From the NCBI RefSeq assembly GCF_004310335.1, contig NZ_SIRS01000003.1, positions 620,001-684,000 on the forward strand: 64,000 bases of DNA. Direction: 5' to 3'. Within the stretch, counting starts at the first letter, position 1, and each line of letters starts with the position of its first letter. The stretch comes from Hyunsoonleella pacifica. GTDB taxonomy: Bacteria > Bacteroidota > Bacteroidia > Flavobacteriales > Flavobacteriaceae. The notes below the pieces were generated by a model. The model did not search any database and was not told the DNA's origin. It saw only the letters and a program-made list of their open reading frames with translations. Of this stretch, positions 1 to 64,000 are shown one piece after another. Position numbers and translations under genes: made by a program.

Positions 1-111
1 TGGGTTAGTGAATATGGACATAAATTAAATTTCAATAAAGGTATTGCAATTTGCCCCGAAAGCTACCAAGAGTATAAATTAGAAGATGCTAAAGTCTTAA
101 GAGTAAAATAA
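1..111 (+). CDS. wbpD: WbpD-like UDP-sugar N-acetyltransferase, C-terminal end only
   Basis: Only the last 36 codons are in the window; the frame is open from base 1 and stops at 109-111. The tail (W-V-S-E-Y-G-H near the start, C-P-E-S near residue 18) resembles the small C-terminal module of WbpD/WlbB acetyltransferases, which add the 3-N-acetyl group to UDP-2-acetamido-3-amino-2,3-dideoxy-glucuronate. The left-handed beta-helix catalytic part lies outside the window. Position supports the call: wbpE starts 5 bases downstream, followed by wbpB and wbpI, so the four would complete one pathway. The family call rests on a short tail plus context, hence moderate confidence. Confidence 0.65.
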   Translation, partial: WVSEYGHKLNFNKGIAICPESYQEYKLEDAKVLRVK

Positions 112-115
112 AAAT

Positions 116-1210
116 ATGAATATAGATTTTGCTAATTTAACAAAGTCATATCTTGAGCATAAAAAAGGAATTGATGATGCTATAGCTACTGTTATAGAAT
201 CTTCAGCTTTTATTATGGGAAAAAAAGTAAATGATTTAGAGTTGGGTTTAGAAAAATATACAGGAGCCAAATATGCAATTAGTTGTTCATCAGGTACAGA
301 TGCTTTATTACTTGCTATGATGGCAATAAACATAAAACCAGGTGATGAAATTATAACAACTCCCTTTACTTTTATTGCTACTGCAGAAACAATTGCTTTT
401 TTAGGAGCAACACCAGTTTTTGTAGATATCAATAATAGGAATTATAATATAAATGCTAATTTAATTGAAGAAAAAATTACTGAAAGAACTAAAGCAATTA
501 TACCAGTTTCTATTTTTGGGCAAACAGCAGATATCGATAAAATTAATGCTTTAGGAAAAAAGTATAATATACCAGTTATTGAGGATGCAGCTCAATCCTT
601 TGGTGCTACGTACAAAGGAAAAAAAAGTTGTAATCTTTCCACTCTAGGTTGTACCTCTTTCTTTCCAGCTAAACCTCTAGGTTGTTTTGGTGATGGAGGC
701 GCTGTTTTTACGAGTAATGAAGAATTAGCAGATAAGATTAAAAGTTTGAGAATACATGGTCAAACTAGAAGATATTATCATAAATATATAGGTATTGGAG
801 GGCGTTTAGACACCATACAAGCTTCTGTCTTAAATGAGAAGCTAAAGTATTATGAAAATGATATTTTTCGTAGGCAAAAGGCAGCTAATCTTTATACACA
901 AAAGCTCAAAGGTTTTATAGAGACACCAATAGTTCAAGCTGGATATACTTCAGTTTGGGCTCAATATTCTATTAGAATTGGGAATAGAGATGAAGTTCAA
1001 TCAAAGTTAAAAGAAAAAGGAATTCCAACGGCAATACATTACCCTAAACCTCTTCATTTACAAGAATGTTTTGAATATTTAGGATATAATAAAAATAGCT
1101 TCCCCGTTTCTGAATTGATATCAAATGAAATTATAAGTTTACCTATGAATCCCTACATAACTGAAGAAGAAATAGAATATATAAGCGAAAATTTGAAAAA
1201 AGCAATATGA
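116..1210 (+). CDS. wbpE: UDP-3-keto-GlcNAcA aminotransferase, DegT/DnrJ/EryC1/StrS family
   Basis: The 364-residue product is a PLP-dependent sugar aminotransferase of fold type I. The family signature is intact: S-C-S-S-G-T-D-A near 57-63, E-D-A-A-Q near 156-160, and the Schiff-base lysine K186 in F-F-P-A-K-P-L-G. In WbpE of Pseudomonas aeruginosa the corresponding lysine is residue 185 and the enzyme aminates UDP-3-keto-GlcNAc uronic acid using glutamate. Length is normal. The gene follows the wbpD-like gene by 5 bases and overlaps wbpB by 4 (ATGA), so it is probably translationally coupled. Exact substrate is inferred from the neighbouring wbpB, wbpD and wbpI genes. Confidence 0.9.
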   Translation: MNIDFANLTKSYLEHKKGIDDAIATVIESSAFIMGKKVNDLELGLEKYTGAKYAISCSSGTDALLLAMMAINIKPGDEIITTPFTFIATAETIAFLGATPVFVDINNRNYNINANLIEEKITERTKAIIPVSIFGQTADIDKINALGKKYNIPVIEDAAQSFGATYKGKKSCNLSTLGCTSFFPAKPLGCFGDGGAVFTSNEELADKIKSLRIHGQTRRYYHKYIGIGGRLDTIQASVLNEKLKYYENDIFRRQKAANLYTQKLKGFIETPIVQAGYTSVWAQYSIRIGNRDEVQSKLKEKGIPTAIHYPKPLHLQECFEYLGYNKNSFPVSELISNEIISLPMNPYITEEEIEYISENLKKAI

Positions 1211-2148
1211 AAAACTTTGCCCTGATAGGAGCTGCTGGTTATATAGCTCCTAGACACATGAAAGCTATCAAAGACACTAAAAACACACTATTAGCAGCAT
1301 ATGATAAAAATGATAGTGTAGGGGTTATAGATTCTTATTTCCCAAAAGCTGATTTTTTTGTTGAGTTTGAGAGATTCGATAGACATATAGAAAAATTGAA
1401 GTATGAGCAGCAATTATATTTAGATTATGTAAGTATTTGTTCTCCAAACTATTTACACGATGCCCATATTAGATTTGCATTAAGAAGTGGTGCAGATGCT
1501 ATCTGTGAAAAACCTTTAGTTTTAAATCCTTGGAATATAGATAAACTTCAAAAAGTAGAAGAAAAAACAGGAAAGAAAGTTTATAATATTTTACAATTAA
1601 GAGTGCATCCATCAATAATAGCTCTTAAAGAAAAAGTTAAAAACTCTCAAAATAAAAAAAAATTCGAAGTAGATTTGACTTATCTTACTTCAAGAGGTCA
1701 TTGGTACCATACGTCTTGGAAAGGTAATAAAAGTAAATCAGGAGGAATTGCTACAAATATAGGAGTGCATTTCTACGATATGCTATCTTGGATTTTTGGA
1801 GAAATCCAACAAAACATAGTTCATGTACACGAAGAAGATAGAGCGGCAGGATATTTAGAATTTGAAAACGCTAGAGTTAGATGGTTCTTATCTATAAATT
1901 CAAAATATTTACCCACAGATATTCAGAAAAAAGAACAAACCACATTTAGATCTATTACAATTGATGGAGACGAATTGGAATTTAGTGGAGGGTTTACAGA
2001 TTTACATACAATGGTATATAAAGATATTATTAATGGTAAGGGTTATGGTTTAAATGCAGCAAGAACTGCTATTCAAATTGTTCACGATATTAGAAATTCA
2101 ACACCATTAGGATTAAAAGGAGACTATCACACTTTTGCTAAAAAATAA
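1207..2148 (+). CDS. wbpB: UDP-GlcNAc uronate 3-dehydrogenase, Gfo/Idh/MocA family
   Basis: The 313-residue product has an N-terminal Rossmann fold (L-I-G-A-A-G-Y-I-A-P-R-H, residues 7-18) and the C-E-K-P motif of Gfo/Idh/MocA oxidoreductases near residue 99. The G-A-A-G-Y-I-A-P-R-H start and length match WbpB/WlbA, which oxidises C3 of UDP-N-acetyl-D-glucosaminuronic acid and supplies the keto sugar to WbpE. Family members recycle tightly bound NAD with 2-oxoglutarate, consistent with the partner aminotransferase using glutamate. It overlaps wbpE by 4 bases and precedes wbpI by 15. The upstream 6-dehydrogenase (WbpA) is not in the window. Confidence 0.88.
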   Translation: MKNFALIGAAGYIAPRHMKAIKDTKNTLLAAYDKNDSVGVIDSYFPKADFFVEFERFDRHIEKLKYEQQLYLDYVSICSPNYLHDAHIRFALRSGADAICEKPLVLNPWNIDKLQKVEEKTGKKVYNILQLRVHPSIIALKEKVKNSQNKKKFEVDLTYLTSRGHWYHTSWKGNKSKSGGIATNIGVHFYDMLSWIFGEIQQNIVHVHEEDRAAGYLEFENARVRWFLSINSKYLPTDIQKKEQTTFRSITIDGDELEFSGGFTDLHTMVYKDIINGKGYGLNAARTAIQIVHDIRNSTPLGLKGDYHTFAKK

Positions 2149-2163
2149 CTAGAAATTATTTTC

Positions 2164-3222
2164 ATGAAACCAAAAATAATTGTAGTAATAGGTGCAAGGC
2201 CACAATTTATTAAACATTTTCCATTTGAAAAAGCTTCTGAAAATAGGCTTAATCTAAAAACAATTCATACAGGGCAGCATTATGATAAAAATATGAGTGA
2301 TATATTTTTTGAACAATTGGGTATGAATAAACCTAATTATACTTTAAATATTGGCAGTGGGAATCATGGAGAACAGACAGGCAAAATGATGATTGAAATT
2401 GAAAAAATCATTATTGATGAAAAGCCTGATGGAATAGTTGTTTTTGGAGATACAAATTCTACACTAGCTGGGGCATTGGTGGCATCAAAACTTCACATCC
2501 CTGTATTTCATATAGAATCTGGCTTAAGAAGCTATAATAAAGAAATGCCCGAAGAAATAAATAGGATACTTACTGATCATGTTTCTAATATATTATTTAT
2601 TCCAAGTGAAATTGCTTCTGAAAATTTGATGAAAGAAGGAATCACTCAATGTGTATACAATGTTGGGGATATTATGAAAGATTTAGTAGAGATAGTTAAA
2701 AAGAAAGGTTTGTTTACTGATAAAAAATCAAGTATAGATAAATACTATTATGTAACAATACATAGACCTTATAATACTGATGAAAAAGATAGATTATTTG
2801 ATGTTCTTTTAGCTTTAAATAAACTTAATTTTAAAGTTGTTATGACGTTGCACCCGAGAACGAAAAATTTGTCAAATAAATATCAAATAAACTTAAATTC
2901 TTTTACCAATATTGAATTTATTGAACCACAATCATATTTTGATAATTTAAACTATTTATACCATTCTAAAGGTTTAATTACTGATAGTGGAGGTATGCAA
3001 AAAGAAGCTTATTGGTTAAAAAAGAAATGTATTACTATTCGAAAAGAAACTGAATGGATCGAAACTTTAGAGTTTGATGCAAATAAATTAATTTTTGATA
3101 AATTGTCTGATATCCAAGTTGAGTTAGATGTTACACCAACTAAATGGGATGTTGCTTTATACGGTTATGGTAATAGTGCAGATAAAATAGTTACTTCTAT
3201 TACTAAGTACTTTGATGAATAA
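2164..3222 (+). CDS. wbpI: UDP-GlcNAc 2-epimerase family (WbpI-like, non-hydrolysing)
   Basis: The 352-residue product has the UDP-GlcNAc 2-epimerase fold: G-A-R-P-Q-F-I-K at residues 9-16, H-T-G-Q-H-Y-D near 35-41, V-F-G-D-T-N-S-T near 92-99 and H-I-E-S-G-L-R-S near 116-123 (the WecB family usually has H-E-A-G-L-R), plus the C-terminal D-S-G-G-M-Q-K-E nucleotide loop. In the wbp setting this enzyme converts UDP-2,3-diacetamido-2,3-dideoxy-D-glucuronate to the D-manno form, the last step of the pathway. A WecB-type role on UDP-GlcNAc is the alternative. Its stop overlaps the start of the flippase gene by 11 bases. Confidence 0.85.
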   Translation: MKPKIIVVIGARPQFIKHFPFEKASENRLNLKTIHTGQHYDKNMSDIFFEQLGMNKPNYTLNIGSGNHGEQTGKMMIEIEKIIIDEKPDGIVVFGDTNSTLAGALVASKLHIPVFHIESGLRSYNKEMPEEINRILTDHVSNILFIPSEIASENLMKEGITQCVYNVGDIMKDLVEIVKKKGLFTDKKSSIDKYYYVTIHRPYNTDEKDRLFDVLLALNKLNFKVVMTLHPRTKNLSNKYQINLNSFTNIEFIEPQSYFDNLNYLYHSKGLITDSGGMQKEAYWLKKKCITIRKETEWIETLEFDANKLIFDKLSDIQVELDVTPTKWDVALYGYGNSADKIVTSITKYFDE

Positions 3223-4495
3223 AATTTTAGAAAAATTTCAATTGCTAAAATCAGAGTTTGTTAGAAATGTACTTCTAGTAATGACAGGAACTGCAATTTC
3301 TCAAGTTATTGCAATTGCTGTAACCCCCATTTTAACAAGAAATTATTCTCCTGATGATTTTGGTTTTTTATTAATATATCTTAGTATCTTAACCATAGCA
3401 GGAACTTGCTCAACAGGTAAATATGAGAAAGCTATTCTTATTGTTAAAACTGAAAGAAATGTAAAGAGTATCATATTTATATCATTAGTTATAAGTGTTA
3501 TTACAGCTTTCATTCTGTTTTTGATAATTTTATTTGCAAAAGAATTTATTATTAAATCTTTTGATATAAGAGAAAATTTATATAGCTGGTTGTTTACTCT
3601 TCCCTTTTTATTAATAATTTATTCTGAATATAATGTTCTTAAAGTCGTCTTGAATTTTCAAAGAAAATTCAAGACACTTTCTTTATCGAAGGTAGTTAAA
3701 ACAATTTCTAGTGTCATTATAAGTTTATTTTGTATCTTTTTTTTCAAAGATGCTAGAGGGTTAATTCTTGGTGAGATTTTTGGATTTACAATTGCATTTA
3801 TTTATGTATTTGTTTTAACATTTAATTTTTATCAATTCGATAAGAATATTGTAGTTAATTCCAAAATAGTTTCGGATAGATATAAAAGATTTCCTATTTT
3901 TTCTATACCTTCAGATTTTATGAATATGGCATCTTTTCAAATGCCAGCTTTTTTTTTAACAAGTTATTTTGGTGCAGGTGTTACGGGTTTCTATTCTTTA
4001 ATGAAAAGAGTTCTGGATGCCCCGATAGGTTTACTTTCTTCATCCATACTTGAAGTTTTTAGACAAAAAGCAGCTGAAGAATATTTACAAAATGGGAATT
4101 GCAAAAGTTTATTCATAAAAACTGCTAAGAACTTAGTAATTCTATCTGTAATACCATTTATAGTATTGTTTTTAACAGCGCCAAATTTGTTTTCTTTAAT
4201 ATTCGGAAACGAATGGTTTATAGCAGGTAAATATGCCAGAATATTATCCTTATACTATTTTTTTAAGTTTATTTCTAGTCCTTTGAGCTATATGTTTTAT
4301 ATAGCTGAAAAACAGAATATTAATTTTGTATTACAGCTTTATCTATTTGTTACTACTATTATTATTTTCAATTTGCCAAAATATATTTCAATATCAGAGT
4401 ATTATTTATTAGGGATTTATTCTATAAATCTTGTTATATTTTACATAATACTATTTGTTTTTTCTTATAGTTTCGCAAAAAATAACGTTAAATAG
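3212..4495 (+). CDS. wzx: Wzx-type polysaccharide flippase
   Basis: The 427-residue product is an integral membrane protein with about 12 hydrophobic segments and the N-terminal pattern of the polysaccharide transporter (PST/MOP) family: a short basic lead, then V-L-L-V-M-T-G-T-A-I-S-Q and the P-I-L-T-R-N-Y-S-P-D-D-F-G loop (residues 38-51). Wzx proteins flip undecaprenyl-linked repeat units across the inner membrane. The gene begins 11 bases inside wbpI and is followed 10 bases on by a glycosyltransferase, as expected in a Wzx/Wzy locus. ATG codons at 3212 and 3215 are both possible. A second, unlinked flippase gene lies at 38318. Confidence 0.85.
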   Translation: MMNKILEKFQLLKSEFVRNVLLVMTGTAISQVIAIAVTPILTRNYSPDDFGFLLIYLSILTIAGTCSTGKYEKAILIVKTERNVKSIIFISLVISVITAFILFLIILFAKEFIIKSFDIRENLYSWLFTLPFLLIIYSEYNVLKVVLNFQRKFKTLSLSKVVKTISSVIISLFCIFFFKDARGLILGEIFGFTIAFIYVFVLTFNFYQFDKNIVVNSKIVSDRYKRFPIFSIPSDFMNMASFQMPAFFLTSYFGAGVTGFYSLMKRVLDAPIGLLSSSILEVFRQKAAEEYLQNGNCKSLFIKTAKNLVILSVIPFIVLFLTAPNLFSLIFGNEWFIAGKYARILSLYYFFKFISSPLSYMFYIAEKQNINFVLQLYLFVTTIIIFNLPKYISISEYYLLGIYSINLVIFYIILFVFSYSFAKNNVK

Positions 4496-4505
4496 CTTTA
4501 GTAAT

Positions 4506-5699
4506 ATGAGAAACATAATATTAATATCTTTTTTTTGGACAGGTATTAGAGACTTTTTTTTGAAGGGAGAATTGGAATTTAAGGGAATGCCTGCTTTTAC
4601 TAATACTTTTTTAAAGTTACTACATGATGATAGAATTGGCACTATTTATGTTATTTTTTTTGGTAAACATATTGGTAATAAATATAAAATAAATAAAAAG
4701 TATTCAAATAAAATAAAAGTATACGGATTTGACCATAAAGGAGGAATAAGTACTGTAAAAGCTATAGTGAATTTATTTTGCCGCACCTTACGAATTATAT
4801 GCAATAACAAAATAAATGTTATTTATGGACATGGATCGACAGCTGGTTTTGCTGGTATTATAGGTAATATTACAGGTATTCAAAATGTCAGAAGAATTTA
4901 TGGTACATTTTTATGTGATAAATTAGATAAATCGAAATGGCATATTTTTTTGAATCATCCATTAGAATTTTTTGCATTTTCATTACCTGCAAAAGCAATA
5001 ATATGTACTAATGATGGAACAAAAGGAGATTTAGTTTATAATAAAATAGGGCATAAAAAAAGCACATTTTATTTTTGGTTAAATGGTATAGATAAAGCCA
5101 ATAACATCATATTACCTTATGAAGAGATAAATCAAAAGTATAAAATTGGTTTCACACCTCAAATTTGCTATTTGGCCAGAATTGATAAATGGAAAAGACA
5201 ACATTTACTGGTTGAAGCATTAAAAAAATTACATCAAAAAAAAATTATTTACAATACAATAATAGCTGGACCAATTATTAATAAAGAATATTATGAGGGT
5301 TTAAGCTTAGATATAAAGGATAACGGTTTATCAGATTACATAAAGTTAATTCCTGGCTTCACTAAAGAAGAAAGTATAAGTGTAATTAAACATTCAGAAT
5401 TAAGTGTATCTTTTTATGATTTCTCAAACTTGGGAAATGTTTTTTTAGAATCTTTAAGTTTGGGTACTGTCATGCTTTCTGAAAACATTAATAATTCACT
5501 TGAATTAATAGATGAAAAGGTATATTATAATACAAATCCTTTAAACTCTGAAGAAACTGCGAATCTTTTAGAAGATATTTTTAAAAATAAGCAAGATTTA
5601 TTTTCTAAATCAGAAGAAGCCATAAAATTTTCGCATGAATACCTTTTAACTTGGCCTGAGAGGGCGGCTAAAGAGATATCACTATTAGGTTTAAGTTAA
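4506..5699 (+). CDS. Glycosyltransferase, probably family 4 (GT-B)
   Basis: The 397-residue product has the two-domain layout of GT-B glycosyltransferases. The C-terminal half holds Y-L-A-R-I-D-K-W-K-R-Q-H followed by a family 4-like nucleotide-sugar region, including the late E-S-L-S-L-G-T-V segment. Part of the usual E-x7-E motif is modified (F-L-E-S-L-S-L-G). I chose ATG 4506 because an in-frame start at 4455 would put 17 codons inside wzx, and the protein then begins with a normal beta strand (M-R-N-I-I-L-I). Donor and acceptor cannot be deduced. The gene lies between wzx and the C5-epimerase-like gene in the same operon. Confidence 0.75.
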   Translation: MRNIILISFFWTGIRDFFLKGELEFKGMPAFTNTFLKLLHDDRIGTIYVIFFGKHIGNKYKINKKYSNKIKVYGFDHKGGISTVKAIVNLFCRTLRIICNNKINVIYGHGSTAGFAGIIGNITGIQNVRRIYGTFLCDKLDKSKWHIFLNHPLEFFAFSLPAKAIICTNDGTKGDLVYNKIGHKKSTFYFWLNGIDKANNIILPYEEINQKYKIGFTPQICYLARIDKWKRQHLLVEALKKLHQKKIIYNTIIAGPIINKEYYEGLSLDIKDNGLSDYIKLIPGFTKEESISVIKHSELSVSFYDFSNLGNVFLESLSLGTVMLSENINNSLELIDEKVYYNTNPLNSEETANLLEDIFKNKQDLFSKSEEAIKFSHEYLLTWPERAAKEISLLGLS

Positions 5700-5745
5700 A
5701 TGGCATTAATTGTAATCTGTATAAACACCTCATTGTAAATGCAAT

Positions 5746-6747
5746 ATGAATTTTTATTTTAAAATAAAACACTATCTATTCTTATACTTTAAAACAGAAT
5801 ATCATTATTTTTTAAAACAAGAAGAAAATGAGGAATTATGTCAAGATTACTGGATAAAGGGCTATAAGGTAAATATTGAATCTCGAAAATGGAGTATTGA
5901 AAACGGAATACCCTTAGGGTTATATAATGGAAAAATTAATGCTCCTTTAAAGTATAGAGTTCATATATCAGGTCTGTGTGAATATTGCTTCGCTTTAAGA
6001 GAAGTTGGTCAGCAATATAAACAAGAAAAAGTGGTAGATTTTTTGCTTAAAAACTTAGATACTGATAAAATTAATTTAGGCAATGATTTTTTGAAATTTT
6101 CTTTTTGGAAAACTTATGCAAATAATGATTTAGATCAATACTATGTGCATGGAATGGGGCAAGGACAAATATTATCTTTGTTAACTAGATATGCTTTAAA
6201 AAGAGAAACAGATGAAATAGAAAAGACGTTAATAGAGGTATCAAACTCTTACTTAATACCTTTTAATCATATTCATGGATTTGTTAATTTAAAAACAGAT
6301 AATAATGTGATTTTTGAAGAATACCCAAAAAATGTAGATAGACCTCACGTGCTTAACGGCTGGATTTATTCTTTATTGGGTTTATATGATTATATTCAAT
6401 ACGCATCTCTTAAATCAATAGAGGATAACCAATTAAATAATAAAAAAAGAGTATTTAATGATTCAGTTCGAACTTTACATTATATGCTTGAGGAATATAA
6501 TTTAGGTTTTTGGTCATTATATAATTTACCTAAAAAAAATGAAAATATTTGCAGTATTCACTATCAAGAACAACATATAGTTTTATTAAGGGCTATAGGT
6601 AAATTAACATCTGATAAGCATTTTATAAACTATAGTAATATATTTCAAAAACAGTATAACAATATTTTTTACAGGTTTTTAGCTTTATTTACTAAAGTTT
6701 TTATTTCTAATTTAATAAAACATAAATGGATATATAAAACTAATTAG
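5746..6747 (+). CDS. D-glucuronyl C5-epimerase-like protein
   Basis: The 333-residue product shows the signature of the D-glucuronyl C5-epimerase C-terminal domain: H-G-M-G-Q-G-Q at residues 135-141 followed by L-S-L-L-x-R, then F-E-E-Y-P at 190-194 and V-L-N-G-W-I-Y-S-L-L-G-L-Y-D at 202-215. Characterised relatives invert C5 of uronic acids in heparosan- or alginate-like polymers. There is no signal peptide, so here it probably acts in the cytoplasm on a lipid-linked or nucleotide-linked intermediate; that is inference. It is about half the length of animal enzymes, as in other bacterial homologues. Neighbours make a 2,3-diacetamido uronic acid, a plausible substrate. Confidence 0.8.
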   Translation: MNFYFKIKHYLFLYFKTEYHYFLKQEENEELCQDYWIKGYKVNIESRKWSIENGIPLGLYNGKINAPLKYRVHISGLCEYCFALREVGQQYKQEKVVDFLLKNLDTDKINLGNDFLKFSFWKTYANNDLDQYYVHGMGQGQILSLLTRYALKRETDEIEKTLIEVSNSYLIPFNHIHGFVNLKTDNNVIFEEYPKNVDRPHVLNGWIYSLLGLYDYIQYASLKSIEDNQLNNKKRVFNDSVRTLHYMLEEYNLGFWSLYNLPKKNENICSIHYQEQHIVLLRAIGKLTSDKHFINYSNIFQKQYNNIFYRFLALFTKVFISNLIKHKWIYKTN

Positions 6748-6772
6748 GTTTTAGTTCATTGATCGTTTTTAT

Positions 6773-7966
6773 ATGAAAATAAAAATTTCACATAATAGTT
6801 ATCAAAATATACTTTTGTCTCTTCTTCTAGTATCTGGAGTCTTAAAGGTGTTTTTAACATTTTATGAATATCCATTTGATATAACAATTCAAATATTATT
6901 TCTTATTGTTATAGATATCATTTATACGGGATTTTTTAAAGTCAAAATAGTGTTTAATAGAATAGAGTTATTCTATTTTGTTATTTTATTATTGTTTTAT
7001 CTAATTGCAGTTATAAGTATTAGTTACAGCTCTTCAAGTATTTTAGGTTTTAAGAAACTTTTCTTAATGCTAATTCCATTAATTGGTTTTTCATATGTAA
7101 AATTTATTAAACAAATAAATTTAAAAATTATATACATTTTTTTAATATATGTTACTATTCCATTGGCTATTTGGTTTATACTATGTAAGTATCTTTTATG
7201 GAATGATAGTTATTTTATGGACTTTAGTAACTCAAGATTTAAATTTAAATCTCTAAGGAATTCGTATTTAAATTTTGGATATTTATTAGGAATAACTTCA
7301 ATTTTATCATTAAAGTTTTCTAAAAATTCAATTGGGGTTTTAATATGCTGTTCTATTTTAATAATTGTTTTAGGTTCTAGAGGAGCTTTATTATTTTTAT
7401 TTTTAAGTTTGATTGTAATTAATTTCAAACAAATTCTTTTCTTTTTAGCTAAATTTAAAGTTAGAAAGAAAACTTTTAATTTGTTGACAACTTTTCTTTT
7501 AATTCTAACTTCTTTAATTATAATTTTTATAGAAAAAATAAAGCTTATTATTAATTACGGTATGATTAGGTTTTCTTCACTAATTAACGCTTCTGAAGAT
7601 GAATCTTTACTAGGAAGGTTAGACCAATACAGTTTTGTCTTAACAGAAGGAATAAAAGCTCAAGGACTAACTATTGGATATGGTTTAGGAAGTTTTAATA
7701 TAGATTATACTAATGAAAGCGATCTTGGTTATCCGCATAATATTTTTTTAGAAGCATGGTATGAATTAGGTTTTATTGCTATGTGCTTATTGATAATTTT
7801 TTTCGTTACACCTTTTTTTCATTTGAAGAGAAATAATGTTGTATATACTCTAGCTTTATTTGCTTTTTTAAATGCAATGAAAACTCTTAGTTTTTCAACA
7901 GATAGAAATTTATTTATTTTTTTTGGTATTATGCTATTTTATAAAGTATATAGTTTTACAAAATGA
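6773..7966 (+). CDS. wzy: O-antigen polymerase (Wzy-like) membrane protein
   Basis: The 397-residue product is strongly hydrophobic with about 10-12 membrane segments. It has a large periplasmic loop near residues 260-325 containing G-R-L-D-Q-Y, G-Y-G-L-G-S-F and Y-P-H-N-I-F-L-E, the pattern of the O-antigen polymerase/ligase (Wzy_C) family. Such proteins join undecaprenyl-linked repeat units, or ligate them to lipid A core. The gene sits after the C5-epimerase-like gene and overlaps the next glycosyltransferase by 4 bases. A second protein of this superfamily is encoded at 10471, so one may be the polymerase and the other the ligase, or the locus may have two polymerases. Confidence 0.78.
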   Translation: MKIKISHNSYQNILLSLLLVSGVLKVFLTFYEYPFDITIQILFLIVIDIIYTGFFKVKIVFNRIELFYFVILLLFYLIAVISISYSSSSILGFKKLFLMLIPLIGFSYVKFIKQINLKIIYIFLIYVTIPLAIWFILCKYLLWNDSYFMDFSNSRFKFKSLRNSYLNFGYLLGITSILSLKFSKNSIGVLICCSILIIVLGSRGALLFLFLSLIVINFKQILFFLAKFKVRKKTFNLLTTFLLILTSLIIIFIEKIKLIINYGMIRFSSLINASEDESLLGRLDQYSFVLTEGIKAQGLTIGYGLGSFNIDYTNESDLGYPHNIFLEAWYELGFIAMCLLIIFFVTPFFHLKRNNVVYTLALFAFLNAMKTLSFSTDRNLFIFFGIMLFYKVYSFTK

Positions 7967-9090
7967 TAAAAAAAATTGCGCATATTACTACTGTTCATTA
8001 TAGGTATGATGTAAGAATTCACTATAAATATTGCAAAACACTCTCAGAAGAAAAAGATTTTAAGGTTTTTCAAGTAGTATCTGATGGTTTGGGACCTGAA
8101 AACTTTGATAATTTGTCTGTGATAGATTTAGGCAGTATTAGATTTGGTCGCATAGGGAGGTTTTTTCTAGGTAATATAAAAGTTATTAACTATTGCTTAA
8201 AAACTAAAATGGATTTGTTTCATTTTCACGATCCAGAATTATTACCTTCTATTTCCTTACTAAAACTATTTGGGAAAAAAGTAGTTTTTGATATGCATGA
8301 AAACTTCCCTTCACAAATACTTACAAAGAGCTATTTACCAAAACTAATACGTGTAGCCTTAAGTAATACTGTAAAGTTTTTTCAAAATGTGCTATTCAAG
8401 TTTATACCAGTAATATTTGCAGAACATTCTTATGTCAAACATTTTAAAACAGTTAAGCATAAGGAAACAATACTAAACTATCCTTTAAAAAAGGAGTTTA
8501 ATTCTATTTCAGAAGTAAAAATGTCTGAATTTACATTAGGTTATATGGGTAGTGTAACTTTCGAAAGAGGTGTTTTGGTTATGTTGGAAGTGGTTTCTGA
8601 GTTAAGAAGGAAAGGAAGAAATATAAGTATAATATTTGTTGGCCCAATGGATGATAACATAACCGATATAGATATTGTTAAGAGAGGTGTTAGTGAAGGT
8701 TGGGCGGTTTTTAAAGGAAGATTAAAGGCAAAGGATGGATGGCGTTTAATGGCGCAATGCCATATAGGAATGGCCGTGCTTAAAAACTCTCCAAATTTTA
8801 TAGAATCCTACCCAACTAAACTATTTGAGTATATGTTGCTGAAATTACCAATAATTACTTCAAATTTTCCTTTGTATAAAAAAATAATTGATGATGCTAA
8901 GTGCGGTATTGTTGTAGATCCTGCTTCTAATGAAGAAATATGCAGTGCTATTTTAGAAATAGAAAATGATGAAACTAAACAAATGGTAATGGGAGAAAAT
9001 GGTAAAAAAACAGCCATTGAAAAATATAGTTGGGAAACCTCTGAATTAACAAAAATAAAAACTTTTTATAATAAAGTAAATCACTCCTAA
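7963..9090 (+). CDS. Glycosyltransferase family 4
   Basis: The 375-residue product is a GT-B enzyme. The N-terminal domain has H-F-H-D-P-E-L-L-P near residues 86-94 and F-D-M-H-E-N-F-P near 109-116. The C-terminal domain has L-G-Y-M-G-S-V-T-F-E-R-G and Y-P-T-K-L-F-E-Y-M, the nucleotide-sugar binding region of family 4 enzymes. It presumably adds one residue to the lipid-linked repeat unit at the cytoplasmic face. Its start overlaps the wzy-like gene by 4 bases and its stop overlaps the next gene by one (TAATG), pointing to tight coupling in one transcript. Sugar specificity is unknown. Confidence 0.82.
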   Translation: MIKKIAHITTVHYRYDVRIHYKYCKTLSEEKDFKVFQVVSDGLGPENFDNLSVIDLGSIRFGRIGRFFLGNIKVINYCLKTKMDLFHFHDPELLPSISLLKLFGKKVVFDMHENFPSQILTKSYLPKLIRVALSNTVKFFQNVLFKFIPVIFAEHSYVKHFKTVKHKETILNYPLKKEFNSISEVKMSEFTLGYMGSVTFERGVLVMLEVVSELRRKGRNISIIFVGPMDDNITDIDIVKRGVSEGWAVFKGRLKAKDGWRLMAQCHIGMAVLKNSPNFIESYPTKLFEYMLLKLPIITSNFPLYKKIIDDAKCGIVVDPASNEEICSAILEIENDETKQMVMGENGKKTAIEKYSWETSELTKIKTFYNKVNHS

Positions 9091-10490
9091 TGAAAATATT
9101 TGAAGTGAATAATAATGTATTTCACATAATTATTCTATTAATATATACGTCTTGCAACCCTAATTCTAATCCCAACGAAATTGTTGAATGTACAATAGAG
9201 GTTAAGCAGGTATATACAGGTAATATTATATTGAAAACCCAAACAGATATTGATAATTTTGAACACTGTATATCAAAGCTTAATGGTTTTTTAGTTATTG
9301 ATGGTACTGATGTTGAATCAGACCATATTGTTGATTTAATAGCATTAAATGATAAAATTGATACAATCACAAGAAGTTTACTTATTGGAAATTTGAAAAT
9401 ATTGGAAAATATTGAAGGATTGAACTCTATTAAACATATTGGTGAATCAGTTATAATCGAAAATAATGATAAACTCAAGAGTATAGAAGATTTTCCAAGT
9501 AGCATTACCTCTATAGTAGATATGGATTGGCCAGCGGGTACTCGTTTGAATAATTGGCCTAATAATAATATTTCAAAATTCGAGGGGTTATTGATAAGTA
9601 AGAATTCTAACCTAAAGTCTATAAGAGGATTAAATAACATAAAAGTTGTAGGACATTCTTTTGCTGGTGGAGGTATTCAGATTTCTAACAATGAATTACT
9701 TGAAGATTTAGGTGGACTTGAAGCTCTAGAAAAGTCGTGGTATTTAACTATTTGGGGCAATAAGAAATTAAAAAACATGTTTGGTTTAGAAAACTTAAAG
9801 CGTATTGGAGGTAGCTTAAATATAGGAAGAAATGAGAGCCTTAATAGCTTTAATGGATTAAATAATCTAGAGAGGTTAGGCAGTTTAACAATAATAGATA
9901 ATCCTTTACTTTCTGATATTAGGTCTTTATTAAAAATAAAAGTAATTTCAGGTTCTCAAGAAATTAATTCTTGGGCATATTTAAGAATTATAAACAATAC
10001 TTCATTGAAGAGTTTAGATGGTTTAAATAATGTTAAAAAATTAGTTAGTGGGCAGGAGGGTATTACCAAATTGATAATTGAAGATAATACCATGACAAAT
10101 TTGGAGGGTTTAAACAATTTACAACAAATATCTGGAGGTTTTACAGATATAATAATTAATAACAATGAATCATTATCCTCTATAGGATTAATAAATTTAG
10201 AAGTAATAAAAAGTATCCATCCTTTATCTGATAATTCTGCTGGATATTGTAAATTTGAAATAACGAATAATCAAAGTTTAAATAATCTGGATGATTTGCT
10301 TTTGTTAGAGGTACAAAACAACAAGCATATTGAGTTTCAAATTGTTTCAAATAAATCTTTAAATAATTATTGCGGTATAAATAATCTGATTTTATCCAAC
10401 ACAAATTTAGATTTACTAACTTTTAGTATTTCTAATAATGCTTATAATCCCACAATGCAACAACTAGTAAATGGAGACTGCTTGCCATAA
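9090..10490 (+). CDS. Putative lipoprotein with leucine-rich / receptor-L-domain-like repeats
   Basis: The 466-residue product has a hydrophobic N-terminus ending in L-I-Y-T-S-C (Cys 22), a plausible lipoprotein signal. The body is built of irregular units of roughly 24 residues with the theme x-G-L-x-N-L-x-x-I-x-G, then L-x-I-x-x-N-x-S-L, as in receptor L domains and bacterial leucine-rich repeats. Repeats are clear from about residue 110 to 450. No catalytic motif is recognisable, so a binding or adhesion role at the cell surface is possible but unproven. It overlaps the upstream glycosyltransferase by 1 base and the downstream polymerase-like gene by 20, so it belongs to the polysaccharide operon, which is unusual. 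Confidence 0.7.
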   Translation: MKIFEVNNNVFHIIILLIYTSCNPNSNPNEIVECTIEVKQVYTGNIILKTQTDIDNFEHCISKLNGFLVIDGTDVESDHIVDLIALNDKIDTITRSLLIGNLKILENIEGLNSIKHIGESVIIENNDKLKSIEDFPSSITSIVDMDWPAGTRLNNWPNNNISKFEGLLISKNSNLKSIRGLNNIKVVGHSFAGGGIQISNNELLEDLGGLEALEKSWYLTIWGNKKLKNMFGLENLKRIGGSLNIGRNESLNSFNGLNNLERLGSLTIIDNPLLSDIRSLLKIKVISGSQEINSWAYLRIINNTSLKSLDGLNNVKKLVSGQEGITKLIIEDNTMTNLEGLNNLQQISGGFTDIIINNNESLSSIGLINLEVIKSIHPLSDNSAGYCKFEITNNQSLNNLDDLLLLEVQNNKHIEFQIVSNKSLNNYCGINNLILSNTNLDLLTFSISNNAYNPTMQQLVNGDCLP

Positions 10491-11655
10491 ACGATTTACA
10501 ATAAATTTTTTTTTAAGTAATCTTGGGCTACTAATATTTCCTTTTGTTCTGCCGCTACCTTTACCACTAAACATAAAGAGCTTAGCGTTTATTATTTTTT
10601 TAGTTACACTTTTTTTTAATAGCCCTAATGACACCCAATCAATAAAACAAGTGCTAAAAAATAAAATTGTGCTATTATTCATTATACTTTATTTATTAGA
10701 TCCAATACTCTCTCTTGTTAGAGGCAATGGATTATATTTTAGAGATGTAAAAACATCTTTTTTGATAGCTCCATTTGTGTTTTTATTGGGTAAAGAGATT
10801 TTATTCTCTTTTAAAGAGAAAATACTAAAGGCTTTTACTATTGGCGTCATTCTATATATTGTTTTTTCTGTAGCATATATAATATACTTTTATTCTCAAT
10901 CTAAAATGCATGATTTTGCTATAGGGTATTATTTAAAATATATTACATATCATCATATGCCTTATGCCATTCAGCATACTTATTTAGGGATATATATATG
11001 TTTTGCTTCCGCAATTATTCTCTTTAGTTTTAATTCTCAGATTATTGTTAAAATAACACTTAATATTATTCTTTTTTTATCAATATTTATACTTGCTAGT
11101 AAATTAAGTATTATTGTCTTTATATTTCTGTTTTGTTTTTATTTATCTCGAAATATAAAAGTCAAGAAAAAAACAATCTTAATTATTATAAGTTTATTAA
11201 TAATTGTGGCATGTTTTATTTTGGCTTTTTTAGTTTTGAATACAGATTTATTTAGGACATTTGAAAATAGTGTAAGCAATCGATTAAATATTTATGCATG
11301 TTCTCTTAGGGGAATAAAATTAAATTTTTGGCTTGGTATAGGAAGTGGGAGTGTTAAAGAATATATTAATGGCTGTAATACTGAAATAGGGCTTATGGAT
11401 ACTCACAATTTGCTATTTCAAGAATTTTTATCAAATGGTATTATTGGGGTAACTATATTTATAAAGTTACTTTTAGTTTTTTTTAAAGCGTTTTTCAAAT
11501 TTAATTATAACTTAGGATATGTATTAATCATTACATTGATTATTTATGGTAGTATAGAACATTTACTTAATTTACAATATGGAGTTTTATTTTATATATT
11601 TTTTCTTCTTTTTTTCTATGCTATATTGCCTATTCAAAATTTAAAAAAGCTTTAA
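10471..11655 (+). CDS. O-antigen ligase/polymerase family membrane protein
   Basis: The 394-residue product has about 11 hydrophobic segments and a periplasmic loop with a conserved-looking L-G-I-G-S-G-S-V-K-E and M-D-T-H-N-L-L-F-Q-E (around residues 288-315). That is the hallmark region of the O-antigen ligase/polymerase (WaaL/Wzy_C) superfamily, in which the His is functionally important. The start at 10471 lies 20 bases inside the repeat lipoprotein gene; the hydrophobic region begins about 15 residues later. With the Wzy-like gene at 6773 this is the second member in the locus, and sequence alone cannot assign ligase versus polymerase. Confidence 0.75.
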   Translation: METACHKRFTINFFLSNLGLLIFPFVLPLPLPLNIKSLAFIIFLVTLFFNSPNDTQSIKQVLKNKIVLLFIILYLLDPILSLVRGNGLYFRDVKTSFLIAPFVFLLGKEILFSFKEKILKAFTIGVILYIVFSVAYIIYFYSQSKMHDFAIGYYLKYITYHHMPYAIQHTYLGIYICFASAIILFSFNSQIIVKITLNIILFLSIFILASKLSIIVFIFLFCFYLSRNIKVKKKTILIIISLLIIVACFILAFLVLNTDLFRTFENSVSNRLNIYACSLRGIKLNFWLGIGSGSVKEYINGCNTEIGLMDTHNLLFQEFLSNGIIGVTIFIKLLLVFFKAFFKFNYNLGYVLIITLIIYGSIEHLLNLQYGVLFYIFFLLFFYAILPIQNLKKL

Positions 11656-11658
11656 TAA

Positions 11659-12420
11659 ATGGTAAGTATAATTACTCCAGTTTTTAATGCTAGCAGTTAT
11701 ATTGCTCAGAATATAGAATCTGTTAAGAATCAAACATTTATTGATTATGAGCATATATTAATCGATGATTGTTCTACCGATAATACTATTGAAATAATAG
11801 AGGAATATATTAAAGATGATAGTCGAATAAAGCTAGTAAGGTCGAAAAAGAATGGAGGTGCTGGTATATGTAGAAATAAAGGAATAGAATTATCAAGTAA
11901 AAGATTTATTGCTTTTTTAGATTCAGATGATTATTGGGCTCCGCTTAAGCTTGAGAAACAAATTTCATGTATGCTTGACAATGGATATGTTTTTTCTTGT
12001 TCGCAATATTACGAATTCGATAACATATCCGGAGACACCGATATCCATGTAAAATGCCCAGAAAAAATTAATTATAAGATGCTTTTAAAGAATGGGGGGT
12101 TTATAGGTTGTTTAACAGTCGTTTATGATACAGAAAAGTTTGGAAAAAGGTATATGCCAGAAATTAGGAAAAGACAAGATTGGGCTTTATGGTTAAAAAT
12201 GCTAAGAGAAATTGATTTTGCTTATGGTATTCAAGAGCCATTAGCCTACTATAGAAGAGGAAATGTATCTCTAAGCAAAAATAAGGTTGAGCTTGTAAAA
12301 CATAATTTTAATGTCTATAACAAGGTATTAGGTATGCCGTATATAGAGTGCGTTTATAGAATGTTAATATTTTTATTTCACCACTTTTTTATAAAACCGT
12401 CTTCAAAGATAAAACTATAG
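11659..12420 (+). CDS. Glycosyltransferase family 2
   Basis: The 253-residue product is a GT-A enzyme: V-S-I-I-T-P-V-F-N at residues 2-10, the I-D-D-C-S-T-D-N-T strand-loop near 34-42, and the metal-binding F-L-D-S-D-D-Y-W near 90-97. The catalytic region continues to R-K-R-Q-D-W-A-L-W near 170-178. The acceptor-side C-terminus is short and hydrophobic. It starts 3 bases after the polymerase/ligase-like gene. It is a close paralogue of the broken gene at 16042 over its whole length, which makes it a useful reference for locating that frameshift. Donor sugar unknown. This is the last gene before a short promoter-bearing gap. Confidence 0.88.
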   Translation: MVSIITPVFNASSYIAQNIESVKNQTFIDYEHILIDDCSTDNTIEIIEEYIKDDSRIKLVRSKKNGGAGICRNKGIELSSKRFIAFLDSDDYWAPLKLEKQISCMLDNGYVFSCSQYYEFDNISGDTDIHVKCPEKINYKMLLKNGGFIGCLTVVYDTEKFGKRYMPEIRKRQDWALWLKMLREIDFAYGIQEPLAYYRRGNVSLSKNKVELVKHNFNVYNKVLGMPYIECVYRMLIFLFHHFFIKPSSKIKL

Positions 12421-12445
12421 AGTATCCACCATACCTTATTTTATC

Positions 12446-12453
12446 TATATTTG
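12446..12453 (+). promoter_or_regulatory. Bacteroidota -7 element, TATATTTG
   Basis: This matches the -7 consensus TAnnTTTG of the Bacteroidota primary sigma factor, in the 59-base gap before the WecA-like gene, 26 bases upstream of its TTG start. No convincing TTG -33 element lies at the usual distance, so strength is uncertain. If active, it would give the initiating transferases a promoter separate from the upstream glycosyltransferase genes. Confidence 0.45.
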
Positions 12454-12479
12454 TAGTATTAACAATATAAAGAAAAGAA

Positions 12480-13634
12480 TTGCCAATCTATTATACCTTT
12501 TTTTTCTTTATTGGTGCATATGTCATTTCCTATTATACAATACCCAAAATCATTGGTCTTGTGGAGTATAAGAACTTAATGGACAATCCCAATAAGAGAA
12601 GTTCGCATTTAAAACGAACGCCTACTCTTGGAGGAGTAGCGTTTTTTTACACATTAATCTTTGCTTTGTTCTTTCTGAGAAATTGGGCGGATAATGGTGA
12701 AGCAATGTTTCTTATTCCTAGTTTGACAATATTATTTATTATTGGATTAAAAGATGATTTAGTAGTTCTATCTCCATATACTAAACTCATTGCTCAATTA
12801 ATTTCTGTAGCTTTTATTTTAAGTAATGAAGCATTTATGATTAATTCTTTACATGGTTTTTTTGGAGTTCATGAAATACCATCGTTTGTTTCATATATTA
12901 TTGGGGGCTTTATAATGGTTACTATAATAAATGCTTACAATTTAATTGATGGTATAGATGGACTTGCAGCCATTGTAGGTATTGTAATCTTAATAATATA
13001 TTCAACTATATTCTATATGACTAAGGATTATTTTTACCTACTTCTTAGCTTAACTCTAAATGGTTGTTTAATAGCATTTTTAAAATATAATTTGTCTTCC
13101 TCCTCCGAGGAAAAGATTTTTATGGGAGACACTGGCTCACTCATAGTAGGTTTTATAGTGAGTATTTTGACTATGAAATTTTTAGCACTTCCTTCAAATA
13201 AATTAGAAGGTCTTCCTTTTTTAATTGAGAATATACCTCTGATAGCCATAGGAATTCTAATAGTGCCGTTATTTGATACTGCTAGAGTATTTACCATAAG
13301 ATTAGCAAATAAGAGAAGTCCATTTTCCGCAGATCGAAATCATACTCACCACATCTTAATAGACTATTTTAATATATCTCACAAAAAAGCAAGCCTTATA
13401 ATTGGAGCTTTTAATTTAATTTTTGTGTATTTGGTTATTATCTTAGGCAGTACTTCATATAATTTTTGGCTTGTAGCAGTAATTGTTTTAACAGTTGTAT
13501 TATTGGGTTATTTCTTTTACAGGTATAATTATAGTTTTTCTAATATGAAACGAAAAATTAAGATTAAGCGAAAGATTAACAACGTCAAAAAAAAAGGGAA
13601 AAATATTATTAATAATAGCAACCAAGAAGAATAA
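12480..13634 (+). CDS. WecA/TagO-like undecaprenyl-phosphate sugar-1-phosphate transferase (MraY family)
   Basis: The 384-residue membrane protein transfers a HexNAc-1-phosphate (GlcNAc-1-P in WecA) to undecaprenyl phosphate, starting a glycan on the lipid carrier. MraY-family motifs are clear: R-T-P-T-L-G-G-V-A near residues 42-50, G-L-K-D-D-L near 91-96, N-L-I-D-G-I-D-G-L-A near 154-163, F-M-G-D-T-G-S near 212-218 and R-N-H-T-H-H near 286-291. About 10 membrane segments; the C-terminus is very basic. The start is TTG: no in-frame ATG lies upstream, and the next would remove the first membrane helix. It is followed 14 bases on by the UDP-glucuronate decarboxylase gene. Confidence 0.88.
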   Translation: MPIYYTFFFFIGAYVISYYTIPKIIGLVEYKNLMDNPNKRSSHLKRTPTLGGVAFFYTLIFALFFLRNWADNGEAMFLIPSLTILFIIGLKDDLVVLSPYTKLIAQLISVAFILSNEAFMINSLHGFFGVHEIPSFVSYIIGGFIMVTIINAYNLIDGIDGLAAIVGIVILIIYSTIFYMTKDYFYLLLSLTLNGCLIAFLKYNLSSSSEEKIFMGDTGSLIVGFIVSILTMKFLALPSNKLEGLPFLIENIPLIAIGILIVPLFDTARVFTIRLANKRSPFSADRNHTHHILIDYFNISHKKASLIIGAFNLIFVYLVIILGSTSYNFWLVAVIVLTVVLLGYFFYRYNYSFSNMKRKIKIKRKINNVKKKGKNIINNSNQEE

Positions 13635-13648
13635 AAGGCTAATATATT

Positions 13649-14635
13649 TTGAAAAAGGTTTTAATTACTGGAGCAGCAGGTTTTCTAGGATCGCATTTAT
13701 GCGATCGTTTTGTAAAAGAGGGATATTATGTTATTGGAATGGATAACTTTATTACTGGCGAAAAGAAAAATATAGAACACCTTGTTGGTCTTGAAAATTT
13801 TGAGTTTGTTGCCCATGATGTTACCAATTTTATAGAACTAAGAGGGAACTTAGATTATATTTTACATTTTGCCTCTCCAGCAAGCCCCATAGACTACTTG
13901 AAAATCCCTATTCAAACATTAAAAGTAGGGTCTTTAGGAACCCACAATTTATTAGGTTTGGCTCGAGCAAAAAAGGCAAAAATATTAATAGCATCTACAT
14001 CAGAGGTTTATGGAGATCCATTAGTACATCCTCAAACAGAGGATTATTACGGTAATGTAAATACGATAGGGCCAAGAGGTGTTTATGATGAGGCAAAGCG
14101 TTTCCAAGAATCATTAACTATGGCTTATCATAGGTTCCATGGAATAGAAACTAGGATTGTACGTATTTTTAATACTTACGGCCCTAGAATGAGATTAAAC
14201 GACGGCAGAGTAATTCCTGCTTTTATGGGACAGGCATTACGTGGTGAGGATTTAACAGTTTTTGGAGATGGTATGCAAACTCGTTCTTTTTGTTTTGTCA
14301 GTGATCAAATAGAAGGTATATATAGACTTTTACATAGTGATTATGTATACCCAATTAATATTGGTAACCCTCATGAGATTACTATAAAAGATTTTGCAGA
14401 AGAAATTATAAAGTATACCGGAACAAAAAATAAGATTGTTTACAAGGACTTGCCTGTGAATGACCCACTTCAAAGGCAACCAGATATATCATTAGCAAAA
14501 AAAGTACTTGGATGGGAGCCAAAGATAGATAGAAAAGAAGGTATGGCTATTACTTACAACTATTTTGAAAGTTTTACAAAAGAAGAACTATATAGAAGTG
14601 AGCATAAAGATTTTTCCCATTTTATCAAAAAGTAA
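13649..14635 (+). CDS. UDP-glucuronic acid decarboxylase (UDP-xylose synthase), extended SDR
   Basis: The 328-residue product is an extended SDR that oxidises and decarboxylates UDP-glucuronate to UDP-xylose. It has the NAD loop T-G-A-A-G-F-L-G near residues 7-14, the P-A-S-P-I-D-Y substrate segment near 86-92, T-S-E-V-Y-G-D-P near 126-133, G-N-V-N-T-I-G-P-R and the catalytic Y-D-E-A-K near 153-157, and a late R-S-F-C-F-V. The P-A-S-P and S-E-V-Y-G-D-P-x-x-H-P-Q blocks are characteristic of UXS rather than of 4-epimerases. It starts with TTG 14 bases after the WecA-like gene. It implies that xylose or a derived pentose is part of a surface glycan. Confidence 0.87.
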
Positions 14636-14638
14636 TAT

Positions 14639-16042
14639 ATGGAATATATTCGAGGAAGGTATTCTTGGGTAATTAGGCCTATACTATTGATTTATGATTT
14701 AATAATCATTAACCTCTTTGCATATTATTTTCTCAGTTTCAATGAGGACGTAATGTATTTTTTCTCATATAAACCACTCAACAATAAGTATGTTCTTTAT
14801 GTATTGTATTCTGTAATATTTTGGTCTTTATCTGGTTATTTTACAAAGTTTTATAAAGTATATAGATATTCTTCTCCTTATGCTATTTTGATATTACTAA
14901 TTAAACAGTTTTTTGTCTATTTAATAATAACTTTTGCATTTATAGGAGCTTTTAGGAGTATAGCTTTACAAGCTTTAGTAACTCTTAATTACTTAAGTTA
15001 TTCCTTTTTGGCAATAGCTTTTATGAAATTTTTAAGCTATTATAGTCTTAAAGGTTTTAGAACATTTTTGAAAGGTAATCTACGAAATGTTATAATAGTT
15101 GGCAGTAATAATGCTACAAATGAGCTTAAAAAGTTATTCATTGAAAAAAAGGAATTAGGGTATAACTTAAAGGGAATCTTTGGTAATAATTCAAACGGTT
15201 CAGGAAATATTGAGGATTGTTATTACTATTTAGATCAAAATTCGGATATCGACGAAATCTATTGTGCTATTGATGAATTAACTGAAATTGAAACAACTAA
15301 ATTTATACAATATGCTGAACGAAATAGATGTAACCTAAAGTTTATTTCCAATACAGACAAAATTTTAACTAAGCGATTAAAAACAGACTATTATAGTTAT
15401 TTACCAGTACTTTCTCTTCAAGAAGTAACTTTAAATAATGAACTTAATAAGTTTATAAAGCGAAGTTTTGATGTGATTTTTTCAATATTTGTGATAATAC
15501 TCATAATGTCTTGGCTTTCTATAGTTTTGTTCATACTAATTAAATTAGAATCTAAAGGTCCGCTATTTTATAAGCATAAGCGTCATGGTATTAACTATAA
15601 AGAATTTTATTGTTATAAATATAGGTCTCTTAAAACGACAAAAGAAGAGAAGGGAACCTATGTTAAGGAAGATGATTCTCGTGTAACAAAAGTTGGAATA
15701 TTCTTAAGAAAAACAAGCCTAGATGAATTACCTCAATTTTTTAATGTACTTAGAGGACAAATGAGTGTTGTTGGTCCTAGACCACACATGTTGTCCTATA
15801 CTGAAGAATATTCTAAAGTTGTTGATAAATATAATTTTATATTTAGGCATAATGTTAAGCCTGGAATAACTGGTTTAGCACAAGTAAGTGGTTACAGAGG
15901 TCAAATAGAGTCTGATACAGATATAATTAATAGAATAAAGTACGATAATTTTTATATAGAAAATTGGTCACTCCTATTGGACATTAAGATTATTATTCAA
16001 ACACTGATTAATATTATAAAAGGAGAAAAAAAAGCATATTAA
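14639..16042 (+). CDS. WcaJ-type polyprenyl-phosphate hexose-1-phosphate transferase
   Basis: The 467-residue product has the layout of bacterial sugar transferases of the WcaJ/WbaP group: four N-terminal membrane helices (about 15-125), a Rossmann-like middle domain (I-I-V-G-S-N-N-A near 150), one more helix near 275-300, and the C-terminal catalytic domain. The catalytic domain has K-R-S-F-D-V, Y-K-H-K-R-H-G, T-S-L-D-E-L-P-Q-F-F-N-V, V-V-G-P-R-P-H and K-P-G-I-T-G-L-A-Q-V. It loads a hexose-1-phosphate onto undecaprenyl phosphate. It starts 3 bases after the decarboxylase gene and overlaps the next gene by one base. The MraY-type gene at 12480 would start a glycan in a different way, so two initiation routes coexist. 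Confidence 0.9.
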   Translation: MEYIRGRYSWVIRPILLIYDLIIINLFAYYFLSFNEDVMYFFSYKPLNNKYVLYVLYSVIFWSLSGYFTKFYKVYRYSSPYAILILLIKQFFVYLIITFAFIGAFRSIALQALVTLNYLSYSFLAIAFMKFLSYYSLKGFRTFLKGNLRNVIIVGSNNATNELKKLFIEKKELGYNLKGIFGNNSNGSGNIEDCYYYLDQNSDIDEIYCAIDELTEIETTKFIQYAERNRCNLKFISNTDKILTKRLKTDYYSYLPVLSLQEVTLNNELNKFIKRSFDVIFSIFVIILIMSWLSIVLFILIKLESKGPLFYKHKRHGINYKEFYCYKYRSLKTTKEEKGTYVKEDDSRVTKVGIFLRKTSLDELPQFFNVLRGQMSVVGPRPHMLSYTEEYSKVVDKYNFIFRHNVKPGITGLAQVSGYRGQIESDTDIINRIKYDNFYIENWSLLLDIKIIIQTLINIIKGEKKAY

Positions 16043-16831
16043 TGAACCTAAAGGTTTCCATAATAACTCCAACCTATAATTCTGAGAGCTTTATACAAAC
16101 AACAATTAGAAGTGTAATAGATCAAACATATACCAACTGGGAGCTTTTAATAATTGACGATGCTTCTACTGATAATACATTAAATATTGTAAATAAATTT
16201 ACTTCGAAGCATAAAAATAAAAACATCTATGTTATTAAAAACCATTCAAATCAAGGTGCAGCTATAACAAGAAATCAAGGTATCGAAAATGCTTCAGGAG
16301 ATATTATTGCGTTTTTAGATTCAGATGATGTTTGGAAACCATCAAAGCTTGAGAAGCAGGTTAAGTTTATGATAAATCATGATATTGATGTATGCTTTAC
16401 TAGTTATGATTTAATGGATGAAGATGGGGTATTAATGCAAAAAACAGTAAAGGCGTTGCCTAAACTCACATACAAAAAACTTTTAAAATGTAATTATATT
16501 GGCAACCTAACAGGTATGTACAATACTAAAAGCTTAGGTAAAATTTATTCCCCCAATCTCCGAAAGCGTCAAGATAGATTGGCTATTATGGTTAAATGCC
16601 GTTAAAGAAAGTAGCAAATTGGCTTTAGGAATAGAAGAATCATTAGCTGTATATAGGGTTAGAAAAAATTCTATTTCTTCTAATAAAATAAAAATGCTAC
16701 AATATAATTATTTGGTATACCGCAAAGGCTTAAGGTTTTCGGTACTAAAATCTACCTATAGTTTAGCGATCTTTTTATTTGAATATTTTTTTATTAAAAC
16801 AAAACAAATTATTCTTTTACAAAAGAAGTAA
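16042..16831 (+). pseudogene. Glycosyltransferase family 2 gene split by a frameshift
   Basis: The first reading frame (16042-16605, 187 codons) begins as a complete GT2 enzyme: V-S-I-I-T-P-T-Y-N, I-D-D-A-S-T-D-N-T, F-L-D-S-D-D-V-W. It ends abnormally after R-K-R-Q-D-R-L. The other frame, readable from about 16577, continues D-W-L-L-W-L-N-A-V-K-E and runs to 16831. The paralogue at 11659 reads R-K-R-Q-D-W-A-L-W at the same place, so the ancestral gene had GAT-TGG where this one has GATA-GATTGG. A 4-base insertion or GATA/GAT duplication at about 16573-16579 explains it. It may be a true inactivation, a phase switch or a sequence error. The end overlaps the convergent ligase gene by 23 bases. 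Confidence 0.85.
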
Positions 16832-18122
16832 ACTGTTTTAATTTACCACCTTTCGTACGCTTTAGTTCTTGCTTTCTTTCAAAATATATAGCTAAACCTG
16901 GCTCTAAGTAATTAGTAATTGATGCTTCTATAGTTGCTAATTTTTCATTGGAAAGTTCTACCTTACTACTATAAATAATTTTAAAAGTATTTAGTTTATG
17001 TTGCTCAATAATAAACTCTTTAACGTTCATATTGTCTTCTATTACTGTTTTAGTAATGTAATAAAAAGTTAAACCAGCTACTTTTTTACCACTAGGCAAA
17101 ATAGCAATATCACTTGTTCTTCCCGTTACATGTTTTAAAACGGGTTTTTTTGTGGTACTACTTTCGCTCAATACTCCAATATCCCCTAAATCATACCTAA
17201 TAAAAGGATGAGCCAAGTTATAAAGAGAAGATACTACAATTCGACCTTCCTTTCCATTTGGAAGAGGTTTATCATTTTCATCTAAAATCTCAATATATAA
17301 ATCTTCTGTATTGACGATCCATTCATTATCAAGACTACTAAATGCGATTAAACTCAATTCAGCTGAACCGTACTCATTAACAATAGGTACTCCTAGATGT
17401 TTTTCTAATAATACTTTATCATCCTCAAAAAGCATTTCAGCAGTTACAATACAAACTTTTAGAGATGGGCAAATGTCTTTTAAAACAACACTCTTTTTCT
17501 TTAAAAATTTTGCAAATTGTACTATGGCACTAGTGTAACCATTTATATATTCGAATGGAGTAGATTTGAATTTTTTTACATTATGTTCCAATTGTGTGTC
17601 ACTTAAATCAAAGACAGAGAAACGAAACCTATTACCAAGAAAATCTTTGAAGCGTTCTTTATAATAACCCATTCCATTGAGAGGAATCCCATAAAAACGT
17701 GCTTGTTTTGAAGCTGCGGCATCAATACCGTACCAAGAGTATCTGTCCATGAAATTTGCCCAAGACATGGCATGTGTATATTTATCTTTTACAAAAATTA
17801 ATGGTGTGCCAGAAGAACCAGATGTTTTATGTATGTGGCAGTTTTTAGCTGTAAAACCATTGGATAACCTATGTTTTAAAGGAATTTGTAAGTCACTTTT
17901 TTTTATTATTGGTAATGTATTCCAATCATTAGTATCAATTCCCCTAACAAATTCTTTATAAAATATATTATGATTTAAGTGATGAGCTACTATGGCTTGC
18001 TTTCTAGAATTAAGATAAATTTTATGCTCTGCTTCAGTTTTAGATTGAATAGCAATTAAATCCCTTTTGGCTTTTTCAATGGGAAACCCTTTTAGTTTTA
18101 AAGTAAGGTTAAATAAATTCAC
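16809..18122 (-). CDS. CapK/PaaK-like AMP-forming ligase family protein
   Basis: The 437-residue product belongs to the phenylacetate-CoA ligase-like branch of the adenylate-forming superfamily. It has the phosphate-binding loop T-S-G-S-S-G-T-P near residues 103-110, N-E-Y-G-S-A-E near 248-254, and R-Y-D-L-G-D-I-G near 309-316. In polysaccharide loci these proteins are called CapK and probably activate an acyl group for sugar decoration, but no specific substrate is established and none can be read here. No phenylacetate catabolic gene is adjacent. It is convergent with the polysaccharide operon, overlapping the broken GT2 gene by 23 bases, and divergent from purD. Confidence 0.75.
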   Translation of the reverse strand: MNLFNLTLKLKGFPIEKAKRDLIAIQSKTEAEHKIYLNSRKQAIVAHHLNHNIFYKEFVRGIDTNDWNTLPIIKKSDLQIPLKHRLSNGFTAKNCHIHKTSGSSGTPLIFVKDKYTHAMSWANFMDRYSWYGIDAAASKQARFYGIPLNGMGYYKERFKDFLGNRFRFSVFDLSDTQLEHNVKKFKSTPFEYINGYTSAIVQFAKFLKKKSVVLKDICPSLKVCIVTAEMLFEDDKVLLEKHLGVPIVNEYGSAELSLIAFSSLDNEWIVNTEDLYIEILDENDKPLPNGKEGRIVVSSLYNLAHPFIRYDLGDIGVLSESSTTKKPVLKHVTGRTSDIAILPSGKKVAGLTFYYITKTVIEDNMNVKEFIIEQHKLNTFKIIYSSKVELSNEKLATIEASITNYLEPGLAIYFERKQELKRTKGGKLKQFTSFVKE

Positions 18123-18182
18123 TTAAATAAGATATCTGTGTAAAGTAAATAAAAAATATTCGTGTAATACGACCATTAATTT

Positions 18183-18190
18183 TATTTTTG
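18183..18190 (+). promoter_or_regulatory. Bacteroidota -7 element TATTTTTG upstream of purD
   Basis: TATTTTTG fits the TAnnTTTG consensus and lies 87 bases before the chosen purD start, in the divergent gap with the CapK-like gene. No good -33 TTG is seen. If it is active, purD has an untranslated leader of about 80 bases that contains a short palindromic repeat relic at 18241-18265. Confidence 0.4.
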
Positions 18191-18277
18191 CGGAAACTTT
18201 AAAAGCGTCTTTAATACTCAGTATTAAAAACAAGTGATTTGTCATTTCTGCCTATGCAGGAATCTAAAACTCAAACT

Positions 18278-19549
18278 ATGAATATTCTAATACTTGGTTC
18301 TGGAGGAAGAGAGCATACATTTGCATGGAAAATATCGCAGAGTAGCAAATGTGAAAATTTGTATGTAGCACCTGGAAATTCAGGAACTGCTGAGGTGGCA
18401 ACCAATGTAAATGTAGCTATCACTGATTTTGCTGCGATTAAAGATTTAGTGTTAGATAAGCATATAGATATGGTTGTTGTAGGACCAGAAGATCCTTTAG
18501 TTAATGGTGTTCATGATTATTTTTTGAATGATGATGCTATTAAGCATATTGCGGTTATTGGACCTCAAAAAGTTGCAGCAGAATTAGAAGGTAGTAAAGA
18601 ATTCGCTAAAGAATTTTTGTATCGTCATAATATACCAACAGCTGCTTATGAAAGTTTTACAAAAGATACCGTTGAAAATGGATATTCCTTTTTAGAAACG
18701 TTAAAACCTCCTTATGTTCTAAAAGCTGATGGACTAGCCGCAGGGAAAGGTGTTGTGATTTTAAACGATTTAGATGAAGCTAAAGCAGAACTAAAAAGTA
18801 TGCTCGTTGATGCTAAATTTGGAGATGCAAGTACAAAAGTTGTAATAGAAGAATTTCTAGATGGTATTGAATTAAGCTGTTTTGTATTGACTGACGGAAC
18901 AAACTATAAAGTTTTGCCAACTGCGAAAGATTATAAACGTATTGGAGAAGGAGATACAGGATTAAATACAGGTGGTATGGGAGCAGTGTCTCCAGTGCCG
19001 TTTGCAACTGATGACTTTTTAAGTAAGATTGAAGAGCGTATTGTTAAACCTACTGTTGAAGGGTTGAAAAAAGATAACCTACCATATGTTGGATTTATTT
19101 TTATAGGATTGATTAAAGTTGGAGACGATCCAAAAGTAATTGAATACAATGTTCGTATGGGAGACCCTGAAACCGAGGTAGTATTCCCTAGACTTAAGAA
19201 TGATTTAGTAGAAGTTTTACAAGCTATGGCAAACGGGACTCTAGATACAATTAATATAGAAATAGATGAACGTGCAGCTACAACCATTATGTGCGTTTCT
19301 GGAGGTTATCCTGAAGCCTATGAAAAGGGTAAGGAAATTACTGGAATAGAAAATATTGAAGATTCGATTCCTTTCCATGCAGGTGCTCAACTTAAAGATG
19401 GAAAGATAGTAACTACAGGAGGAAGAGTTATAGCTATCACTTCCTATGGTAAAACATACCAAGAGGCCATAAAAAAATCTTACCAAAGTATAGAAAAACT
19501 ACATTTTGATAAGATGAATTATCGTAAAGATATTGGATTCGATTTATAG
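18278..19549 (+). CDS. purD: Phosphoribosylamine-glycine ligase
   Basis: The 423-residue product is the ATP-grasp enzyme that joins glycine to 5-phosphoribosylamine in purine synthesis. It shows the N-terminal M-N-I-L-I-L-G-S-G-G-R-E-H block, V-G-P-E-D-P-L near residue 64, K-A-D-G-L-A-A-G-K-G-V near 148-158, G-G-M-G-A-V-S-P and Y-N-V-R-M-G-D-P-E-T-E. An in-frame ATG at 18239 would add 13 residues, but those codons are part of a palindromic intergenic repeat relic (CTGCC...GGCAG-like). I therefore start at 18278, where the canonical GARS N-terminus begins. The 3' end overlaps the convergent small gene by 6 bases. Confidence 0.95.
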   Translation: MNILILGSGGREHTFAWKISQSSKCENLYVAPGNSGTAEVATNVNVAITDFAAIKDLVLDKHIDMVVVGPEDPLVNGVHDYFLNDDAIKHIAVIGPQKVAAELEGSKEFAKEFLYRHNIPTAAYESFTKDTVENGYSFLETLKPPYVLKADGLAAGKGVVILNDLDEAKAELKSMLVDAKFGDASTKVVIEEFLDGIELSCFVLTDGTNYKVLPTAKDYKRIGEGDTGLNTGGMGAVSPVPFATDDFLSKIEERIVKPTVEGLKKDNLPYVGFIFIGLIKVGDDPKVIEYNVRMGDPETEVVFPRLKNDLVEVLQAMANGTLDTINIEIDERAATTIMCVSGGYPEAYEKGKEITGIENIEDSIPFHAGAQLKDGKIVTTGGRVIAITSYGKTYQEAIKKSYQSIEKLHFDKMNYRKDIGFDL

Positions 19550-19771
19550 ATACGAATGTGAAGATATGCTTTTATCTTCTTCGTTGTTATTATCAAAAAT
19601 TTTAAGTTGCTTCATCCAGTAAACAATAGCAACCATACAAATAATAGTAAAAATCCAAGAAATACTATTGGCTAACCACCAATTATCCAATTCTAATGCT
19701 CTTAACGCATCATAAGGTGCAAATAACACGTTTACAAACAAATCTTGTATAGCGTAGAAGAAGTCTTTCAT
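19544..19771 (-). CDS. DUF6341-like small membrane protein
   Basis: The 75-residue product has an amphipathic, aromatic N-terminal half (F-F-Y-A-I-Q-D-L-F, then P-Y-D-A-L-R-A-L-E near 19-27), one membrane helix at about 33-53 and a charged tail ending in asparagine and acidic residues. I associate it with DUF6341, a short family found in Flavobacteriaceae, from recall of the N-terminal pattern. No function is known. It converges on purD with a 6-base overlap and is divergent from the gene at 19900, an arrangement I believe is common in the family. Confidence 0.7.
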   Translation of the reverse strand: MKDFFYAIQDLFVNVLFAPYDALRALELDNWWLANSISWIFTIICMVAIVYWMKQLKIFDNNNEEDKSISSHSYL

Positions 19772-19899
19772 CTGTTAAAATATTTTTATTTTAAGAATGT
19801 CGTTATATACAAGCTACAATGTATTTAGTAACTCATGTAAATAGTAATCATTCGTTTCTTGATTAGTATATTTACGCAACAAAAATACAAAAACAGTTA

Positions 19900-20823
19900 A
19901 TGATAACAAGCATTTTTAGTAAATCTAAACCAATAAATTTTATAATTGTATTTTTCATTATAGGTATTACCTGTCTATTCTCTTTTTTTAAATTACAGAA
20001 TAATCAAATTAGTTTCAATTCAATTCTCATATGTATTGCTTTATTTATTGGGAGTTATTTTTCAATGTTGATTGTGAATTTTGTCTCAACTAAAAATAGA
20101 CTTACACAAACCAACAATTTTGAAATTATATTATATGGGTTATTCTTACTTATGGTACCACAAACTACAGATAGTTTATGGATAACTTTAGCTAATGTTT
20201 TTTTACTTTTAAGCATAAGGCGGTTAATAAGTTTAAGATCTCAAAAAAATATAAAAAAGAAACTTTTTGATGCTGCATTTTGGATTACCATTGCTATGGT
20301 TTGCTACTTTTGGGCTGCTTTGTTTTTTCTTTTAGTCCCTGTAGCAATATTTTTATATACTGAAAATAAATTGCGAAATTGGCTTATACCAATAACGGCT
20401 ATTATCTCGGTTTTACTCATTTCTTATTGTACTAGTTTTTTAGTGGAATACGATTTGTTAGCGCATCTTTCAAGAAAAAGTAAAATAAGTTTTGATTTTA
20501 GTGTTTACAATACCATCCAGTTTTTGGTAGCACTAACAGTGTTATTCTCTTTTGGGCTTTGGTCATTTTTATTCTACATAAAAAATATTAATTCAAAGAA
20601 AAAAGCACTTCGTCCAGCTTTATATATTATAATTTGGACGTTAGTTTTATCATTTATCATATTGGTAATAGCACCAAAAAAAACTGGGGTAGAATTTCTA
20701 TTTATATTCGCCCCTTTAGCTATTGTTATTTCTAATTATGTTGAAATTATTAAAGAAAAATGGTTTAAAGAAGTGTTTTTTTCTATTCTCTTTCTAGTAC
20801 CTTTTGTGCTTTTATTTTTGTAG
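19900..20823 (+). CDS. DUF6427-like integral membrane protein
   Basis: The 307-residue product has about 8-9 hydrophobic segments with short loops and starts M-I-T-S-I-F-S-K-S-K-P-I-N-F, a beginning I recognise from the flavobacterial family DUF6427. A basic stretch (R-R-L-I-S-L-R-S-Q-K-N-I-K-K-K near 107-121) lies in a loop about one third in. No catalytic motif is visible and the function is unknown. Its 3' end overlaps the convergent upp gene by 12 bases; the gap to the divergent DUF6341-like gene is 128 bases. Confidence 0.72.
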   Translation: MITSIFSKSKPINFIIVFFIIGITCLFSFFKLQNNQISFNSILICIALFIGSYFSMLIVNFVSTKNRLTQTNNFEIILYGLFLLMVPQTTDSLWITLANVFLLLSIRRLISLRSQKNIKKKLFDAAFWITIAMVCYFWAALFFLLVPVAIFLYTENKLRNWLIPITAIISVLLISYCTSFLVEYDLLAHLSRKSKISFDFSVYNTIQFLVALTVLFSFGLWSFLFYIKNINSKKKALRPALYIIIWTLVLSFIILVIAPKKTGVEFLFIFAPLAIVISNYVEIIKEKWFKEVFFSILFLVPFVLLFL

Positions 20824-21471
20824 CTTTTCTCCATACGATAAATCTCCTGCATCTCCAAGACCAGGAATTATATATCCTTTTTTGTTCAAAGTTTTATCAA
20901 TAGCTCCAATCCACAGATGAGTAGTTTTTGGGAATTTGGAATTTACAAAATCAACACCTACTTGCGAACCTATTGCACTAATAACATGAATGTTTTTTGG
21001 AGTTCCGAAGGTTTTTAAAGCATTAAAAGTTGCAATTATAGACTGTCCTGTTGCCAACATGGGGTCTGCTAAAATTAAAGTTTTATTATTTAAATCTGGA
21101 CACGCCAAATACTCAATAATAATGTCAAAACTTTCAGGGTTGTTTTTGTGTTGTCTGTAGGCCGAAATAAAGGCGTTCTCAGCATTATCAAAATAATTTA
21201 ATAATCCATTGTGCAAAGGCATACCAGCCCTTAAAATAGAACAGAGGACAATAGAATCATCAATAACAGGTACATTACATTTATCCAAAGGTGTATGGAT
21301 AATTTGATTTTTATAATTAAGTGTTTTACTTAATTCATAACCTACAATTTCTCCAATACGTTCAATATTTCTTCTAAAGCGCATACTATCCTTTTGAATT
21401 ACTTGATCTCGTATTTCAGACATAAATGTGTTTAGTATAGAGTTTTCTTTTGAAAGGTTATGGATATGCAT
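20812..21471 (-). CDS. upp: Uracil phosphoribosyltransferase
   Basis: The 219-residue product salvages uracil with PRPP to UMP. The type I phosphoribosyltransferase PRPP loop is present as L-A-D-P-M-L-A-T-G-Q-S (about 134-144), the uracil-binding end as P-G-L-G-D-A-G-D near the C-terminus, and S-I-L-R-A-G-M-P near 78-85. The sequence is of the divergent Bacteroidota type, with L-A-T-G-Q-S where many bacteria have L-A-T-G-G-S. Length is normal. The gene is convergent with the DUF6427-like gene (12-base overlap) and divergent from the DUF4254 gene, and is probably a single transcription unit. Confidence 0.92.
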   Translation of the reverse strand: MHIHNLSKENSILNTFMSEIRDQVIQKDSMRFRRNIERIGEIVGYELSKTLNYKNQIIHTPLDKCNVPVIDDSIVLCSILRAGMPLHNGLLNYFDNAENAFISAYRQHKNNPESFDIIIEYLACPDLNNKTLILADPMLATGQSIIATFNALKTFGTPKNIHVISAIGSQVGVDFVNSKFPKTTHLWIGAIDKTLNKKGYIIPGLGDAGDLSYGEKLQK

Positions 21472-21515
21472 GTTTTAAGAAGTGCTTTTAGAATGCTAAA
21501 GTTAACTAATATAAG

Positions 21516-21523
21516 TATATTTG
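21516..21523 (+). promoter_or_regulatory. Bacteroidota -7 element TATATTTG upstream of the DUF4254 gene
   Basis: TATATTTG fits TAnnTTTG and lies 19 bases before the ATG at 21543, giving an expected transcript start about 10 bases upstream of the gene. No clear -33 TTG is present at 17-21 bases. Confidence 0.45.
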
Positions 21524-21542
21524 CGATTTAATATTTAAACCT

Positions 21543-22148
21543 ATGTTTACTGATAAAGCTAATAAAATATTTCAAAATGTTATTGAAAAATACCATATTA
21601 TAAATACTGTAGATCAACCTTTTGAAAACGCCTATGCTAAGGATAATTTAATTGAACATTTATTGTATAGAAAATGTTGGATAGATACAGTGCAATGGCA
21701 TTATGAAGATATTATTCGCGATCCTAATATCGATCCAGTTGCTGCTTTAAAACTGAAGCGTCAAATTGACGCCTCAAATCAGGATAGAACAGATATGGTA
21801 GAGTATATAGATAGTTATTTTTTAGAGCAATACAAGGCTGTTACTCCAAAAGAGGATGCTACTATTAACACAGAAAGTCCGGCTTGGGGCATAGATAGAC
21901 TTTCAATTTTGGCATTGAAAATTTACCATATGAATGAAGAAGCAACAAGAATAGATGCTTCTGATGTACACAGAGCTACTTGTAAAGCTAAATTGGATGT
22001 TTTGTTGGAACAGCGTGTGGACTTATCTACAGCGATAGATACACTTTTAAATGATATTGAAAAAGGTAATAAGTATATGAAAGTATACAAGCAAATGAAG
22101 ATGTATAATGACGATGAGTTAAATCCTGTACTGCGTTCTCAAAAATAA
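21543..22148 (+). CDS. DUF4254 family protein
   Basis: The 201-residue product is soluble and rich in helices. Its pattern L-I-E-H-L-L-Y-R-K-C-W-I-D-T-V-Q-W-H-Y-E-D (about 37-57), the N-Q-D-R-T-D-M-V-E segment near 79-87 and the late I-Y-H-M match DUF4254, a Bacteroidota family without a known biochemical role. The conserved His/Glu/Asp pairs hint at a helical metal-binding or binding domain, but this is speculation. In this phylum the family often precedes a family 9 glycosyltransferase, as here (52 bases downstream), which suggests a link to lipopolysaccharide core or another glycan. Confidence 0.8.
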   Translation: MFTDKANKIFQNVIEKYHIINTVDQPFENAYAKDNLIEHLLYRKCWIDTVQWHYEDIIRDPNIDPVAALKLKRQIDASNQDRTDMVEYIDSYFLEQYKAVTPKEDATINTESPAWGIDRLSILALKIYHMNEEATRIDASDVHRATCKAKLDVLLEQRVDLSTAIDTLLNDIEKGNKYMKVYKQMKMYNDDELNPVLRSQK

Positions 22149-22155
22149 AACTCCA

Positions 22156-22187
22156 GAGATTTCGATGACTATCGAAGTGTGAATCTC
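22156..22187. repeat. Nested palindromic hairpin
   Basis: GAGATT at 22156-22161 pairs with AATCTC at 22182-22187, and TCGAT (22162-22166) pairs with ATCGA (22171-22175) around a 4-base loop. The element fills most of the gap between the DUF4254 and GT9 genes and resembles other short palindromes in the window (18241, 49887), so it is probably a relic of a REP-like repeat. It lacks a T-run, so it is not a standard terminator. Confidence 0.6.
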
Positions 22188-22200
22188 AATTTAGAATGGG

Positions 22201-23226
22201 ATGTCGAAACCCGAAAAAAATATTCTAGTAATACGTCTTTCAGCTATGGGAGACGTTGCTATGACAGTTCCTGTTTTAAAAGCTCTTACCGAGCAACATA
22301 CTGCATTACAGGTTACGGTTTTAACAAAACCTTTTTTTAAACCTCTTTTCAGGGATATAAATAATATTAACGTAATTACTGCTGATGTTAAAGGGAAACA
22401 TAAAGGCGTTTTAGGATTATATAAACTTGGTAGAGTAATAAATAAATCACATAAATTTTACGCTATTGCTGATTTACATAATGTTTTAAGAAGTAAAATA
22501 TTAAAACAATTTATAGATTGTAAACGTTTTGTTACTATTGATAAGGGACGAAAAGAAAAGCAACAACTAACTTCAGGCAAACTATTTAAGGAACTAAAAA
22601 CTACACATCAGCGATATGCTGACGTATTTAATGCATTAGGTTATCCTATTGATTTATTAGAGCCATCTTTTCCTAAGCCAGTAGTACTTAAAGATGGTAT
22701 TGAAACGCTTATTGGAGATAATTTATCTGGATGTATAGGAATCGCACCATTTGCAGCTCATGATGGGAAAATGTATCCCTTAAATTTAATGCAAGAAATA
22801 GTAAAAACATTGTCTTCAAATTATAAGATTATATTATTTGGAGGTGGTAAAAATGAAACGGCTATATTAAATAGCTGGGAGAAATTTAATAAAAATACAG
22901 TTTCTCTTGCTGACAAGTTGTCTTTAGATGAAGAGTTGGATGTGATTTCTAATCTAGATGTGATGTTGTCAATGGATTCTGGTAATGCGCATTTAGCAGC
23001 AATGTTAGGCATTAAAGTAGTTACTATTTGGGGAGTAACGCATCCTTATGCTGGCTTTGCGCCTTTTAACCAACCCAAAGATTATGCGCTACTTTCAGAT
23101 AGAAAAAAATTTCCTCTAATTCCAACATCAGTTTATGGTAATAAATTACTTAAAGGTTATGAGAAAGTAGCAGCTTCCATTTTACCAGAAACAGTTGTTG
23201 ATAAGGTTAAGGCTGTTATTTCGTAG
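22201..23226 (+). CDS. Glycosyltransferase family 9 (heptosyltransferase-like)
   Basis: The 341-residue product has the family 9 architecture: I-L-V-I-R-L-S-A-M-G-D-V at residues 8-19 and the C-terminal nucleotide-sugar region with S-M-D-S-G-N-A-H-L-A-A near 258-268 followed by V-T-I-W-G-V-T-H-P near 276-284. Family members add heptose or other sugars to the lipopolysaccharide inner core. Flavobacteria often lack heptose, so the donor may differ. The gene follows DUF4254 in the same orientation after a small palindrome and converges with the PaaE-like gene (8-base gap). Confidence 0.88.
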   Translation: MSKPEKNILVIRLSAMGDVAMTVPVLKALTEQHTALQVTVLTKPFFKPLFRDINNINVITADVKGKHKGVLGLYKLGRVINKSHKFYAIADLHNVLRSKILKQFIDCKRFVTIDKGRKEKQQLTSGKLFKELKTTHQRYADVFNALGYPIDLLEPSFPKPVVLKDGIETLIGDNLSGCIGIAPFAAHDGKMYPLNLMQEIVKTLSSNYKIILFGGGKNETAILNSWEKFNKNTVSLADKLSLDEELDVISNLDVMLSMDSGNAHLAAMLGIKVVTIWGVTHPYAGFAPFNQPKDYALLSDRKKFPLIPTSVYGNKLLKGYEKVAASILPETVVDKVKAVIS

Positions 23227-23234
23227 AAGGTGTA

Positions 23235-24299
23235 TTAAACATCATCATAATCTACTATTATAGACGAAGAGGTAGGGTGCGCTTGGCATGTAAGGATTAA
23301 ACCATCAGCAACTTCACTTTCAGTTAATATGCTATTTTGAACCATTGTAGCTGTACCTTCCTTAATTTTAGCTAAGCAGCTGCTGCAAATACCACCTTGA
23401 CAAGAGTAAGGCGCATCTAAATCTTTATCAAGAGCAGCTTCAAGAATCGTTTGTTTAGTAGACATTTCAAAAGTAGTTTCTTCATCATCTACTATTACTG
23501 TTAGCTGTGTATTACCAGATTCTGATGCAGTTTCCTTCTGTTCAACAGAAGCTTCAGCTTTTGCAGCTTTAAACAGTTCAAAATGAATGCGATTCTCGTC
23601 AATATCATGTTCCGTTAATACGTTTTTTACAGTATGAATCATGCCTTCAGGACCACAAATATAAAAAGCATCAACATCAACATCCTTGTACTTGTTTTTT
23701 ACTACATAGTTAACAGTGCTTTTTTCAATACGCCCAAAAATAGCATTGTCTTCATCGGTTTGACTAAACACAAATTCAATTGAAAAACGCTCACTATATT
23801 TATTTTGAAGTTCTAGAAGTTCATTTAAAAACATGGTATCTTTTGTAGACTTATTACCATAAACTAAAATTACTTTACTATTTACTTCTTCCTCTAAAGC
23901 GCATTTAATGATACTCATAATAGGAGTTATACCACTACCTGCAGCAAATAGAGCTATGTTTTTTGTTTTATTATCGTTTGGTTCAAAAACAAAACGTCCT
24001 TTAGGAGAAGCAACTTCTATAGTCTCTCCTACTTTTAATGAATTGTTTGCGTATACTGAAAAAGTACCATGCTCCACCTCTTTAACAGCCACTTTTAGAT
24101 CCCCACTTTTGGGAGATATACAAAGTGAATAATCACGTCTTACCTCACTACCGTTAATTTGAGTTTTAAGAGTAATATATTGACCTGCTTTAAATTTAAA
24201 TTGTTCCTTAACATTTTCAGGAATATTAAAAGCAATACTTACTGATTTTTCGGTTACTCTAGTAATATTTTTAATAGAAAGCTTGTGAAATCCAGACAT
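23235..24299 (-). CDS. PaaE-like ferredoxin-NAD(P)H reductase with C-terminal 2Fe-2S domain
   Basis: The 354-residue product has the order FAD domain, NAD domain, plant-type ferredoxin. R-R-D-Y-S-L near 53-58 binds FAD; G-S-G-I-T-P near 121-126 begins the nucleotide-binding half; and C-x4-C-x2-C (S-C-Q-G-G-I-C-S-S-C near 299-308), with a distal Cys near the C-terminus, holds the 2Fe-2S cluster. This layout matches PaaE, the electron-transfer subunit of phenylacetyl-CoA epoxygenase, but no paaABCD genes are adjacent, so it may serve another oxygenase or desaturase. It is divergent from the PadR gene and probably monocistronic. Confidence 0.85.
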   Translation of the reverse strand: MSGFHKLSIKNITRVTEKSVSIAFNIPENVKEQFKFKAGQYITLKTQINGSEVRRDYSLCISPKSGDLKVAVKEVEHGTFSVYANNSLKVGETIEVASPKGRFVFEPNDNKTKNIALFAAGSGITPIMSIIKCALEEEVNSKVILVYGNKSTKDTMFLNELLELQNKYSERFSIEFVFSQTDEDNAIFGRIEKSTVNYVVKNKYKDVDVDAFYICGPEGMIHTVKNVLTEHDIDENRIHFELFKAAKAEASVEQKETASESGNTQLTVIVDDEETTFEMSTKQTILEAALDKDLDAPYSCQGGICSSCLAKIKEGTATMVQNSILTESEVADGLILTCQAHPTSSSIIVDYDDV

Positions 24300-24364
24300 G
24301 AGAAATTTTTTAGCAAAAATAGTGAAGCATTAACGTTTTATCGGTGTTTTTTGTCGAAAAAATA

Positions 24365-24400
24365 ATACATAAGATTTATATGCATAATAAAATTATGTAT
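24365..24400. promoter_or_regulatory. Candidate PadR operator: inverted repeat overlapping the promoter
   Basis: ATACATAA at 24365-24372 is mirrored by TTATGTAT at 24393-24400, with ATGCAT midway (24380-24385). PadR family regulators bind inverted ATGT/ACAT-type sites and usually repress their own genes. The right arm overlaps a -7-like TATATTTA at 24398-24405, 7 bases before the padR ATG, so binding would block transcription. Assignment as operator is inference from symmetry and position. Confidence 0.5.
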
Positions 24401-24411
24401 ATTTAAACCCT

Positions 24412-24747
24412 ATGAAAAGTGCCAATTTATATAAGGGAAGCTTAACAACCATCATTTTGAAACTTTTAAATGAAAATGACAAAATGTATGGGTACGAGAT
24501 TACAAAAAAGGTTAAAGAAATTACCAATGGTAAATTGAATATTACTGAAGGAGCTTTATACCCTTCATTGCACAAGCTAGAAGCCAAAGGATTATTGGAT
24601 GTGGAGTTTGCTAGAGTAAATAACCGTATGAGAAAGTATTACAAGTTAACGGAATTAGGTACTCAGGAAACTGTGAATAAATTGGCTGAACTAGAGGAGT
24701 ATATTCAAACAATGCGTGCTTTAGTAAATCCTAAATATAGATTATAA
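24412..24747 (+). CDS. PadR family transcriptional regulator
   Basis: The 111-residue product is a small winged-helix regulator of PadR type. It begins with L-Y-K-G-S-L-T-T-I-I-L-K-L-L, followed by M-Y-G-Y-E-I-T-K-K-V near 26-35, the recognition segment E-G-A-L-Y-P-S-L-H-K-L-E (42-53) and the wing with R-K-Y-Y-K-L-T near 70-76. Family members sense phenolic compounds, antibiotics or envelope stress and commonly repress neighbouring exporters. Here the downstream co-directional genes are a DUF2059 protein and an ABC exporter. A symmetric candidate operator sits immediately upstream, suggesting autoregulation. Confidence 0.9.
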   Translation: MKSANLYKGSLTTIILKLLNENDKMYGYEITKKVKEITNGKLNITEGALYPSLHKLEAKGLLDVEFARVNNRMRKYYKLTELGTQETVNKLAELEEYIQTMRALVNPKYRL

Positions 24748-24898
24748 TGCTATATTTAGGTTAATATGATTGCTTACACAAGAAATAAAAATCGATTCTC
24801 TTATAGCTTTAAATTATACTTAACCTAAAAAAGTTGTAACATTTCTAGCTATTTTTATACCTATATCAAAAATTCACATTAACCATAAAAATTCACAC

Positions 24899-25300
24899 AT
24901 GAAACATCTTTTACTTGCATTCGTTTTACTATTTGCTTTTACTATTAACGCTCAAGAGGATTCAGAATTTAAATCTGAAACTATAGAGTTTATCAAGCTT
25001 ACAGGAGCTACTAAAGCTTTTGATGATGCAATAGATCAAATAGGCGCTATGGTGTCTCAAGATAACAAAGCAGCTTATAAAAAGGAAGCTGAGGCTACTT
25101 TGGATGCTCTTTATGATGAGATGGCTACCCTTTACATGACAGAGTTTACTCAAGAAGAAGTAAAAGAATTAGTAAAATTTTATAATACAGCTATTGGAAA
25201 AAAATTGGCTACTAAACAAGTAGCATTGGCACAAAAGGGAATGATGATGGGGCAGTCTTGGGGTATGAAAGTACAAGGCATTGCGCAAAAGTATAATTAA
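24899..25300 (+). CDS. Secreted DUF2059 family protein
   Basis: The 133-residue product has a signal peptide (residues 1-18, cleavage after A-Q) with no lipobox. The mature part is helical and fits DUF2059: E-F-I-K-L-T-G-A near 30-37 and Y-M-T-E-F-T-Q-E-E-V-K-E-L-V-K-F-Y-N-T-x-I-G-K-K near 79-102. The family is periplasmic and has no defined activity. It lies between padR (151-base gap without a gene) and the DUF5687 permease gene (12-base gap), so it is probably co-transcribed with the transporter. Confidence 0.82.
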   Translation: MKHLLLAFVLLFAFTINAQEDSEFKSETIEFIKLTGATKAFDDAIDQIGAMVSQDNKAAYKKEAEATLDALYDEMATLYMTEFTQEEVKELVKFYNTAIGKKLATKQVALAQKGMMMGQSWGMKVQGIAQKYN

Positions 25301-25312
25301 ACGCATTTCTAT

Positions 25313-26791
25313 ATGATTAAGCATTTCTTAAATTTAGAATGGAAGGCGTTTTTTAGGTCTGCAAGCTTTGGTAAAAGCCTAGGGATAAAGATTTTTATGG
25401 GTTTTATGGGCTTGTGGATGGTTTTGATGTTTTTAGGAACAGGCTTAGGCTTGTATCCATTACTTGAAGACTTATATCCTGAAAAAGACCCATTAAAAAT
25501 TGTAAATAGTTTTTTGTTTTTCTGGATTCTAGGCGATTTACTGTTTCGGTTTTTCTTTCAAAAGTTACCCGTAATGAGTGTAAAGCCATTATTAACACTG
25601 CCTATCGGTAGAAATCAAATAGTTAATTTTGTTCTTGGCAAATCTGCTTTGTCCTTTTTTAATTTTTTACCGCTATTTGCTATAGTGCCTTTTGGTATTA
25701 TGTTATTGATTAATGATTATCCAGTGGGTTCAGTAGTTAGTTGGCTGTTTGGTTTAATCTTAACAACCTTGATAATTAATTTTATCAATTTCATTATCGA
25801 AAGTTTATCGGCCGAAACTGAGCTTTCGTTTGTACCTATTATCCTTTTTACCGGAGGGCTTTTCGCCTTAGATTATTTTGATGTTGTATCATTTAAAAGT
25901 TTAATAGGCAGTTTCTATAACGCAATTTATAATTCGCCTTACTTATTAGTTACACTAATAGCAATACTGGGTGTTAGCTATGCTATCAACTTTAATTTAC
26001 TACACAAAAAACTCTTTTTAGATAGTGGTTTAAAAACCGAGGTAAAAGAAGTAAATACATCAAATTTAGATTGGACCAAAAATTTTGGAGATATAGCACC
26101 ATTCATGCAATTAGATTTACGATTAATTTGGCGTAACAAACGAACGAAATCTTCGGTTTGGATGTTGGCACTTGGGCTATTATATGGTCTGTTTTTCTAT
26201 CCTCAACCTACCTATCAAAATCAAACTTTTTTCTTCATTTTTATAGGCATCTTTTCTACAGGTATCTTTTTAATAAACTTTGGACAGTTTGTGCCAGCCT
26301 GGGACAGTAGCTATTATAAATTATTGATGAGCCAAAATATTAAGTACGAGCAGTATTTAAAATCTAAGTTTACTTTAATGGCACTTAGTGTGTTGGTATT
26401 ATTTGTTTTAGGTATTCCATACGTGTATTTTGGTTGGAAGATATTGTTTGCTCATTTTGCGGCAGCAATTTATAACATAGGCGTGAATACACATGTTATT
26501 TTATGGGGAGGTTCCTATAACCGAAAAAGAATTGATTTAAGTCAAAAAGCAGCATTTAATTACCAAGGTACAGGTGCAGTGCAATGGCTAATTGGTATTC
26601 CTTTACTACTATTTCCAATGCTACTTTTTGCTATTCTTAATTGGTTAGTCAGTTTTGAAATTGCATGTATAGTACTAATTGTAATAGGAGTTTTGGGCAT
26701 CGTGTTTCATCAAAAACTAATGCGTTTTATTACAGACAAATATTTAGAATCAAAATATAAAATGATTGATGCTTTCGATCAAGAAAATTAA
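25313..26791 (+). CDS. DUF5687 ABC transporter permease-like membrane protein
   Basis: The 492-residue product has about 12 membrane segments in two halves separated by a soluble stretch around residues 240-275. Its opening (F-L-N-L-E-W-K-A-F-F-R-S-A-S-F) and length fit DUF5687, which in Bacteroidota is regularly followed by an ABC ATPase, as here (9-base gap). It is therefore very likely the membrane subunit of an ABC-2-like exporter with the next gene product. The cargo is unknown; control by the upstream PadR is a reasonable guess. Confidence 0.82.
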   Translation: MIKHFLNLEWKAFFRSASFGKSLGIKIFMGFMGLWMVLMFLGTGLGLYPLLEDLYPEKDPLKIVNSFLFFWILGDLLFRFFFQKLPVMSVKPLLTLPIGRNQIVNFVLGKSALSFFNFLPLFAIVPFGIMLLINDYPVGSVVSWLFGLILTTLIINFINFIIESLSAETELSFVPIILFTGGLFALDYFDVVSFKSLIGSFYNAIYNSPYLLVTLIAILGVSYAINFNLLHKKLFLDSGLKTEVKEVNTSNLDWTKNFGDIAPFMQLDLRLIWRNKRTKSSVWMLALGLLYGLFFYPQPTYQNQTFFFIFIGIFSTGIFLINFGQFVPAWDSSYYKLLMSQNIKYEQYLKSKFTLMALSVLVLFVLGIPYVYFGWKILFAHFAAAIYNIGVNTHVILWGGSYNRKRIDLSQKAAFNYQGTGAVQWLIGIPLLLFPMLLFAILNWLVSFEIACIVLIVIGVLGIVFHQKLMRFITDKYLESKYKMIDAFDQEN

Positions 26792-26800
26792 AATAAAACT

Positions 26801-27496
26801 ATGATTACAACATCTAATTTATCTAAGAAATATAGTGGGAATCAAGTATTACATATTGAAAGCTTAGATATCCCAAAAGGTCAAAGTTTTGGTTTGGTAG
26901 GCAATAATGGTGCTGGAAAAACCACATATTTTAGCTTATTGCTAGATTTAATTCAACCTACAACAGGGCAGATTACTTCCAACAATATTCAAGTAAATAA
27001 GAGTGAAGATTGGAAACCTTTTACATCAGCTTTTATAGATGAAAGCTTTTTAATTGGTTACTTAACTCCAGAAGAGTATTTTTATTTTGTTGGGGAATTA
27101 CGTGGACAAAATAAGGCTACTGTTGATGCTTTTGTAGCACAGTTTGAGGATTTTTTCCATGGAGAGATTCTAGGAAAGAAGAAATATTTACGTGATTTAA
27201 GTAAGGGTAACCAGAAAAAAGCAGGTATTGTAGCGGCTTTAATTGGTAATCCTGAGGTGGTAATTTTAGACGAACCTTTTGCAAATTTAGACCCGACCAC
27301 ACAAATTAGATTAAAGGGTATTGTAAAGGATTTAGCAGAGACAAAAGGAGTTACTGTTTTAATTTCTAGTCATGATTTATTACACGTTACAGACGTTTGC
27401 GAGCGTATTGTGGTATTGGAAAAAGGAGAAGTTGTAAAGGATTTGGTTACCAATACAGAAACGTTAAAAGAGCTGGAAGTGCATTTTGCAAATTAG
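26801..27496 (+). CDS. ABC transporter ATP-binding protein
   Basis: The 231-residue product is an ABC ATPase with Walker A G-N-N-G-A-G-K-T-T (35-43), a signature-like L-S-K-G-N-Q-K-K near 129-136 (a degenerate L-S-G-G-Q), Walker B V-V-I-L-D-E-P-F near 150-157 and the switch histidine in S-S-H-D near 186-189. The sequence is typical of BcrA/CcmA-like exporters. It follows the DUF5687 permease by 9 bases and is the obvious partner. No substrate-binding protein is encoded nearby, in line with export rather than uptake. Confidence 0.92.
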   Translation: MITTSNLSKKYSGNQVLHIESLDIPKGQSFGLVGNNGAGKTTYFSLLLDLIQPTTGQITSNNIQVNKSEDWKPFTSAFIDESFLIGYLTPEEYFYFVGELRGQNKATVDAFVAQFEDFFHGEILGKKKYLRDLSKGNQKKAGIVAALIGNPEVVILDEPFANLDPTTQIRLKGIVKDLAETKGVTVLISSHDLLHVTDVCERIVVLEKGEVVKDLVTNTETLKELEVHFAN

Positions 27497-27528
27497 TTTT
27501 TTAATTTTGAAGTGTTTTAAATTTACTA

Positions 27529-28098
27529 ATGCAAAACTTATTTAATTACGTACAGACAATAATTTCTATTACAGAAGCAGATATTCACTTGTTTAAAAAG
27601 TATTTTGTTATTCAAAATATTCCAGCTAACACTCATTTTTTAAAGGCGGGAGATGTAGAGCGTTATATCTATTTTTTAGATGAAGGTGTTGTAAAAGGCT
27701 ATCAAAATATAGATGGGAAAATTGTAATACAACATCTTGTAGCTGAACATGATTTTTTTACTTCATTGGATAGTTTTATGAACGAAACTCCTACACTAGA
27801 CTACTTTGAAACCATAACAGATTGTAAAGTTATTAAGATTTCAAAGTCTGGTTTTGATACTTTACAAAGAGAGACTAAATTTTGGGATATTCTTGTTAAA
27901 GAAGTTACTAAAAATCATTTAAGCTGTAAGCAAGAGCGAGTGAAAGATTTTCAAACGCTTACTGCAAAAGAAAGGTATTTAAAGTTTTTAAAACATCATC
28001 CTAGATTAGCTCTTACAGTATCCATAGATAATATTGCTTCTTTTTTAGGGATGGAACCTCAATCGTTAAGCCGTATACGAAAACAAATCACTTTCTAA
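27529..28098 (+). CDS. Crp/Fnr family transcriptional regulator
   Basis: The 189-residue product has an N-terminal cyclic-nucleotide-binding-like barrel (F-L-K-A-G-D-V-E-R-Y-I-Y-F-L-D-E-G-V near 37-54) and a C-terminal winged helix with S-I-D-N-I-A-S-F-L-G-M-E-P-Q-S-L-S-R-I-R near 165-184. The basic consensus for cAMP binding is not obvious and there is no Fnr-type cysteine cluster, so the ligand is unknown. It lies 32 bases after the ABC ATPase and 59 before an SDR gene. In this phylum such short Crp-like regulators often control an adjacent oxidoreductase, so the SDR gene is the likely target. Confidence 0.88.
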   Translation: MQNLFNYVQTIISITEADIHLFKKYFVIQNIPANTHFLKAGDVERYIYFLDEGVVKGYQNIDGKIVIQHLVAEHDFFTSLDSFMNETPTLDYFETITDCKVIKISKSGFDTLQRETKFWDILVKEVTKNHLSCKQERVKDFQTLTAKERYLKFLKHHPRLALTVSIDNIASFLGMEPQSLSRIRKQITF

Positions 28099-28157
28099 CA
28101 AATGTTATTTCTAAGGTTCTAAAAGGTTTTGAAATTTGCTCAATCAAAAATTAAAAT

Positions 28158-29174
28158 ATGAGCAAAGAAATATCCTTAGTAACAGGCGGTAATGGTCATT
28201 TAGGAAATAATTTAGTTAGATTGTTAGTATCTCAAAACCATAAGGTAAGAACTACAGTAAGAGATATTAATAACCGTTTGCCTTTTGAAGGCTTAAATTG
28301 CGAAATAGTACAAGCAGATATTACAGATAAAACGGCGTTAAGAAAAGCGTTTAAAGGTGTTACTAATTTATACGCAGTAGCAGCAAACTTTAACATGTGG
28401 GCTAAAGATCCTAAAACGGAGATTTATGATAACAATATAAAAGGAACACAATATGTATTTGATATTGCCAAAGAATGTGGTATAAGAAATATTGTTTATG
28501 TAAGCTCGGTTGCTAGTTTAGACTTTACAAAATTACCTGCTAATGTAAATAATGGATATAATACAGATAGAAGAAATTGGTACTATAACTCTAAAAACGA
28601 TTCTGATAAACTAGCTTTAGAGTTGGGTGAAAAATACGGGATAAGAACGGTTTTAATTTTACCCTCAGCCATGATTGGTGCTACAGCTCATAAGTTGAGT
28701 TATTCTAATAAGCTTGTATTGCAAGTTCTAAATGGAGAAATTCCATTAGATACAGGAGTTACTTTAAATTGGATAGATGTTAATGATGTGGCTTATGGTG
28801 CTTATAATGCAATGTTAAAGGGTAAAAATGGTAAACGTTATATTCTTGCTAACGAAAAACATACATCTTTAAAAGATACCGTTGTAATAGCATCAAAATT
28901 ATTTCCTGAATTAAAATTAAAAACACCTAAAAGTGCACCAAAATGGGTGTTATATACCATTGCTGGAGTATTGGAGTTTGTTAGTAAAATTACTGGTAAA
29001 GCGCCTCTTCTACAACGCCATTATCTAGATATGTTTTATGGTTTACATCAAGATTATGATATTGATGAATCTAGAAAAGAATTGGATTTTAACCCAAAAC
29101 CTTCAAAACAAGCATTAAAAGATGCTTTAACATATTTAAACTATGAGTGGCAAGCAGAACATGTGTTAAAATAA
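28158..29174 (+). CDS. NAD(P)-dependent epimerase/dehydratase family protein (extended SDR)
   Basis: The 338-residue product starts with the Rossmann loop V-T-G-G-N-G-H-L-G-N-N near residues 7-17. S-S-V-A-S near 116-120 and a Y-Y-N-S-K catalytic block (about 143-147) complete the SDR triad. The overall pattern (A-V-A-A-N-F-N-M-W-A near 75-84, late Y-D-I-D-E-S-R-K-E-L-D-F) is like dihydroflavonol reductase/3-beta-HSD-like extended SDRs that reduce small carbonyl compounds. The substrate is not deducible. It probably forms a two-gene unit with the Crp-like regulator upstream. Downstream is a 328-base gap carrying a structured repeat. Confidence 0.82.
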   Translation: MSKEISLVTGGNGHLGNNLVRLLVSQNHKVRTTVRDINNRLPFEGLNCEIVQADITDKTALRKAFKGVTNLYAVAANFNMWAKDPKTEIYDNNIKGTQYVFDIAKECGIRNIVYVSSVASLDFTKLPANVNNGYNTDRRNWYYNSKNDSDKLALELGEKYGIRTVLILPSAMIGATAHKLSYSNKLVLQVLNGEIPLDTGVTLNWIDVNDVAYGAYNAMLKGKNGKRYILANEKHTSLKDTVVIASKLFPELKLKTPKSAPKWVLYTIAGVLEFVSKITGKAPLLQRHYLDMFYGLHQDYDIDESRKELDFNPKPSKQALKDALTYLNYEWQAEHVLK

Positions 29175-29502
29175 AATATACTTGTATACTTATTTCTAGA
29201 AGCTAGAAACTTTTGCAAAATTAGCTTAAAATAGTAGTAAAGTCTGGTTTTGCCTTTTGGTTTGTGGATAAGTTGCGTTAGGGATTGAGGTCACGCCATG
29301 GCGTGATTGAAGCTCCTCGACGTAGGAGGGAGCGACTGTCGAAAGCCTGACTGCCGGTAGGCATGACCCTTTAGGGCAACACCCAAAACACCTTCAAAAT
29401 TCCTTTCATATTACAGCTTAATCAAAAAAGATGTTTATTTTTACCCACTTGCATACTATATGTAAGAGTTTGTAGTTATTTATTACACCAAACCAAACGG
29501 TA
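29175..29502. other. 328-base gene-free gap
   Basis: I see no coding region, tRNA or canonical promoter here. The centre (29275-29384) is copy A of the structured repeat family. The left flank (29175-29274) is AT-rich and featureless. The right flank ends at the TTG start of sprE/porW, with no exact TAnnTTTG; TTTATTTTTACC near 29431 is the closest -7-like sequence. Confidence 0.7.
29275..29384 (+). repeat. Structured intergenic repeat, copy A
   Basis: It begins GCGTTAGGGATTG, contains GAAAGCC-TGAC at 29341-29351 and ends AACACCC, the frame shared with copies B-D. Three hairpins are visible: the 16-base perfect palindrome TCACGCCATGGCGTGA (29291-29306), CTCCT/AGGAG (about 29313-29328) and TGCC/GGCA (29352-29363). 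A fourth, CCC/GGG, lies just before the end. It sits 118 bases upstream of sprE/porW. It may be a mobile palindromic element or a structured RNA. Confidence 0.75.
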
Positions 29503-32064
29503 TTGAAAACACTCTTTAAACCTACGGTAATTTTAGTTATAAGCATTATTGCTATAACGAGCTGTTCTCGTAAAAAAAATAAGTTTTTAAGCAGAAATAT
29601 TCATGCGGTTACTGCAGAATTTAATGCATTGTACAATGGTTATAATGCTTTGGAGCAAGGAAGAACGTCTTTAAATGATAGCTACGAGGATGATTACTGG
29701 TCAATTTTGCCTATTGAGCGTATGCAGATTGATGAGGATGTTATTTTACCAGGACAGTCTAAAAACGACAATTTTACCCGAGCTGAGGAAAAAGCAGCTA
29801 AAGCCATACAAAAGCATAGTATGAATATTGATGGTAAAGAGTACAATCCACAAATGGATGAAGCTTATTTGCTTTTAGGGAAGGCAAGATATTTCGATCA
29901 GCGTTTTGTGCCAGCTCTTGAAGCCTTTAATTACATATTATACAAATACCCTGCGAGTGATAAAATTAATCAGGCTAAAGTATGGAGAGAAAAAACTAAT
30001 ATTAGGTTAGACAATGATGAGTTGGCTATTAAAAATTTAAAGCGCCTTTTAGAGCAGGAAGATTTGGAAGGTCAGGATTTGGCAGATGCGACATCTATGT
30101 TGGCTCAAGCTTACATTAATACAAAGTCCATAGATAGTGCCGTAACACAACTTAATATTGCAGCTAATGCTACAAAAAGTAATGATGAACGTGGACGTTA
30201 CAGATTTATACAAGGGCAACTCTACAATAACTTAGGTTATAAGGACAGTGCAAATATTGTTTTTGATGAGGTAATAGAATTGAATAGAAAGACACCTCGT
30301 ATTTACATGATTAGTGCGCATCTAGAAAAAATTAAAAACTTTGATTACGAGAATGGAGATAAATTAGCTCTAGCAGAATTATTGGAGGAGTTGGAAACCA
30401 ATAGAGAAAATCGCCCATTTTTAGATAAGATTTATCATGTTATTGGTTCACATCATTTAAAAAATGGTTCGGTAGAATTAGCGTCTCGCTACTTCAACAA
30501 ATCTTTAAGAACCAGTACTAGAGACCAAAAGTTGAAAGCTAGAAATTATGAAATTTTAGGAGATATGACTTTTGATAAGCGATTGTATGCTGATGCTGGT
30601 GCGTATTATGATAGTACTTTAGCAAACCTGAAGTTAAATTCTAAACCGTATCGTACTATAAAACGTAAACGTGATAACCTAGAAGATGTTATTTACTATG
30701 AAGGGATTGCGAAAGTTAATGATAGCATTTTACATTTAGTAAATCTACCCGACGCAGAAAGAATAGCCTATTTTGAAACTTATGTGACTGAATTAAAAGA
30801 GAAGGCCGAAGAAGAGGCAAAAAAGGAAGAAGCTTTACAACGTAATAATGGTTTGGCAACTGTTAATACACAAACAGGTATTAGTAATACTGGTAGTAGA
30901 CCCTTAGGAGTTCCAGGGCAAGGTAATGTGTTTTATTTTTATAACCCTACTACAGTTGCTTTTGGAAAAAATGAATTTATAAAGGTTTGGGGAGACAGAC
31001 CGTTAGAAGATAATTGGCGATGGTCTAATAAGGCATTATCTTCTGGAGGTAACTCAGGGACAATAACTGATGTCTCAGCAAGTGCTTCAGAGGAAGAACG
31101 TTTTGATCCGCAATTTTATATTTCTAAAATACCTTCAGAAGAAAAAGTTGTTGATAGCATTTCAAAAGAACGTAATTATGCTTACTATCAATTAGGATTG
31201 ATTTATAAAGAAAAGTTTAAAGAGTTTAATTTAGCTAAAGATAAATTTCAAGAGTTGTTAAATAGCAATCCAGAAGAACGTTTAATACTACCTTCAAAAT
31301 ATAATCTGTATAAGATTTATGAATTATTAGGAGAAAATGATGAAGCTACTATTGCTAAAAATGAGATTGTTTCTAATTACCCAGATAGTAGGTATGCGGC
31401 TATCTTAACGAATCCGGAATCGGTTGCATTAAAGGATGAAAATAGCCCAATAGTGCTTTATGAAAAACTATACGATGCGCATGTGGTACAAGATTATGAA
31501 TCAGTAATTGAAAAAAGTGAGGAATATATTAAAGCTTTTGATGGCGAGCCAATTGTACCAAAATTTGAATTATTGAAAGCTACAGCTTCTGGAAGATTAT
31601 TAGGTTTTACTGCTTATAAGAAAGCTATTAATTATATAGCTGTTACTTATGCTAATACACCAGAAGGACAACAAGCACAGCGAATGGCTAACGAAATACT
31701 ACCTAAGTTAAAGGGTAAAGAATTTACTAATGATAGTATTTCGGATAATTTTAAAGTGGTATTTAAATTTAACAGAACTAAAACAGATAGGATAGAAAGT
31801 TTTAAAGCTACTTTAGACGAGGTTCTGGAAAACGTAAGATACTACAAATTAAAGAGTTCGGTTGACGTTTACGATACAAATACTACCTTTGTAGTGGTAC
31901 ATGGCTTAAAAAATGGGCAGGTTGCTCGAACTTTTAACCAGATACTATTAGATAAAGATGTGAAGAAAATAAAAGAACCTTATTTTGCAGTATCATCTGC
32001 AAATTATCAAATACTCCAAATACATAAAAATTTGGAAACCTACTTAAACTTGAATAACCAATAA
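29503..32064 (+). CDS. sprE: Type IX secretion/gliding motility TPR lipoprotein SprE/PorW
   Basis: The 853-residue product has a lipoprotein signal ending I-A-I-T-S-C (Cys 21) and a long TPR body. The N-terminal segment (N-I-H-A-V-T-A-E-F-N-A-L-Y-N-G-Y-N-A) and the length match SprE of Flavobacterium johnsoniae/PorW of Porphyromonas gingivalis, needed for type IX secretion and gliding. Tetratricopeptide units are visible at about 120-380 and 550-640. A low-complexity T/N/G-rich segment near 445-470 separates the halves. After the lipid-modified Cys comes S-R-K-K-N-K, basic rather than acidic, which argues for a periplasm-facing anchor. The start is TTG. It is followed 12 bases on by the bactofilin gene. 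Confidence 0.85.
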   Translation: MKTLFKPTVILVISIIAITSCSRKKNKFLSRNIHAVTAEFNALYNGYNALEQGRTSLNDSYEDDYWSILPIERMQIDEDVILPGQSKNDNFTRAEEKAAKAIQKHSMNIDGKEYNPQMDEAYLLLGKARYFDQRFVPALEAFNYILYKYPASDKINQAKVWREKTNIRLDNDELAIKNLKRLLEQEDLEGQDLADATSMLAQAYINTKSIDSAVTQLNIAANATKSNDERGRYRFIQGQLYNNLGYKDSANIVFDEVIELNRKTPRIYMISAHLEKIKNFDYENGDKLALAELLEELETNRENRPFLDKIYHVIGSHHLKNGSVELASRYFNKSLRTSTRDQKLKARNYEILGDMTFDKRLYADAGAYYDSTLANLKLNSKPYRTIKRKRDNLEDVIYYEGIAKVNDSILHLVNLPDAERIAYFETYVTELKEKAEEEAKKEEALQRNNGLATVNTQTGISNTGSRPLGVPGQGNVFYFYNPTTVAFGKNEFIKVWGDRPLEDNWRWSNKALSSGGNSGTITDVSASASEEERFDPQFYISKIPSEEKVVDSISKERNYAYYQLGLIYKEKFKEFNLAKDKFQELLNSNPEERLILPSKYNLYKIYELLGENDEATIAKNEIVSNYPDSRYAAILTNPESVALKDENSPIVLYEKLYDAHVVQDYESVIEKSEEYIKAFDGEPIVPKFELLKATASGRLLGFTAYKKAINYIAVTYANTPEGQQAQRMANEILPKLKGKEFTNDSISDNFKVVFKFNRTKTDRIESFKATLDEVLENVRYYKLKSSVDVYDTNTTFVVVHGLKNGQVARTFNQILLDKDVKKIKEPYFAVSSANYQILQIHKNLETYLNLNNQ

Positions 32065-32076
32065 AACCAAGATGTT

Positions 32077-32499
32077 ATGTTTTCAGAAAACAAAAAGGAT
32101 AAACTAACCATGGGAAACCAATCAAGCCAAAATATTATAGCCCAAGGCACCAAAATTATTGGAGACTTTAATAGTGAAGGTGATTTTAGAATTGATGGTG
32201 CCATTGAAGGAAGTATTAAAACTTCTGGTAAACTAGTAGTTGGTAAAGATGGTATTATAAAAGGTACTATACAAGGTACTGATGCTTACTTTGAAGGAAA
32301 ATTTTCTGGAAAACTATCCTTGTCTGGGACGTTAACATTAAAATCATCAGCATTTATTGAAGGTGAAGTTGTAGTTGGAAAGTTAGCAGTAGAGCCAGGT
32401 GCTACGTTTAATGTGACATGTGCTATGAAAGGTACTGTAAAACCTATGACAAACGGTGAGCCAACAAGACAAAAATCAGAAACCGAGAAAACAGCTTAA
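32077..32499 (+). CDS. Bactofilin family cytoskeletal protein
   Basis: The 140-residue product is a polymer-forming bactofilin. A short disordered lead is followed by a right-handed beta-helix core (I-I-A-Q-G-T-K-I-I-G-D-F to G-A-T-F-N-V-T-C), with regular glycine-spaced strands such as D-F-R-I-D-G-A-I-E-G-S-I and G-I-I-K-G-T-I. The tail is short, hydrophilic and proline/threonine-rich. Bactofilins build filaments that position envelope machinery. ATG 32077 or 32110 may be the start; the latter removes 11 charged residues. The 3' end overlaps the next gene by 44 bases, so the two are probably coupled. Confidence 0.9.
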   Translation: MFSENKKDKLTMGNQSSQNIIAQGTKIIGDFNSEGDFRIDGAIEGSIKTSGKLVVGKDGIIKGTIQGTDAYFEGKFSGKLSLSGTLTLKSSAFIEGEVVVGKLAVEPGATFNVTCAMKGTVKPMTNGEPTRQKSETEKTA

Positions 32500-32698
32500 T
32501 CCTTACTTAAGATTTACGTCTACTGCATTTCAAATGGGTGCAACTATTTATTTAGGTAATGTATTAGGTAAATGGTTAGATGGTAAATATGCCACTACAT
32601 TTTGGGAATCAATAATTACACTTTTTTCAATTTTTGTTGCTATATATTTAGTTATTTCTCAAGTATTAAAACTTTCCAAAGACAATAAAGATGATTAA
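32456..32698 (+). CDS. AtpZ/AtpI-like small membrane protein
   Basis: The 80-residue product has a basic, hydrophilic N-terminus and two membrane helices (about 22-40 and 48-68) separated by G-K-W-L-D-G-K-Y, the pattern of AtpZ/AtpI-type accessory proteins that precede F-type ATPase genes and help c-ring assembly or magnesium uptake. The start is GTG at 32456, 44 bases inside the bactofilin gene; no ATG gives the conserved helices. It overlaps the following gene by 8 bases, and atpB is 471 bases downstream, which supports the assignment. Confidence 0.82.
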   Translation: MSQQDKNQKPRKQLNPYLRFTSTAFQMGATIYLGNVLGKWLDGKYATTFWESIITLFSIFVAIYLVISQVLKLSKDNKDD

Positions 32699-33095
32699 AT
32701 CTTTTTTAGTGTATTTACTTTCGTTTATACTATTGTTTCTGATGTCCTATTGCACACATTCCTATTGTATAGAGACCAATGTCATAGAATTTCGTTTTAA
32801 TCTGTTACAGCCCTATATGTTTTTTGCAATATTCTCCTTTGGGTTGTGTATTGTTTTTAAAGTGCTTTCATCTTTTAAAAAAATATCTTTTCAATTAGGC
32901 TTTATTTATCTGTTTACTCTTGCTATAAAAGTTGGGTTATTTGCCATAATATTTAATGAATCTATATTACAATTACCTAATCTTTCTAAAATTGAGAGTT
33001 TAAATTTGCTTATTCCACTATTCATTTTTTTAGTCTTAGAGCTCTATTTTGTAGCCAGACTTTTAGGGGTTGAAAGACCGAACTCAATTAGTTGA
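32691..33095 (+). CDS. DUF6168-like membrane protein upstream of atpB
   Basis: The 134-residue product has four membrane helices with short loops and ends in a hydrophilic tail. It occupies the place of AtpI in other ATP synthase operons; I associate it with DUF6168, a flavobacterial family, from the pattern F-R-F-N-L-L-Q-P-Y-M-F-F-A-I-F. No function is established; a role in assembling the F0 sector is an inference from context. It overlaps the AtpZ-like gene by 8 bases and is separated from atpB by a promoter. Confidence 0.7.
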   Translation: MIKSFLVYLLSFILLFLMSYCTHSYCIETNVIEFRFNLLQPYMFFAIFSFGLCIVFKVLSSFKKISFQLGFIYLFTLAIKVGLFAIIFNESILQLPNLSKIESLNLLIPLFIFLVLELYFVARLLGVERPNSIS

Positions 33096-33104
33096 AAAAA
33101 ATAA

Positions 33105-33133
33105 TTGTTATTTCATTTATTATCGTACTTTTG
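33105..33133 (+). promoter_or_regulatory. Promoter of the ATP synthase operon
   Basis: TTG at 33105-33107, an 18-base spacer and TACTTTTG at 33126-33133 match the Bacteroidota consensus TTG-N17-23-TAnnTTTG. The expected transcript start near 33140 lies about 30 bases before the chosen atpB ATG (33170). This is one of the best promoter matches in the window and implies that atpBEFHAG can be transcribed independently of the upstream bactofilin-AtpZ genes. Confidence 0.75.
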
Positions 33134-33169
33134 CACGGAATTTAAAAATGCATTTTTTTGATTTTTACA

Positions 33170-34297
33170 ATGAAGGCAGCCAAACAAAGTTTTAAATTTT
33201 TAGTATTACTTTTTACGTTATTCTTTGGAGCAGTAGTTTTTGCTCAGCATCACGAGAAAAAACACTCAAGTGAAGGTAGCGAAATAGACACAGAACAAGA
33301 GATTGATGAGTATATTATTCATCACACAAAAGATTCTCACGATTTTACATTATGGTCATATACAGATGATGCTAATCAACGCCATCATGTAGGTTTTCCA
33401 TTGCCGATAATTTTATGGACTAGTGAGGGCTTAGTAACGTTCATGTCCTCAGAATTTCATCATAATGACGATGGTCATGTTCTAGTTGAAAAAGGAGGGC
33501 AAAAATTTGCTAAAATTCATTCTAAAATATATGAATTAGAGGCAGGAGCTTCTGTAGTTAATTTTGATGAAACGCATCATGCTACTAATGCTCATAAAGT
33601 TGTAGATTTTTCAATTACTAAAAGTGTAGTAGGTGTTTTGCTGATAGGTTTGTTAATGTTTTGGTGGTTCTCTTCTTTGGCAAGACAATATAAAAAGAAA
33701 CAAATACCAACTGGATTTGGACGTATTCTAGAGCCACTTGTAATATATGTTAGAGATGAAATAGCAAAACCAAATATTGGAGATGCTAAATACCGACAGT
33801 TTACAGGATATTTGTTAACGGTGTTTTTCTTTATTTGGATAGCAAATCTAGCAGGGTTGATGTCTTTTGGATTTAATATCACTGGGCAGATAGCAATTAC
33901 AGCATGCTTAGCAATCTTTACACTAGTAATATACACAACAAAAGCAAACAAAGAATATTGGGGACATACATTATGGATGCCTGGTGTTCCTGTTTTCGTA
34001 AAACCTGTTTTAGCTATTATAGAGTTGGCAGGTCACTTTTTAATAAAACCTTTCTCTTTACTTGTACGTTTGTTCGCTAATATTAATGCTGGACATATTG
34101 TAGTAATGAGTTTAATTGCAATAATATATAAGTTTAAAGAAAGTATGGGATTAGCAGGTTCTATCCCATTAGGTTTAGTATTATCATTTTTTATCACATT
34201 AATTGAAGTATTGGTGGCGTTCTTACAAGCTTATATCTTTACTATGCTTTCTGCATTATTTATTGGTATGGCTGTTGCAGAACATGATCATCATTAA
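33170..34297 (+). CDS. atpB: ATP synthase F0 subunit a
   Basis: The 375-residue product forms the proton half-channels next to the c-ring. The essential arginine is in S-L-L-V-R-L-F-A-N (R300), and the last helices carry the usual polar residues. It has a signal peptide (1-26, ending V-V-F-A-Q) and a long periplasmic N-terminal extension of about 125 residues containing some 15 histidines, often as pairs, before the first core helix near residue 150; this makes it about 100 residues longer than Escherichia coli AtpB. An in-frame TTG at 33158 is possible, but the ATG at 33170 gives a clean signal peptide. Confidence 0.95.
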   Translation: MKAAKQSFKFLVLLFTLFFGAVVFAQHHEKKHSSEGSEIDTEQEIDEYIIHHTKDSHDFTLWSYTDDANQRHHVGFPLPIILWTSEGLVTFMSSEFHHNDDGHVLVEKGGQKFAKIHSKIYELEAGASVVNFDETHHATNAHKVVDFSITKSVVGVLLIGLLMFWWFSSLARQYKKKQIPTGFGRILEPLVIYVRDEIAKPNIGDAKYRQFTGYLLTVFFFIWIANLAGLMSFGFNITGQIAITACLAIFTLVIYTTKANKEYWGHTLWMPGVPVFVKPVLAIIELAGHFLIKPFSLLVRLFANINAGHIVVMSLIAIIYKFKESMGLAGSIPLGLVLSFFITLIEVLVAFLQAYIFTMLSALFIGMAVAEHDHH

Positions 34298-34330
34298 TAT
34301 AAAGAGTTTGTTTAATTTAAATTGATTGTT

Positions 34331-34525
34331 ATGACAATTCCAAATTTAGTAGGTGCTGGTTTAATTGTAATCGGAGCTGGTATTGGTTTAGGTAAAATCG
34401 GTGGAAGTGCAATGGAAGGTATTGCGCGTCAACCAGAAGCTACTGGTAAAATCCAAACAGCAATGATTATTATTGCTGCACTTTTAGAAGGTTTAGCATT
34501 TGGTGCTTTATTCTTAGGAAAATAA
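34331..34525 (+). CDS. atpE: ATP synthase F0 subunit c
   Basis: The 64-residue product is a two-helix hairpin. Helix 1 carries the glycine-zipper G-A-G-I-G-L-G-K-I-G-G, the polar loop is R-Q-P-E (33-36), and helix 2 holds the ion-binding glutamate E53 in L-L-E-G-L-A-F. The residues after E53 (G-L-A) lack the Ser/Thr of sodium-binding rings, so proton coupling is likely. An in-frame TTG at 34322 would add M-I-V; ATG 34331 gives the normal length. A strong hairpin (34545-34584) follows in the gap before atpF. Confidence 0.95.
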   Translation: MTIPNLVGAGLIVIGAGIGLGKIGGSAMEGIARQPEATGKIQTAMIIIAALLEGLAFGALFLGK

Positions 34526-34544
34526 GAAGCCAAATTAAAACTTA

Positions 34545-34584
34545 AAAACACGTTCCTGCAACGGTTGGTTGCAGGGCGTGTTTT
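34545..34584 (+). other. Strong RNA hairpin between atpE and atpF
   Basis: AAAACACG-TT-CCTGCAAC (34545-34562) pairs with GTTGCAGG-GCGTGTTTT (34568-34584): 8 bp below the loop, a small internal bulge, then 8 bp more. It is followed by only GAAATT, not a long T-run, so it should stop transcription weakly if at all. Lying directly after the c-subunit gene, it could protect atpE mRNA from 3' decay or act as a partial terminator and so help produce many c subunits. Confidence 0.7.
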
Positions 34585-34613
34585 GAAATTAAACAAGACA
34601 TAAATATAATAGA

Positions 34614-35114
34614 ATGGAAACATTATTAAACGACTTTTCACCTGGGTTATTTGTAGTTCAAACAATATTATTGTTAGGGCTTATCTTTTTAATGGTGAAA
34701 TTTGCTTGGAAACCTATTTTAAATTCTTTGAATGAAAGAGAAGAAGGTATTCAAAATGCTTTAGATGCTGCTGAAAATGCAAAAGCAGAGATGGAAAATC
34801 TTCAGGCAGATAATCAAAAGCTTTTAAAAGAAGCTAGAGCAGAACGTGAAGCTATGTTAAAAGAAGCTCGCGAAATGAAGAACAAGATGATTGAGGATGC
34901 TAAAATTGAAGCACAAGAAGAAGCAGGTAAATTAATTGCTCAAGCCCAAGCTAGTATTGAAACAGAAAAGAAAGCGGCTATTGCTGATTTAAAATCTCAA
35001 GTTGCTAACTTATCTATTGAAATTGCAGAAAAAGTTGTGAAAGACGAGCTTTCTAATAAGGATAAGCAAGAAAAGTTAGTAACATCTTTATTAGATGGTG
35101 CAACTTTAAACTAA
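34614..35114 (+). CDS. atpF: ATP synthase F0 subunit b
   Basis: The 166-residue product is the peripheral stalk. It has one N-terminal membrane helix (about 10-30), W-K-P-I-L at 32-36 as in other b subunits, then a long amphipathic coiled coil rich in Ala, Glu and Lys (40-145) with R-E-E-G-I near 43-47. The C-terminus contacts subunit delta. Length is standard. It begins 29 bases after the atpE-atpF hairpin and ends 7 bases before atpH. Confidence 0.95.
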   Translation: METLLNDFSPGLFVVQTILLLGLIFLMVKFAWKPILNSLNEREEGIQNALDAAENAKAEMENLQADNQKLLKEARAEREAMLKEAREMKNKMIEDAKIEAQEEAGKLIAQAQASIETEKKAAIADLKSQVANLSIEIAEKVVKDELSNKDKQEKLVTSLLDGATLN

Positions 35115-35121
35115 AAGTATT

Positions 35122-35658
35122 ATGGCAGGAACAAGAGCAGCAATACGTTACGCAAAAGCAGTTTTAAGTTTGGCCCTTTCTGAGAAAAAAGCAGATAAGG
35201 TTAATAACGATATGATTCTTATTGCTGATACAATTGCACAAAATAAAGATTTGGCAGATATGCTTGGTAATTCTGTTGTAAAATCAGAAGCCAAAAAAGG
35301 AGCATTGTTAGCTATTTTTCCAAAATTAAATACAATTAGTAACGGGTTGTTTGATGTTTTAATAGCTAATAAGCGAATAGATATATTAAACGAGGTTGCA
35401 CAACAATACACCATTTTGTTTGATGAGCAAAATGGAAAACAAATTGCAACAGTTACTACAGCTGTAGCGCTAACAAAAGACTTAGAGAAAAAAGTTTTAG
35501 CTAAAGTTAAAGCGTTAACAAGTAAAGAGGTACAGTTAGAAAGTATAGTAGATGAAAGCATTTTAGGGGGTTTCATCTTACGTGTTGGAGATAAGCAGTT
35601 TGATGCTAGTATCTCAAACAAATTAAATAAGTTAAAAAGAGAATTTACATTAAATTAA
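35122..35658 (+). CDS. atpH: ATP synthase F1 subunit delta
   Basis: The 178-residue product links the peripheral stalk to the top of F1. It starts A-G-T-R-A-A-I-R-Y-A-K-A-V, the usual R-Y-A-x-A-L-type N-terminus, and ends with the conserved I-L-G-G-F-I-L-R-V-G-D-K-Q-F-D-A-S-I block. Length is standard. A 57-base spacer to atpA contains a small GGATGT/ACATCC hairpin (35673-35687) and short degenerate TCTAA repeats, an unusual interruption in an otherwise compact operon. Confidence 0.94.
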   Translation: MAGTRAAIRYAKAVLSLALSEKKADKVNNDMILIADTIAQNKDLADMLGNSVVKSEAKKGALLAIFPKLNTISNGLFDVLIANKRIDILNEVAQQYTILFDEQNGKQIATVTTAVALTKDLEKKVLAKVKALTSKEVQLESIVDESILGGFILRVGDKQFDASISNKLNKLKREFTLN

Positions 35659-35715
35659 TAAATGGTTAGAGTGGATGTGTAACATCCGATGTCTAACGTC
35701 TAATATCTAAAAAAG

Positions 35716-37290
35716 ATGGCAGAAGTAAAACCAGCTGAAGTATCAGCAATCTTAAAACAACAACTTGAAGGTTTTGAAGCCTCAGCTTCTTTAAATGAAG
35801 TAGGAACTGTACTTACTGTTGGAGATGGTATTGTACGTGCTTACGGATTATCTAATGCACAATATGGTGAGTTAGTTGAGTTCGATGGCGGTTTAGAAGG
35901 TATTGTACTTAACCTTGAAGAAGATAACGTTGGTATCGTATTATTAGGTGGTTCAACAGGTGTAAGAGAAGGATCTACCGTAAAGCGTACTGGTAAAATT
36001 GCTTCTATTAATGTAGGAGAAGGGATTGTTGGACGTGTTGTAGATACTCTAGGAAATCCAATAGATGGTAAAGGACCTATTGCAGGAGATACATATCAAA
36101 TGCCATTAGAGCGTAAAGCACCAGGTGTTATTTACCGTGAGCCAGTAACTGAGCCATTACAAACAGGTATCAAATCCATTGACGCCATGATTCCTGTAGG
36201 TCGTGGACAACGTGAGTTGGTAATTGGAGATCGTCAAACAGGTAAAACAACGGTTTGTATTGATACCATCTTAAATCAAAAAGAATTTTACGATGCAGGA
36301 GAGCCTGTATATTGTATATATGTTGCTGTAGGTCAAAAAGCATCTACTGTAGCAAACATTGCTAAAGTATTAGAAGAAAAAGGTGCATTAGCTTACACAA
36401 CTATTGTAGCTGCAAATGCATCTGACCCTGCTCCAATGCAAGTATATGCGCCAATGGCAGGAGCTGCAATTGGAGAGTACTTTAGAGACACTGGTCGTCC
36501 AGCATTAATAATTTATGATGATTTATCTAAACAAGCTGTTGCTTATCGTGAGGTATCTTTATTATTAAGAAGACCACCAGGACGTGAAGCGTATCCTGGG
36601 GACGTTTTCTACTTACACTCTCGTTTATTAGAGCGTTCAGCAAAAGTTATCAATGATGATAGTATCGCTAAAGACATGAACGATTTACCAGATAGCTTAA
36701 AACCTATGGTAAAAGGAGGAGGGTCTTTAACAGCATTACCAATTATTGAAACACAAGCAGGAGACGTTTCTGCATATATTCCAACAAACGTAATTTCTAT
36801 TACTGACGGACAGATTTTCTTAGATGGTGATTTATTTAACTCTGGTGTACGTCCAGCTATTAACGTAGGTATCTCTGTATCTCGTGTAGGTGGTAATGCT
36901 CAGATTAAATCTATGAAGAAAGTATCAGGTACGTTAAAATTAGACCAAGCACAGTTCCGTGAACTAGAAGCATTTGCTAAGTTCGGATCTGATTTAGATG
37001 CTGTTACTTTAAATGTAATTGAAAAAGGTAAGCGTAACGTAGAAATTTTAAAGCAAGCACAAAACGATCCTTATACAGTTGAAGATCAAATCGCAATAAT
37101 TTATGCAGGATCTAAAAACTTATTGAAGGATGTGCCTGTAGATAAAGTAAAAGAGTTTGAAAAAGGATTTATCGAATTCTTAAATGCAAAGCATAGAGAT
37201 GTGTTAGACACGCTTAAATCAGGTAAATTAACTGATGAAGTTACTGATACATTAACCGCTGTAGCAAAGGATTTATCAAGTAAGTATTAA
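35716..37290 (+). CDS. atpA: ATP synthase F1 subunit alpha
   Basis: The 524-residue product is the non-catalytic nucleotide-binding subunit. Walker A is G-D-R-Q-T-G-K-T at 171-178, L-I-I-Y-D-D-L-S near 262-269 is the Walker B region, and the family signature [13 protein letters not shown] is near 380-392, with the arginine finger at the end of it. Codon usage and GC are higher than in the polysaccharide genes, as expected for a highly expressed gene. It is followed by atpG after 45 bases; no atpD or atpC is found in the window. Confidence 0.97.
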
Positions 37291-37335
37291 TTAGATTTTA
37301 GTAGTTACTAACTACTAATAACTAAAGACTAGAGA

Positions 37336-38196
37336 ATGGCGAATCTAAAAGAAATACGTAACAGAATATCATCAGTATCTTCAACGATGCAGATTACAAG
37401 TGCCATGAAAATGGTATCTGCTGCAAAGTTAAAGAAGGCACAAGACGCTATTACAGCTATGCGCCCTTATGCTGATAAGTTGACTGAACTTTTACAGAAC
37501 TTAAGTGCAACTTTAGATGAAGATTCTGGAGGTAAATTTTCTGAACAGCGTGAAGTAAACAAAGTATTGATTGTTGCTATTACGTCAAACAGAGGTTTAG
37601 CTGGTGCATTCAACTCAAACATCATTAAAGAAGTTTCAAGATTAACATCTGAAACTTATGCTAACCAAGAGGTGTCTTATATGGCCATTGGTAAAAAGTC
37701 TAATGATGCATTCAAGAAGTCTAACAAAGTTATTGCTAATCATAGTGAAGTTTTTGATGATCTAACGTTTGATAATGTTGCTGCCATTGCACAGGATTTA
37801 ATGGATAGATTTGTAGCTAACGAATTTGATAAAATTGAAATTGTTTACAATAAGTTCAAGAATGCTGCTACTCAAATTGTAATGACAGAACAGTTTTTAC
37901 CAATTGTACCTGTTGAAGGAGATGCTAATGCTAATGCAGATTATATCTTTGAGCCTTCTAAAGAGGAAATTGTAGAGGAATTAATTCCAAAGTCATTAAA
38001 AACGCAATTATACAAAGGTATTAGAGATTCTTTTGCTAGTGAGCACGGTGCACGTATGACGGCTATGCATAAAGCAACAGATAATGCTACAGAATTAAGA
38101 GATCAATTGAAATTGACTTACAACAAAGCACGTCAAGCTGCTATTACTAACGAAATCTTAGAGATTGTTGGAGGAGCTGAGGCTTTGAATAACTAG
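37336..38196 (+). CDS. atpG: ATP synthase F1 subunit gamma
   Basis: The 286-residue product is the rotor shaft. The N-terminal helix has I-R-N-R-I-S-S-V-S-S-T-M-Q-I-T-S-A-M-K-M-V (about 7-27), the middle has I-T-S-N-R-G-L-A-G-A-F-N (82-93), and the C-terminal helix contains M-x-A-M-H-K-A-T-D-N-A and the conserved N-K-A-R-Q-A-A-I-T-N-E-I-L-E-I-V-G-G-A. It is the last gene of the operon; a strong terminator follows at 38249. Confidence 0.96.
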   Translation: MANLKEIRNRISSVSSTMQITSAMKMVSAAKLKKAQDAITAMRPYADKLTELLQNLSATLDEDSGGKFSEQREVNKVLIVAITSNRGLAGAFNSNIIKEVSRLTSETYANQEVSYMAIGKKSNDAFKKSNKVIANHSEVFDDLTFDNVAAIAQDLMDRFVANEFDKIEIVYNKFKNAATQIVMTEQFLPIVPVEGDANANADYIFEPSKEEIVEELIPKSLKTQLYKGIRDSFASEHGARMTAMHKATDNATELRDQLKLTYNKARQAAITNEILEIVGGAEALNN

Positions 38197-38248
38197 TAAT
38201 TTATAATTTTATACTGAACTTGTTTCAGTAACCTAAATAATTAACTAA

Positions 38249-38277
38249 AACCTAACTTTAACGAGTTAGGTTTTTTT
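38249..38277 (+). terminator. Rho-independent terminator of the ATP synthase operon
   Basis: AACCTAACT (38249-38257) pairs perfectly with AGTTAGGTT (38264-38272) around TTAACG, followed by a run of T to 38277. It lies 52 bases after the atpG stop and 40 bases before the next start. A CTGAA/TTCAG palindrome at 38215-38229 just upstream belongs to the dispersed repeat type seen near 45 kb. Confidence 0.9.
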
Positions 38278-38317
38278 GTTTTAAAAACCCTATTTTTAAC
38301 CATAAAATAATTAGTTT

Positions 38318-39742
38318 TTGAGCATACTAAAGAAGTTCTTTAAGGATACTGTTATTTATGGCTTGGCAACAGTGTTGCCTAGACTCATGAACTTTGTGCT
38401 CGTACCATTACATACAGATACTTTAGGAACAGCAAGTTATTCAGATAATACAACATTTTATGTATATGCGGCATTTTTTAACGTATTGCTTACCTATGGT
38501 ATGGAGACTGCTTTTTTTCGGTTTTTTAGTAAATCTGAAGATAAACAAAAAGTGTTTTCAACAGCACTTATAAGTTTAACCGTGACTACAGCTTTTTTTA
38601 TAGGTATTGTTTTAGTTTTTAATCAACAACTAGCACAATTTGTTAATCTAAACCAAAATTATTTTAATCTATTAATTGGGGTTTTAGTTTTAGATACTTT
38701 AGTTGTTATTCCTTTTGCTTATTTAAGAGCCTCGAGCAGACCAATTAAATTTACAATGATTAAGCTAAGTAATATTGTAATTTATGTGTTGTTGAATTTT
38801 TTCTTTCTATGGGCAATACCAAAGTTTAAAATAGACTTTCAAAATTATGATTCTAATGATTTAGTTAAATACATCTTTATTGCCAATTTAGCAGCTAGCA
38901 TTGTAACTTTCTTATTATTATCCCCTTATTTACTTAAAACAAAATTACAGTTTAGTAAATCTATTTTTAAACAATTGCTCAATTACGGTTTACCAATAAT
39001 GATAGCTGGTTTAGCTTATGTAATTAATGAGAATTTTGATAAATGGTTGTTACCAGAAGTTTTAGGAAAAGAGATAAATGGAGCATATAGTGGGTGTTAT
39101 AAAATTGCAGTATTTATGACCATTTTTATACAAGCTTTTCGTTTAGGAGCAGAGCCATTCTTTTTCAATCATGCAAAAGAACATAATGCGAAAGAAACTT
39201 ATGCTAGAATAATGAAGTACTTCGTTATTTTCGGTAGTGCTATGTTAGTATTCGTTACTGCATTTCTAGACGTTTTTAAATCACTTATTGTAAGAGATGA
39301 AAGTTATTGGGTAGCCATAGATATTGTTCCAATAGTGTTGATTGCTAATTTATGTTTAGGTATTTATTTCAACTTAGCCATTTGGTATAAATTAACAGAT
39401 AGAACAAGATATGGGATGTATTTATCTTTATTAGGAGCTACGATAACTATTACTTTTAATGTCATTATGATAGAAAAAATAGGTTTTATTGCAGCAGCTT
39501 GGGCAACGTTATTAGCCTATGGAATAATGATGGTTGTTTCTTATTTTTTAGGTCAAAAGTATTATCCTGTACCATATCGACTTAAAAGTATTTTAGGGTA
39601 TTTATCTGTGGCAATTATATTTTCAATTTTAGCATTAAGTTCTAATGTAAACTATTATATAAATACAGCTTTAGTTTTAGTATTTTTGGGCTTAGTTGTC
39701 TTTTCAGAAAGAAATGAACTAAAACAATTACTTAAAAAATAA
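38318..39742 (+). CDS. Polysaccharide/oligosaccharide flippase family protein
   Basis: The 474-residue product has 12-14 hydrophobic segments and the PST/MOP family opening: [14 protein letters not shown] near 4-17, then [12 protein letters not shown] near 21-32. Family members flip lipid-linked saccharides. It is not in a glycan locus but heads a row with dut, a sugar nucleotidyltransferase and envelope genes, an order I believe recurs in Flavobacteriaceae, so it may act in a core envelope pathway. The start is TTG; the first in-frame ATG would cut into helix 1. It ends one base before dut. Confidence 0.82.
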
Positions 39743-39743
39743 T

Positions 39744-40178
39744 ATGAAAATAAAAATCATTAATAAATCCAATCACGATTTACCACATTACGAAACGATA
39801 GCTTCGGCAGGAATGGATTTACGAGCTAATATATCAGAACCTAGAGTTTTGAAGCCTTTAGAACGCAGTATAGTGGGTACAGGGCTTTTTATAGAGCTTC
39901 CAGTGAGTTTGGAAGCGCAAGTACGTCCAAGAAGTGGTTTAGCTGCTAAAAAAGGCATTACAGTGTTAAATGCTCCTGGAACCATTGATGCTGATTACAG
40001 AGGAGAAATAGGAGTTATTTTGGTGAATCTATCTAATGAGGACTTTACAATAAACAACGGCGAACGTATTGCTCAATTGGTAATTGCTAAGCATGAACGT
40101 GCTGAGTGGGAAGAGGTAGATATACTTTCTGAAACTGATCGTGGAGAAGGTGGTTTTGGTAGCACGGGGACTTCATGA
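39744..40178 (+). CDS. dut: dUTP diphosphatase
   Basis: The 144-residue product hydrolyses dUTP to dUMP, keeping uracil out of DNA and feeding dTMP synthesis. All five trimeric dUTPase motifs are visible: A-S-A-G-M-D-L near 20-26, P-R-S-G-L-A-A near 63-69, [10 protein letters not shown] near 80-89, R-I-A-Q-L-V near 109-114 and the C-terminal [10 protein letters not shown]. It starts one base after the flippase stop. Confidence 0.97.
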
Positions 40179-40268
40179 TTAATGATTTTAGAATAAAATT
40201 ACAAAGATTGGCGAATCCGCGGCACACGAATAAACAATGAAACAAATAAACGAATCAACATTTAAAAA

Positions 40269-41288
40269 ATGAAAATAATAGTCCCAATGGCAGGTCGAGG
40301 TTCTCGATTACGTCCGCATAGTTTAACAGTACCAAAACCATTAATACCAGTTGCTGGCCAACCTATAGTACACCGTTTGGTAAAAGATATAGCTAAGGTT
40401 TTAAAACAACCAATTGATGAAATTGCTTTTGTACTAGGAGACCCTGCATGGTTTGGTGATGATGTAGTAACTAGTTTAGAAGACCTAGCAACAGGTTTAG
40501 GTGCTAAAGCCTCTATTTATCGTCAAGATAAACCTTTAGGTACAGGGCACGCTATTATGTGTGCTAAGCCGTCACTTTCCGGGCCAGCTGTAATTGCGTA
40601 TGCTGATACGTTGATTAGAGCCGAATTTGATTTAGATCCAGAAGCTGATAGTGTAATTTGGACAAAACAAGTAGAAAATCCAGAAGCCTATGGTGTTGTG
40701 AAGCTAAATGGTAATGATGAAATAGTGGAGCTTGTTGAAAAACCAGAAACCTTTGTGAGCGATCAAGCTGTAATTGGAATTTACTATTTTAAGGATGTTG
40801 CGGTTTTAAAAGGGAAGTTGCAAGAAATCCTGGATGAAAACGTTATGAATGGTGGCGAATACCAAATTAACGATGGTATTAAGCGTATGATGGCTGATGG
40901 TAAAATTTTTAAAACAGGAACTGTTGACGAATGGATGGATTGTGGAAATAAAGCCATTACTATTGAAACTAATCAACGTATGTTAGGCTTTTTAAAAGCC
41001 GATGGCGAAGAAGTGTTGGTAGCAGATTCAGCTAAATTAGATAATTCAAATATTATTGAACCTTGCTTTGTTGGCGAGAATGTAGTACTTAAAAATACAA
41101 CTATTGGTCCGTTTGTTTCTGTAGGGAATGGTACAGTTATTGAAAACTCAACAATAGAAAACAGTTTAATACAGACCAATACAGAAATAAAAAACGCAAA
41201 ATTAAACAACGCTATGATAGGGAATAATGTGAAATACAATGGCGAGTTTACGAGCATTAGTATTGGCGATTATTCGGTTTTAGAATAA
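40269..41288 (+). CDS. NDP-sugar nucleotidyltransferase with left-handed beta-helix domain
   Basis: The 339-residue product has an N-terminal nucleotidyltransferase (M-A-G-R-G-S-R-L-R-P-H-S at 7-18 then P-K-P-L-I-P-V at 22-28, the GxGxR-x9-PK type). A central D-E-W-M-D-C-G segment and a C-terminal hexapeptide-repeat region (about 245-335) complete the sugar-1-phosphate nucleotidyltransferase layout. It probably makes a dTDP-, UDP- or GDP-sugar, but the base and sugar cannot be read. The gene lies 90 bases after dut and 41 bases before repeat copy B. Confidence 0.87.
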   Translation: MKIIVPMAGRGSRLRPHSLTVPKPLIPVAGQPIVHRLVKDIAKVLKQPIDEIAFVLGDPAWFGDDVVTSLEDLATGLGAKASIYRQDKPLGTGHAIMCAKPSLSGPAVIAYADTLIRAEFDLDPEADSVIWTKQVENPEAYGVVKLNGNDEIVELVEKPETFVSDQAVIGIYYFKDVAVLKGKLQEILDENVMNGGEYQINDGIKRMMADGKIFKTGTVDEWMDCGNKAITIETNQRMLGFLKADGEEVLVADSAKLDNSNIIEPCFVGENVVLKNTTIGPFVSVGNGTVIENSTIENSLIQTNTEIKNAKLNNAMIGNNVKYNGEFTSISIGDYSVLE

Positions 41289-41329
41289 ATAGGCTGATAA
41301 GAACAAAGATATGAGATGACAGGTAGCCC

Positions 41330-41464
41330 GCGTTAGGGATTGTAGTGGATAGCCCACAGCTTTTGCGCCCTAGTGCAAAAAGCGAGGACTTGTAACGAAA
41401 AGCCCGACCGAAGTGATCCTGCAAGGTTTTGAGAACCTTGTAGGTTTAAACGAAGGTAACGCCC
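41330..41464 (+). repeat. Structured intergenic repeat, copy B
   Basis: It begins GCGTTAGGGATTG and ends AACGCCC, with GAAAAGCCCGACC in the middle (41397-41409). The first variable hairpin is TTTTGC/GCAAAA (about 41361-41380), different in sequence from copies A, C and D but at the same position. The second is CTGCAAGGTT/AACCTTGTAG (41419-41443), 10 bp with one mismatch. The element ends 12 bases before the ATG of the TPR gene, so it would lie in that gene's leader if transcribed. Confidence 0.75.
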
Positions 41465-41476
41465 AAATAAATAGTA

Positions 41477-42829
41477 ATGAAACAATTAATCTACATACTT
41501 TTTTTCTTTGGAATATTGAATATTCCACAGGTAAACTATGCCCAAGTAGATTTTAATAAAACGCCTGATGACGATTTAGGGATTGTTGAAGACCAGTTTC
41601 AAGAGCTCTTTTTTGAAGCTTTAAAACAAAAGGGAGTTGAAAACTATGATAGAGCTGTAGATGCATTGCAAAAATGTATTGAAATTGATAAATCGCCTGC
41701 TATATTGTATTTTGAATTGGGTAAAAACTACATAAAACTTAAAAATTTTGGTGCTGCGGAAGATGCTTTGAAAACTGCGGTAGAAAAAGCTCCAGATAAT
41801 GAGTGGTATTTAGATGAGCTTTACGGTTATTATGTTAGCCAAAATGATTTAAAAAAGGCACTTAAAACCGTACAGCAATTGGTGCAATACCATCCAGATT
41901 ATAAACAGGATTTGGCAAACTTATATGTAAAGATGGAGAAGTATGACGCTGCTTTGGAAATTCTGGATGAACTAGATGCATCTTTTGGTATTTCTGTATC
42001 TAGAGATGTACTTCGCAATAGAATTTACAAAGCTACAGGTCGTGCTGAGGAACAGATAGAAAACTTACAATCTAGGGTAGATAAAAACCCAAAGAACGAA
42101 GCAAATTATTTGGCATTAATTTACCGCTATAGCGAACAGGGAGAGAAGCAAAAAGCTTTTGAAACAGCTCAGGGATTACTTAAAATACAACCGAATTCAC
42201 AGGTTGTACATTTGGCACTTTACAAGTTTTATTTAGATAAGAATAATACTGAAGAGGCCATTAATTCTATGAAAATTGTGGTACAAAGTAACGAGATAAA
42301 ACCTGATGCAAAGTTAAAAGTACTTTCAGATTTCGTTAATTTTGTTAAAGATAATCCGCAATATGAAGCTGATTTATTAGAAGCTACCGCGCTTCTTGAT
42401 GGCGCTACTGATGCTAAAACCTTAACAGATTTAGGATTGTATTACCTTAACAAAGGCGATAAGGAAAATGCATTGAAAAATTTTCAAGAAGCTTTAAAAT
42501 TGGATGATAACAATTTTAGTATTTTAAGAAATGTACTTATGCTTCATATTGATTTAAAACAGTTTGAAGTAGCTAAAACTAAGAGTGATGCTGCTATTAT
42601 AAAATACCCTGCACAACCCTTACCGTATTTAGTAAATGGTATCGCCTTAAACGCATTGCAAAAACCGAAGGAAGCTATTACTACTCTAGAATCTGGTTTA
42701 GATTGGATTGTAGACGACAATAAAATAGAAGCAGATTTTTATAGGGAGTTAGCAAAGGCATACAATTTGCTAAACAATACAGCAAAGGCAAAATCGTTTA
42801 TGGATAAGGCAAATGCACTTAAATCGTGA
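41477..42829 (+). CDS. Secreted tetratricopeptide repeat protein
   Basis: The 450-residue product has a signal peptide (about 1-22, ending N-Y-A-Q) and at least eight TPR-like helix pairs, for example Y-D-R-A-V-D-A-L-Q-K-C-I near 58-69, F-G-A-A-E-D-A-L-K-T-A-V near 93-104 and K-E-N-A-L-K-N-F-Q-E-A-L-K-L near 329-342. No enzymatic domain is present, so it is probably a periplasmic scaffold. It overlaps the DUF4292 gene by 4 bases and is followed by an M23 peptidase gene, which points to envelope assembly. The leader may include repeat copy B. Confidence 0.88.
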   Translation: MKQLIYILFFFGILNIPQVNYAQVDFNKTPDDDLGIVEDQFQELFFEALKQKGVENYDRAVDALQKCIEIDKSPAILYFELGKNYIKLKNFGAAEDALKTAVEKAPDNEWYLDELYGYYVSQNDLKKALKTVQQLVQYHPDYKQDLANLYVKMEKYDAALEILDELDASFGISVSRDVLRNRIYKATGRAEEQIENLQSRVDKNPKNEANYLALIYRYSEQGEKQKAFETAQGLLKIQPNSQVVHLALYKFYLDKNNTEEAINSMKIVVQSNEIKPDAKLKVLSDFVNFVKDNPQYEADLLEATALLDGATDAKTLTDLGLYYLNKGDKENALKNFQEALKLDDNNFSILRNVLMLHIDLKQFEVAKTKSDAAIIKYPAQPLPYLVNGIALNALQKPKEAITTLESGLDWIVDDNKIEADFYRELAKAYNLLNNTAKAKSFMDKANALKS

Positions 42830-43620
42830 TAAAAACACCTCAAATTTTGAAATATAAGCATATAATACCTTTAAGTTTAGTTGTATTTTTTGTTGGGTTT
42901 ACAAATTGTAAATCTGCTAAAACCATTACAAGAACAGAGGATAATTTAAAGCTCTCTGCAAAGCAATTAATAAAGGCAAATAAAAAACAATCACCAGATT
43001 TTAAAACTTTGCAATCTAAATTAAAAATCACTTATTCTGAAGGCGATAAAAAACAGTCGCATACGGTAAGTTACCGCATGGAAAAAGATAAAACACTTTG
43101 GATGAGTGCCCCTTTTGGTATTATTAGAGCCAAAATTACACCACAAAGCGTATCGTTTTACAACAAATTAGATAACACGTATTTTGAAGGGGATTTTCAA
43201 TATTTTAGTCAGTTACTTGGTACAGAATTAGATTTTGAAAAGGTGCAAAACATTATTTTGGGAGAGGCCTTGTTTAATTTAAACAATGATAAATATACAG
43301 CATCTGTGCAAGACAAAACCTATGTATTGCAGCCTAAAGAACAACGTAAGTTATTTGAAATATTCTTTCTTTTAGACCCATCGCTTTTTAAAGTTACCTC
43401 GCAACAATTATCACAAATGTCTGCACAACGGCATTTGCAAATCGATTATTTGGCGCATCAAAAGGTGGATGATCAAATAGTACCAGAGCATGTTAAAGTA
43501 ATAGCTGTAGAGGGTGATGAGGAACTCATTGCAGAATTAGAGTTTAAATCAGTATCGCTAAACGATGATTTAAGGTTTCCGTTCAAAATTCCATCAGGTT
43601 TTAAGAAAATAGAACTATAA
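42826..43620 (+). CDS. DUF4292 lipoprotein
   Basis: The 264-residue product has a lipoprotein signal (F-V-G-F-T-N-C, Cys 28) and a beta-rich body that fits DUF4292, a family resembling the LolB/LolA lipid-carrier fold; that resemblance is family knowledge and not proof of function. A conserved-looking W-M-S-A-P-F-G-I-I-R-A-K-I segment is near 92-104. The start is GTG, overlapping the TPR gene by 4 bases, and the stop overlaps the M23 gene start by 1 base (TAATG). The three genes form a translationally coupled envelope operon. Confidence 0.85.
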   Translation: MIKTPQILKYKHIIPLSLVVFFVGFTNCKSAKTITRTEDNLKLSAKQLIKANKKQSPDFKTLQSKLKITYSEGDKKQSHTVSYRMEKDKTLWMSAPFGIIRAKITPQSVSFYNKLDNTYFEGDFQYFSQLLGTELDFEKVQNIILGEALFNLNNDKYTASVQDKTYVLQPKEQRKLFEIFFLLDPSLFKVTSQQLSQMSAQRHLQIDYLAHQKVDDQIVPEHVKVIAVEGDEELIAELEFKSVSLNDDLRFPFKIPSGFKKIEL

Positions 43621-44843
43621 TGCAATTTAAAGCCCACATATTTAGAAGTCTTGTTTTACTTCTTATTCTTGTTGGGAGTGGTGGTGTTTTTGCCCAAGGC
43701 CAAAAGCAAAAACAGTTAGAAACACGAAGGCAGGAACTAAGGCGGGAAATTCAAAAAATAAACGCTTTACGCACTGAAAATAAATCAAAAGAGAAATCTC
43801 AACTCTCGTTAATAGAGGATTTTAATTATAAGATTAGTGTTTTAAATAATCTAATTAAAGTTACAAATCAGCAAGCTAATTTGTTAACTAGGGAAATCAA
43901 TAACAATCTAAAACAAATTGATAATCTTAGAAACGAATTAAAACTACTAAAAGAAGACTATGCGGCGATGATTGTTAAATCGTATAAGAGCAGAAACCAA
44001 CAAAGTCGCATCATGTTTCTACTGTCTTCAAACGATTTTAAGCAAGCCTATAAACGGTTGCAGTATATGAAGCAATATACGAGTCACCAAAAAGAACAGG
44101 GAGAAATAATTAAGTCTAAAACAGCTCAATTACAGAAGATAAATAAAGATTTATTAGTTCAAAAAGAAGAAAAACAAAAATTAGTTGCCGAAAATAAAAA
44201 AACACAGCAAACACTAGAAAAAGAGCGCGCACAACACCGTTCTATAATGGCTACTATCCAAAAAGATTTAAGTAAGTATACCTCACAAATAAAATCTAAA
44301 CAACGAGAAGCGGCAAGAATTGATAGAGAAATACAGCGTATTGTTAGAGCAGAAATTGCAAAATCTAATAAGAAGACAAATACCACGAGTAGTACCAGTT
44401 TCGCTCTAACTGCCGAAGAAAAAGTATTGGCTAGTAATTTTGTGTCTAATAAAGGTAAATTGCCTTGGCCTGTAGCTAAAGGTTTAGTAAAGGCAAGATA
44501 CGGTAAGCAGCCGTCTTTAATAGATAGGTCTTTAATTGTGCAGCGTAATGGGGTATTAATTACTACAGAAAAAAATGCTAAAGCCCGTGTAGTCTTTAAC
44601 GGTACAGTAATTAGAGTAACAGCTGTAAGAAACTCCAATCCTATGGTAATGATTAAGCACGGTAACTATATAACGGTATATAAAAATCTGTCTAAAGTTT
44701 ACGTTAAGGAAGGCGATAAACTTAAAACCAAGGATATTATTGGCGAAGTCTCCACAAATTTAGAAGGTGACACAATCTTAAGTTTCTCTATTTTTAAAGA
44801 TGCACAAACTCAAAATCCAGCTAGTTGGATTTATAAGATGTAA
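43620..44843 (+). CDS. EnvC-like murein hydrolase activator / M23 family protein
   Basis: The 407-residue product has a signal peptide (1-25, ending V-F-A-Q), a long coiled-coil region (about 28-245) and a C-terminal M23/LytM domain (about 280-405; L-P-W-P-V-A-K-G-L-V near its start). The metal-ligand histidines of active M23 peptidases appear to be missing: the first H-x3-D site reads R-S-L-I-V-Q-R-N-G-V, and I-K-H-G-N-Y near 344 is the only clear His. It is therefore probably an EnvC-type activator of amidases rather than a peptidase. It ends the TPR-DUF4292 operon; copy C of the repeat lies downstream. Confidence 0.85.
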   Translation: MQFKAHIFRSLVLLLILVGSGGVFAQGQKQKQLETRRQELRREIQKINALRTENKSKEKSQLSLIEDFNYKISVLNNLIKVTNQQANLLTREINNNLKQIDNLRNELKLLKEDYAAMIVKSYKSRNQQSRIMFLLSSNDFKQAYKRLQYMKQYTSHQKEQGEIIKSKTAQLQKINKDLLVQKEEKQKLVAENKKTQQTLEKERAQHRSIMATIQKDLSKYTSQIKSKQREAARIDREIQRIVRAEIAKSNKKTNTTSSTSFALTAEEKVLASNFVSNKGKLPWPVAKGLVKARYGKQPSLIDRSLIVQRNGVLITTEKNAKARVVFNGTVIRVTAVRNSNPMVMIKHGNYITVYKNLSKVYVKEGDKLKTKDIIGEVSTNLEGDTILSFSIFKDAQTQNPASWIYKM

Positions 44844-44901
44844 CGCTACAAACCTACTGTCATGCTGAACTTGTTTCAGTATCTATCGAATACTATAATT
44901 T

Positions 44902-45022
44902 GGGCGTTACCCTCGATGTAACATCCGTCTACAATATTTACGCATTCGTCCTCGGGTCAGACTTTCACTACTCAATCCCTCCTGCGTCGGGGATTTCAAA
45001 CATGCCGTTCAATCCCTAACGC
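44902..45022 (-). repeat. Structured intergenic repeat, copy C
   Basis: Read on the minus strand it begins GCGTTAGGGATTGAACGG and ends AACGCCC. Its first 68 bases differ from copy D at only 5 positions. The first hairpin is AATCCC/GGGATT and the second region is longer and less regular. It lies in the convergent gap between the M23 and small lipoprotein genes, next to a TGTCA-type palindrome near 44860-44886. Confidence 0.75.
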
Positions 45023-45099
45023 AGCTTTCTGCAAGCTAAAGTTATATTATTTTTAGCTTTTTAATCATAAAAGCTACTGCCTTAAAAAAGAATAATTTA

Positions 45100-45312
45100 C
45101 TAAACTCTAGTAATCACATAACCACGCTTTGTTTTACGGTAATGATTACCATTCCAGAAATAATAACTTCTCCCTTTTACTTTTACAATTTTGTAATGTC
45201 TTGGAGGTGTTTTAACAATAGTTACAGATGCAGGTCTTGTTACCACTTTAGTGGTGCAAGACGATAAACTTATCATACAAATAGTAGATAATAAAATAAC
45301 AAAAGTTCTCAT
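45100..45312 (-). CDS. Small lipoprotein, DUF6515-like
   Basis: The 70-residue product has a lipoprotein signal (S-L-S-S-C, Cys 19) followed by a short basic, tyrosine-rich body. P-P-R-H-Y-K-I-V-K-V-K-G-R-S-Y-Y-F-W-N-G-N-H-Y resembles the Y-Y-x-x-x-G-x-Y-Y repeats of small Bacteroidota envelope proteins such as DUF6515. No function can be assigned. It is downstream of the thioesterase gene on the same strand, separated by an inverted repeat, and probably has its own promoter. Confidence 0.7.
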   Translation of the reverse strand: MRTFVILLSTICMISLSSCTTKVVTRPASVTIVKTPPRHYKIVKVKGRSYYFWNGNHYRKTKRGYVITRV

Positions 45313-45410
45313 AGCATTAAGATTTTGGGTGTCTTTAATACTTATAAGACCTTAGTCTCATAAAAAGGTTTAAATCCAAATAATTAAAAAAACCTTATAA
45401 GGATTATTGC

Positions 45411-45490
45411 TGTCAACCTGAACTTGTTTCAGGTTCTCATTATAATGTACAATTAGAATATTGAGATTCTGAAATAAGTTCAGAATGACA
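45411..45490. repeat. 80-base inverted repeat with TGTCA/TGACA ends
   Basis: The left arm (from TGTCA at 45411, through CTGAACTTGTTTCAG) and the right arm (through CTGAAATAAGTTCAG to TGACA at 45490) are imperfect reverse complements over about 30 bases each, around an AT-rich centre. Each arm is itself palindromic. Similar half-elements are at 38215 and 44860. The shape is that of a MITE or paired REP element; it is 12 bases from the thioesterase stop and may also act as its terminator. Confidence 0.7.
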
Positions 45491-45501
45491 TATTTTAAAG
45501 T

Positions 45502-46011
45502 TTAATCAAATAAAGCTTTCAACTCAGTGGCATCACTAGGTTTTATTTTACCAGCGAGTAATAAACTCAATTGTTTTCTACGTAAAGCTGCCTTAAAACG
45601 TTCTTTTTCCAAATCGGTTTCAGGGATTACTTCGGGAACAGCAATAGGACGTCCAGTTTCGTCAACAGCAACAAATGTATAAATGGCTTCATTCGCTTTA
45701 GTTCTAGCACCAGACTCTCTATCTTCCATCCAAACATCAATATAAATTTCCATAGAAGTATTAAAAGCTCTAGATACTTTAGCTTCAACAGTAACTACGC
45801 TACCAAGAGGCACAGCCCTATTAAAAGCCACATGGTTAACAGAAGCGGTAACTACAATACGTCTGCTATGACGCCTTGCAGCAATACTAGCAGCACGATC
45901 CATACGCGCTAATAATTCACCACCAAATAAGTTGTTTAAAGGATTGGTTTCACTAGGTAAAACCATATCAGTCATTGTAGTTTTAGATTGTTCAGGAGTT
46001 TTTGCTTGCAT
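45502..46011 (-). CDS. Acyl-CoA thioesterase, hotdog fold
   Basis: The 169-residue product is an ACOT/YciA-like hotdog thioesterase that hydrolyses acyl-CoA. It has M-V-L-P-S-E-T-N-P-L-N-N-L-F-G-G near 16-31 with the catalytic region G-G-E-L-L-A-R-M-D, then N-H-V-A-F near 60, and a helical C-terminal tail. An ATG at 46032 would add 7 residues, but a TAACTTTG -7 element (46030-46037, minus strand) overlaps that codon, so transcription would begin downstream of it; ATG 46011 is preferred. It lies 67 bases downstream of the HU-CCDC81/SPOR gene on the same strand. Confidence 0.88.
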   Translation of the reverse strand: MQAKTPEQSKTTMTDMVLPSETNPLNNLFGGELLARMDRAASIAARRHSRRIVVTASVNHVAFNRAVPLGSVVTVEAKVSRAFNTSMEIYIDVWMEDRESGARTKANEAIYTFVAVDETGRPIAVPEVIPETDLEKERFKAALRRKQLSLLLAGKIKPSDATELKALFD

Positions 46012-46029
46012 CTCTTTTCTTTGATGCTG

Positions 46030-46037
46030 CAAAGTTA
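46030..46037 (-). promoter_or_regulatory. -7 element TAACTTTG of the thioesterase gene
   Basis: On the minus strand this reads TAACTTTG, an exact TAnnTTTG match, 18 bases before the ATG at 46011. No TTG lies at the normal -33 distance. It decides the start codon because an upstream ATG (46032) falls inside the element. Confidence 0.5.
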
Positions 46038-46077
46038 CATATTAAAGCAATAATGTAAAGTGTAATTTTCTGCTAAA

Positions 46078-47013
46078 CTAGTCTAGTTTTTCTACTAGTA
46101 ACCACGCATCCTTATTATGCGTTCTTTTAATGTTTTTAAGAGCTTTAAGTGCATCAAGTCTACCTTCATAACTCGCATATACTACTTGATGTAAACCATA
46201 ACGATTCGCACCAATTTTTCTCGCACTAAATCCTTCAGCTTTTAATTGCGCTACTTTTTTATCACAGTTCTCCTCTACTCTAAAGGCACCAGCTACAATA
46301 TGGTAATTACCTGTTTGTTTAGTTACATTTAAGGTAATGGCAGGAAGCGGATTTAAACTAAACGTAGCTTTTTGTATGGTACTATCTAATTGTTGCTTAG
46401 CCTGTGCTTCGGCCAACATGTTATGTTCCTCAATTTCTCCTACATAATATTTAGAAGCCAATACACCACCTAGCGTTAAAGCGATAAGAGCTACAGCAGC
46501 ATATTTAAAATAGCCTCTGTTTTTGCGTTTTTCAGGAGTAATTACAATAGGTGCGGCTTCTTCAATAGCTGTAACAGTTTCTTTATAAACCTCACGAGTT
46601 ATGGCTTCAGATGTAAACTGAGACAAACCAAAGGCATTTGTAAGATAATTTAAGTTATAAGAAGGCTCAAAAACTATCTTGCCTTCATTATTAAAAATAA
46701 TCTCACCAATATTATTAAACGTGATAGTCTCGCCTTGTGTTAAGTAAGACTTTAAAATTTTCACACGTTTTTTTATCTTTTTTACCGCAACTTCAAAAGG
46801 TATTTTTTCAACATCTGAGATATAGCGAGCCAACAATCCATCATTATTTTGGATTTGTTCATTGAAGGCAATTACCTTTCTGGGAGGATAAAACGAATTA
46901 GTGTCCTTATTTATAGTAGCTGATTGACGTTCAGTTAAAAACGCTCCAAAGTCAGGTACAATCACACATTCATATCTATATAGTAAATCGCTAATAAAGG
47001 TTTCTAGTTGCAT
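46078..47013 (-). CDS. HU-CCDC81-like / SPOR domain membrane protein
   Basis: The 311-residue product has two small N-terminal domains resembling the bacterial HU-CCDC81 pair (I-S-D-L-L-Y-R-Y-E-C-V-I-V-P-D-F-G-A-F near 7-25; I-T-F-N-N-I-G-E-I near 97-105). One membrane helix lies at about 168-186 and a C-terminal SPOR domain at about 232-311 (Y-H-I-V-A-G-A-F-R). SPOR domains bind septal peptidoglycan, so the C-terminus should be periplasmic and the HU-like part cytoplasmic. It may connect DNA or a cytoplasmic partner with the division site, which is inference. It is divergent from dprA. Confidence 0.85.
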   Translation of the reverse strand: MQLETFISDLLYRYECVIVPDFGAFLTERQSATINKDTNSFYPPRKVIAFNEQIQNNDGLLARYISDVEKIPFEVAVKKIKKRVKILKSYLTQGETITFNNIGEIIFNNEGKIVFEPSYNLNYLTNAFGLSQFTSEAITREVYKETVTAIEEAAPIVITPEKRKNRGYFKYAAVALIALTLGGVLASKYYVGEIEEHNMLAEAQAKQQLDSTIQKATFSLNPLPAITLNVTKQTGNYHIVAGAFRVEENCDKKVAQLKAEGFSARKIGANRYGLHQVVYASYEGRLDALKALKNIKRTHNKDAWLLVEKLD

Positions 47014-47115
47014 AAAGCAAATTTAAAAAAATATGGTTTTTGTAAAATTTTTGACTTAACTATTTATTAACAATACAAAAATCCGTTTCTTGCATTTGTA
47101 ATTTATGTGTTTTAA

Positions 47116-48219
47116 ATGACTGAAAACGACCTACTATACACTTTAGCGCTACAACATGTGCCAAACGTTGGAGATATTACTGCGAAACGCCTTATTAGTC
47201 ATTGTGGTTCAGCCGAAGCAGTGCTAAAAGAGAAAAAGCAAAACTTACTTAAAATTGATGGTATTGGCGAATATGTACTAAGCGAATTGTTTGAAACAAG
47301 CCATGTATCCGAAGCTGAAAAAGAATTACAGTTTATAAGAGATAATGATATTACAGTATCTTATTTTAACGGAAAAGACTATCCAGAAAAGTTAAAACAT
47401 TGTATTGATGGCCCTATTTTACTGTTTCAAACAGGACATATTAATTTAAAACAGCAACATATTATTAGTATTGTTGGTACCCGAAAAATAACGACACAGG
47501 GTATAGCTTTTTGTGAAAAGCTTATAGAAACTCTAGAACCGTATAATCCAATAATTATTTCAGGTTATGCTTACGGCACAGATATTACGGCGCATAAATT
47601 AGCCATAAAACATAATTTGCAAACAGTTGGGTGTTTAGCACATGGGTTAAACCAAATTTACCCCAAAGCACATAAGAAGTATATGGTGGATATGGAGAAA
47701 AACGGAGGGTTTTTCTCTGACTTTTGGAGTACATCTGGGTTTGATAGAAAAAACTTTTTAAAACGAAATCGTATCATTGCAGGTGTAAGTGAAGCTACTA
47801 TCGTTGTTGAATCAGCCGAAAGAGGTGGTAGTTTAGTGACTGCAGATATTGCACACTCCTACAACCGTGATGTGTTTGCAGTGCCTGGGCGAACTACCGA
47901 CCAATTTAGTGTGGGTTGTAACAACTTGATTAAGCACCAAAAGGCACACATGATGACAACGCCATTAGATGTACCTTATATTTTGGGTTGGGAACTTGAG
48001 AATGCTGAAACACCAGTAGTTCAAAAAAAATTATTTGTAGAGTTAGATGCTACTGAAAAAGTAATTTATAACTACCTCAAGGAAAACGAAAAACAACAAT
48101 TAGATCTTATCGCTTTGAACTGTGATATGCCTATCTTTAAAGTATCGAGTACTTTACTAAATATGGAATTAAAAGGTGTTATAAGACCTTTACCTGGTAA
48201 GTTGTTTGAGGTTATTTGA
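47116..48219 (+). CDS. dprA: DNA-processing protein DprA
   Basis: The 367-residue product protects incoming single-stranded DNA and loads RecA during natural transformation. It begins with a helix-hairpin-helix-like segment (V-P-N-V-G-D-I-T-A-K-R-L near 15-26), followed by the Rossmann-like core with G-T-R-K-I-T near 121-126, I-S-G-Y-A-Y-G-T-D near 153-161, F-L-K-R-N-R-I-I-A-G near 213-222 and V-P-G-R near 257-260. A winged-helix-like C-terminal domain (about 300-365) ends it. Length is normal. It is divergent from the HU-CCDC81 gene. Confidence 0.94.
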   Translation: MTENDLLYTLALQHVPNVGDITAKRLISHCGSAEAVLKEKKQNLLKIDGIGEYVLSELFETSHVSEAEKELQFIRDNDITVSYFNGKDYPEKLKHCIDGPILLFQTGHINLKQQHIISIVGTRKITTQGIAFCEKLIETLEPYNPIIISGYAYGTDITAHKLAIKHNLQTVGCLAHGLNQIYPKAHKKYMVDMEKNGGFFSDFWSTSGFDRKNFLKRNRIIAGVSEATIVVESAERGGSLVTADIAHSYNRDVFAVPGRTTDQFSVGCNNLIKHQKAHMMTTPLDVPYILGWELENAETPVVQKKLFVELDATEKVIYNYLKENEKQQLDLIALNCDMPIFKVSSTLLNMELKGVIRPLPGKLFEVI

Positions 48220-48245
48220 TTGGCTTGATTATTGATCATAGTTTA

Positions 48246-48273
48246 TTGAAAATAAATAATTTATGTATATTTA
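48246..48273 (+). promoter_or_regulatory. Candidate promoter of the HicBA-like pair
   Basis: TTG at 48246-48248, a 17-base spacer and TATATTTA at 48266-48273 fit the Bacteroidota promoter except for A instead of G at the last -7 position. The expected start lies about 10 bases before the ATG at 48292. No clear operator palindrome is visible around it. Confidence 0.45.
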
Positions 48274-48291
48274 CAATCTTAATTTTCTTAT

Positions 48292-48675
48292 ATGAGTATT
48301 AAACCAATTTTTTCTGGTAAGCCTTACGATATCGAAGAAATAAAGATGTCAAAAGATACTTTTTTTGCTAAAATAAATGTAATTACAGGAGAAGAAGGAG
48401 AGTTTTGGGTTTCCATAAGCCCCTCTCTTAATGTGTCTGGATATGGTAAAACAAAAGAGGAAGCTCAAGAATCTTTTCATTATCACATGCAATTATTTTG
48501 GGAAGAGTTAAAAGCATTGAAGATGAATACCAGACATTTAATGTTAAAAGATTTAGGTTGGAATAATAAGTTTTATGCTAAAAAACAATACTCAAAAGCC
48601 TTTGTAGATGAAAATGGAGTTTTGCAAGATTTGAAATCTGCTGAAATAAATTCTTTGGAAAGTCAAGCAGCTTAA
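48292..48675 (+). CDS. HicB-like antitoxin
   Basis: The 127-residue product has an N-terminal partial-RNaseH-like HicB fold: F-W-V-S-I-S-P-S-L-N-V-S-G-Y-G-K-T-K-E-E-A near 38-58 is the usual strand-helix unit, followed by a long helix F-H-Y-H-M-Q-L-F-W-E-E-L. No ribbon-helix-helix or HTH is obvious in the C-terminal part (85-127), which may nevertheless bind DNA or toxin. It is immediately upstream of a HicA-like gene (3-base gap). The order antitoxin-toxin is the reverse of the classic hicAB, but known elsewhere. Confidence 0.72.
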   Translation: MSIKPIFSGKPYDIEEIKMSKDTFFAKINVITGEEGEFWVSISPSLNVSGYGKTKEEAQESFHYHMQLFWEELKALKMNTRHLMLKDLGWNNKFYAKKQYSKAFVDENGVLQDLKSAEINSLESQAA

Positions 48676-48678
48676 TCA

Positions 48679-48912
48679 ATGGGGAATAACCGACCAGTAA
48701 AAACTAAAGATTGGGTTAGGTTTCTAATTGCTCATAAATGTAAATATTTAAGAACCAAGGCTTCTCACGATCATTATAAATGCCCTAATTGTTGGAGAAC
48801 TATTACTCATAGAGAGAAAGATAAAGAAATACCACCAATGCATCTACGTACAAATTTAAGAACAATGGGGTTGACTCTAGAGTATTTATACAATTGGATT
48901 AAAGAAAATTAA
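48679..48912 (+). CDS. HicA-like toxin (mRNA interferase family)
   Basis: The 77-residue product has the double-stranded RNA-binding-like fold of HicA: a basic N-terminus, A-S-H-D-H-Y-K near 28-34 in place of G-S-H-H-H, then H-R-E-K-D-K-E-I-P near 44-52 and a C-terminal helix. The catalytic histidine is probably H30 or H32. A C-P-N-C pair at 35-38 follows directly, which is unusual and could bind metal. It starts 3 bases after the HicB-like gene and overlaps the convergent trpS by 4 bases. Activity as a toxin is inferred from the pair. Confidence 0.72.
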   Translation: MGNNRPVKTKDWVRFLIAHKCKYLRTKASHDHYKCPNCWRTITHREKDKEIPPMHLRTNLRTMGLTLEYLYNWIKEN

Positions 48913-49880
48913 TACCCAACCTTTTCACGAACCCTTTCCAAAACTGCGTCAGCTACTTTTCTAGCCTTTTCGGCACCAATAGCTAAAGCTTTGTCTATGT
49001 CGCCAAGGTTACTCATGTAGTGGTTGTAACGCTCACGTGGTTCAGCAAATTTATCAATAATCAATTCGTATAAGGCTTGTTTTGCATGTCCGTAACCGTA
49101 ACCACCTTTTTCATAATTGGCTTTCATTTCTGTAATTTGTGATGCATTAGCTAGTAAGCTATAAATAGCGAAACAGTTACAGGTGTTCCAATCTTTAGGA
49201 TCTTCAAGTGGCGTACTATCAGTTTTTATAGACATAATTTGCTTGCGTAACTTTTTATCTGCTAAAAAAATATTGATAGTGTTGTTTCTGCTTTTACTCA
49301 TTTTTTCGCCATCAGTACCAGGAACCAACATAGTATGTTCTTGAATTTCAGCTTCAGGCATTATAAAGGTTTCGCCACCAGTTTGCTCATGAAAATAGGT
49401 AGCCACTTTTCTTGTCATTTCAATATGTTGCTCCTGATCTTTCCCTACAGGAATAATCTCGGAATCATACAATAATATATCAGCAGCCATTAACATAGGA
49501 TAGGTAAATAATCCTGCATTAACATCCTCTAGTCTATCGGCTTTATCTTTAAAACTATGGGCTAGTTTTAGTCTGTTATATGGAAAAAAACAATTTAAAT
49601 ACCAGGTTAACTCAGTTACTTGAGGAATATCACTTTGTCTATAAAACACTGTTTTTTCAATATCTAATCCAAACGCCAACCAAGTTGCAGCAGTAGAATA
49701 GGTATTTTCTCTTAAGGTTGCAGCGTCTTTAATTTGCGTTAGTGTATGCAAATTTGCTATAAACAAATAAGAATCGTTTTTAGGATCTTCGGCCATTTTA
49801 ATTGCAGGCATTATAGCCCCTAAAATATTACCTAAATGTGGTGTTCCAGTACTTTGTATGCCTGTAAGTATGCGTGCCAT
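48909..49880 (-). CDS. trpS: Tryptophanyl-tRNA synthetase
   Basis: The 323-residue product charges tRNA-Trp. It has the class I signatures G-T-P-H-L-G-N near 11-17 (HIGH-like) and K-M-S-K-S near 191-195, plus D-Q-E-Q-H-I-E-M-T near 143-151. An in-frame ATG at 49955 would add 25 residues, but a promoter lies at 49942-49971 with a predicted start near 49935, and the extra codons run through a 5' hairpin. The true start is thus ATG 49880, where the family N-terminus M-A-R-I-L-T-G-I-Q begins. Convergent with the HicA-like gene. Confidence 0.96.
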   Translation of the reverse strand: MARILTGIQSTGTPHLGNILGAIMPAIKMAEDPKNDSYLFIANLHTLTQIKDAATLRENTYSTAATWLAFGLDIEKTVFYRQSDIPQVTELTWYLNCFFPYNRLKLAHSFKDKADRLEDVNAGLFTYPMLMAADILLYDSEIIPVGKDQEQHIEMTRKVATYFHEQTGGETFIMPEAEIQEHTMLVPGTDGEKMSKSRNNTINIFLADKKLRKQIMSIKTDSTPLEDPKDWNTCNCFAIYSLLANASQITEMKANYEKGGYGYGHAKQALYELIIDKFAEPRERYNHYMSNLGDIDKALAIGAEKARKVADAVLERVREKVGY

Positions 49881-49886
49881 AATAAC

Positions 49887-49904
49887 TACCTGCGAAAGCA
49901 GGTA
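49887..49904. repeat. Perfect palindromic hairpin in the trpS leader
   Basis: TACCTGC (49887-49893) and GCAGGTA (49898-49904) form a 7-bp stem with a 4-base loop (GAAA on the + strand, TTTC on the minus strand). It starts 6 bases upstream of the trpS ATG, so in trpS mRNA it would sit next to the ribosome entry site. The shape is typical of a short dispersed palindrome (CCTGC...GCAGG). Confidence 0.7.
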
Positions 49905-49941
49905 TCTTTTTTTATTAGAAATAATAAATTTTAACCGATGG

Positions 49942-49971
49942 CAAAGGTAATCCATTTCATAAAAACCTCAA
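49942..49971 (-). promoter_or_regulatory. trpS promoter
   Basis: On the minus strand TTG (49971-49969), a 19-base spacer and TACCTTTG (49949-49942) match the Bacteroidota promoter consensus. The expected transcript start near 49935 gives a leader of about 55 bases containing the 49887-49904 hairpin, and excludes the upstream ATG at 49955 as start. Confidence 0.72.
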
Positions 49972-49995
49972 TACAATTGCTTATTTTTGACTTTA

Positions 49996-50733
49996 ATGAT
50001 GTTTTTTAAATATATATTCTGGACGCTTTATCGTATTTGGTTTTACATTCTAGTAGCACTGCCTATTTTGATATTGTTTCCAATGTTATTGATTTCTATT
50101 TTAAAGGAATCATGGTATCCTTTCTTCTTTAAACTAGCGCGAGTGTGGGCGAAGTTTATTTTAATTGGTATGGGATTTAACTATACTATTAAGCGGGAAC
50201 AAACACTAGAAAAAGGTAAGAGCTATATGTTTATAGCTAACCATACATCTATGGTAGATATTATGTTGATGTTAACTGCGGTTAAAAATCCGTTTGTATT
50301 TGTAGGCAAGAAGGAACTAGCTAAAATTCCATTGTTTGGATTTTTCTATAAACGTACTTGTATTCTAGTAGATAGAAGTTCAGCAAAAAGTAGGCAGGCT
50401 GTATTTTTAAGAGCCCAAAGGCGTTTACAACAGGGTTTAAGTATTTGTATATTTCCAGAAGGCGGCGTGCCCGAGGAGCATATTATTTTAGATACATTTA
50501 AGGATGGCGCATTCAGATTAGCAATAAACCACCAAATCCCCATAGTACCATTAACTTTTGCCGATAATAAAAAGCGTTTCTCTTACACGTTTTTTAGTGG
50601 AGGTCCTGGAAAAATGAGAGCTAAAATTCACAAGTTTATTCCAACTACAGGTTTAACTACCGATGATACAAGACATTTAAATGAATCTTCAAGGGATATC
50701 ATTTTAAATCAATTACAAAGTTTTAATAAATAA
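49996..50733 (+). CDS. 1-acyl-sn-glycerol-3-phosphate acyltransferase (PlsC-like)
   Basis: The 245-residue product acylates lysophosphatidate or a related acceptor in phospholipid synthesis. It has a membrane N-terminus (about 5-35), the catalytic N-H-T-S-M-V-D block (an HX4D motif near 82-88), a G-K-K-E-L-A-K-I-P segment, and F-P-E-G-G near 154-158. ATG 49996 or 49999 both fit; a TTG at 49987 is also in frame but lies within the -7-like TATTTTTG. A terminator follows directly. Confidence 0.88.
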   Translation: MMFFKYIFWTLYRIWFYILVALPILILFPMLLISILKESWYPFFFKLARVWAKFILIGMGFNYTIKREQTLEKGKSYMFIANHTSMVDIMLMLTAVKNPFVFVGKKELAKIPLFGFFYKRTCILVDRSSAKSRQAVFLRAQRRLQQGLSICIFPEGGVPEEHIILDTFKDGAFRLAINHQIPIVPLTFADNKKRFSYTFFSGGPGKMRAKIHKFIPTTGLTTDDTRHLNESSRDIILNQLQSFNK

Positions 50734-50765
50734 AAAACTGCTCTTGGGGAAAGAGCAGTTTTTTT
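50734..50765 (+). terminator. Rho-independent terminator after plsC
   Basis: AACTGCTCTT (50736-50745) pairs with AAGAGCAGTT (50751-50760) around GGGGA, flanked by A-run and T-run. The stem begins directly after the plsC stop. The symmetric A/T flanks would let it work for transcripts from the opposite strand too, where the sigma/anti-sigma operon ends at 50815. Confidence 0.92.
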
Positions 50766-50814
50766 AGATACCAGTTCCGAGCTTAAAGGAAGCCGATATC
50801 ATCTAACCAAAAAC

Positions 50815-52416
50815 CTAAAATTTAATTCCGAATCCGGTGTAAACCCCAATAAAGAAAGGTTGAAAATCACCAGACGTATTTCTAAAAGTGTTAATTTGAT
50901 ATTTGAACATTGGTTCAAAATTTAAATTAATCTTTTCTGATATTTTATAATTTACACCTAAACCAAAGTTGGCACTATAACTGGTGTTGTTAATACTAGT
51001 GTCGTTTTCTTGTAATAGCGTGCGCTGTCCTTCTATTACAGAAGCCGATTCGTAATTGTTTAGAAACAAAGAGCTAAATCCTCCAATAACATTTAAACCT
51101 AAGCGCTTATTGGAGATGGTATATTGTAATTCCAAGGGTACCTCAATAAAACCAAACGACTGATTGATGCTAGTATTAGTAGCCTCAAAAGGTGTAATGT
51201 TGTTCGATTTAAATGTATTAGCACTCATTATAGCAACATTATCTCCCGCACTAATAGCTGATGTTCCTGCAGTATTGTTGGTGACAGTGCCACTTATTGT
51301 ACGTAATGTTTGGGTACTAGCACTAGCATTTACAGTACTAAAAACTACAACGTCATTAGTATTATAACCTAAGTTTACACGATTGATCCCAGAGCGTACG
51401 GTAAGCCGTTTATTTATAGCATAGCTAGCGTTGAGACCGTAGCTCATATTTACTTCGCCACTTTTAGAGTTTTCATTGAACTGGGCACCTATAGATGATC
51501 CTTTTCCTAAGCTACTAAAATATACGGGTGCTACATTTGGAGCTACACTCCATTTATTAAATGCGACTTCAGTCTTTTCTTCTTCAAGGAGCGATTTGTT
51601 TTGCTCAATAGCTTCTCCAATAGATTGCTTACCTTCCTTGGTGTTGTTTTCTGCAACTTCTTGCTTAGCTTTATTCTCTACAGGCACTGTAGTTTTATGC
51701 TCGGTATTTTCCTTATCTGAAGTAATTGTATTATTTTGTTTAGTAACTATAGTATTCTTTACAAGATTTGTTTTATGCTTATCTGATCTACTTTCTTGGG
51801 TTGATGAAGTTTCTTTTTCAGAATTATCTTTAAGATTTGCAATCTCAGTTTTAGTTATATGATCTTTGTAAGTTATAATTGCAGGGTTATCATCTTTTGA
51901 AGGTGCTTTAAAAGTTTTCTTATAAGTTTCTTCATTTGTATTAGTGTTAGCAATTGATGATGATTGTTCTTTAGGAATTATATTCTTGTTTACTTTCTTA
52001 GTTTGATTAAATGAAGAGTTAGTATTATTCCCTTTGGTACTTTTTAGAATATCATTTGTTTCAACCTCAGTTTTATCTTCTGCAATAACACTATTCTTTG
52101 CTTCACTATTGGTATCACTGCTATTTTGAAGGTTTTCATTAATAGTATTTTCTATATCTGTTTGCTCGGTATCAACTATTTGTGGTGTTATTTGTTCTAC
52201 TTCATCATTGTTAAATAGAGACACACCAATTGTAAGCATTACTGCTAAAAGTGCAGCTACACCAGCATAACGCCACCAAATAGGGATAACCCTTTGCTTT
52301 TTCTTCTTTTCGTTAAGCTTAGCTTCTATGTTGTTCCAAACAGTATCATCTGGCTGCACTTCAAAATCTTTAAAGTGTTCCTGATATAGTCTGTCTATAT
52401 GTTTTTTATCTCCCAT
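50815..52416 (-). CDS. Putative anti-sigma factor fused to an outer-membrane beta-barrel
   Basis: The 533-residue product begins with a soluble, charged, anti-sigma-like segment (D-D-T-V-W-N-N-I-E-A-K-L near 23-34), one membrane helix (48-68) and a 218-residue linker very rich in N, T, S, K and E (70-287). It ends in a 245-residue PorT-like barrel domain (288-533, last residue F). The start overlaps the ECF sigma stop by 1 base, supporting an anti-sigma role. If correct, one chain spans inner membrane, periplasm and outer membrane. The alternative is that the hydrophobic segment is only a membrane anchor of a barrel protein. Low-complexity linker is directly seen; function is inferred. Confidence 0.75.
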   Translation of the reverse strand: MGDKKHIDRLYQEHFKDFEVQPDDTVWNNIEAKLNEKKKKQRVIPIWWRYAGVAALLAVMLTIGVSLFNNDEVEQITPQIVDTEQTDIENTINENLQNSSDTNSEAKNSVIAEDKTEVETNDILKSTKGNNTNSSFNQTKKVNKNIIPKEQSSSIANTNTNEETYKKTFKAPSKDDNPAIITYKDHITKTEIANLKDNSEKETSSTQESRSDKHKTNLVKNTIVTKQNNTITSDKENTEHKTTVPVENKAKQEVAENNTKEGKQSIGEAIEQNKSLLEEEKTEVAFNKWSVAPNVAPVYFSSLGKGSSIGAQFNENSKSGEVNMSYGLNASYAINKRLTVRSGINRVNLGYNTNDVVVFSTVNASASTQTLRTISGTVTNNTAGTSAISAGDNVAIMSANTFKSNNITPFEATNTSINQSFGFIEVPLELQYTISNKRLGLNVIGGFSSLFLNNYESASVIEGQRTLLQENDTSINNTSYSANFGLGVNYKISEKINLNFEPMFKYQINTFRNTSGDFQPFFIGVYTGFGIKF

Positions 52417-52967
52417 TACAAGGATTGTAGGTTTTTCTTTTTGTTATGTTGTTCTATAGTTTGCTTCAAAATTTGCCTTGCTCTTGCTAGGTTAGATTTT
52501 GAAGTTCCTACAGTAATTTCTAGCATTTCTGCTATATTTTTATGAGAATACCCATCAAGTGCATAAAGGTTAAAAACCAATCTGTACCTGTCGGGTAAAT
52601 CTTGTATAATTTGCAGAAGATAATCAATGGAGATTTCATCCTCGTCAACTTCTACTTCTACATCTTCGGTTATGTTTTCATTTATAATATCAAAAACTTT
52701 TTCGTTACGATAGCGTTGCAATACAGTATTTACTGTAACCCGTTTTAGCCAACCTTCAAAAGAGCCTTTATGTTTATATTGTTCAATTTTATTAAAAATG
52801 GTTAAAAATGCGTCTTGTAAATTATCTTGTGCTTCTGCATAATTGCGCGAATACTTTAAGCATGTAGAAAATAACTTGCCCGAAAAGAGCTTATATAGTT
52901 CCCCTTGTGCTTTAGTATCATTGGCTTTACATTTTTCTATGAGTTGGTTTAAACTCAAATGACACAA
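52416..52967 (-). CDS. RNA polymerase ECF sigma factor (sigma-70 family)
   Basis: The 183-residue product has region 2 (A-Q-G-E-L-Y-K-L-F-S-G-K-L-F near 18-31; A-E-A-Q-D-N-L-Q-D-A-F-L-T-I-F near 43-57) and region 4 (L-P-D-R-Y-R-L-V-F-N-L near 126-136; the DNA-binding helix pair Y-S-H-K-N-I-A-E-M-L then T-S-K-S-N-L-A-R-A-R). The start is TTG at 52967, with TTG 52958 as a close alternative. Downstream is the anti-sigma/barrel gene (1-base overlap); upstream is a lipoprotein gene 19 bases away. Confidence 0.93.
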   Translation of the reverse strand: MCHLSLNQLIEKCKANDTKAQGELYKLFSGKLFSTCLKYSRNYAEAQDNLQDAFLTIFNKIEQYKHKGSFEGWLKRVTVNTVLQRYRNEKVFDIINENITEDVEVEVDEDEISIDYLLQIIQDLPDRYRLVFNLYALDGYSHKNIAEMLEITVGTSKSNLARARQILKQTIEQHNKKKNLQSL

Positions 52968-52986
52968 AAATTAATTTACACTTAGT

Positions 52987-53397
52987 TTAATTAGTTACTG
53001 GTACTTCTATCTCTAGAAATATATCCTCATTATTATCGTCTTTGCCCTGCCAAAATTTAAAAATATAAGAAACATTACTGGTAACTTGAAAATTAAAAGT
53101 GGCTGTAAGAGTTTCATCAACTAAATCAATACAATCATTACGCTCAAACACTGTATTTACTACTGCAACCGTTCTTTCATTATTATGCGGAGCATAATAA
53201 AACTTTCCAAAGATATGACAGTTTGAAGGTCTTTTATAGGTCACTCCTATAGTATGTACTTCTCCTAATGTAAATTCGTCTGGAATATCTACACTTTCAA
53301 TAGGTATGAAAACACTTTTAAATGACAAATTATCATCATTCTTGTTGCAAGAGAAGAATGAAATAAACACAAATATGAAAAATACAATTTTTTTCAT
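52987..53397 (-). CDS. Lipoprotein in the ECF sigma operon
   Basis: The 136-residue product has a signal peptide ending F-I-S-F-F-S-C (Cys 17) followed by N-K-N-D-D, a polar/acidic start close to the K-(D/E)2 type export tag for surface lipoproteins in the phylum. The mature part is short and beta-rich with two cysteines (S-N-C-H-I-F, N-D-C-I-D-L). No family is recognised. It is the first gene of a lipoprotein-sigma-anti-sigma run, so it could be the stimulus sensor or a regulated target. Confidence 0.75.
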   Translation of the reverse strand: MKKIVFFIFVFISFFSCNKNDDNLSFKSVFIPIESVDIPDEFTLGEVHTIGVTYKRPSNCHIFGKFYYAPHNNERTVAVVNTVFERNDCIDLVDETLTATFNFQVTSNVSYIFKFWQGKDDNNEDIFLEIEVPVTN

Positions 53398-53532
53398 AAT
53401 AAAAATTTGGGCTTTTTAATTTATATATAGATGCAACATCTCACATAAGGTTGCGTAAAAAAATAAATAAAGGCATTTTGATTCTTTATTAAAAGAAAAA
53501 ACTTATATATTTACATGTAAAATTCTTATAAA

Positions 53533-54603
53533 ATGAAAAAGTTTTTTGTATTGTTATATGTTTTCGGTTTATTATTTTCCTGTAGTGAAAAGGATGATTT
53601 TATTCCGGAAATGGAAAATTCATTGTCTGAAAAAAATATTTTGACTTTTACATCAATTGAGGATTTAAAAAACACTATATCTGAAATAGATATTTTAAAA
53701 AGGGAACAGGAACATAGGATTTATGATGTAAGTTATTCGAGTATACCAAATTCTTCTGTTACATCTAATATTAAAGAAATAGATTATTCAAAAATCTTAC
53801 CTGCTTTAGAGGGTTATCATAAGAAGAGTTTAAAAAATGTTTATGAATTAAGAGAAAAACTAGGTTTTACTAGTTTGCAAAGTATTGTAGAAGAAATCAA
53901 TTCCTTGAAGCTCCTCAACCCGCAAAAAGCGGATGAGTTATTTAACAACTTTAGTAAGTTTTTAGTTCAATCAAAATTTGAAGTGTCAAGTGTTTTCGGA
54001 GATAAACTTTCTAACATTTTAAATGAAGAAGCCAGAGTTATGGTAAATGATGAATTGCTAGACTTAAACTCTAACTCAACAAATGAATCTCAAGAATTAA
54101 TGCAAGGTTTAATTATTGAAGGTAATGTTCAACTGGAAGATAACAATGGAGGGCAAACATCCAATAAATTAATACAAAATGATTCTGGTATTTTGTTTCT
54201 AAATGACTTTATGGCTGTAATTTGGGAGGTTGGTAAAAAAAGGAATACCAGTAATATATTTAGTAGATATGATTATTTTTCAAGAATTTCCGGATTCATC
54301 AGAATTCCAGGGGGAGGTAAGTATGTCAGTTATCCAATATCATGGGAACTAGAACCTGGTTCTTACTGTGAGTATAATGGTATTACTAATCCTTTCAGGT
54401 TTGGATTTCCAGAAAAATGGACTAATGTTAATAGCATTACTAACAGAGGTTATAAATCAAGTCGTAATTTCTATTTAAACAAAGTATATATTACGAGAGG
54501 CATTTTTTCAATAGAAATTGATAATGAAAAATTCACAATACTAAGTGATCCTTTTCTCAGAAATTACGATAATTATGATCCAGATAATCCTATTTATGAT
54601 TAA
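53533..54603 (+). CDS. Hypothetical lipoprotein
   Basis: The 356-residue product has a lipoprotein signal (G-L-L-F-S-C, Cys 17) followed by S-E-K-D-D, a good match to a surface-export tag (K-D-D at +3 to +5). The first half is helical and charged; the second half is beta-rich with aromatic residues (S-G-F-I-R-I-P-G-G-G near 255-264, S-W-E-L-E-P-G-S-Y-C). I recognise no family and no enzyme motif. It is divergent from the sigma operon, 135 bases away, and ends at a bidirectional terminator shared with recA. It may be in the sigma regulon, but no promoter evidence exists. Confidence 0.7.
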   Translation: MKKFFVLLYVFGLLFSCSEKDDFIPEMENSLSEKNILTFTSIEDLKNTISEIDILKREQEHRIYDVSYSSIPNSSVTSNIKEIDYSKILPALEGYHKKSLKNVYELREKLGFTSLQSIVEEINSLKLLNPQKADELFNNFSKFLVQSKFEVSSVFGDKLSNILNEEARVMVNDELLDLNSNSTNESQELMQGLIIEGNVQLEDNNGGQTSNKLIQNDSGILFLNDFMAVIWEVGKKRNTSNIFSRYDYFSRISGFIRIPGGGKYVSYPISWELEPGSYCEYNGITNPFRFGFPEKWTNVNSITNRGYKSSRNFYLNKVYITRGIFSIEIDNEKFTILSDPFLRNYDNYDPDNPIYD

Positions 54604-54608
54604 ACTAA

Positions 54609-54633
54609 AAATCCCGTCAATGCGGGATTTTTT
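54609..54633. terminator. Bidirectional rho-independent terminator between a lipoprotein gene and recA
   Basis: AAATCCCG (54609-54616) pairs with CGGGATTT (54623-54630) around TCAATG, with A-run on the left and T-run on the right. It lies between the convergent lipoprotein gene (stop 54603) and recA (minus strand, stop at 54651) and can serve both. Confidence 0.88.
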
Positions 54634-54650
54634 AATTATAATAAGGAATG

Positions 54651-55652
54651 TTATTCGCCTTTGATAACTTCTTTAATTTTTTCTTCTAGTTCTTCAAATA
54701 ACTCTGGGTTATCTTTTATAATTGCTTTTACAGCGTCTCTACCTTGTCCCAGTTTGGTTTCACCATAGCTAAACCACGAACCACTTTTCTTTATAATGTT
54801 GTGTTCTACAGCTACATCTAATATTTCTCCAACTTTCGATACCCCTTCTCCGTACATAATATCAAATTCACACATCCTAAATGGTGGTGCAACTTTATTT
54901 TTTACAACCTTAACACGGGTTTTATTTCCTAAAACTTCACCATTACTATCTTTAATTTGCGTAGATCTACGAATATCTATTCGTACTGAAGCATAGAATT
55001 TTAGTGCATTACCACCTGTTGTTGTTTCTGGATTACCGAACATTACCCCAATTTTTTCGCGCAATTGGTTAATAAAGATTACAGTACAATTTGTTTTGCT
55101 AATAGAAGCGGTTAGTTTTCTTAAAGCTTGAGACATTAAACGTGCATGTAAGCCCATTTTAGAGTCCCCCATTTCTCCTTCTATTTCACTTTTGGGAGTT
55201 AATGCTGCTACAGAATCTACTACAACAATATCGATAGCTCCAGAACGGATTAAGTTATCGGCAATTTCTAGAGCTTGCTCTCCATTATCTGGTTGAGAAA
55301 TGATGAGGTTATCTATATCTACACCTAATTTTTCGGCATAAAACCTATCAAAAGCATGTTCTGCATCTATAAAAGCTGCTATTCCTCCTGCTTTTTGTGC
55401 TTCGGCTATAGCATGCAATGTTAAAGTAGTTTTACCTGAAGATTCAGGTCCGTAAATTTCAATGACACGGCCACGAGGATAACCTCCCACGCCTAAGGCA
55501 ATATCTAACCCTAAAGACCCTGATGGGATGGCATCTACATCTACCACTGCGGCATCACTCATTTTCATTACGGTGCCTTTACCGTAAGCTTTATCTAGCT
55601 TATCTAACGTTAATTTTAATGCTTTTAATTTTGCTTCTTTTTCGCTGCTCAT
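54651..55652 (-). CDS. recA: Recombinase A
   Basis: The 333-residue product forms the nucleoprotein filament for homologous recombination and SOS induction. Walker A is G-P-E-S-S-G-K-T at 68-75, Walker B V-V-V-D-S-V-A near 141-147, and L2 has G-N-P-E-T-T-T-G-G near 203-211. An in-frame ATG at 55679 would add 9 residues (M-N-N-F-T-S-K-K-I); the family N-terminus M-S-S-E-K-E-A-K begins at 55652, so I chose that. No SOS box-like palindrome is obvious upstream. Confidence 0.97.
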
Positions 55653-55995
55653 TATCTTCTTTGATGTAAAATTATTCATGCTAAAATACTATATCTTTCT
55701 AGATGTTACAATAATAGTTTTCAACACAAATACAGGAAATTTGATAGCTGTATTTTTTAGCTAAAAAAATTTTTTTTTAATCGAGACGCAACCTTTTTAT
55801 TTTTTCTGCATCTAATGTTAAAGTGGGTAAAATTTTGCCGTGAAAAAGAAAATTTATAATTCCAAATCCCATTTATATAAAGCATTAGGCGTTTCAATCA
55901 TTGTATATCAGATTATAGAATTGTGTTAAGCCCATTGCAGCTAACTCTTATTAATTTTATTTATGAAAAAGAAAAATTTAATGATGAGTTACTCG

Positions 55996-56032
55996 AAAAA
56001 AGCACTTTGTTCCTAATAAAAGTGCTTTTTTT
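55996..56032 (+). terminator. Strong terminator without a recognised upstream gene
   Basis: AAAAAAGCACTTT (55996-56008) pairs over 13 bp with AAAGTGCTTTTTT (56019-56031), followed by more T. It is as good as any terminator in the window, yet no + strand protein gene ends nearby (the upstream gene, recA, is on the minus strand). This implies a + strand transcript starting in 55700-55950, probably a non-coding RNA or an attenuated leader. Confidence 0.8.
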
Positions 56033-56095
56033 ATGCCTTTATTTCTCCAAATGTTTTGATAGTATGAATTTGAGAATGACTTTGGCGGATAAGTT

Positions 56096-56186
56096 GCGTT
56101 AGGGATTGAACGGTATGTTTGAAATCCCCGACATAGGAGGGATTGAGTAGTGAAAGCCCGACCGCGCCTAAAGCGTGGTAACGCCC
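56096..56186 (+). repeat. Structured intergenic repeat, copy D
   Basis: It begins GCGTTAGGGATTGAACGG and ends AACGCCC. Hairpin 1 is AATCCC/GGGATT (about 56123-56143); the second is CGC/GCG (about 56163-56175). The first 68 bases differ at 5 positions from copy C. GGATAAGTT immediately upstream is shared with copy A. It lies 88 bases before the trhO start. Confidence 0.78.
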
Positions 56187-56273
56187 AAATTATGTGTTGA
56201 AATTAGCATACTTGGTAATAAATTGTACTTTTGTGCTTTAAAATATTTCTTAACCTTAAAAAATTAGTATAGC

Positions 56274-57347
56274 ATGCAACTGTACAATACATTAAGCGCA
56301 AAGGAAAGGGCAGAATTAATCGAAAAAGCTGGTAAGGATCGATTAACACTTTCTTTTTACACCTACGCCAAAATTGATAATCCTCAAGAATTTAGAGATC
56401 AGCTTTTTATAGTTTGGAATTCCCTTGACGTTTTAGGTAGAATTTATGTAGCAACCGAAGGTATTAATGGGCAATTATCGCTTCCTGCAGATCGTTTTCA
56501 AGAATTTAAAACACATCTAGACACTATTGATTTTTTGAAAGATATTCGTTTAAATATTGCTGTAGAGCAGGATAACATGTCTTTTTTAAAATTGAAGGTA
56601 AAAGTGCGCCATAAAATTGTAGCTGATGGATTAAATGATGATACGTTTGATGTAACCAATAAAGGCGTACATGTTGATGCTGATAGATTTAACACGCTTA
56701 TTGAGGATGAGAATACCGTTTTGGTAGATATGCGTAACCATTATGAAAGTGAAATAGGGCATTTTAAAAACGCTGTTACACCTGATGTTGATACATTTAG
56801 AGAGTCTTTAGATATTATTGAGGACGATTTGAAGGCACACAAAGAAGATAAAAATTTAGTAATGTACTGTACGGGTGGTATACGTTGTGAAAAAGCAAGT
56901 GCGTACTTTAAGCATAAGGGTTTTAAGAATGTATTTCAGTTAGAAGGGGGTATTATTGAATATACCAGACAGGTTAAAGAGCACAATCTTGAAAATAAAT
57001 TTATTGGTAAAAATTTTGTATTTGATGAGCGCAGAGCCGAAAAAATTAGTGAAGATGTGATTGCAAAATGTCATCAATGCGGAGCGCCTTTTGATGTGCA
57101 TACTAATTGTGCTAATGATGCTTGCCATTTATTATTTATTCAATGTGATTCATGTAAGGAGGAGATGAACAACTGTTGCTCAACAGCGTGTAAAGAGATA
57201 CATGCTTTACCTTACGAGGAGCAAAAAGCATTGCGTAAAGGCCAAGGTAATAGCAATGACATTTTTAAGAAAGGGCGTGCAGACCATTTACCTTATAAAA
57301 AGGATTTAAGGAATATTTTTGAAACTTTAAAACACGAAAAGTCTTAA
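56274..57347 (+). CDS. trhO: tRNA uridine(34) hydroxylase (rhodanese-like TrhO)
   Basis: The 357-residue product contains an N-terminal acylphosphatase-like domain (about 20-115), a rhodanese domain (135-235) with the active-site loop Y-C-T-G-G-I-R-C-E (C199), and a cysteine-rich C-terminal segment (C-H-Q-C near 271-274, C-D-S-C, C-C-S-T-A-C). That is the layout of TrhO/YceA, which makes 5-hydroxyuridine at tRNA position 34 in a prephenate-independent way. The C-terminal cysteines (about 270-310) probably bind zinc. Length is in range for the longer family members. Confidence 0.92.
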   Translation: MQLYNTLSAKERAELIEKAGKDRLTLSFYTYAKIDNPQEFRDQLFIVWNSLDVLGRIYVATEGINGQLSLPADRFQEFKTHLDTIDFLKDIRLNIAVEQDNMSFLKLKVKVRHKIVADGLNDDTFDVTNKGVHVDADRFNTLIEDENTVLVDMRNHYESEIGHFKNAVTPDVDTFRESLDIIEDDLKAHKEDKNLVMYCTGGIRCEKASAYFKHKGFKNVFQLEGGIIEYTRQVKEHNLENKFIGKNFVFDERRAEKISEDVIAKCHQCGAPFDVHTNCANDACHLLFIQCDSCKEEMNNCCSTACKEIHALPYEEQKALRKGQGNSNDIFKKGRADHLPYKKDLRNIFETLKHEKS

Positions 57348-57562
57348 TTATAGAAAGGATTAGTACTTTATTTTGGATTAACTATGTAATCTGTTTCTAT
57401 GAGATTTGGATAAATTAGTTCTAGAGATTGTTAATCCTCTTTTTTAAGTACTGAGATAATCCTATATTTACATTTTAAAGTGTTTTAAAGCATTTTATAA
57501 ATCATCAGGTATGAATCTTCATTCGTAATAACTTAATTATTAACGGATTCAATATATAAAAT

Positions 57563-58819
57563 ATGGCTTGCGCAAGTTGCTCAACTAAAGACGGTTCTCC
57601 AAAGGGCTGCAAAAATAATGGTACTTGTGGGACAGACAGTTGTAATAAACTAACGGTTTTTGATTGGTTAGCAAACATGTCACTCCCAAATGGTGAGAAA
57701 CCTTTTAACTGGGTTGAGATTCGTTATAAAAATGGTAGAAAACACTACTACGAAAATACTGAAAACTTAACGTTAAGTATAGGAGATATAGTAGCCACTC
57801 AGGCTCAGGCAGGTCATGATATTGGTATGGTAACGCTCACTGGCGAATTAGTGCGTGTACAAATGAAACGTAAAAATATTGCGCCAGAAGGAGAAGATAT
57901 TTTAAAAATCTACAGAAAAGCATCTCAAAAAGATATTGATATATGGCAAAAATCTCGTGATAGAGAAGAGCCTATGAAAGTAAAAGCACGCCAGTTTGCT
58001 ATAGATTTACGCCTAGAGATGAAAATTTCTGACATTGAATTTCAAGGTGATGGTAGTAAAGCTACATTTTATTATACTGCTGAAGAGCGTGTAGATTTTA
58101 GAGAACTCATTAAAGTTTTTGCAAGAGAATTTAGAACACGCATAGAAATGCGTCAAGTTGGGTTTCGTCAAGAAGCCTCTAGGCTTGGTGGTATAGGGTC
58201 TTGTGGACGTGAATTATGTTGTTCCACTTGGTTAACAGATTTTCGTTCGGTAAGTACCTCTGCGGCACGTTATCAGCAATTATCGCTAAACCCACAAAAG
58301 TTAGCAGGACAATGTGGAAAACTAAAATGTTGTTTAAATTATGAGTTAGACACCTATTTAGATGCTTTAAAAGACTTTCCTAAAACAGATGTAAAACTAC
58401 AGACTGAAAAAGGCACTGCAGTATGCCAAAAAACCGATATTTTTAAAGGTTACATGTGGTATGCTTATGAAGGAGAGTGGATGAATTGGCATAAAATAAC
58501 AGTACAGCAAGCCAATGAAATTATTGAGCTAAATACTCAAAATAAAAAGGTAGTAAGCCTCGAAGAATATGCTTTAGACCTAGTTGAAGATACTAAAGTG
58601 GAATTTGAAAACGTTGTTGGGCAAGACAGTTTAACCCGTTTTGATAGTCCAAAACGTAATAAAAAACGTAGAAATAATAAGCGCAAGGGTAATCAAAGAA
58701 ATACAAAAGGAAATCAAGGCAATAAAAAGGAAACTACCAACAACAATAACACAAACAAAAATAAAAGAAGACGAAACAATAAAAGAAAACCGCAAAATGC
58801 TAAGAAAAATCAAAAATAG
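57563..58819 (+). CDS. ricT: PSP1/RicT family protein
   Basis: The 418-residue product has the PSP1 domain: G-S-C-G-R-E-L-C-C (212-220) and A-G-Q-C-G-K-L-K-C-C (248-257), cysteines C214, C219, C220, C251, C256, C257. In Bacillus subtilis RicT works with RicA and RicF and an iron-sulphur cluster in RNA maturation. Here the N-terminus has five more cysteines (3, 6, 16, 22, 27), and the last 50 residues are a K/R/N-rich tail. Its 3' end overlaps the gldH start by 23 bases, as in other Flavobacteriaceae, I believe. Confidence 0.87.
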   Translation: MACASCSTKDGSPKGCKNNGTCGTDSCNKLTVFDWLANMSLPNGEKPFNWVEIRYKNGRKHYYENTENLTLSIGDIVATQAQAGHDIGMVTLTGELVRVQMKRKNIAPEGEDILKIYRKASQKDIDIWQKSRDREEPMKVKARQFAIDLRLEMKISDIEFQGDGSKATFYYTAEERVDFRELIKVFAREFRTRIEMRQVGFRQEASRLGGIGSCGRELCCSTWLTDFRSVSTSAARYQQLSLNPQKLAGQCGKLKCCLNYELDTYLDALKDFPKTDVKLQTEKGTAVCQKTDIFKGYMWYAYEGEWMNWHKITVQQANEIIELNTQNKKVVSLEEYALDLVEDTKVEFENVVGQDSLTRFDSPKRNKKRRNNKRKGNQRNTKGNQGNKKETTNNNNTNKNKRRRNNKRKPQNAKKNQK

Positions 58820-59288
58820 TGTCTTAGTAATACTATTGTTTTTTTGTGTGATGTCTTGTGACAAAAACCGAGTTTTTGATACCTATAAAGCTTTGCCTGA
58901 TGCATGGCATAAAGATTCTATTGCAAGTTTTAAAATTAACCCACCAGATACAACTAACCTTTATAATTTATTTGTAAACCTTAGAAATACTAATGCCTAT
59001 AAGTACAACAATTTATTTTTAATAGTTGAAATGACTTTTCCTCATGGGAAAACAATTAAGGACACTTTAGAATATCGTATGGCCGAACCTTCAGGGAAGT
59101 TATTAGGTACAGGTGTCTCTGATGTAAAAGAGAATAAATTGTGGTATAAAGAAAGCGTTGTTTTTAACGAATTTGGAGAATATGAAGTTAAAATTCAACA
59201 TGCCATGAGAGAACATGGTAAAGTAAATGGTGTTGAATCTTTAGAAGGTATTACAGATGTAGGTTTTAGAGTTGAAAAACCACAATAA
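58797..59288 (+). CDS. gldH: Gliding motility lipoprotein GldH
   Basis: The 163-residue product has a lipoprotein signal ending F-C-V-M-S-C (Cys 18) and the GldH pattern V-F-D-T-Y-K-A-L-P-D-A-W-H-K near 23-36, followed by a beta-rich domain with M-T-F-P-H-G-K and D-T-L-E-Y. GldH is needed for gliding in Flavobacterium johnsoniae. In-frame ATG 58641 would run 156 bases into ricT; ATG 58797 gives the signal peptide and is preferred. The overlap with ricT suggests translational coupling; mrcA-like pbp1A follows 90 bases on. Confidence 0.9.
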   Translation: MLRKIKNSVLVILLFFCVMSCDKNRVFDTYKALPDAWHKDSIASFKINPPDTTNLYNLFVNLRNTNAYKYNNLFLIVEMTFPHGKTIKDTLEYRMAEPSGKLLGTGVSDVKENKLWYKESVVFNEFGEYEVKIQHAMREHGKVNGVESLEGITDVGFRVEKPQ

Positions 59289-59378
59289 GTAAATAAAAAA
59301 GTATCAATTGTCACACTGAGTCTTTTGTTTTTCTTTAAAACAAACCGATGGCAAAGTGTCTTTAATATTTAAGAATAA

Positions 59379-61733
59379 ATGGCAAAAACAAAAGCAAAAA
59401 AAGAGGCGGCCTCAGTTCAAAGCTTTTCAAAATATATCAGATGGTTTTGGATGGTGTTTTTAGGCGGAATTTTTGGATTAATTCTAGTGTTTTTATTAGC
59501 GTCTTGGGGTGTTCTCGGAGAAATGCCTGATCATACTGTTTTAGAAAACCCAAAAACTAATTTAGCTACTGAGATTATTTCTTCTGATGGTAAAACATTA
59601 GGCAAGTTTTATTTTAATGATAACAGGACACCTGTAGGTTATGAAGAATTACCAAAACATTTAGTTGATGCCTTAATAGCCACTGAAGACGTACGTTTTC
59701 ATGAACATTCTGGTATTGATGCTAGAGGAACATTACGCGCTATAGCTAAGCTTGGTGGAGGTGGTGGCGCTAGCACAATATCACAACAATTAGCAAAACA
59801 ACTTTTTACAGTTAAAGTCTCTAGTAGTAAATTTGAAAGAGTTTTTCAAAAAGTTAAGGAATGGATTATAGCTACACGTTTAGAACGTCAGTACACTAAA
59901 GAAGAAATTATAGCTCAATACTTTAACATTTATGATTTTTTAAATAATGCTGATGGTATCAGAAGCGCAGCGAGTATTTACTTTGATAAAGAACCAAAGG
60001 AGCTAAATTTAAAGGAAGTTGCAATGTTAGTAGGAATGTTTAAAAACGCTTCTTATTTTAATCCTAGAAAGTATCCTGAGAGAGTCAAGGATAGAAGAAA
60101 TGTTGTACTAGCTCAAATGCATAAATACGATTACATTGATGAAAAAACTAAAGACTCACTTCAAAAAACGGATTTAGATTTAAAATACACACCACAATCC
60201 CACCGTGACGGAATTGCTACTTATTTTAGAGGATATCTAGCAACATTTATGAAAGACTGGATTAAGAAAAACCCAAAACCAGATGGCACTAAATGGAGTT
60301 TATATAATGATGGTTTAACGATTTATACGACAATAGATTCACGCATGCAAAAATATGCCGAAGACGCTGTACAACAACACATGCCTAGGCTACAAGCTGA
60401 ATTTTTTGTTCAGAATACACCAAAAAGAAATCCAACAGCACCATTTTTAGAGTTAGATAACGAAGAGATAAAAGATTTGATGAATCGTTCTATGCGTCAA
60501 TCAGAGCGTTGGAGGCATATGAAATATGATTTAAAAAAATCGAATGAAGAGGTTATAGCATCTTTTCAAAAGCCAGTAGCAATGTCGGTTTTTGCATGGA
60601 AGGATGGAAGGCCTTCTGAAATAGATACCATTATGAAACCTATGGACTCTATGCGTTATTACAAATCGTTCTTAAGAACAGGTATGATGTCTATGGATCC
60701 TCGTACAGGACACGTTAAAGCTTGGGTAGGAGGTATGGATTACAAGCATTTTCAATACGATATGGTAAAACAAGGGAAACGTCAAATAGGTTCTACCTTT
60801 AAGCCTTTTGTATATACCTCTGCAATAGATCAATTACATTTTTCGCCATGTGATGAGTTTCCAGACACACCGTTTTGTATAGAAGCTAATAAATACGGTA
60901 ACCCTGAAGAGTGGTGTCCTAAAAATTCAAATCATAATTATGGTGGTAATCGCAGTTTAAAAAACGCATTAGCTAATTCTGTTAATACAGTTACTGCACG
61001 TTTAATTGATAAGGTTGGGCCACAAACTGTTGCTGATTTAGCAAAAAAGTTGGGTATAGAGTCTGAAATCCCTCCTGTACCATCTATCGCACTTGGAACT
61101 CCAGACATTAGTTTGTATGAAATGGTTGGTGCCTATGCTGCCATAGCAAATAAAGGAGTGTATACAAAACCTGTTATGGTAACTAGTATTGAAGATAAAA
61201 ATGGTACAATTTTATACCAATTTAAACCAGAGACTCGAGATGTATTAAGTGAAGAAACAGCATATGTTACGGTTAAACTTATGGAAGGCGTTACGCAATC
61301 TGGTTCTGGAGTTCATTTAAGAACACGAGGAGTTGATTCTTATAGAGCTGCATATAGAGAAGTTGTGACTGGCTATCCTTACGAGTTTACAAATCCTATA
61401 GCAGGAAAAACAGGAACTACACAAAATCAAAGTGATGGTTGGTTTATGGGTATGGTGCCTAATTTGGTAACTGGTGTTTGGGTTGGAGGAGAAGAGCGAT
61501 CTATACATTTTAGAACAATTAATTATGGACAAGGAGGTGTAATGGCATTACCAATTTGGGGGTTATATATGAAAAGTTGTTATGCTGATGAAGAATTAAA
61601 TATTTCTAAGGAAGACTTTGCAGAGCCTAAAAACCTTTCTATTGTTGTAGATTGTTCTAAAGCAACTGGAAAAACTGTAATTGATGCTGATGATTTAAAT
61701 GATGATGAAGTTCCTGAAGATTTAGAATTTTAA
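59379..61733 (+). CDS. Class A penicillin-binding protein (PBP1A family)
   Basis: The 784-residue product is a bifunctional peptidoglycan synthase. Residues 20-45 are a membrane anchor. The GT51 domain has the catalytic glutamate in A-T-E-D-V-R-F-H-E-H-S-G (E103), G-A-S-T-I-S-Q-Q-L-A-K near 130-140 and R-Q-Y-T-K-E-E-I near 174. The transpeptidase has S472-x-x-K475 (G-S-T-F-K-P), S-V-N near 533-535 and K-T-G-T at 677-680. It overlaps the convergent acetoacetyl-CoA synthetase gene by 4 bases. No beta-lactam resistance signature is discernible. Confidence 0.95.
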   Translation: MAKTKAKKEAASVQSFSKYIRWFWMVFLGGIFGLILVFLLASWGVLGEMPDHTVLENPKTNLATEIISSDGKTLGKFYFNDNRTPVGYEELPKHLVDALIATEDVRFHEHSGIDARGTLRAIAKLGGGGGASTISQQLAKQLFTVKVSSSKFERVFQKVKEWIIATRLERQYTKEEIIAQYFNIYDFLNNADGIRSAASIYFDKEPKELNLKEVAMLVGMFKNASYFNPRKYPERVKDRRNVVLAQMHKYDYIDEKTKDSLQKTDLDLKYTPQSHRDGIATYFRGYLATFMKDWIKKNPKPDGTKWSLYNDGLTIYTTIDSRMQKYAEDAVQQHMPRLQAEFFVQNTPKRNPTAPFLELDNEEIKDLMNRSMRQSERWRHMKYDLKKSNEEVIASFQKPVAMSVFAWKDGRPSEIDTIMKPMDSMRYYKSFLRTGMMSMDPRTGHVKAWVGGMDYKHFQYDMVKQGKRQIGSTFKPFVYTSAIDQLHFSPCDEFPDTPFCIEANKYGNPEEWCPKNSNHNYGGNRSLKNALANSVNTVTARLIDKVGPQTVADLAKKLGIESEIPPVPSIALGTPDISLYEMVGAYAAIANKGVYTKPVMVTSIEDKNGTILYQFKPETRDVLSEETAYVTVKLMEGVTQSGSGVHLRTRGVDSYRAAYREVVTGYPYEFTNPIAGKTGTTQNQSDGWFMGMVPNLVTGVWVGGEERSIHFRTINYGQGGVMALPIWGLYMKSCYADEELNISKEDFAEPKNLSIVVDCSKATGKTVIDADDLNDDEVPEDLEF

Positions 61734-63688
61734 ATTTGTTTCGCAAATTCTAGAAAGAAATTAACAGACTCTGGATTTCGCATGGCATCTAAATTTATAG
61801 AGGTTTCAATAGGCATTTTTAGCAAAATCTTTTTAATAGGGGCTTCCATTTTTTTGCCGCTTATAGTGTAAGGAATGTCTTTAACTTCAATAATTTCATC
61901 AGGAACATGTCGCGGCGAATAGTCTGTTTTTAATTGATTATTGATATTTGACTTTATGTCTTCTGATAATTCAAAACCAGATTTAAGCTTAATAAATAGC
62001 GGCATGTAATGCTTGCCTTCATCCAATTCTAAATTGATAATTAAAGAGTCTTCAATAGCTGAAATTTTATTTACAGCACTATATATTTCACTTGTACCAA
62101 TTCTAATACCGTGTCGGTTTAAGGTAGCATCAGAGCGTCCATAAATTACCAAACCTCCGGTTTTAGAGTTTATTTTAATAAAATCACCATGGCGCCATTT
62201 CCCCGGATAATCTTCAAAATAGCTAGATTTATAACGCGTGTTATCTTTGTCATTCCAAAAGTAAATAGGCATGGAAGGCATAGGTTTATCAATAACCATT
62301 TCGCCTAGCTCATTTTTAACGGGTTTACCAGTATTATCTAATGCATGTAATGATACTCCCAAAGCACGACATTGAATTTCTCCAGAATAAACAGGATTAA
62401 AAGGTATACCTCCAACAAAAGCTGTGCATACATCAGTTCCACCAGCCATTGAGCATAACCATACATCAGTTTTTATATTGTCATATACATAATCAAATGC
62501 CTCAGCAGGTAAAGGTGCCCCAGTTGAACTTATAGAACGGATTGAAGATAAATTATGCTCTTCTTTTAAATTAATGTCCTTCTTCATATTAGCGACCAAA
62601 AAAGGTGCACTTGTACCAAAATGGTTAACTTCCAGTTTATCTGAAAAACGCCAAAGCGCATCAAATTTTGGATATGTTGGAGAACCATCATATAATACCA
62701 TTGAAGCTCCCATTAATAAGGCAGATTGTAAAAAGTTCCACATCATCCAACCCGTTGTGGTAAACCAAAAATAGCGTTCATCTGGTTTTGTGTCGTTATG
62801 AAATGCCATGTATTTATAATGCTCCAATAAAATTCCGCCATGAGAATGTACAATGGCTTTAGGCAAACCTGTAGTTCCTGAGGAGTATAACACCCAAATA
62901 GGATGGTTGAAATCTACAGGTTGAAACTCTAAACTGCCACCTTCCATTTCAAAAATGGAATTAATATTCATATAGTCTTCAGGGAAATCATCAAGTGCAT
63001 TTGTATTTAGATATGGTAACACCACTACTTTTTTTAGAGAGGAAAGCCCTGATACAATTTCCTTTACTGTTTCTGTTTTGTCGTATGGTTTTCCATTGTA
63101 ATTGTAACCATCAACTGCGATAAGAACTTTAGGTTCTATTTGAGCAAAACGGTTTACTACACTTTCAGTCCCAAAATCTGGAGAGCTACTAGACCAGACT
63201 GCACCTATTGCATTTGCTGCTAGAAATGCTATGGTAGCTTCTGGGATGTTAGGTAAGAACCCCACAACACGATCACCTTTTGTTACACCCAAAGATTTAA
63301 AATACATTGCCATGGATGCTACTTTTTTTTCAAGTGCTTTCCAAGAAATCTTTCGATGTATACCACTTTCATTACTAAAATAAATAGCGGTTTTATTTGG
63401 TTTAGATACTCTAAAAATATGTTCGGCATAATTTAAAGTAGCGCCTTCAAACCAGTTACAGTTTGGCATATCATCTGAAGACAAAACTTTCGTGTATGGC
63501 GAATGTGATTTTATTTTGAAGTATTGCCAAATACTTTCCCAGAAATCTTCAATATTATTTGTAGACCATTCCCATAGTTCGTGGTAATCTCGAAACTTGA
63601 GATTGTGGTTTTGTTTCAGCCAATTACAATATAGTTGTAAATGGCTGTCTTTCTTAAACTGATTAGACCCTTCCCAAAGCTTTTTCAT
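61730..63688 (-). CDS. Acetoacetyl-CoA synthetase
   Basis: The 652-residue product is an adenylate-forming ligase with the phosphate loop Y-S-S-G-T-T-G-L-P-K near 270-279, F-W-F-T-T-T-G-W-M near 304-312, and G-G-T-D-V near 415-419. The unusual N-terminus (W-E-G-S-N-Q-F-K-K then W-S-T-N-N-I-E-D-F-W-E-S-I-W near 44-57) and length are those of AacS, which activates acetoacetate for anabolic use. Acetyl-CoA synthetase is the alternative but its usual residues differ. It overlaps the PBP gene by 4 bases, convergent. Confidence 0.9.
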   Translation of the reverse strand: MKKLWEGSNQFKKDSHLQLYCNWLKQNHNLKFRDYHELWEWSTNNIEDFWESIWQYFKIKSHSPYTKVLSSDDMPNCNWFEGATLNYAEHIFRVSKPNKTAIYFSNESGIHRKISWKALEKKVASMAMYFKSLGVTKGDRVVGFLPNIPEATIAFLAANAIGAVWSSSSPDFGTESVVNRFAQIEPKVLIAVDGYNYNGKPYDKTETVKEIVSGLSSLKKVVVLPYLNTNALDDFPEDYMNINSIFEMEGGSLEFQPVDFNHPIWVLYSSGTTGLPKAIVHSHGGILLEHYKYMAFHNDTKPDERYFWFTTTGWMMWNFLQSALLMGASMVLYDGSPTYPKFDALWRFSDKLEVNHFGTSAPFLVANMKKDINLKEEHNLSSIRSISSTGAPLPAEAFDYVYDNIKTDVWLCSMAGGTDVCTAFVGGIPFNPVYSGEIQCRALGVSLHALDNTGKPVKNELGEMVIDKPMPSMPIYFWNDKDNTRYKSSYFEDYPGKWRHGDFIKINSKTGGLVIYGRSDATLNRHGIRIGTSEIYSAVNKISAIEDSLIINLELDEGKHYMPLFIKLKSGFELSEDIKSNINNQLKTDYSPRHVPDEIIEVKDIPYTISGKKMEAPIKKILLKMPIETSINLDAMRNPESVNFFLEFAKQI

Positions 63689-63711
63689 AAAACCTTAATT
63701 ATATTCTTTAT

Positions 63712-63739
63712 CAAATATAGAATTTATATAGGTGACAAA
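63712..63739 (-). promoter_or_regulatory. Candidate promoter of acetoacetyl-CoA synthetase gene
   Basis: On the minus strand TTTG (63739-63736), a 16-base spacer and TATATTTG (63719-63712) match the Bacteroidota consensus, with a spacer at the short end. The predicted start would lie about 10-15 bases before the ATG at 63688. Confidence 0.6.
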
Positions 63740-63932
63740 TAGTAAAAAATATATATGCTTAGGAATAGTGATATATTTTTTATCGGTCAAAATGTTAAAA
63801 TAAATTGCACTTAATCGATTTTATGTGTTTTTAAACGATGTATTTGAAAATGTATGCTATATTAGCTGTCCCAAATCAACCAGATTAAAATAGATTTCCC
63901 CCAAATCTATCATAAACTTAAAATTCTTAGAT

Positions 63933-64000
63933 ATGGCAACAAATCTACCTGAACAACCTACAAAAAAGGAAAGTAAATTTAAAGAGACTTTGAGTGAACA
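63933..64000 (+). CDS. Start of an unidentified protein, cut by the window end
   Basis: The frame opens with ATG at 63933 and runs to the last base (22 full codons). The visible peptide is hydrophilic: M-A-T-N-L-P-E-Q-P-T, then K-K-E-S-K-F-K-E-T-L-S-E. No family can be recognised from this piece; a soluble, charged lead before a membrane or enzyme domain is all that can be said. There are 244 bases to the divergent acetoacetyl-CoA synthetase gene, enough for two promoters. Confidence 0.6.
   Translation, partial: MATNLPEQPTKKESKFKETLSE

Follow-up and report, generated by a model that had tools for sequence, protein, structure and literature searches.

Copies of a dispersed structured repeat in Hyunsoonleella pacifica occupy chromosomal sites that are shared with sister species, yet at some of these sites the left arm of the element has been exchanged as a unit; such site-fixed copies with exchanged arms are the main new result of this work. 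The repeat has a defined anatomy and a high copy number, and it occupies fixed intergenic sites over species divergence. At these sites whole left arms have been replaced, and the frame has been kept more often than expected by chance. By frame we mean the outer stem together with a core stem carrying A.G and G.A mismatches, which may be regarded as holding the left arm and a variable right hairpin. We think it probable that this is a non-coding, structured DNA repeat, that it includes the Rfam motif Flavo-1, and that its arms are swapped by gene-conversion-like exchange.

Results

Coordinates are positions in the window, the whole 64,000-nt stretch that was analysed (Hyunsoonleella pacifica, GCF_004310335.1, NZ_SIRS01000003.1, 620,001 to 684,000). 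An earlier note on this DNA described a four-copy family with shared ends. All four copies are present with those ends, and a covariance model built from 31 sequences, with copy D included and copies A, B and C excluded, recovers them at 81.3 to 29.2 bits; the next-best match in the window scores 11.3 bits (E 0.43). The count of four was far too low, as the genome holds 108 matches at E ≤ 0.1. The window has exactly four occurrences of the string GCGTTAGGGATTG, and with up to two mismatches it is matched five times against 0.64 expected, a number reached in 1 of 100 shuffles. Genome-wide it has 47 occurrences, one of which (L039) lies inside a coding gene and looks by eye like chance, and 0 when read backwards. 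The string was absent from the collection of papers searched for it.

Copy A (29275..29387, plus strand, 29.2 bits) has a type II-like left arm that carries CACGCCATGGCGTG as an extra hairpin; a short palindrome lies between the core and the right hairpin, CCCTTTAGGG. An R1 match lies at the orthologous site in 5 of 12 congeneric genomes (own, G158, G157, G153 and G150). Copy B (41330..41467, plus strand, 65.6 bits) combines a long-tipped type III left arm and a right hairpin that a CTGCAAGG...CCTTGTAGG palindrome makes larger. The next start codon is 9 nt past its end, with the gene for a TPR protein (41477..42829, plus strand) directly downstream; counting the own genome, 7 of 12 congeneric genomes have a copy at this site. 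Copy C (44899..45022, minus strand, 63.7 bits) has a type I left arm and a right hairpin of the CCGAG...ATCGAGG class, its site being occupied in four of the 12 (own, G157, G154 and G151). Copy D (56096..56189, plus strand, 81.3 bits, itself a model-building sequence) has a type I left arm and the right hairpin CCGCGCCTAAAGCGTGG; the 5′ strand of its outer stem, GCGTTA (56096..56101, plus strand), pairs with TAACGC (56179..56184, plus strand), which is followed by a conserved CC. Site D is occupied in 6 of the 8 congeneric genomes read there, own included, and in other species its outer stem is GCGCTA/TAGCGC. Upstream of copy D lies recA (54651..55679, minus strand; Pfam RecA, E 2.7e-140) and downstream a UPF0176/rhodanese gene (56274..57347, plus strand), which we take to be trhO. 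Between copy D and this gene is a promoter-like TACTTTTG.

The hairpin arms do differ between copies, as the earlier note observed, but not through point-by-point covariation at one position: A (II-like), B (III) and C and D (I) carry distinct arm types. Several arm types are found across species at each of sites A, B and D. Copies C and D show 5 differences over 68 bases, a count confirmed by eye, but the recent spread deduced from it is unsupported, since all four window sites are occupied in several other congeneric genomes. The likeness of C and D arises because both carry arm type I, which is also present in other genera.

Copies are mostly about 73–210 nt long. At E ≤ 1e-3 there are 72 in genome G116 and 60 in G158. 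Of 149 genomes from the family, 113 have R1 matches; of 149 from the class, 62 do. The element is intergenic: 80 of 85 copies lie outside any ORF of at least 90 aa, and 961 of 1100 random windows overlap one. No strand preference relative to neighbouring genes was seen (++ 26, -- 26, +- 16, -+ 10). Searches with copy D gave a single weak match among plasmids, to one of Chryseobacterium (32 of 116 bases), and no match among phages.

The element forms a three-way junction with an outer stem (GCGTTA/TAACGC), a core stem, a left arm that comes in about five types, and a right hairpin that varies. Two mismatches in the core stem are near-invariant, A10.G72 being present in 171 and G13.A69 in 164 of 172 rows (99 own and 73 further). 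In the 31 sequences, 88.5% of cells are paired, against 80.7% in letter shuffles and 28.9–47.2% in slid controls, which are disfavoured because the structure was drawn from the same sequences. Double changes occur at 12 of 19 pairs (shuffled mean 6.1); for the outer stem, P0, the figures are 98.4% of cells paired and double changes at 3 of 6 pairs. Similar pairing results were obtained on the 99 own rows and the 73 further rows (3 own, 70 from G116), both alignments having been fitted to the covariance model. These compensatory changes support pairing and, being in excess of both kinds of control, bear out the suggestion that the structure of this dispersed element is under constraint. Single-sequence folding is clear for copy B (z −3.97 as RNA, −2.83 as DNA), partly clear for copy D (RNA −1.57, DNA −2.55) and weak for copies A and C (RNA −0.93 and −0.90), and we therefore relied on the comparative evidence.

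Arm types were finally assigned by prototype scoring of both arm halves. In 212 of 222 copies both halves are of the same type (98/102 own, 65/70 in G116, 49/50 in G158), and thus arms change as units. The arm differs at 5 of 33 cleanly typed orthologous sites in G158 (about 89% flank identity) and at 15 of 28 in G116 (about 80%), so that arm differences are commoner with greater flank divergence; these counts exclude ambiguous or mixed pairs (3 of 36 for G158, 9 of 37 for G116), two of 39 G116 pairs (L058/L193 and L030/L274) having been dropped before counting, with the G116 copy paired twice. Where both flanks were matched, the arm differs at 4 of 28 sites in G158 and 9 of 20 in G116. When no pair is left out of the typing, the two copies match in their 5′ half in 29/36 (G158) and 14/37 (G116) and in their 3′ half in 31/36 and 15/37, respectively.

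The 20 swapped pairs, in which the own copies L034 and L045 are each counted twice, once per species, agree at frame bases 4–8 in 12 cases (expected 7.0, p 0.004), and differ in the frame too in the other 8. Agreement is 8 of 13 when both flanks are matched (expected 5.7, p 0.04), and 12 of 19 (expected 6.4) without L016/L274, a pair kept in the main count although it lies at a rearrangement. With an earlier typing, the excess was seen at frame position 7 and the outer stem, and not at positions 8 and 12 taken singly. An earlier typing gave no association between arm type and right-hairpin class in 83 own copies (MI 0.182, shuffled mean 0.222), and right-hairpin class is weakly tied to site (11 of 27, expected 8.5, p 0.07).

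Under a cruder typing, type I arms show a likeness of 0.869 and 0.870 within genomes and 0.855 between them, and type II arms show no such difference. Sharing a genome thus makes arms of one type scarcely more similar, and no strong homogenisation by conversion can be seen, with a trace only in type I. Flank profiles show no obvious target-site duplication. Where sites B and C lack a copy, other DNA is present instead, and a clean empty site was therefore not encountered.

Discussion

The Flavo-1 RNA motif (Rfam RF01705) is listed for Bacteroidetes (Weinberg et al., 2010, PMC2864571). The element is related to it, as the earlier note had guessed: the two share the core stem (GAUUG...AAAGC), small internal loops, a terminal hairpin and the type IV arm. 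The Flavo-1 model has 14 matches in the own genome above its cut-off of 42 bits, 13 of them type IV by eye. It reaches no window copy at that cut-off, with copy B at 31.5 bits and copies A, C and D absent at E ≤ 10, and it misses most copies with other arm types. With 76 positions, it also covers neither the GCGTTA/TAACGC outer stem nor the right hairpin. Flavo-1 mainly describes one arm type, and because a copy can keep its site and much of its outer frame while the arm is exchanged, Flavo-1 looks like one of several interchangeable arms. Neither arm exchange nor the frame-and-arm anatomy appears in the portion of the PMC2864571 account of Flavo-1 available to us.

Several explanations other than arm exchange in a DNA repeat have to be weighed. 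It is rather unlikely, in our judgement, that the element acts as RNA, with Flavo-1-type structured transcripts (sRNAs or parts of mRNAs) binding a protein or ligand and the arm types as functional variants. The strong covariation and the near-invariant A.G/G.A mismatches would fit such a role, as would the position of copy B within a same-strand gene pair in all 7 genomes that have it. G.T also exceeds A.C at outer and core pairs (40 vs 19, p 0.009 with cells taken as independent; 34 vs 14 in own and 6 vs 5 in other rows), suggesting that structure is read from one strand, but single-stranded DNA should show such a bias too, and alignments fitted to the model may strengthen it. A structured RNA, one of the two options of the earlier note, stays a rival, but the copies have no preferred strand and copy D lies upstream of its neighbour's promoter-like motif. 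Moreover, in the part of PMC9723704 available to us, Flavo-1 matches of F. psychrophilum are sense or antisense, with many outside transcribed regions.

Alternatively, the swapped pairs might have arisen because each species lost the old copy and independently gained a whole new element at the same hot-spot site. Sites A–D are always occupied at the same place and in the same orientation, sites are gained or lost among congeners, and the frame differences in swapped pairs noted above would also follow. This is nevertheless unlikely, as in several swapped pairs, among the matches listed, both copies have the same rare frame variant: GCGTGA/CACGC (L057/L268), GCGCAA/TTGCGC (L217/L404), GCGCTA (L225/L250) and AAGG/CCTG (L211/L197, L219/L186). 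At site D, GCGCTA/TAGCGC accompanies four arm types, the loci being those of five congeners and three from Algibacter; it is absent there from the own genome and from Arenibacter L145.

The other option of the earlier note, a mobile palindromic element of REP/RAYT type whose copies or arms are moved as single-stranded hairpins by a Y1 (HUH) transposase, is very improbable. The likeness to REPs and REPINs lies in the many short, hairpin-forming intergenic copies, the hairpin anatomy with mismatches and the one RAYT of the genome (L048, NF047646, 93.1 bits against a cut-off of 80). However, the examined flanks of 32 Y1_Tnp sources, the own RAYT locus twice and 30 loci elsewhere (one per genome, from the 59 genomes with a match), hold no R1 match, so no RAYT gene link is seen. 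Among the matches listed, Y1_Tnp occurs in 17 of 37 genomes with at least 15 copies and 42 of 112 others (Fisher p 0.44, hand count with at most 29 copies listed per genome), leaving 20 high-copy genomes without one. As described in the available part of PMC3733652, a REP is a palindrome of 20–40 nt with a GTAG tag, whereas the present element is about 70–210 nt long and has a three-way junction and arms exchanged at fixed sites, and its ends, GCGTTA and AACGCCC, bear no GTAG. The same source describes CGTC repeats, dispersed hairpin repeats without a dedicated transposase that also occur in Bacteroidetes; by that description they are set apart as short palindromes with a CGTC end. The outer 6 bp (GCGTTA/TAACGC) are terminal inverted repeats, as in a MITE, although short for one. 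The double-hairpin elements of mitochondrial genomes are likewise variable paired-hairpin repeats between genes, but in other organisms and with other sequences, and kinship is not suggested. Integron-like attC recombination sites, suggested by the GTTAGG/AAC-like ends and folded arms, we regard as scarcely credible: attC sites have the order RYYYAAC...GTTRRRY, whereas the element has GTT on its 5′ side and AAC on its 3′ side, which is the opposite order, and the copies are scattered over both strands without arrays.

For gene-conversion-like exchange, the explanation that we favour, a new arm would be copied from another copy in the genome, a candidate donor, during repair, which a break or the processing of single strands at the hairpins would set off. 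The core blocks that flank the arms may provide the short homology. The blocks common to all copies beside the arms measure about 6–13 nt, which is short for RecA-type conversion. A bolder scheme, which we put forward tentatively, is a cassette system in which left arms (types I–VI) would themselves be very small mobile hairpins, with the frame as their docking site. The core, with the A.G/G.A mismatches on either side, would be where recognition and cutting take place, and a putative nuclease, either a conserved host enzyme or element-specific, would exchange arms at junctions within 6–13 nt, with several old arm types kept side by side across the family and perhaps the whole class.

Since 2010, Flavo-1 has figured among the widespread candidate RNAs whose function is unknown. 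If it is indeed one of the exchangeable arms that a larger DNA repeat carries, attempts to find its function as an RNA have targeted a fragment, and the absence of a consistent transcribed strand would be explained. For each pair of species, the repeat would also preserve at dozens of fixed sites a natural record of how arms were exchanged, from which short-homology exchange in bacterial chromosomes would be directly measurable.

Structure, copy number and placement of the element

The coordinates and ends that the earlier note gave for four copies of a structured element in the window were confirmed. The copies are delimited here as A at 29275-29387, B at 41330-41467, C at 44899-45022 on the minus strand and D at 56096-56189. 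We drew a single structure by hand from an alignment of 31 copies. The frame consists of an outer stem, P0, in which GCGTTA pairs with TAACGC, and a core, P1, made of GGG/CCC, a mismatch A.G, TT/AA or TA/TA, and a mismatch G.A; P2 adjoins the left arm, and P4 is the right hairpin. On this alignment 88.5% of cells are paired, as against 80.7% for letter shuffles and 28.9-47.2% for slid partners, a control that is partly favourable by construction because the structure was derived from the rows of the alignment itself. Double changes were seen at 12 of the 19 pairs, and P0 is paired in 98.4% of cells. Alignments fitted with the covariance model gave similar pairing (87.2% for 99 rows from Hyunsoonleella pacifica, 89.3% for 73 further rows, 3 of them from this genome and 70 from a second genome, G116), with the mismatches A10.G72 and G13.A69 kept in 171 and 164 of the 172 rows. 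At P0 and P1, G.T exceeds A.C by 34 to 14 in the H. pacifica rows, but barely (6 to 5) in the remaining rows.

In the 4.13 Mb genome to which the window belongs, the head GCGTTAGGGATTG was counted 47 times, and 0 times in reversed form. The model matches this genome at least 108 times at E<=0.1, a count based on scoring 150 out of 685 candidates, and at E<=1e-3 there are 72 matches in G116 and 60 in a third genome, G158. Matches at E<=1e-5 were present in 113 of 149 genomes sampled from the family and in 62 of 149 (43 of 101 genera) sampled from the class, the latter sample taking in a few genomes of the family. Among 85 H. pacifica copies with long flanks, 80 are free of overlap (>50 nt) with an ORF of >=90 aa, compared with 961 of 1100 random windows that do overlap one. 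Neighbouring genes are arranged ++ (26), -- (26), +- (16) and -+ (10), one neighbour being undetermined in 2.

Left-arm types

The left arm falls into five common types, I (AACGGCATGTTTGA...GAGTAGTG), II (AGGCATTTGTTGAAGC...GCGACTGCCG), III (CAGTGGAAAGCCCACAG...GAGGACTTGTAACGG), IV (CAGCGGCATCCTTTT...AAAAGATATAGCGG) and V (TAGCTTTTGG...CCAAAACT), plus a rare VI, and both halves are of the same type in 212 of 222 copies. By eye, types I-V were met again in other genera of the family, in a set of 30 copies drawn from 15 genomes at two per genome; not all types were seen in each genus, and V was seen in one of the 30. The known family Flavo-1 (RF01705; PMC2864571, PMC9723704, PMC9029176) covers mainly arm type IV: of 14 H. 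pacifica matches above its cut-off 13 were typed by eye as IV and one as V, whilst 5 of 15 other loci scanned exceeded the cut-off, all IV or V, and types I, II, III and one long IV fell below it. In the open-licence literature searched, we found neither the larger element nor an exchange of arms described.

Orthologous copies with different arms

We compared 37 orthologous pairs between H. pacifica and G116 (mean flank identity 80.3%) and 36 between H. pacifica and G158 (88.8%). Among cleanly typed pairs, 15 of 28 (G116) and 5 of 33 (G158) have different arms; for pairs in which both flanks match, the figures are 9 of 20 (G116) and 4 of 28 (G158). Equal arms still exceed the shuffled expectation (13 of 28, expected 6.0, for G116; 28 of 33, expected 7.5, for G158), a pattern that gradual exchange would produce. 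Among the 20 pairs with swapped arms, frame bases 4-8 are the same in 12 and different in 8, against 7.0 expected to be the same (p 0.004); with both flanks matched they are the same in 8 of 13 (expected 5.7, p 0.04). Some cases are clear: L057/L268 keep GCGTGA/CACGC and a near-identical right hairpin with arms IV and I, L217/L404 keep GCGCAA/TTGCGC with arms II and I, and L034/L420 have the right hairpin and downstream flank in common with arms III and I.

The region of copies A-C has matches in all 12 genomes of the genus that were compared, H. pacifica included in this and the following counts; the sites were read by eye and scanned with the model. Site A holds an element in 5 of 12 (II-like in H. 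pacifica and G158, V in G157 and G153, I in G150); G116 and G151 retain what by eye are remnants. Site B holds one in 7 of 12, with arms III, IV, truncated V, III, I, I and V; in the other five, different DNA lies there which by eye resembles a small gene. In these loci (L325, L326, L328, L329, L327) the same two neighbours flank the candidate gene, of ~100 aa or, in G156, LysE-like by eye. Site C, occupied in 4 of 12, is the least changed, since three of its four elements (H. pacifica, G157, G154) share type I; G151 has a different arm.

Copy D lies upstream of a UPF0176/rhodanese gene whose nearest named records come from Hyunsoonleella ulvae, at 97%, and from Algibacter and Tamlana, at 91%. 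Six of eight genomes read at this gene carry an element, with arms I, III, III, II, IV and III; G158 has a remnant and G156 no element. The outer stem is GCGCTA/TAGCGC in five of the six and GCGTTA/TAACGC in the H. pacifica copy. Among 80 named loci, some of which extend only a short way upstream, the model places an element directly upstream of the gene in 4 (L070 III, L075 I, L083 III, L145 IV).

Other palindromes and a rearrangement

Comparison of H. pacifica with G158 (L068/L439, L065/L444, L025/L425, L051/L411) showed a palindrome of 16-20 nt around CTGCCGGCAG that one species has and the other lacks at the same element position; it is most often flanked by AAA and GCC, or by AAC and GC. 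A pattern search found such a difference in 9 of 36 pairs, but in at least one of these, L234/L442, both copies by eye contain the palindrome in diverged form. The palindrome resembles a small mobile unit in its own right. Another, CTGCAAGG...CCTTGTAGG, is nested in right hairpins (window 41418-41444, L006, L034) and also occurs free between genes, and in the site C flank in G158 and G150. Inserts of GAGCTTGTCGAAG type are frequent in G116 right hairpins (e.g. L256, L264, L279); by one rule they make up 16 of 70 in G116 (10 unclassified) versus 0 of 102 in H. pacifica (19 unclassified).

The single REP-associated Y1 transposase gene of H. pacifica (L048:1222-1779, minus strand, C12:690318; NF047646 above cut-off) has different, GCTACCGCTAGC-like palindromes upstream, and no match to the element model was found near this locus. 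The upstream flank of the G116 element L274 corresponds to that of L030 and its downstream flank to that of L016, two H. pacifica copies that lie on different contigs; L274 is a putative rearrangement junction at an element.

Discussion

The frame is kept above chance while whole arms are replaced, which argues for an exchange of arms in place. The likeliest route would be copying of the arm from another copy of the element, although no donor copy was identified. As the sequence beside the arm that is common to all copies spans only ~6-13 nt, a bolder possibility is that structure, and not long homology, guides the exchange.
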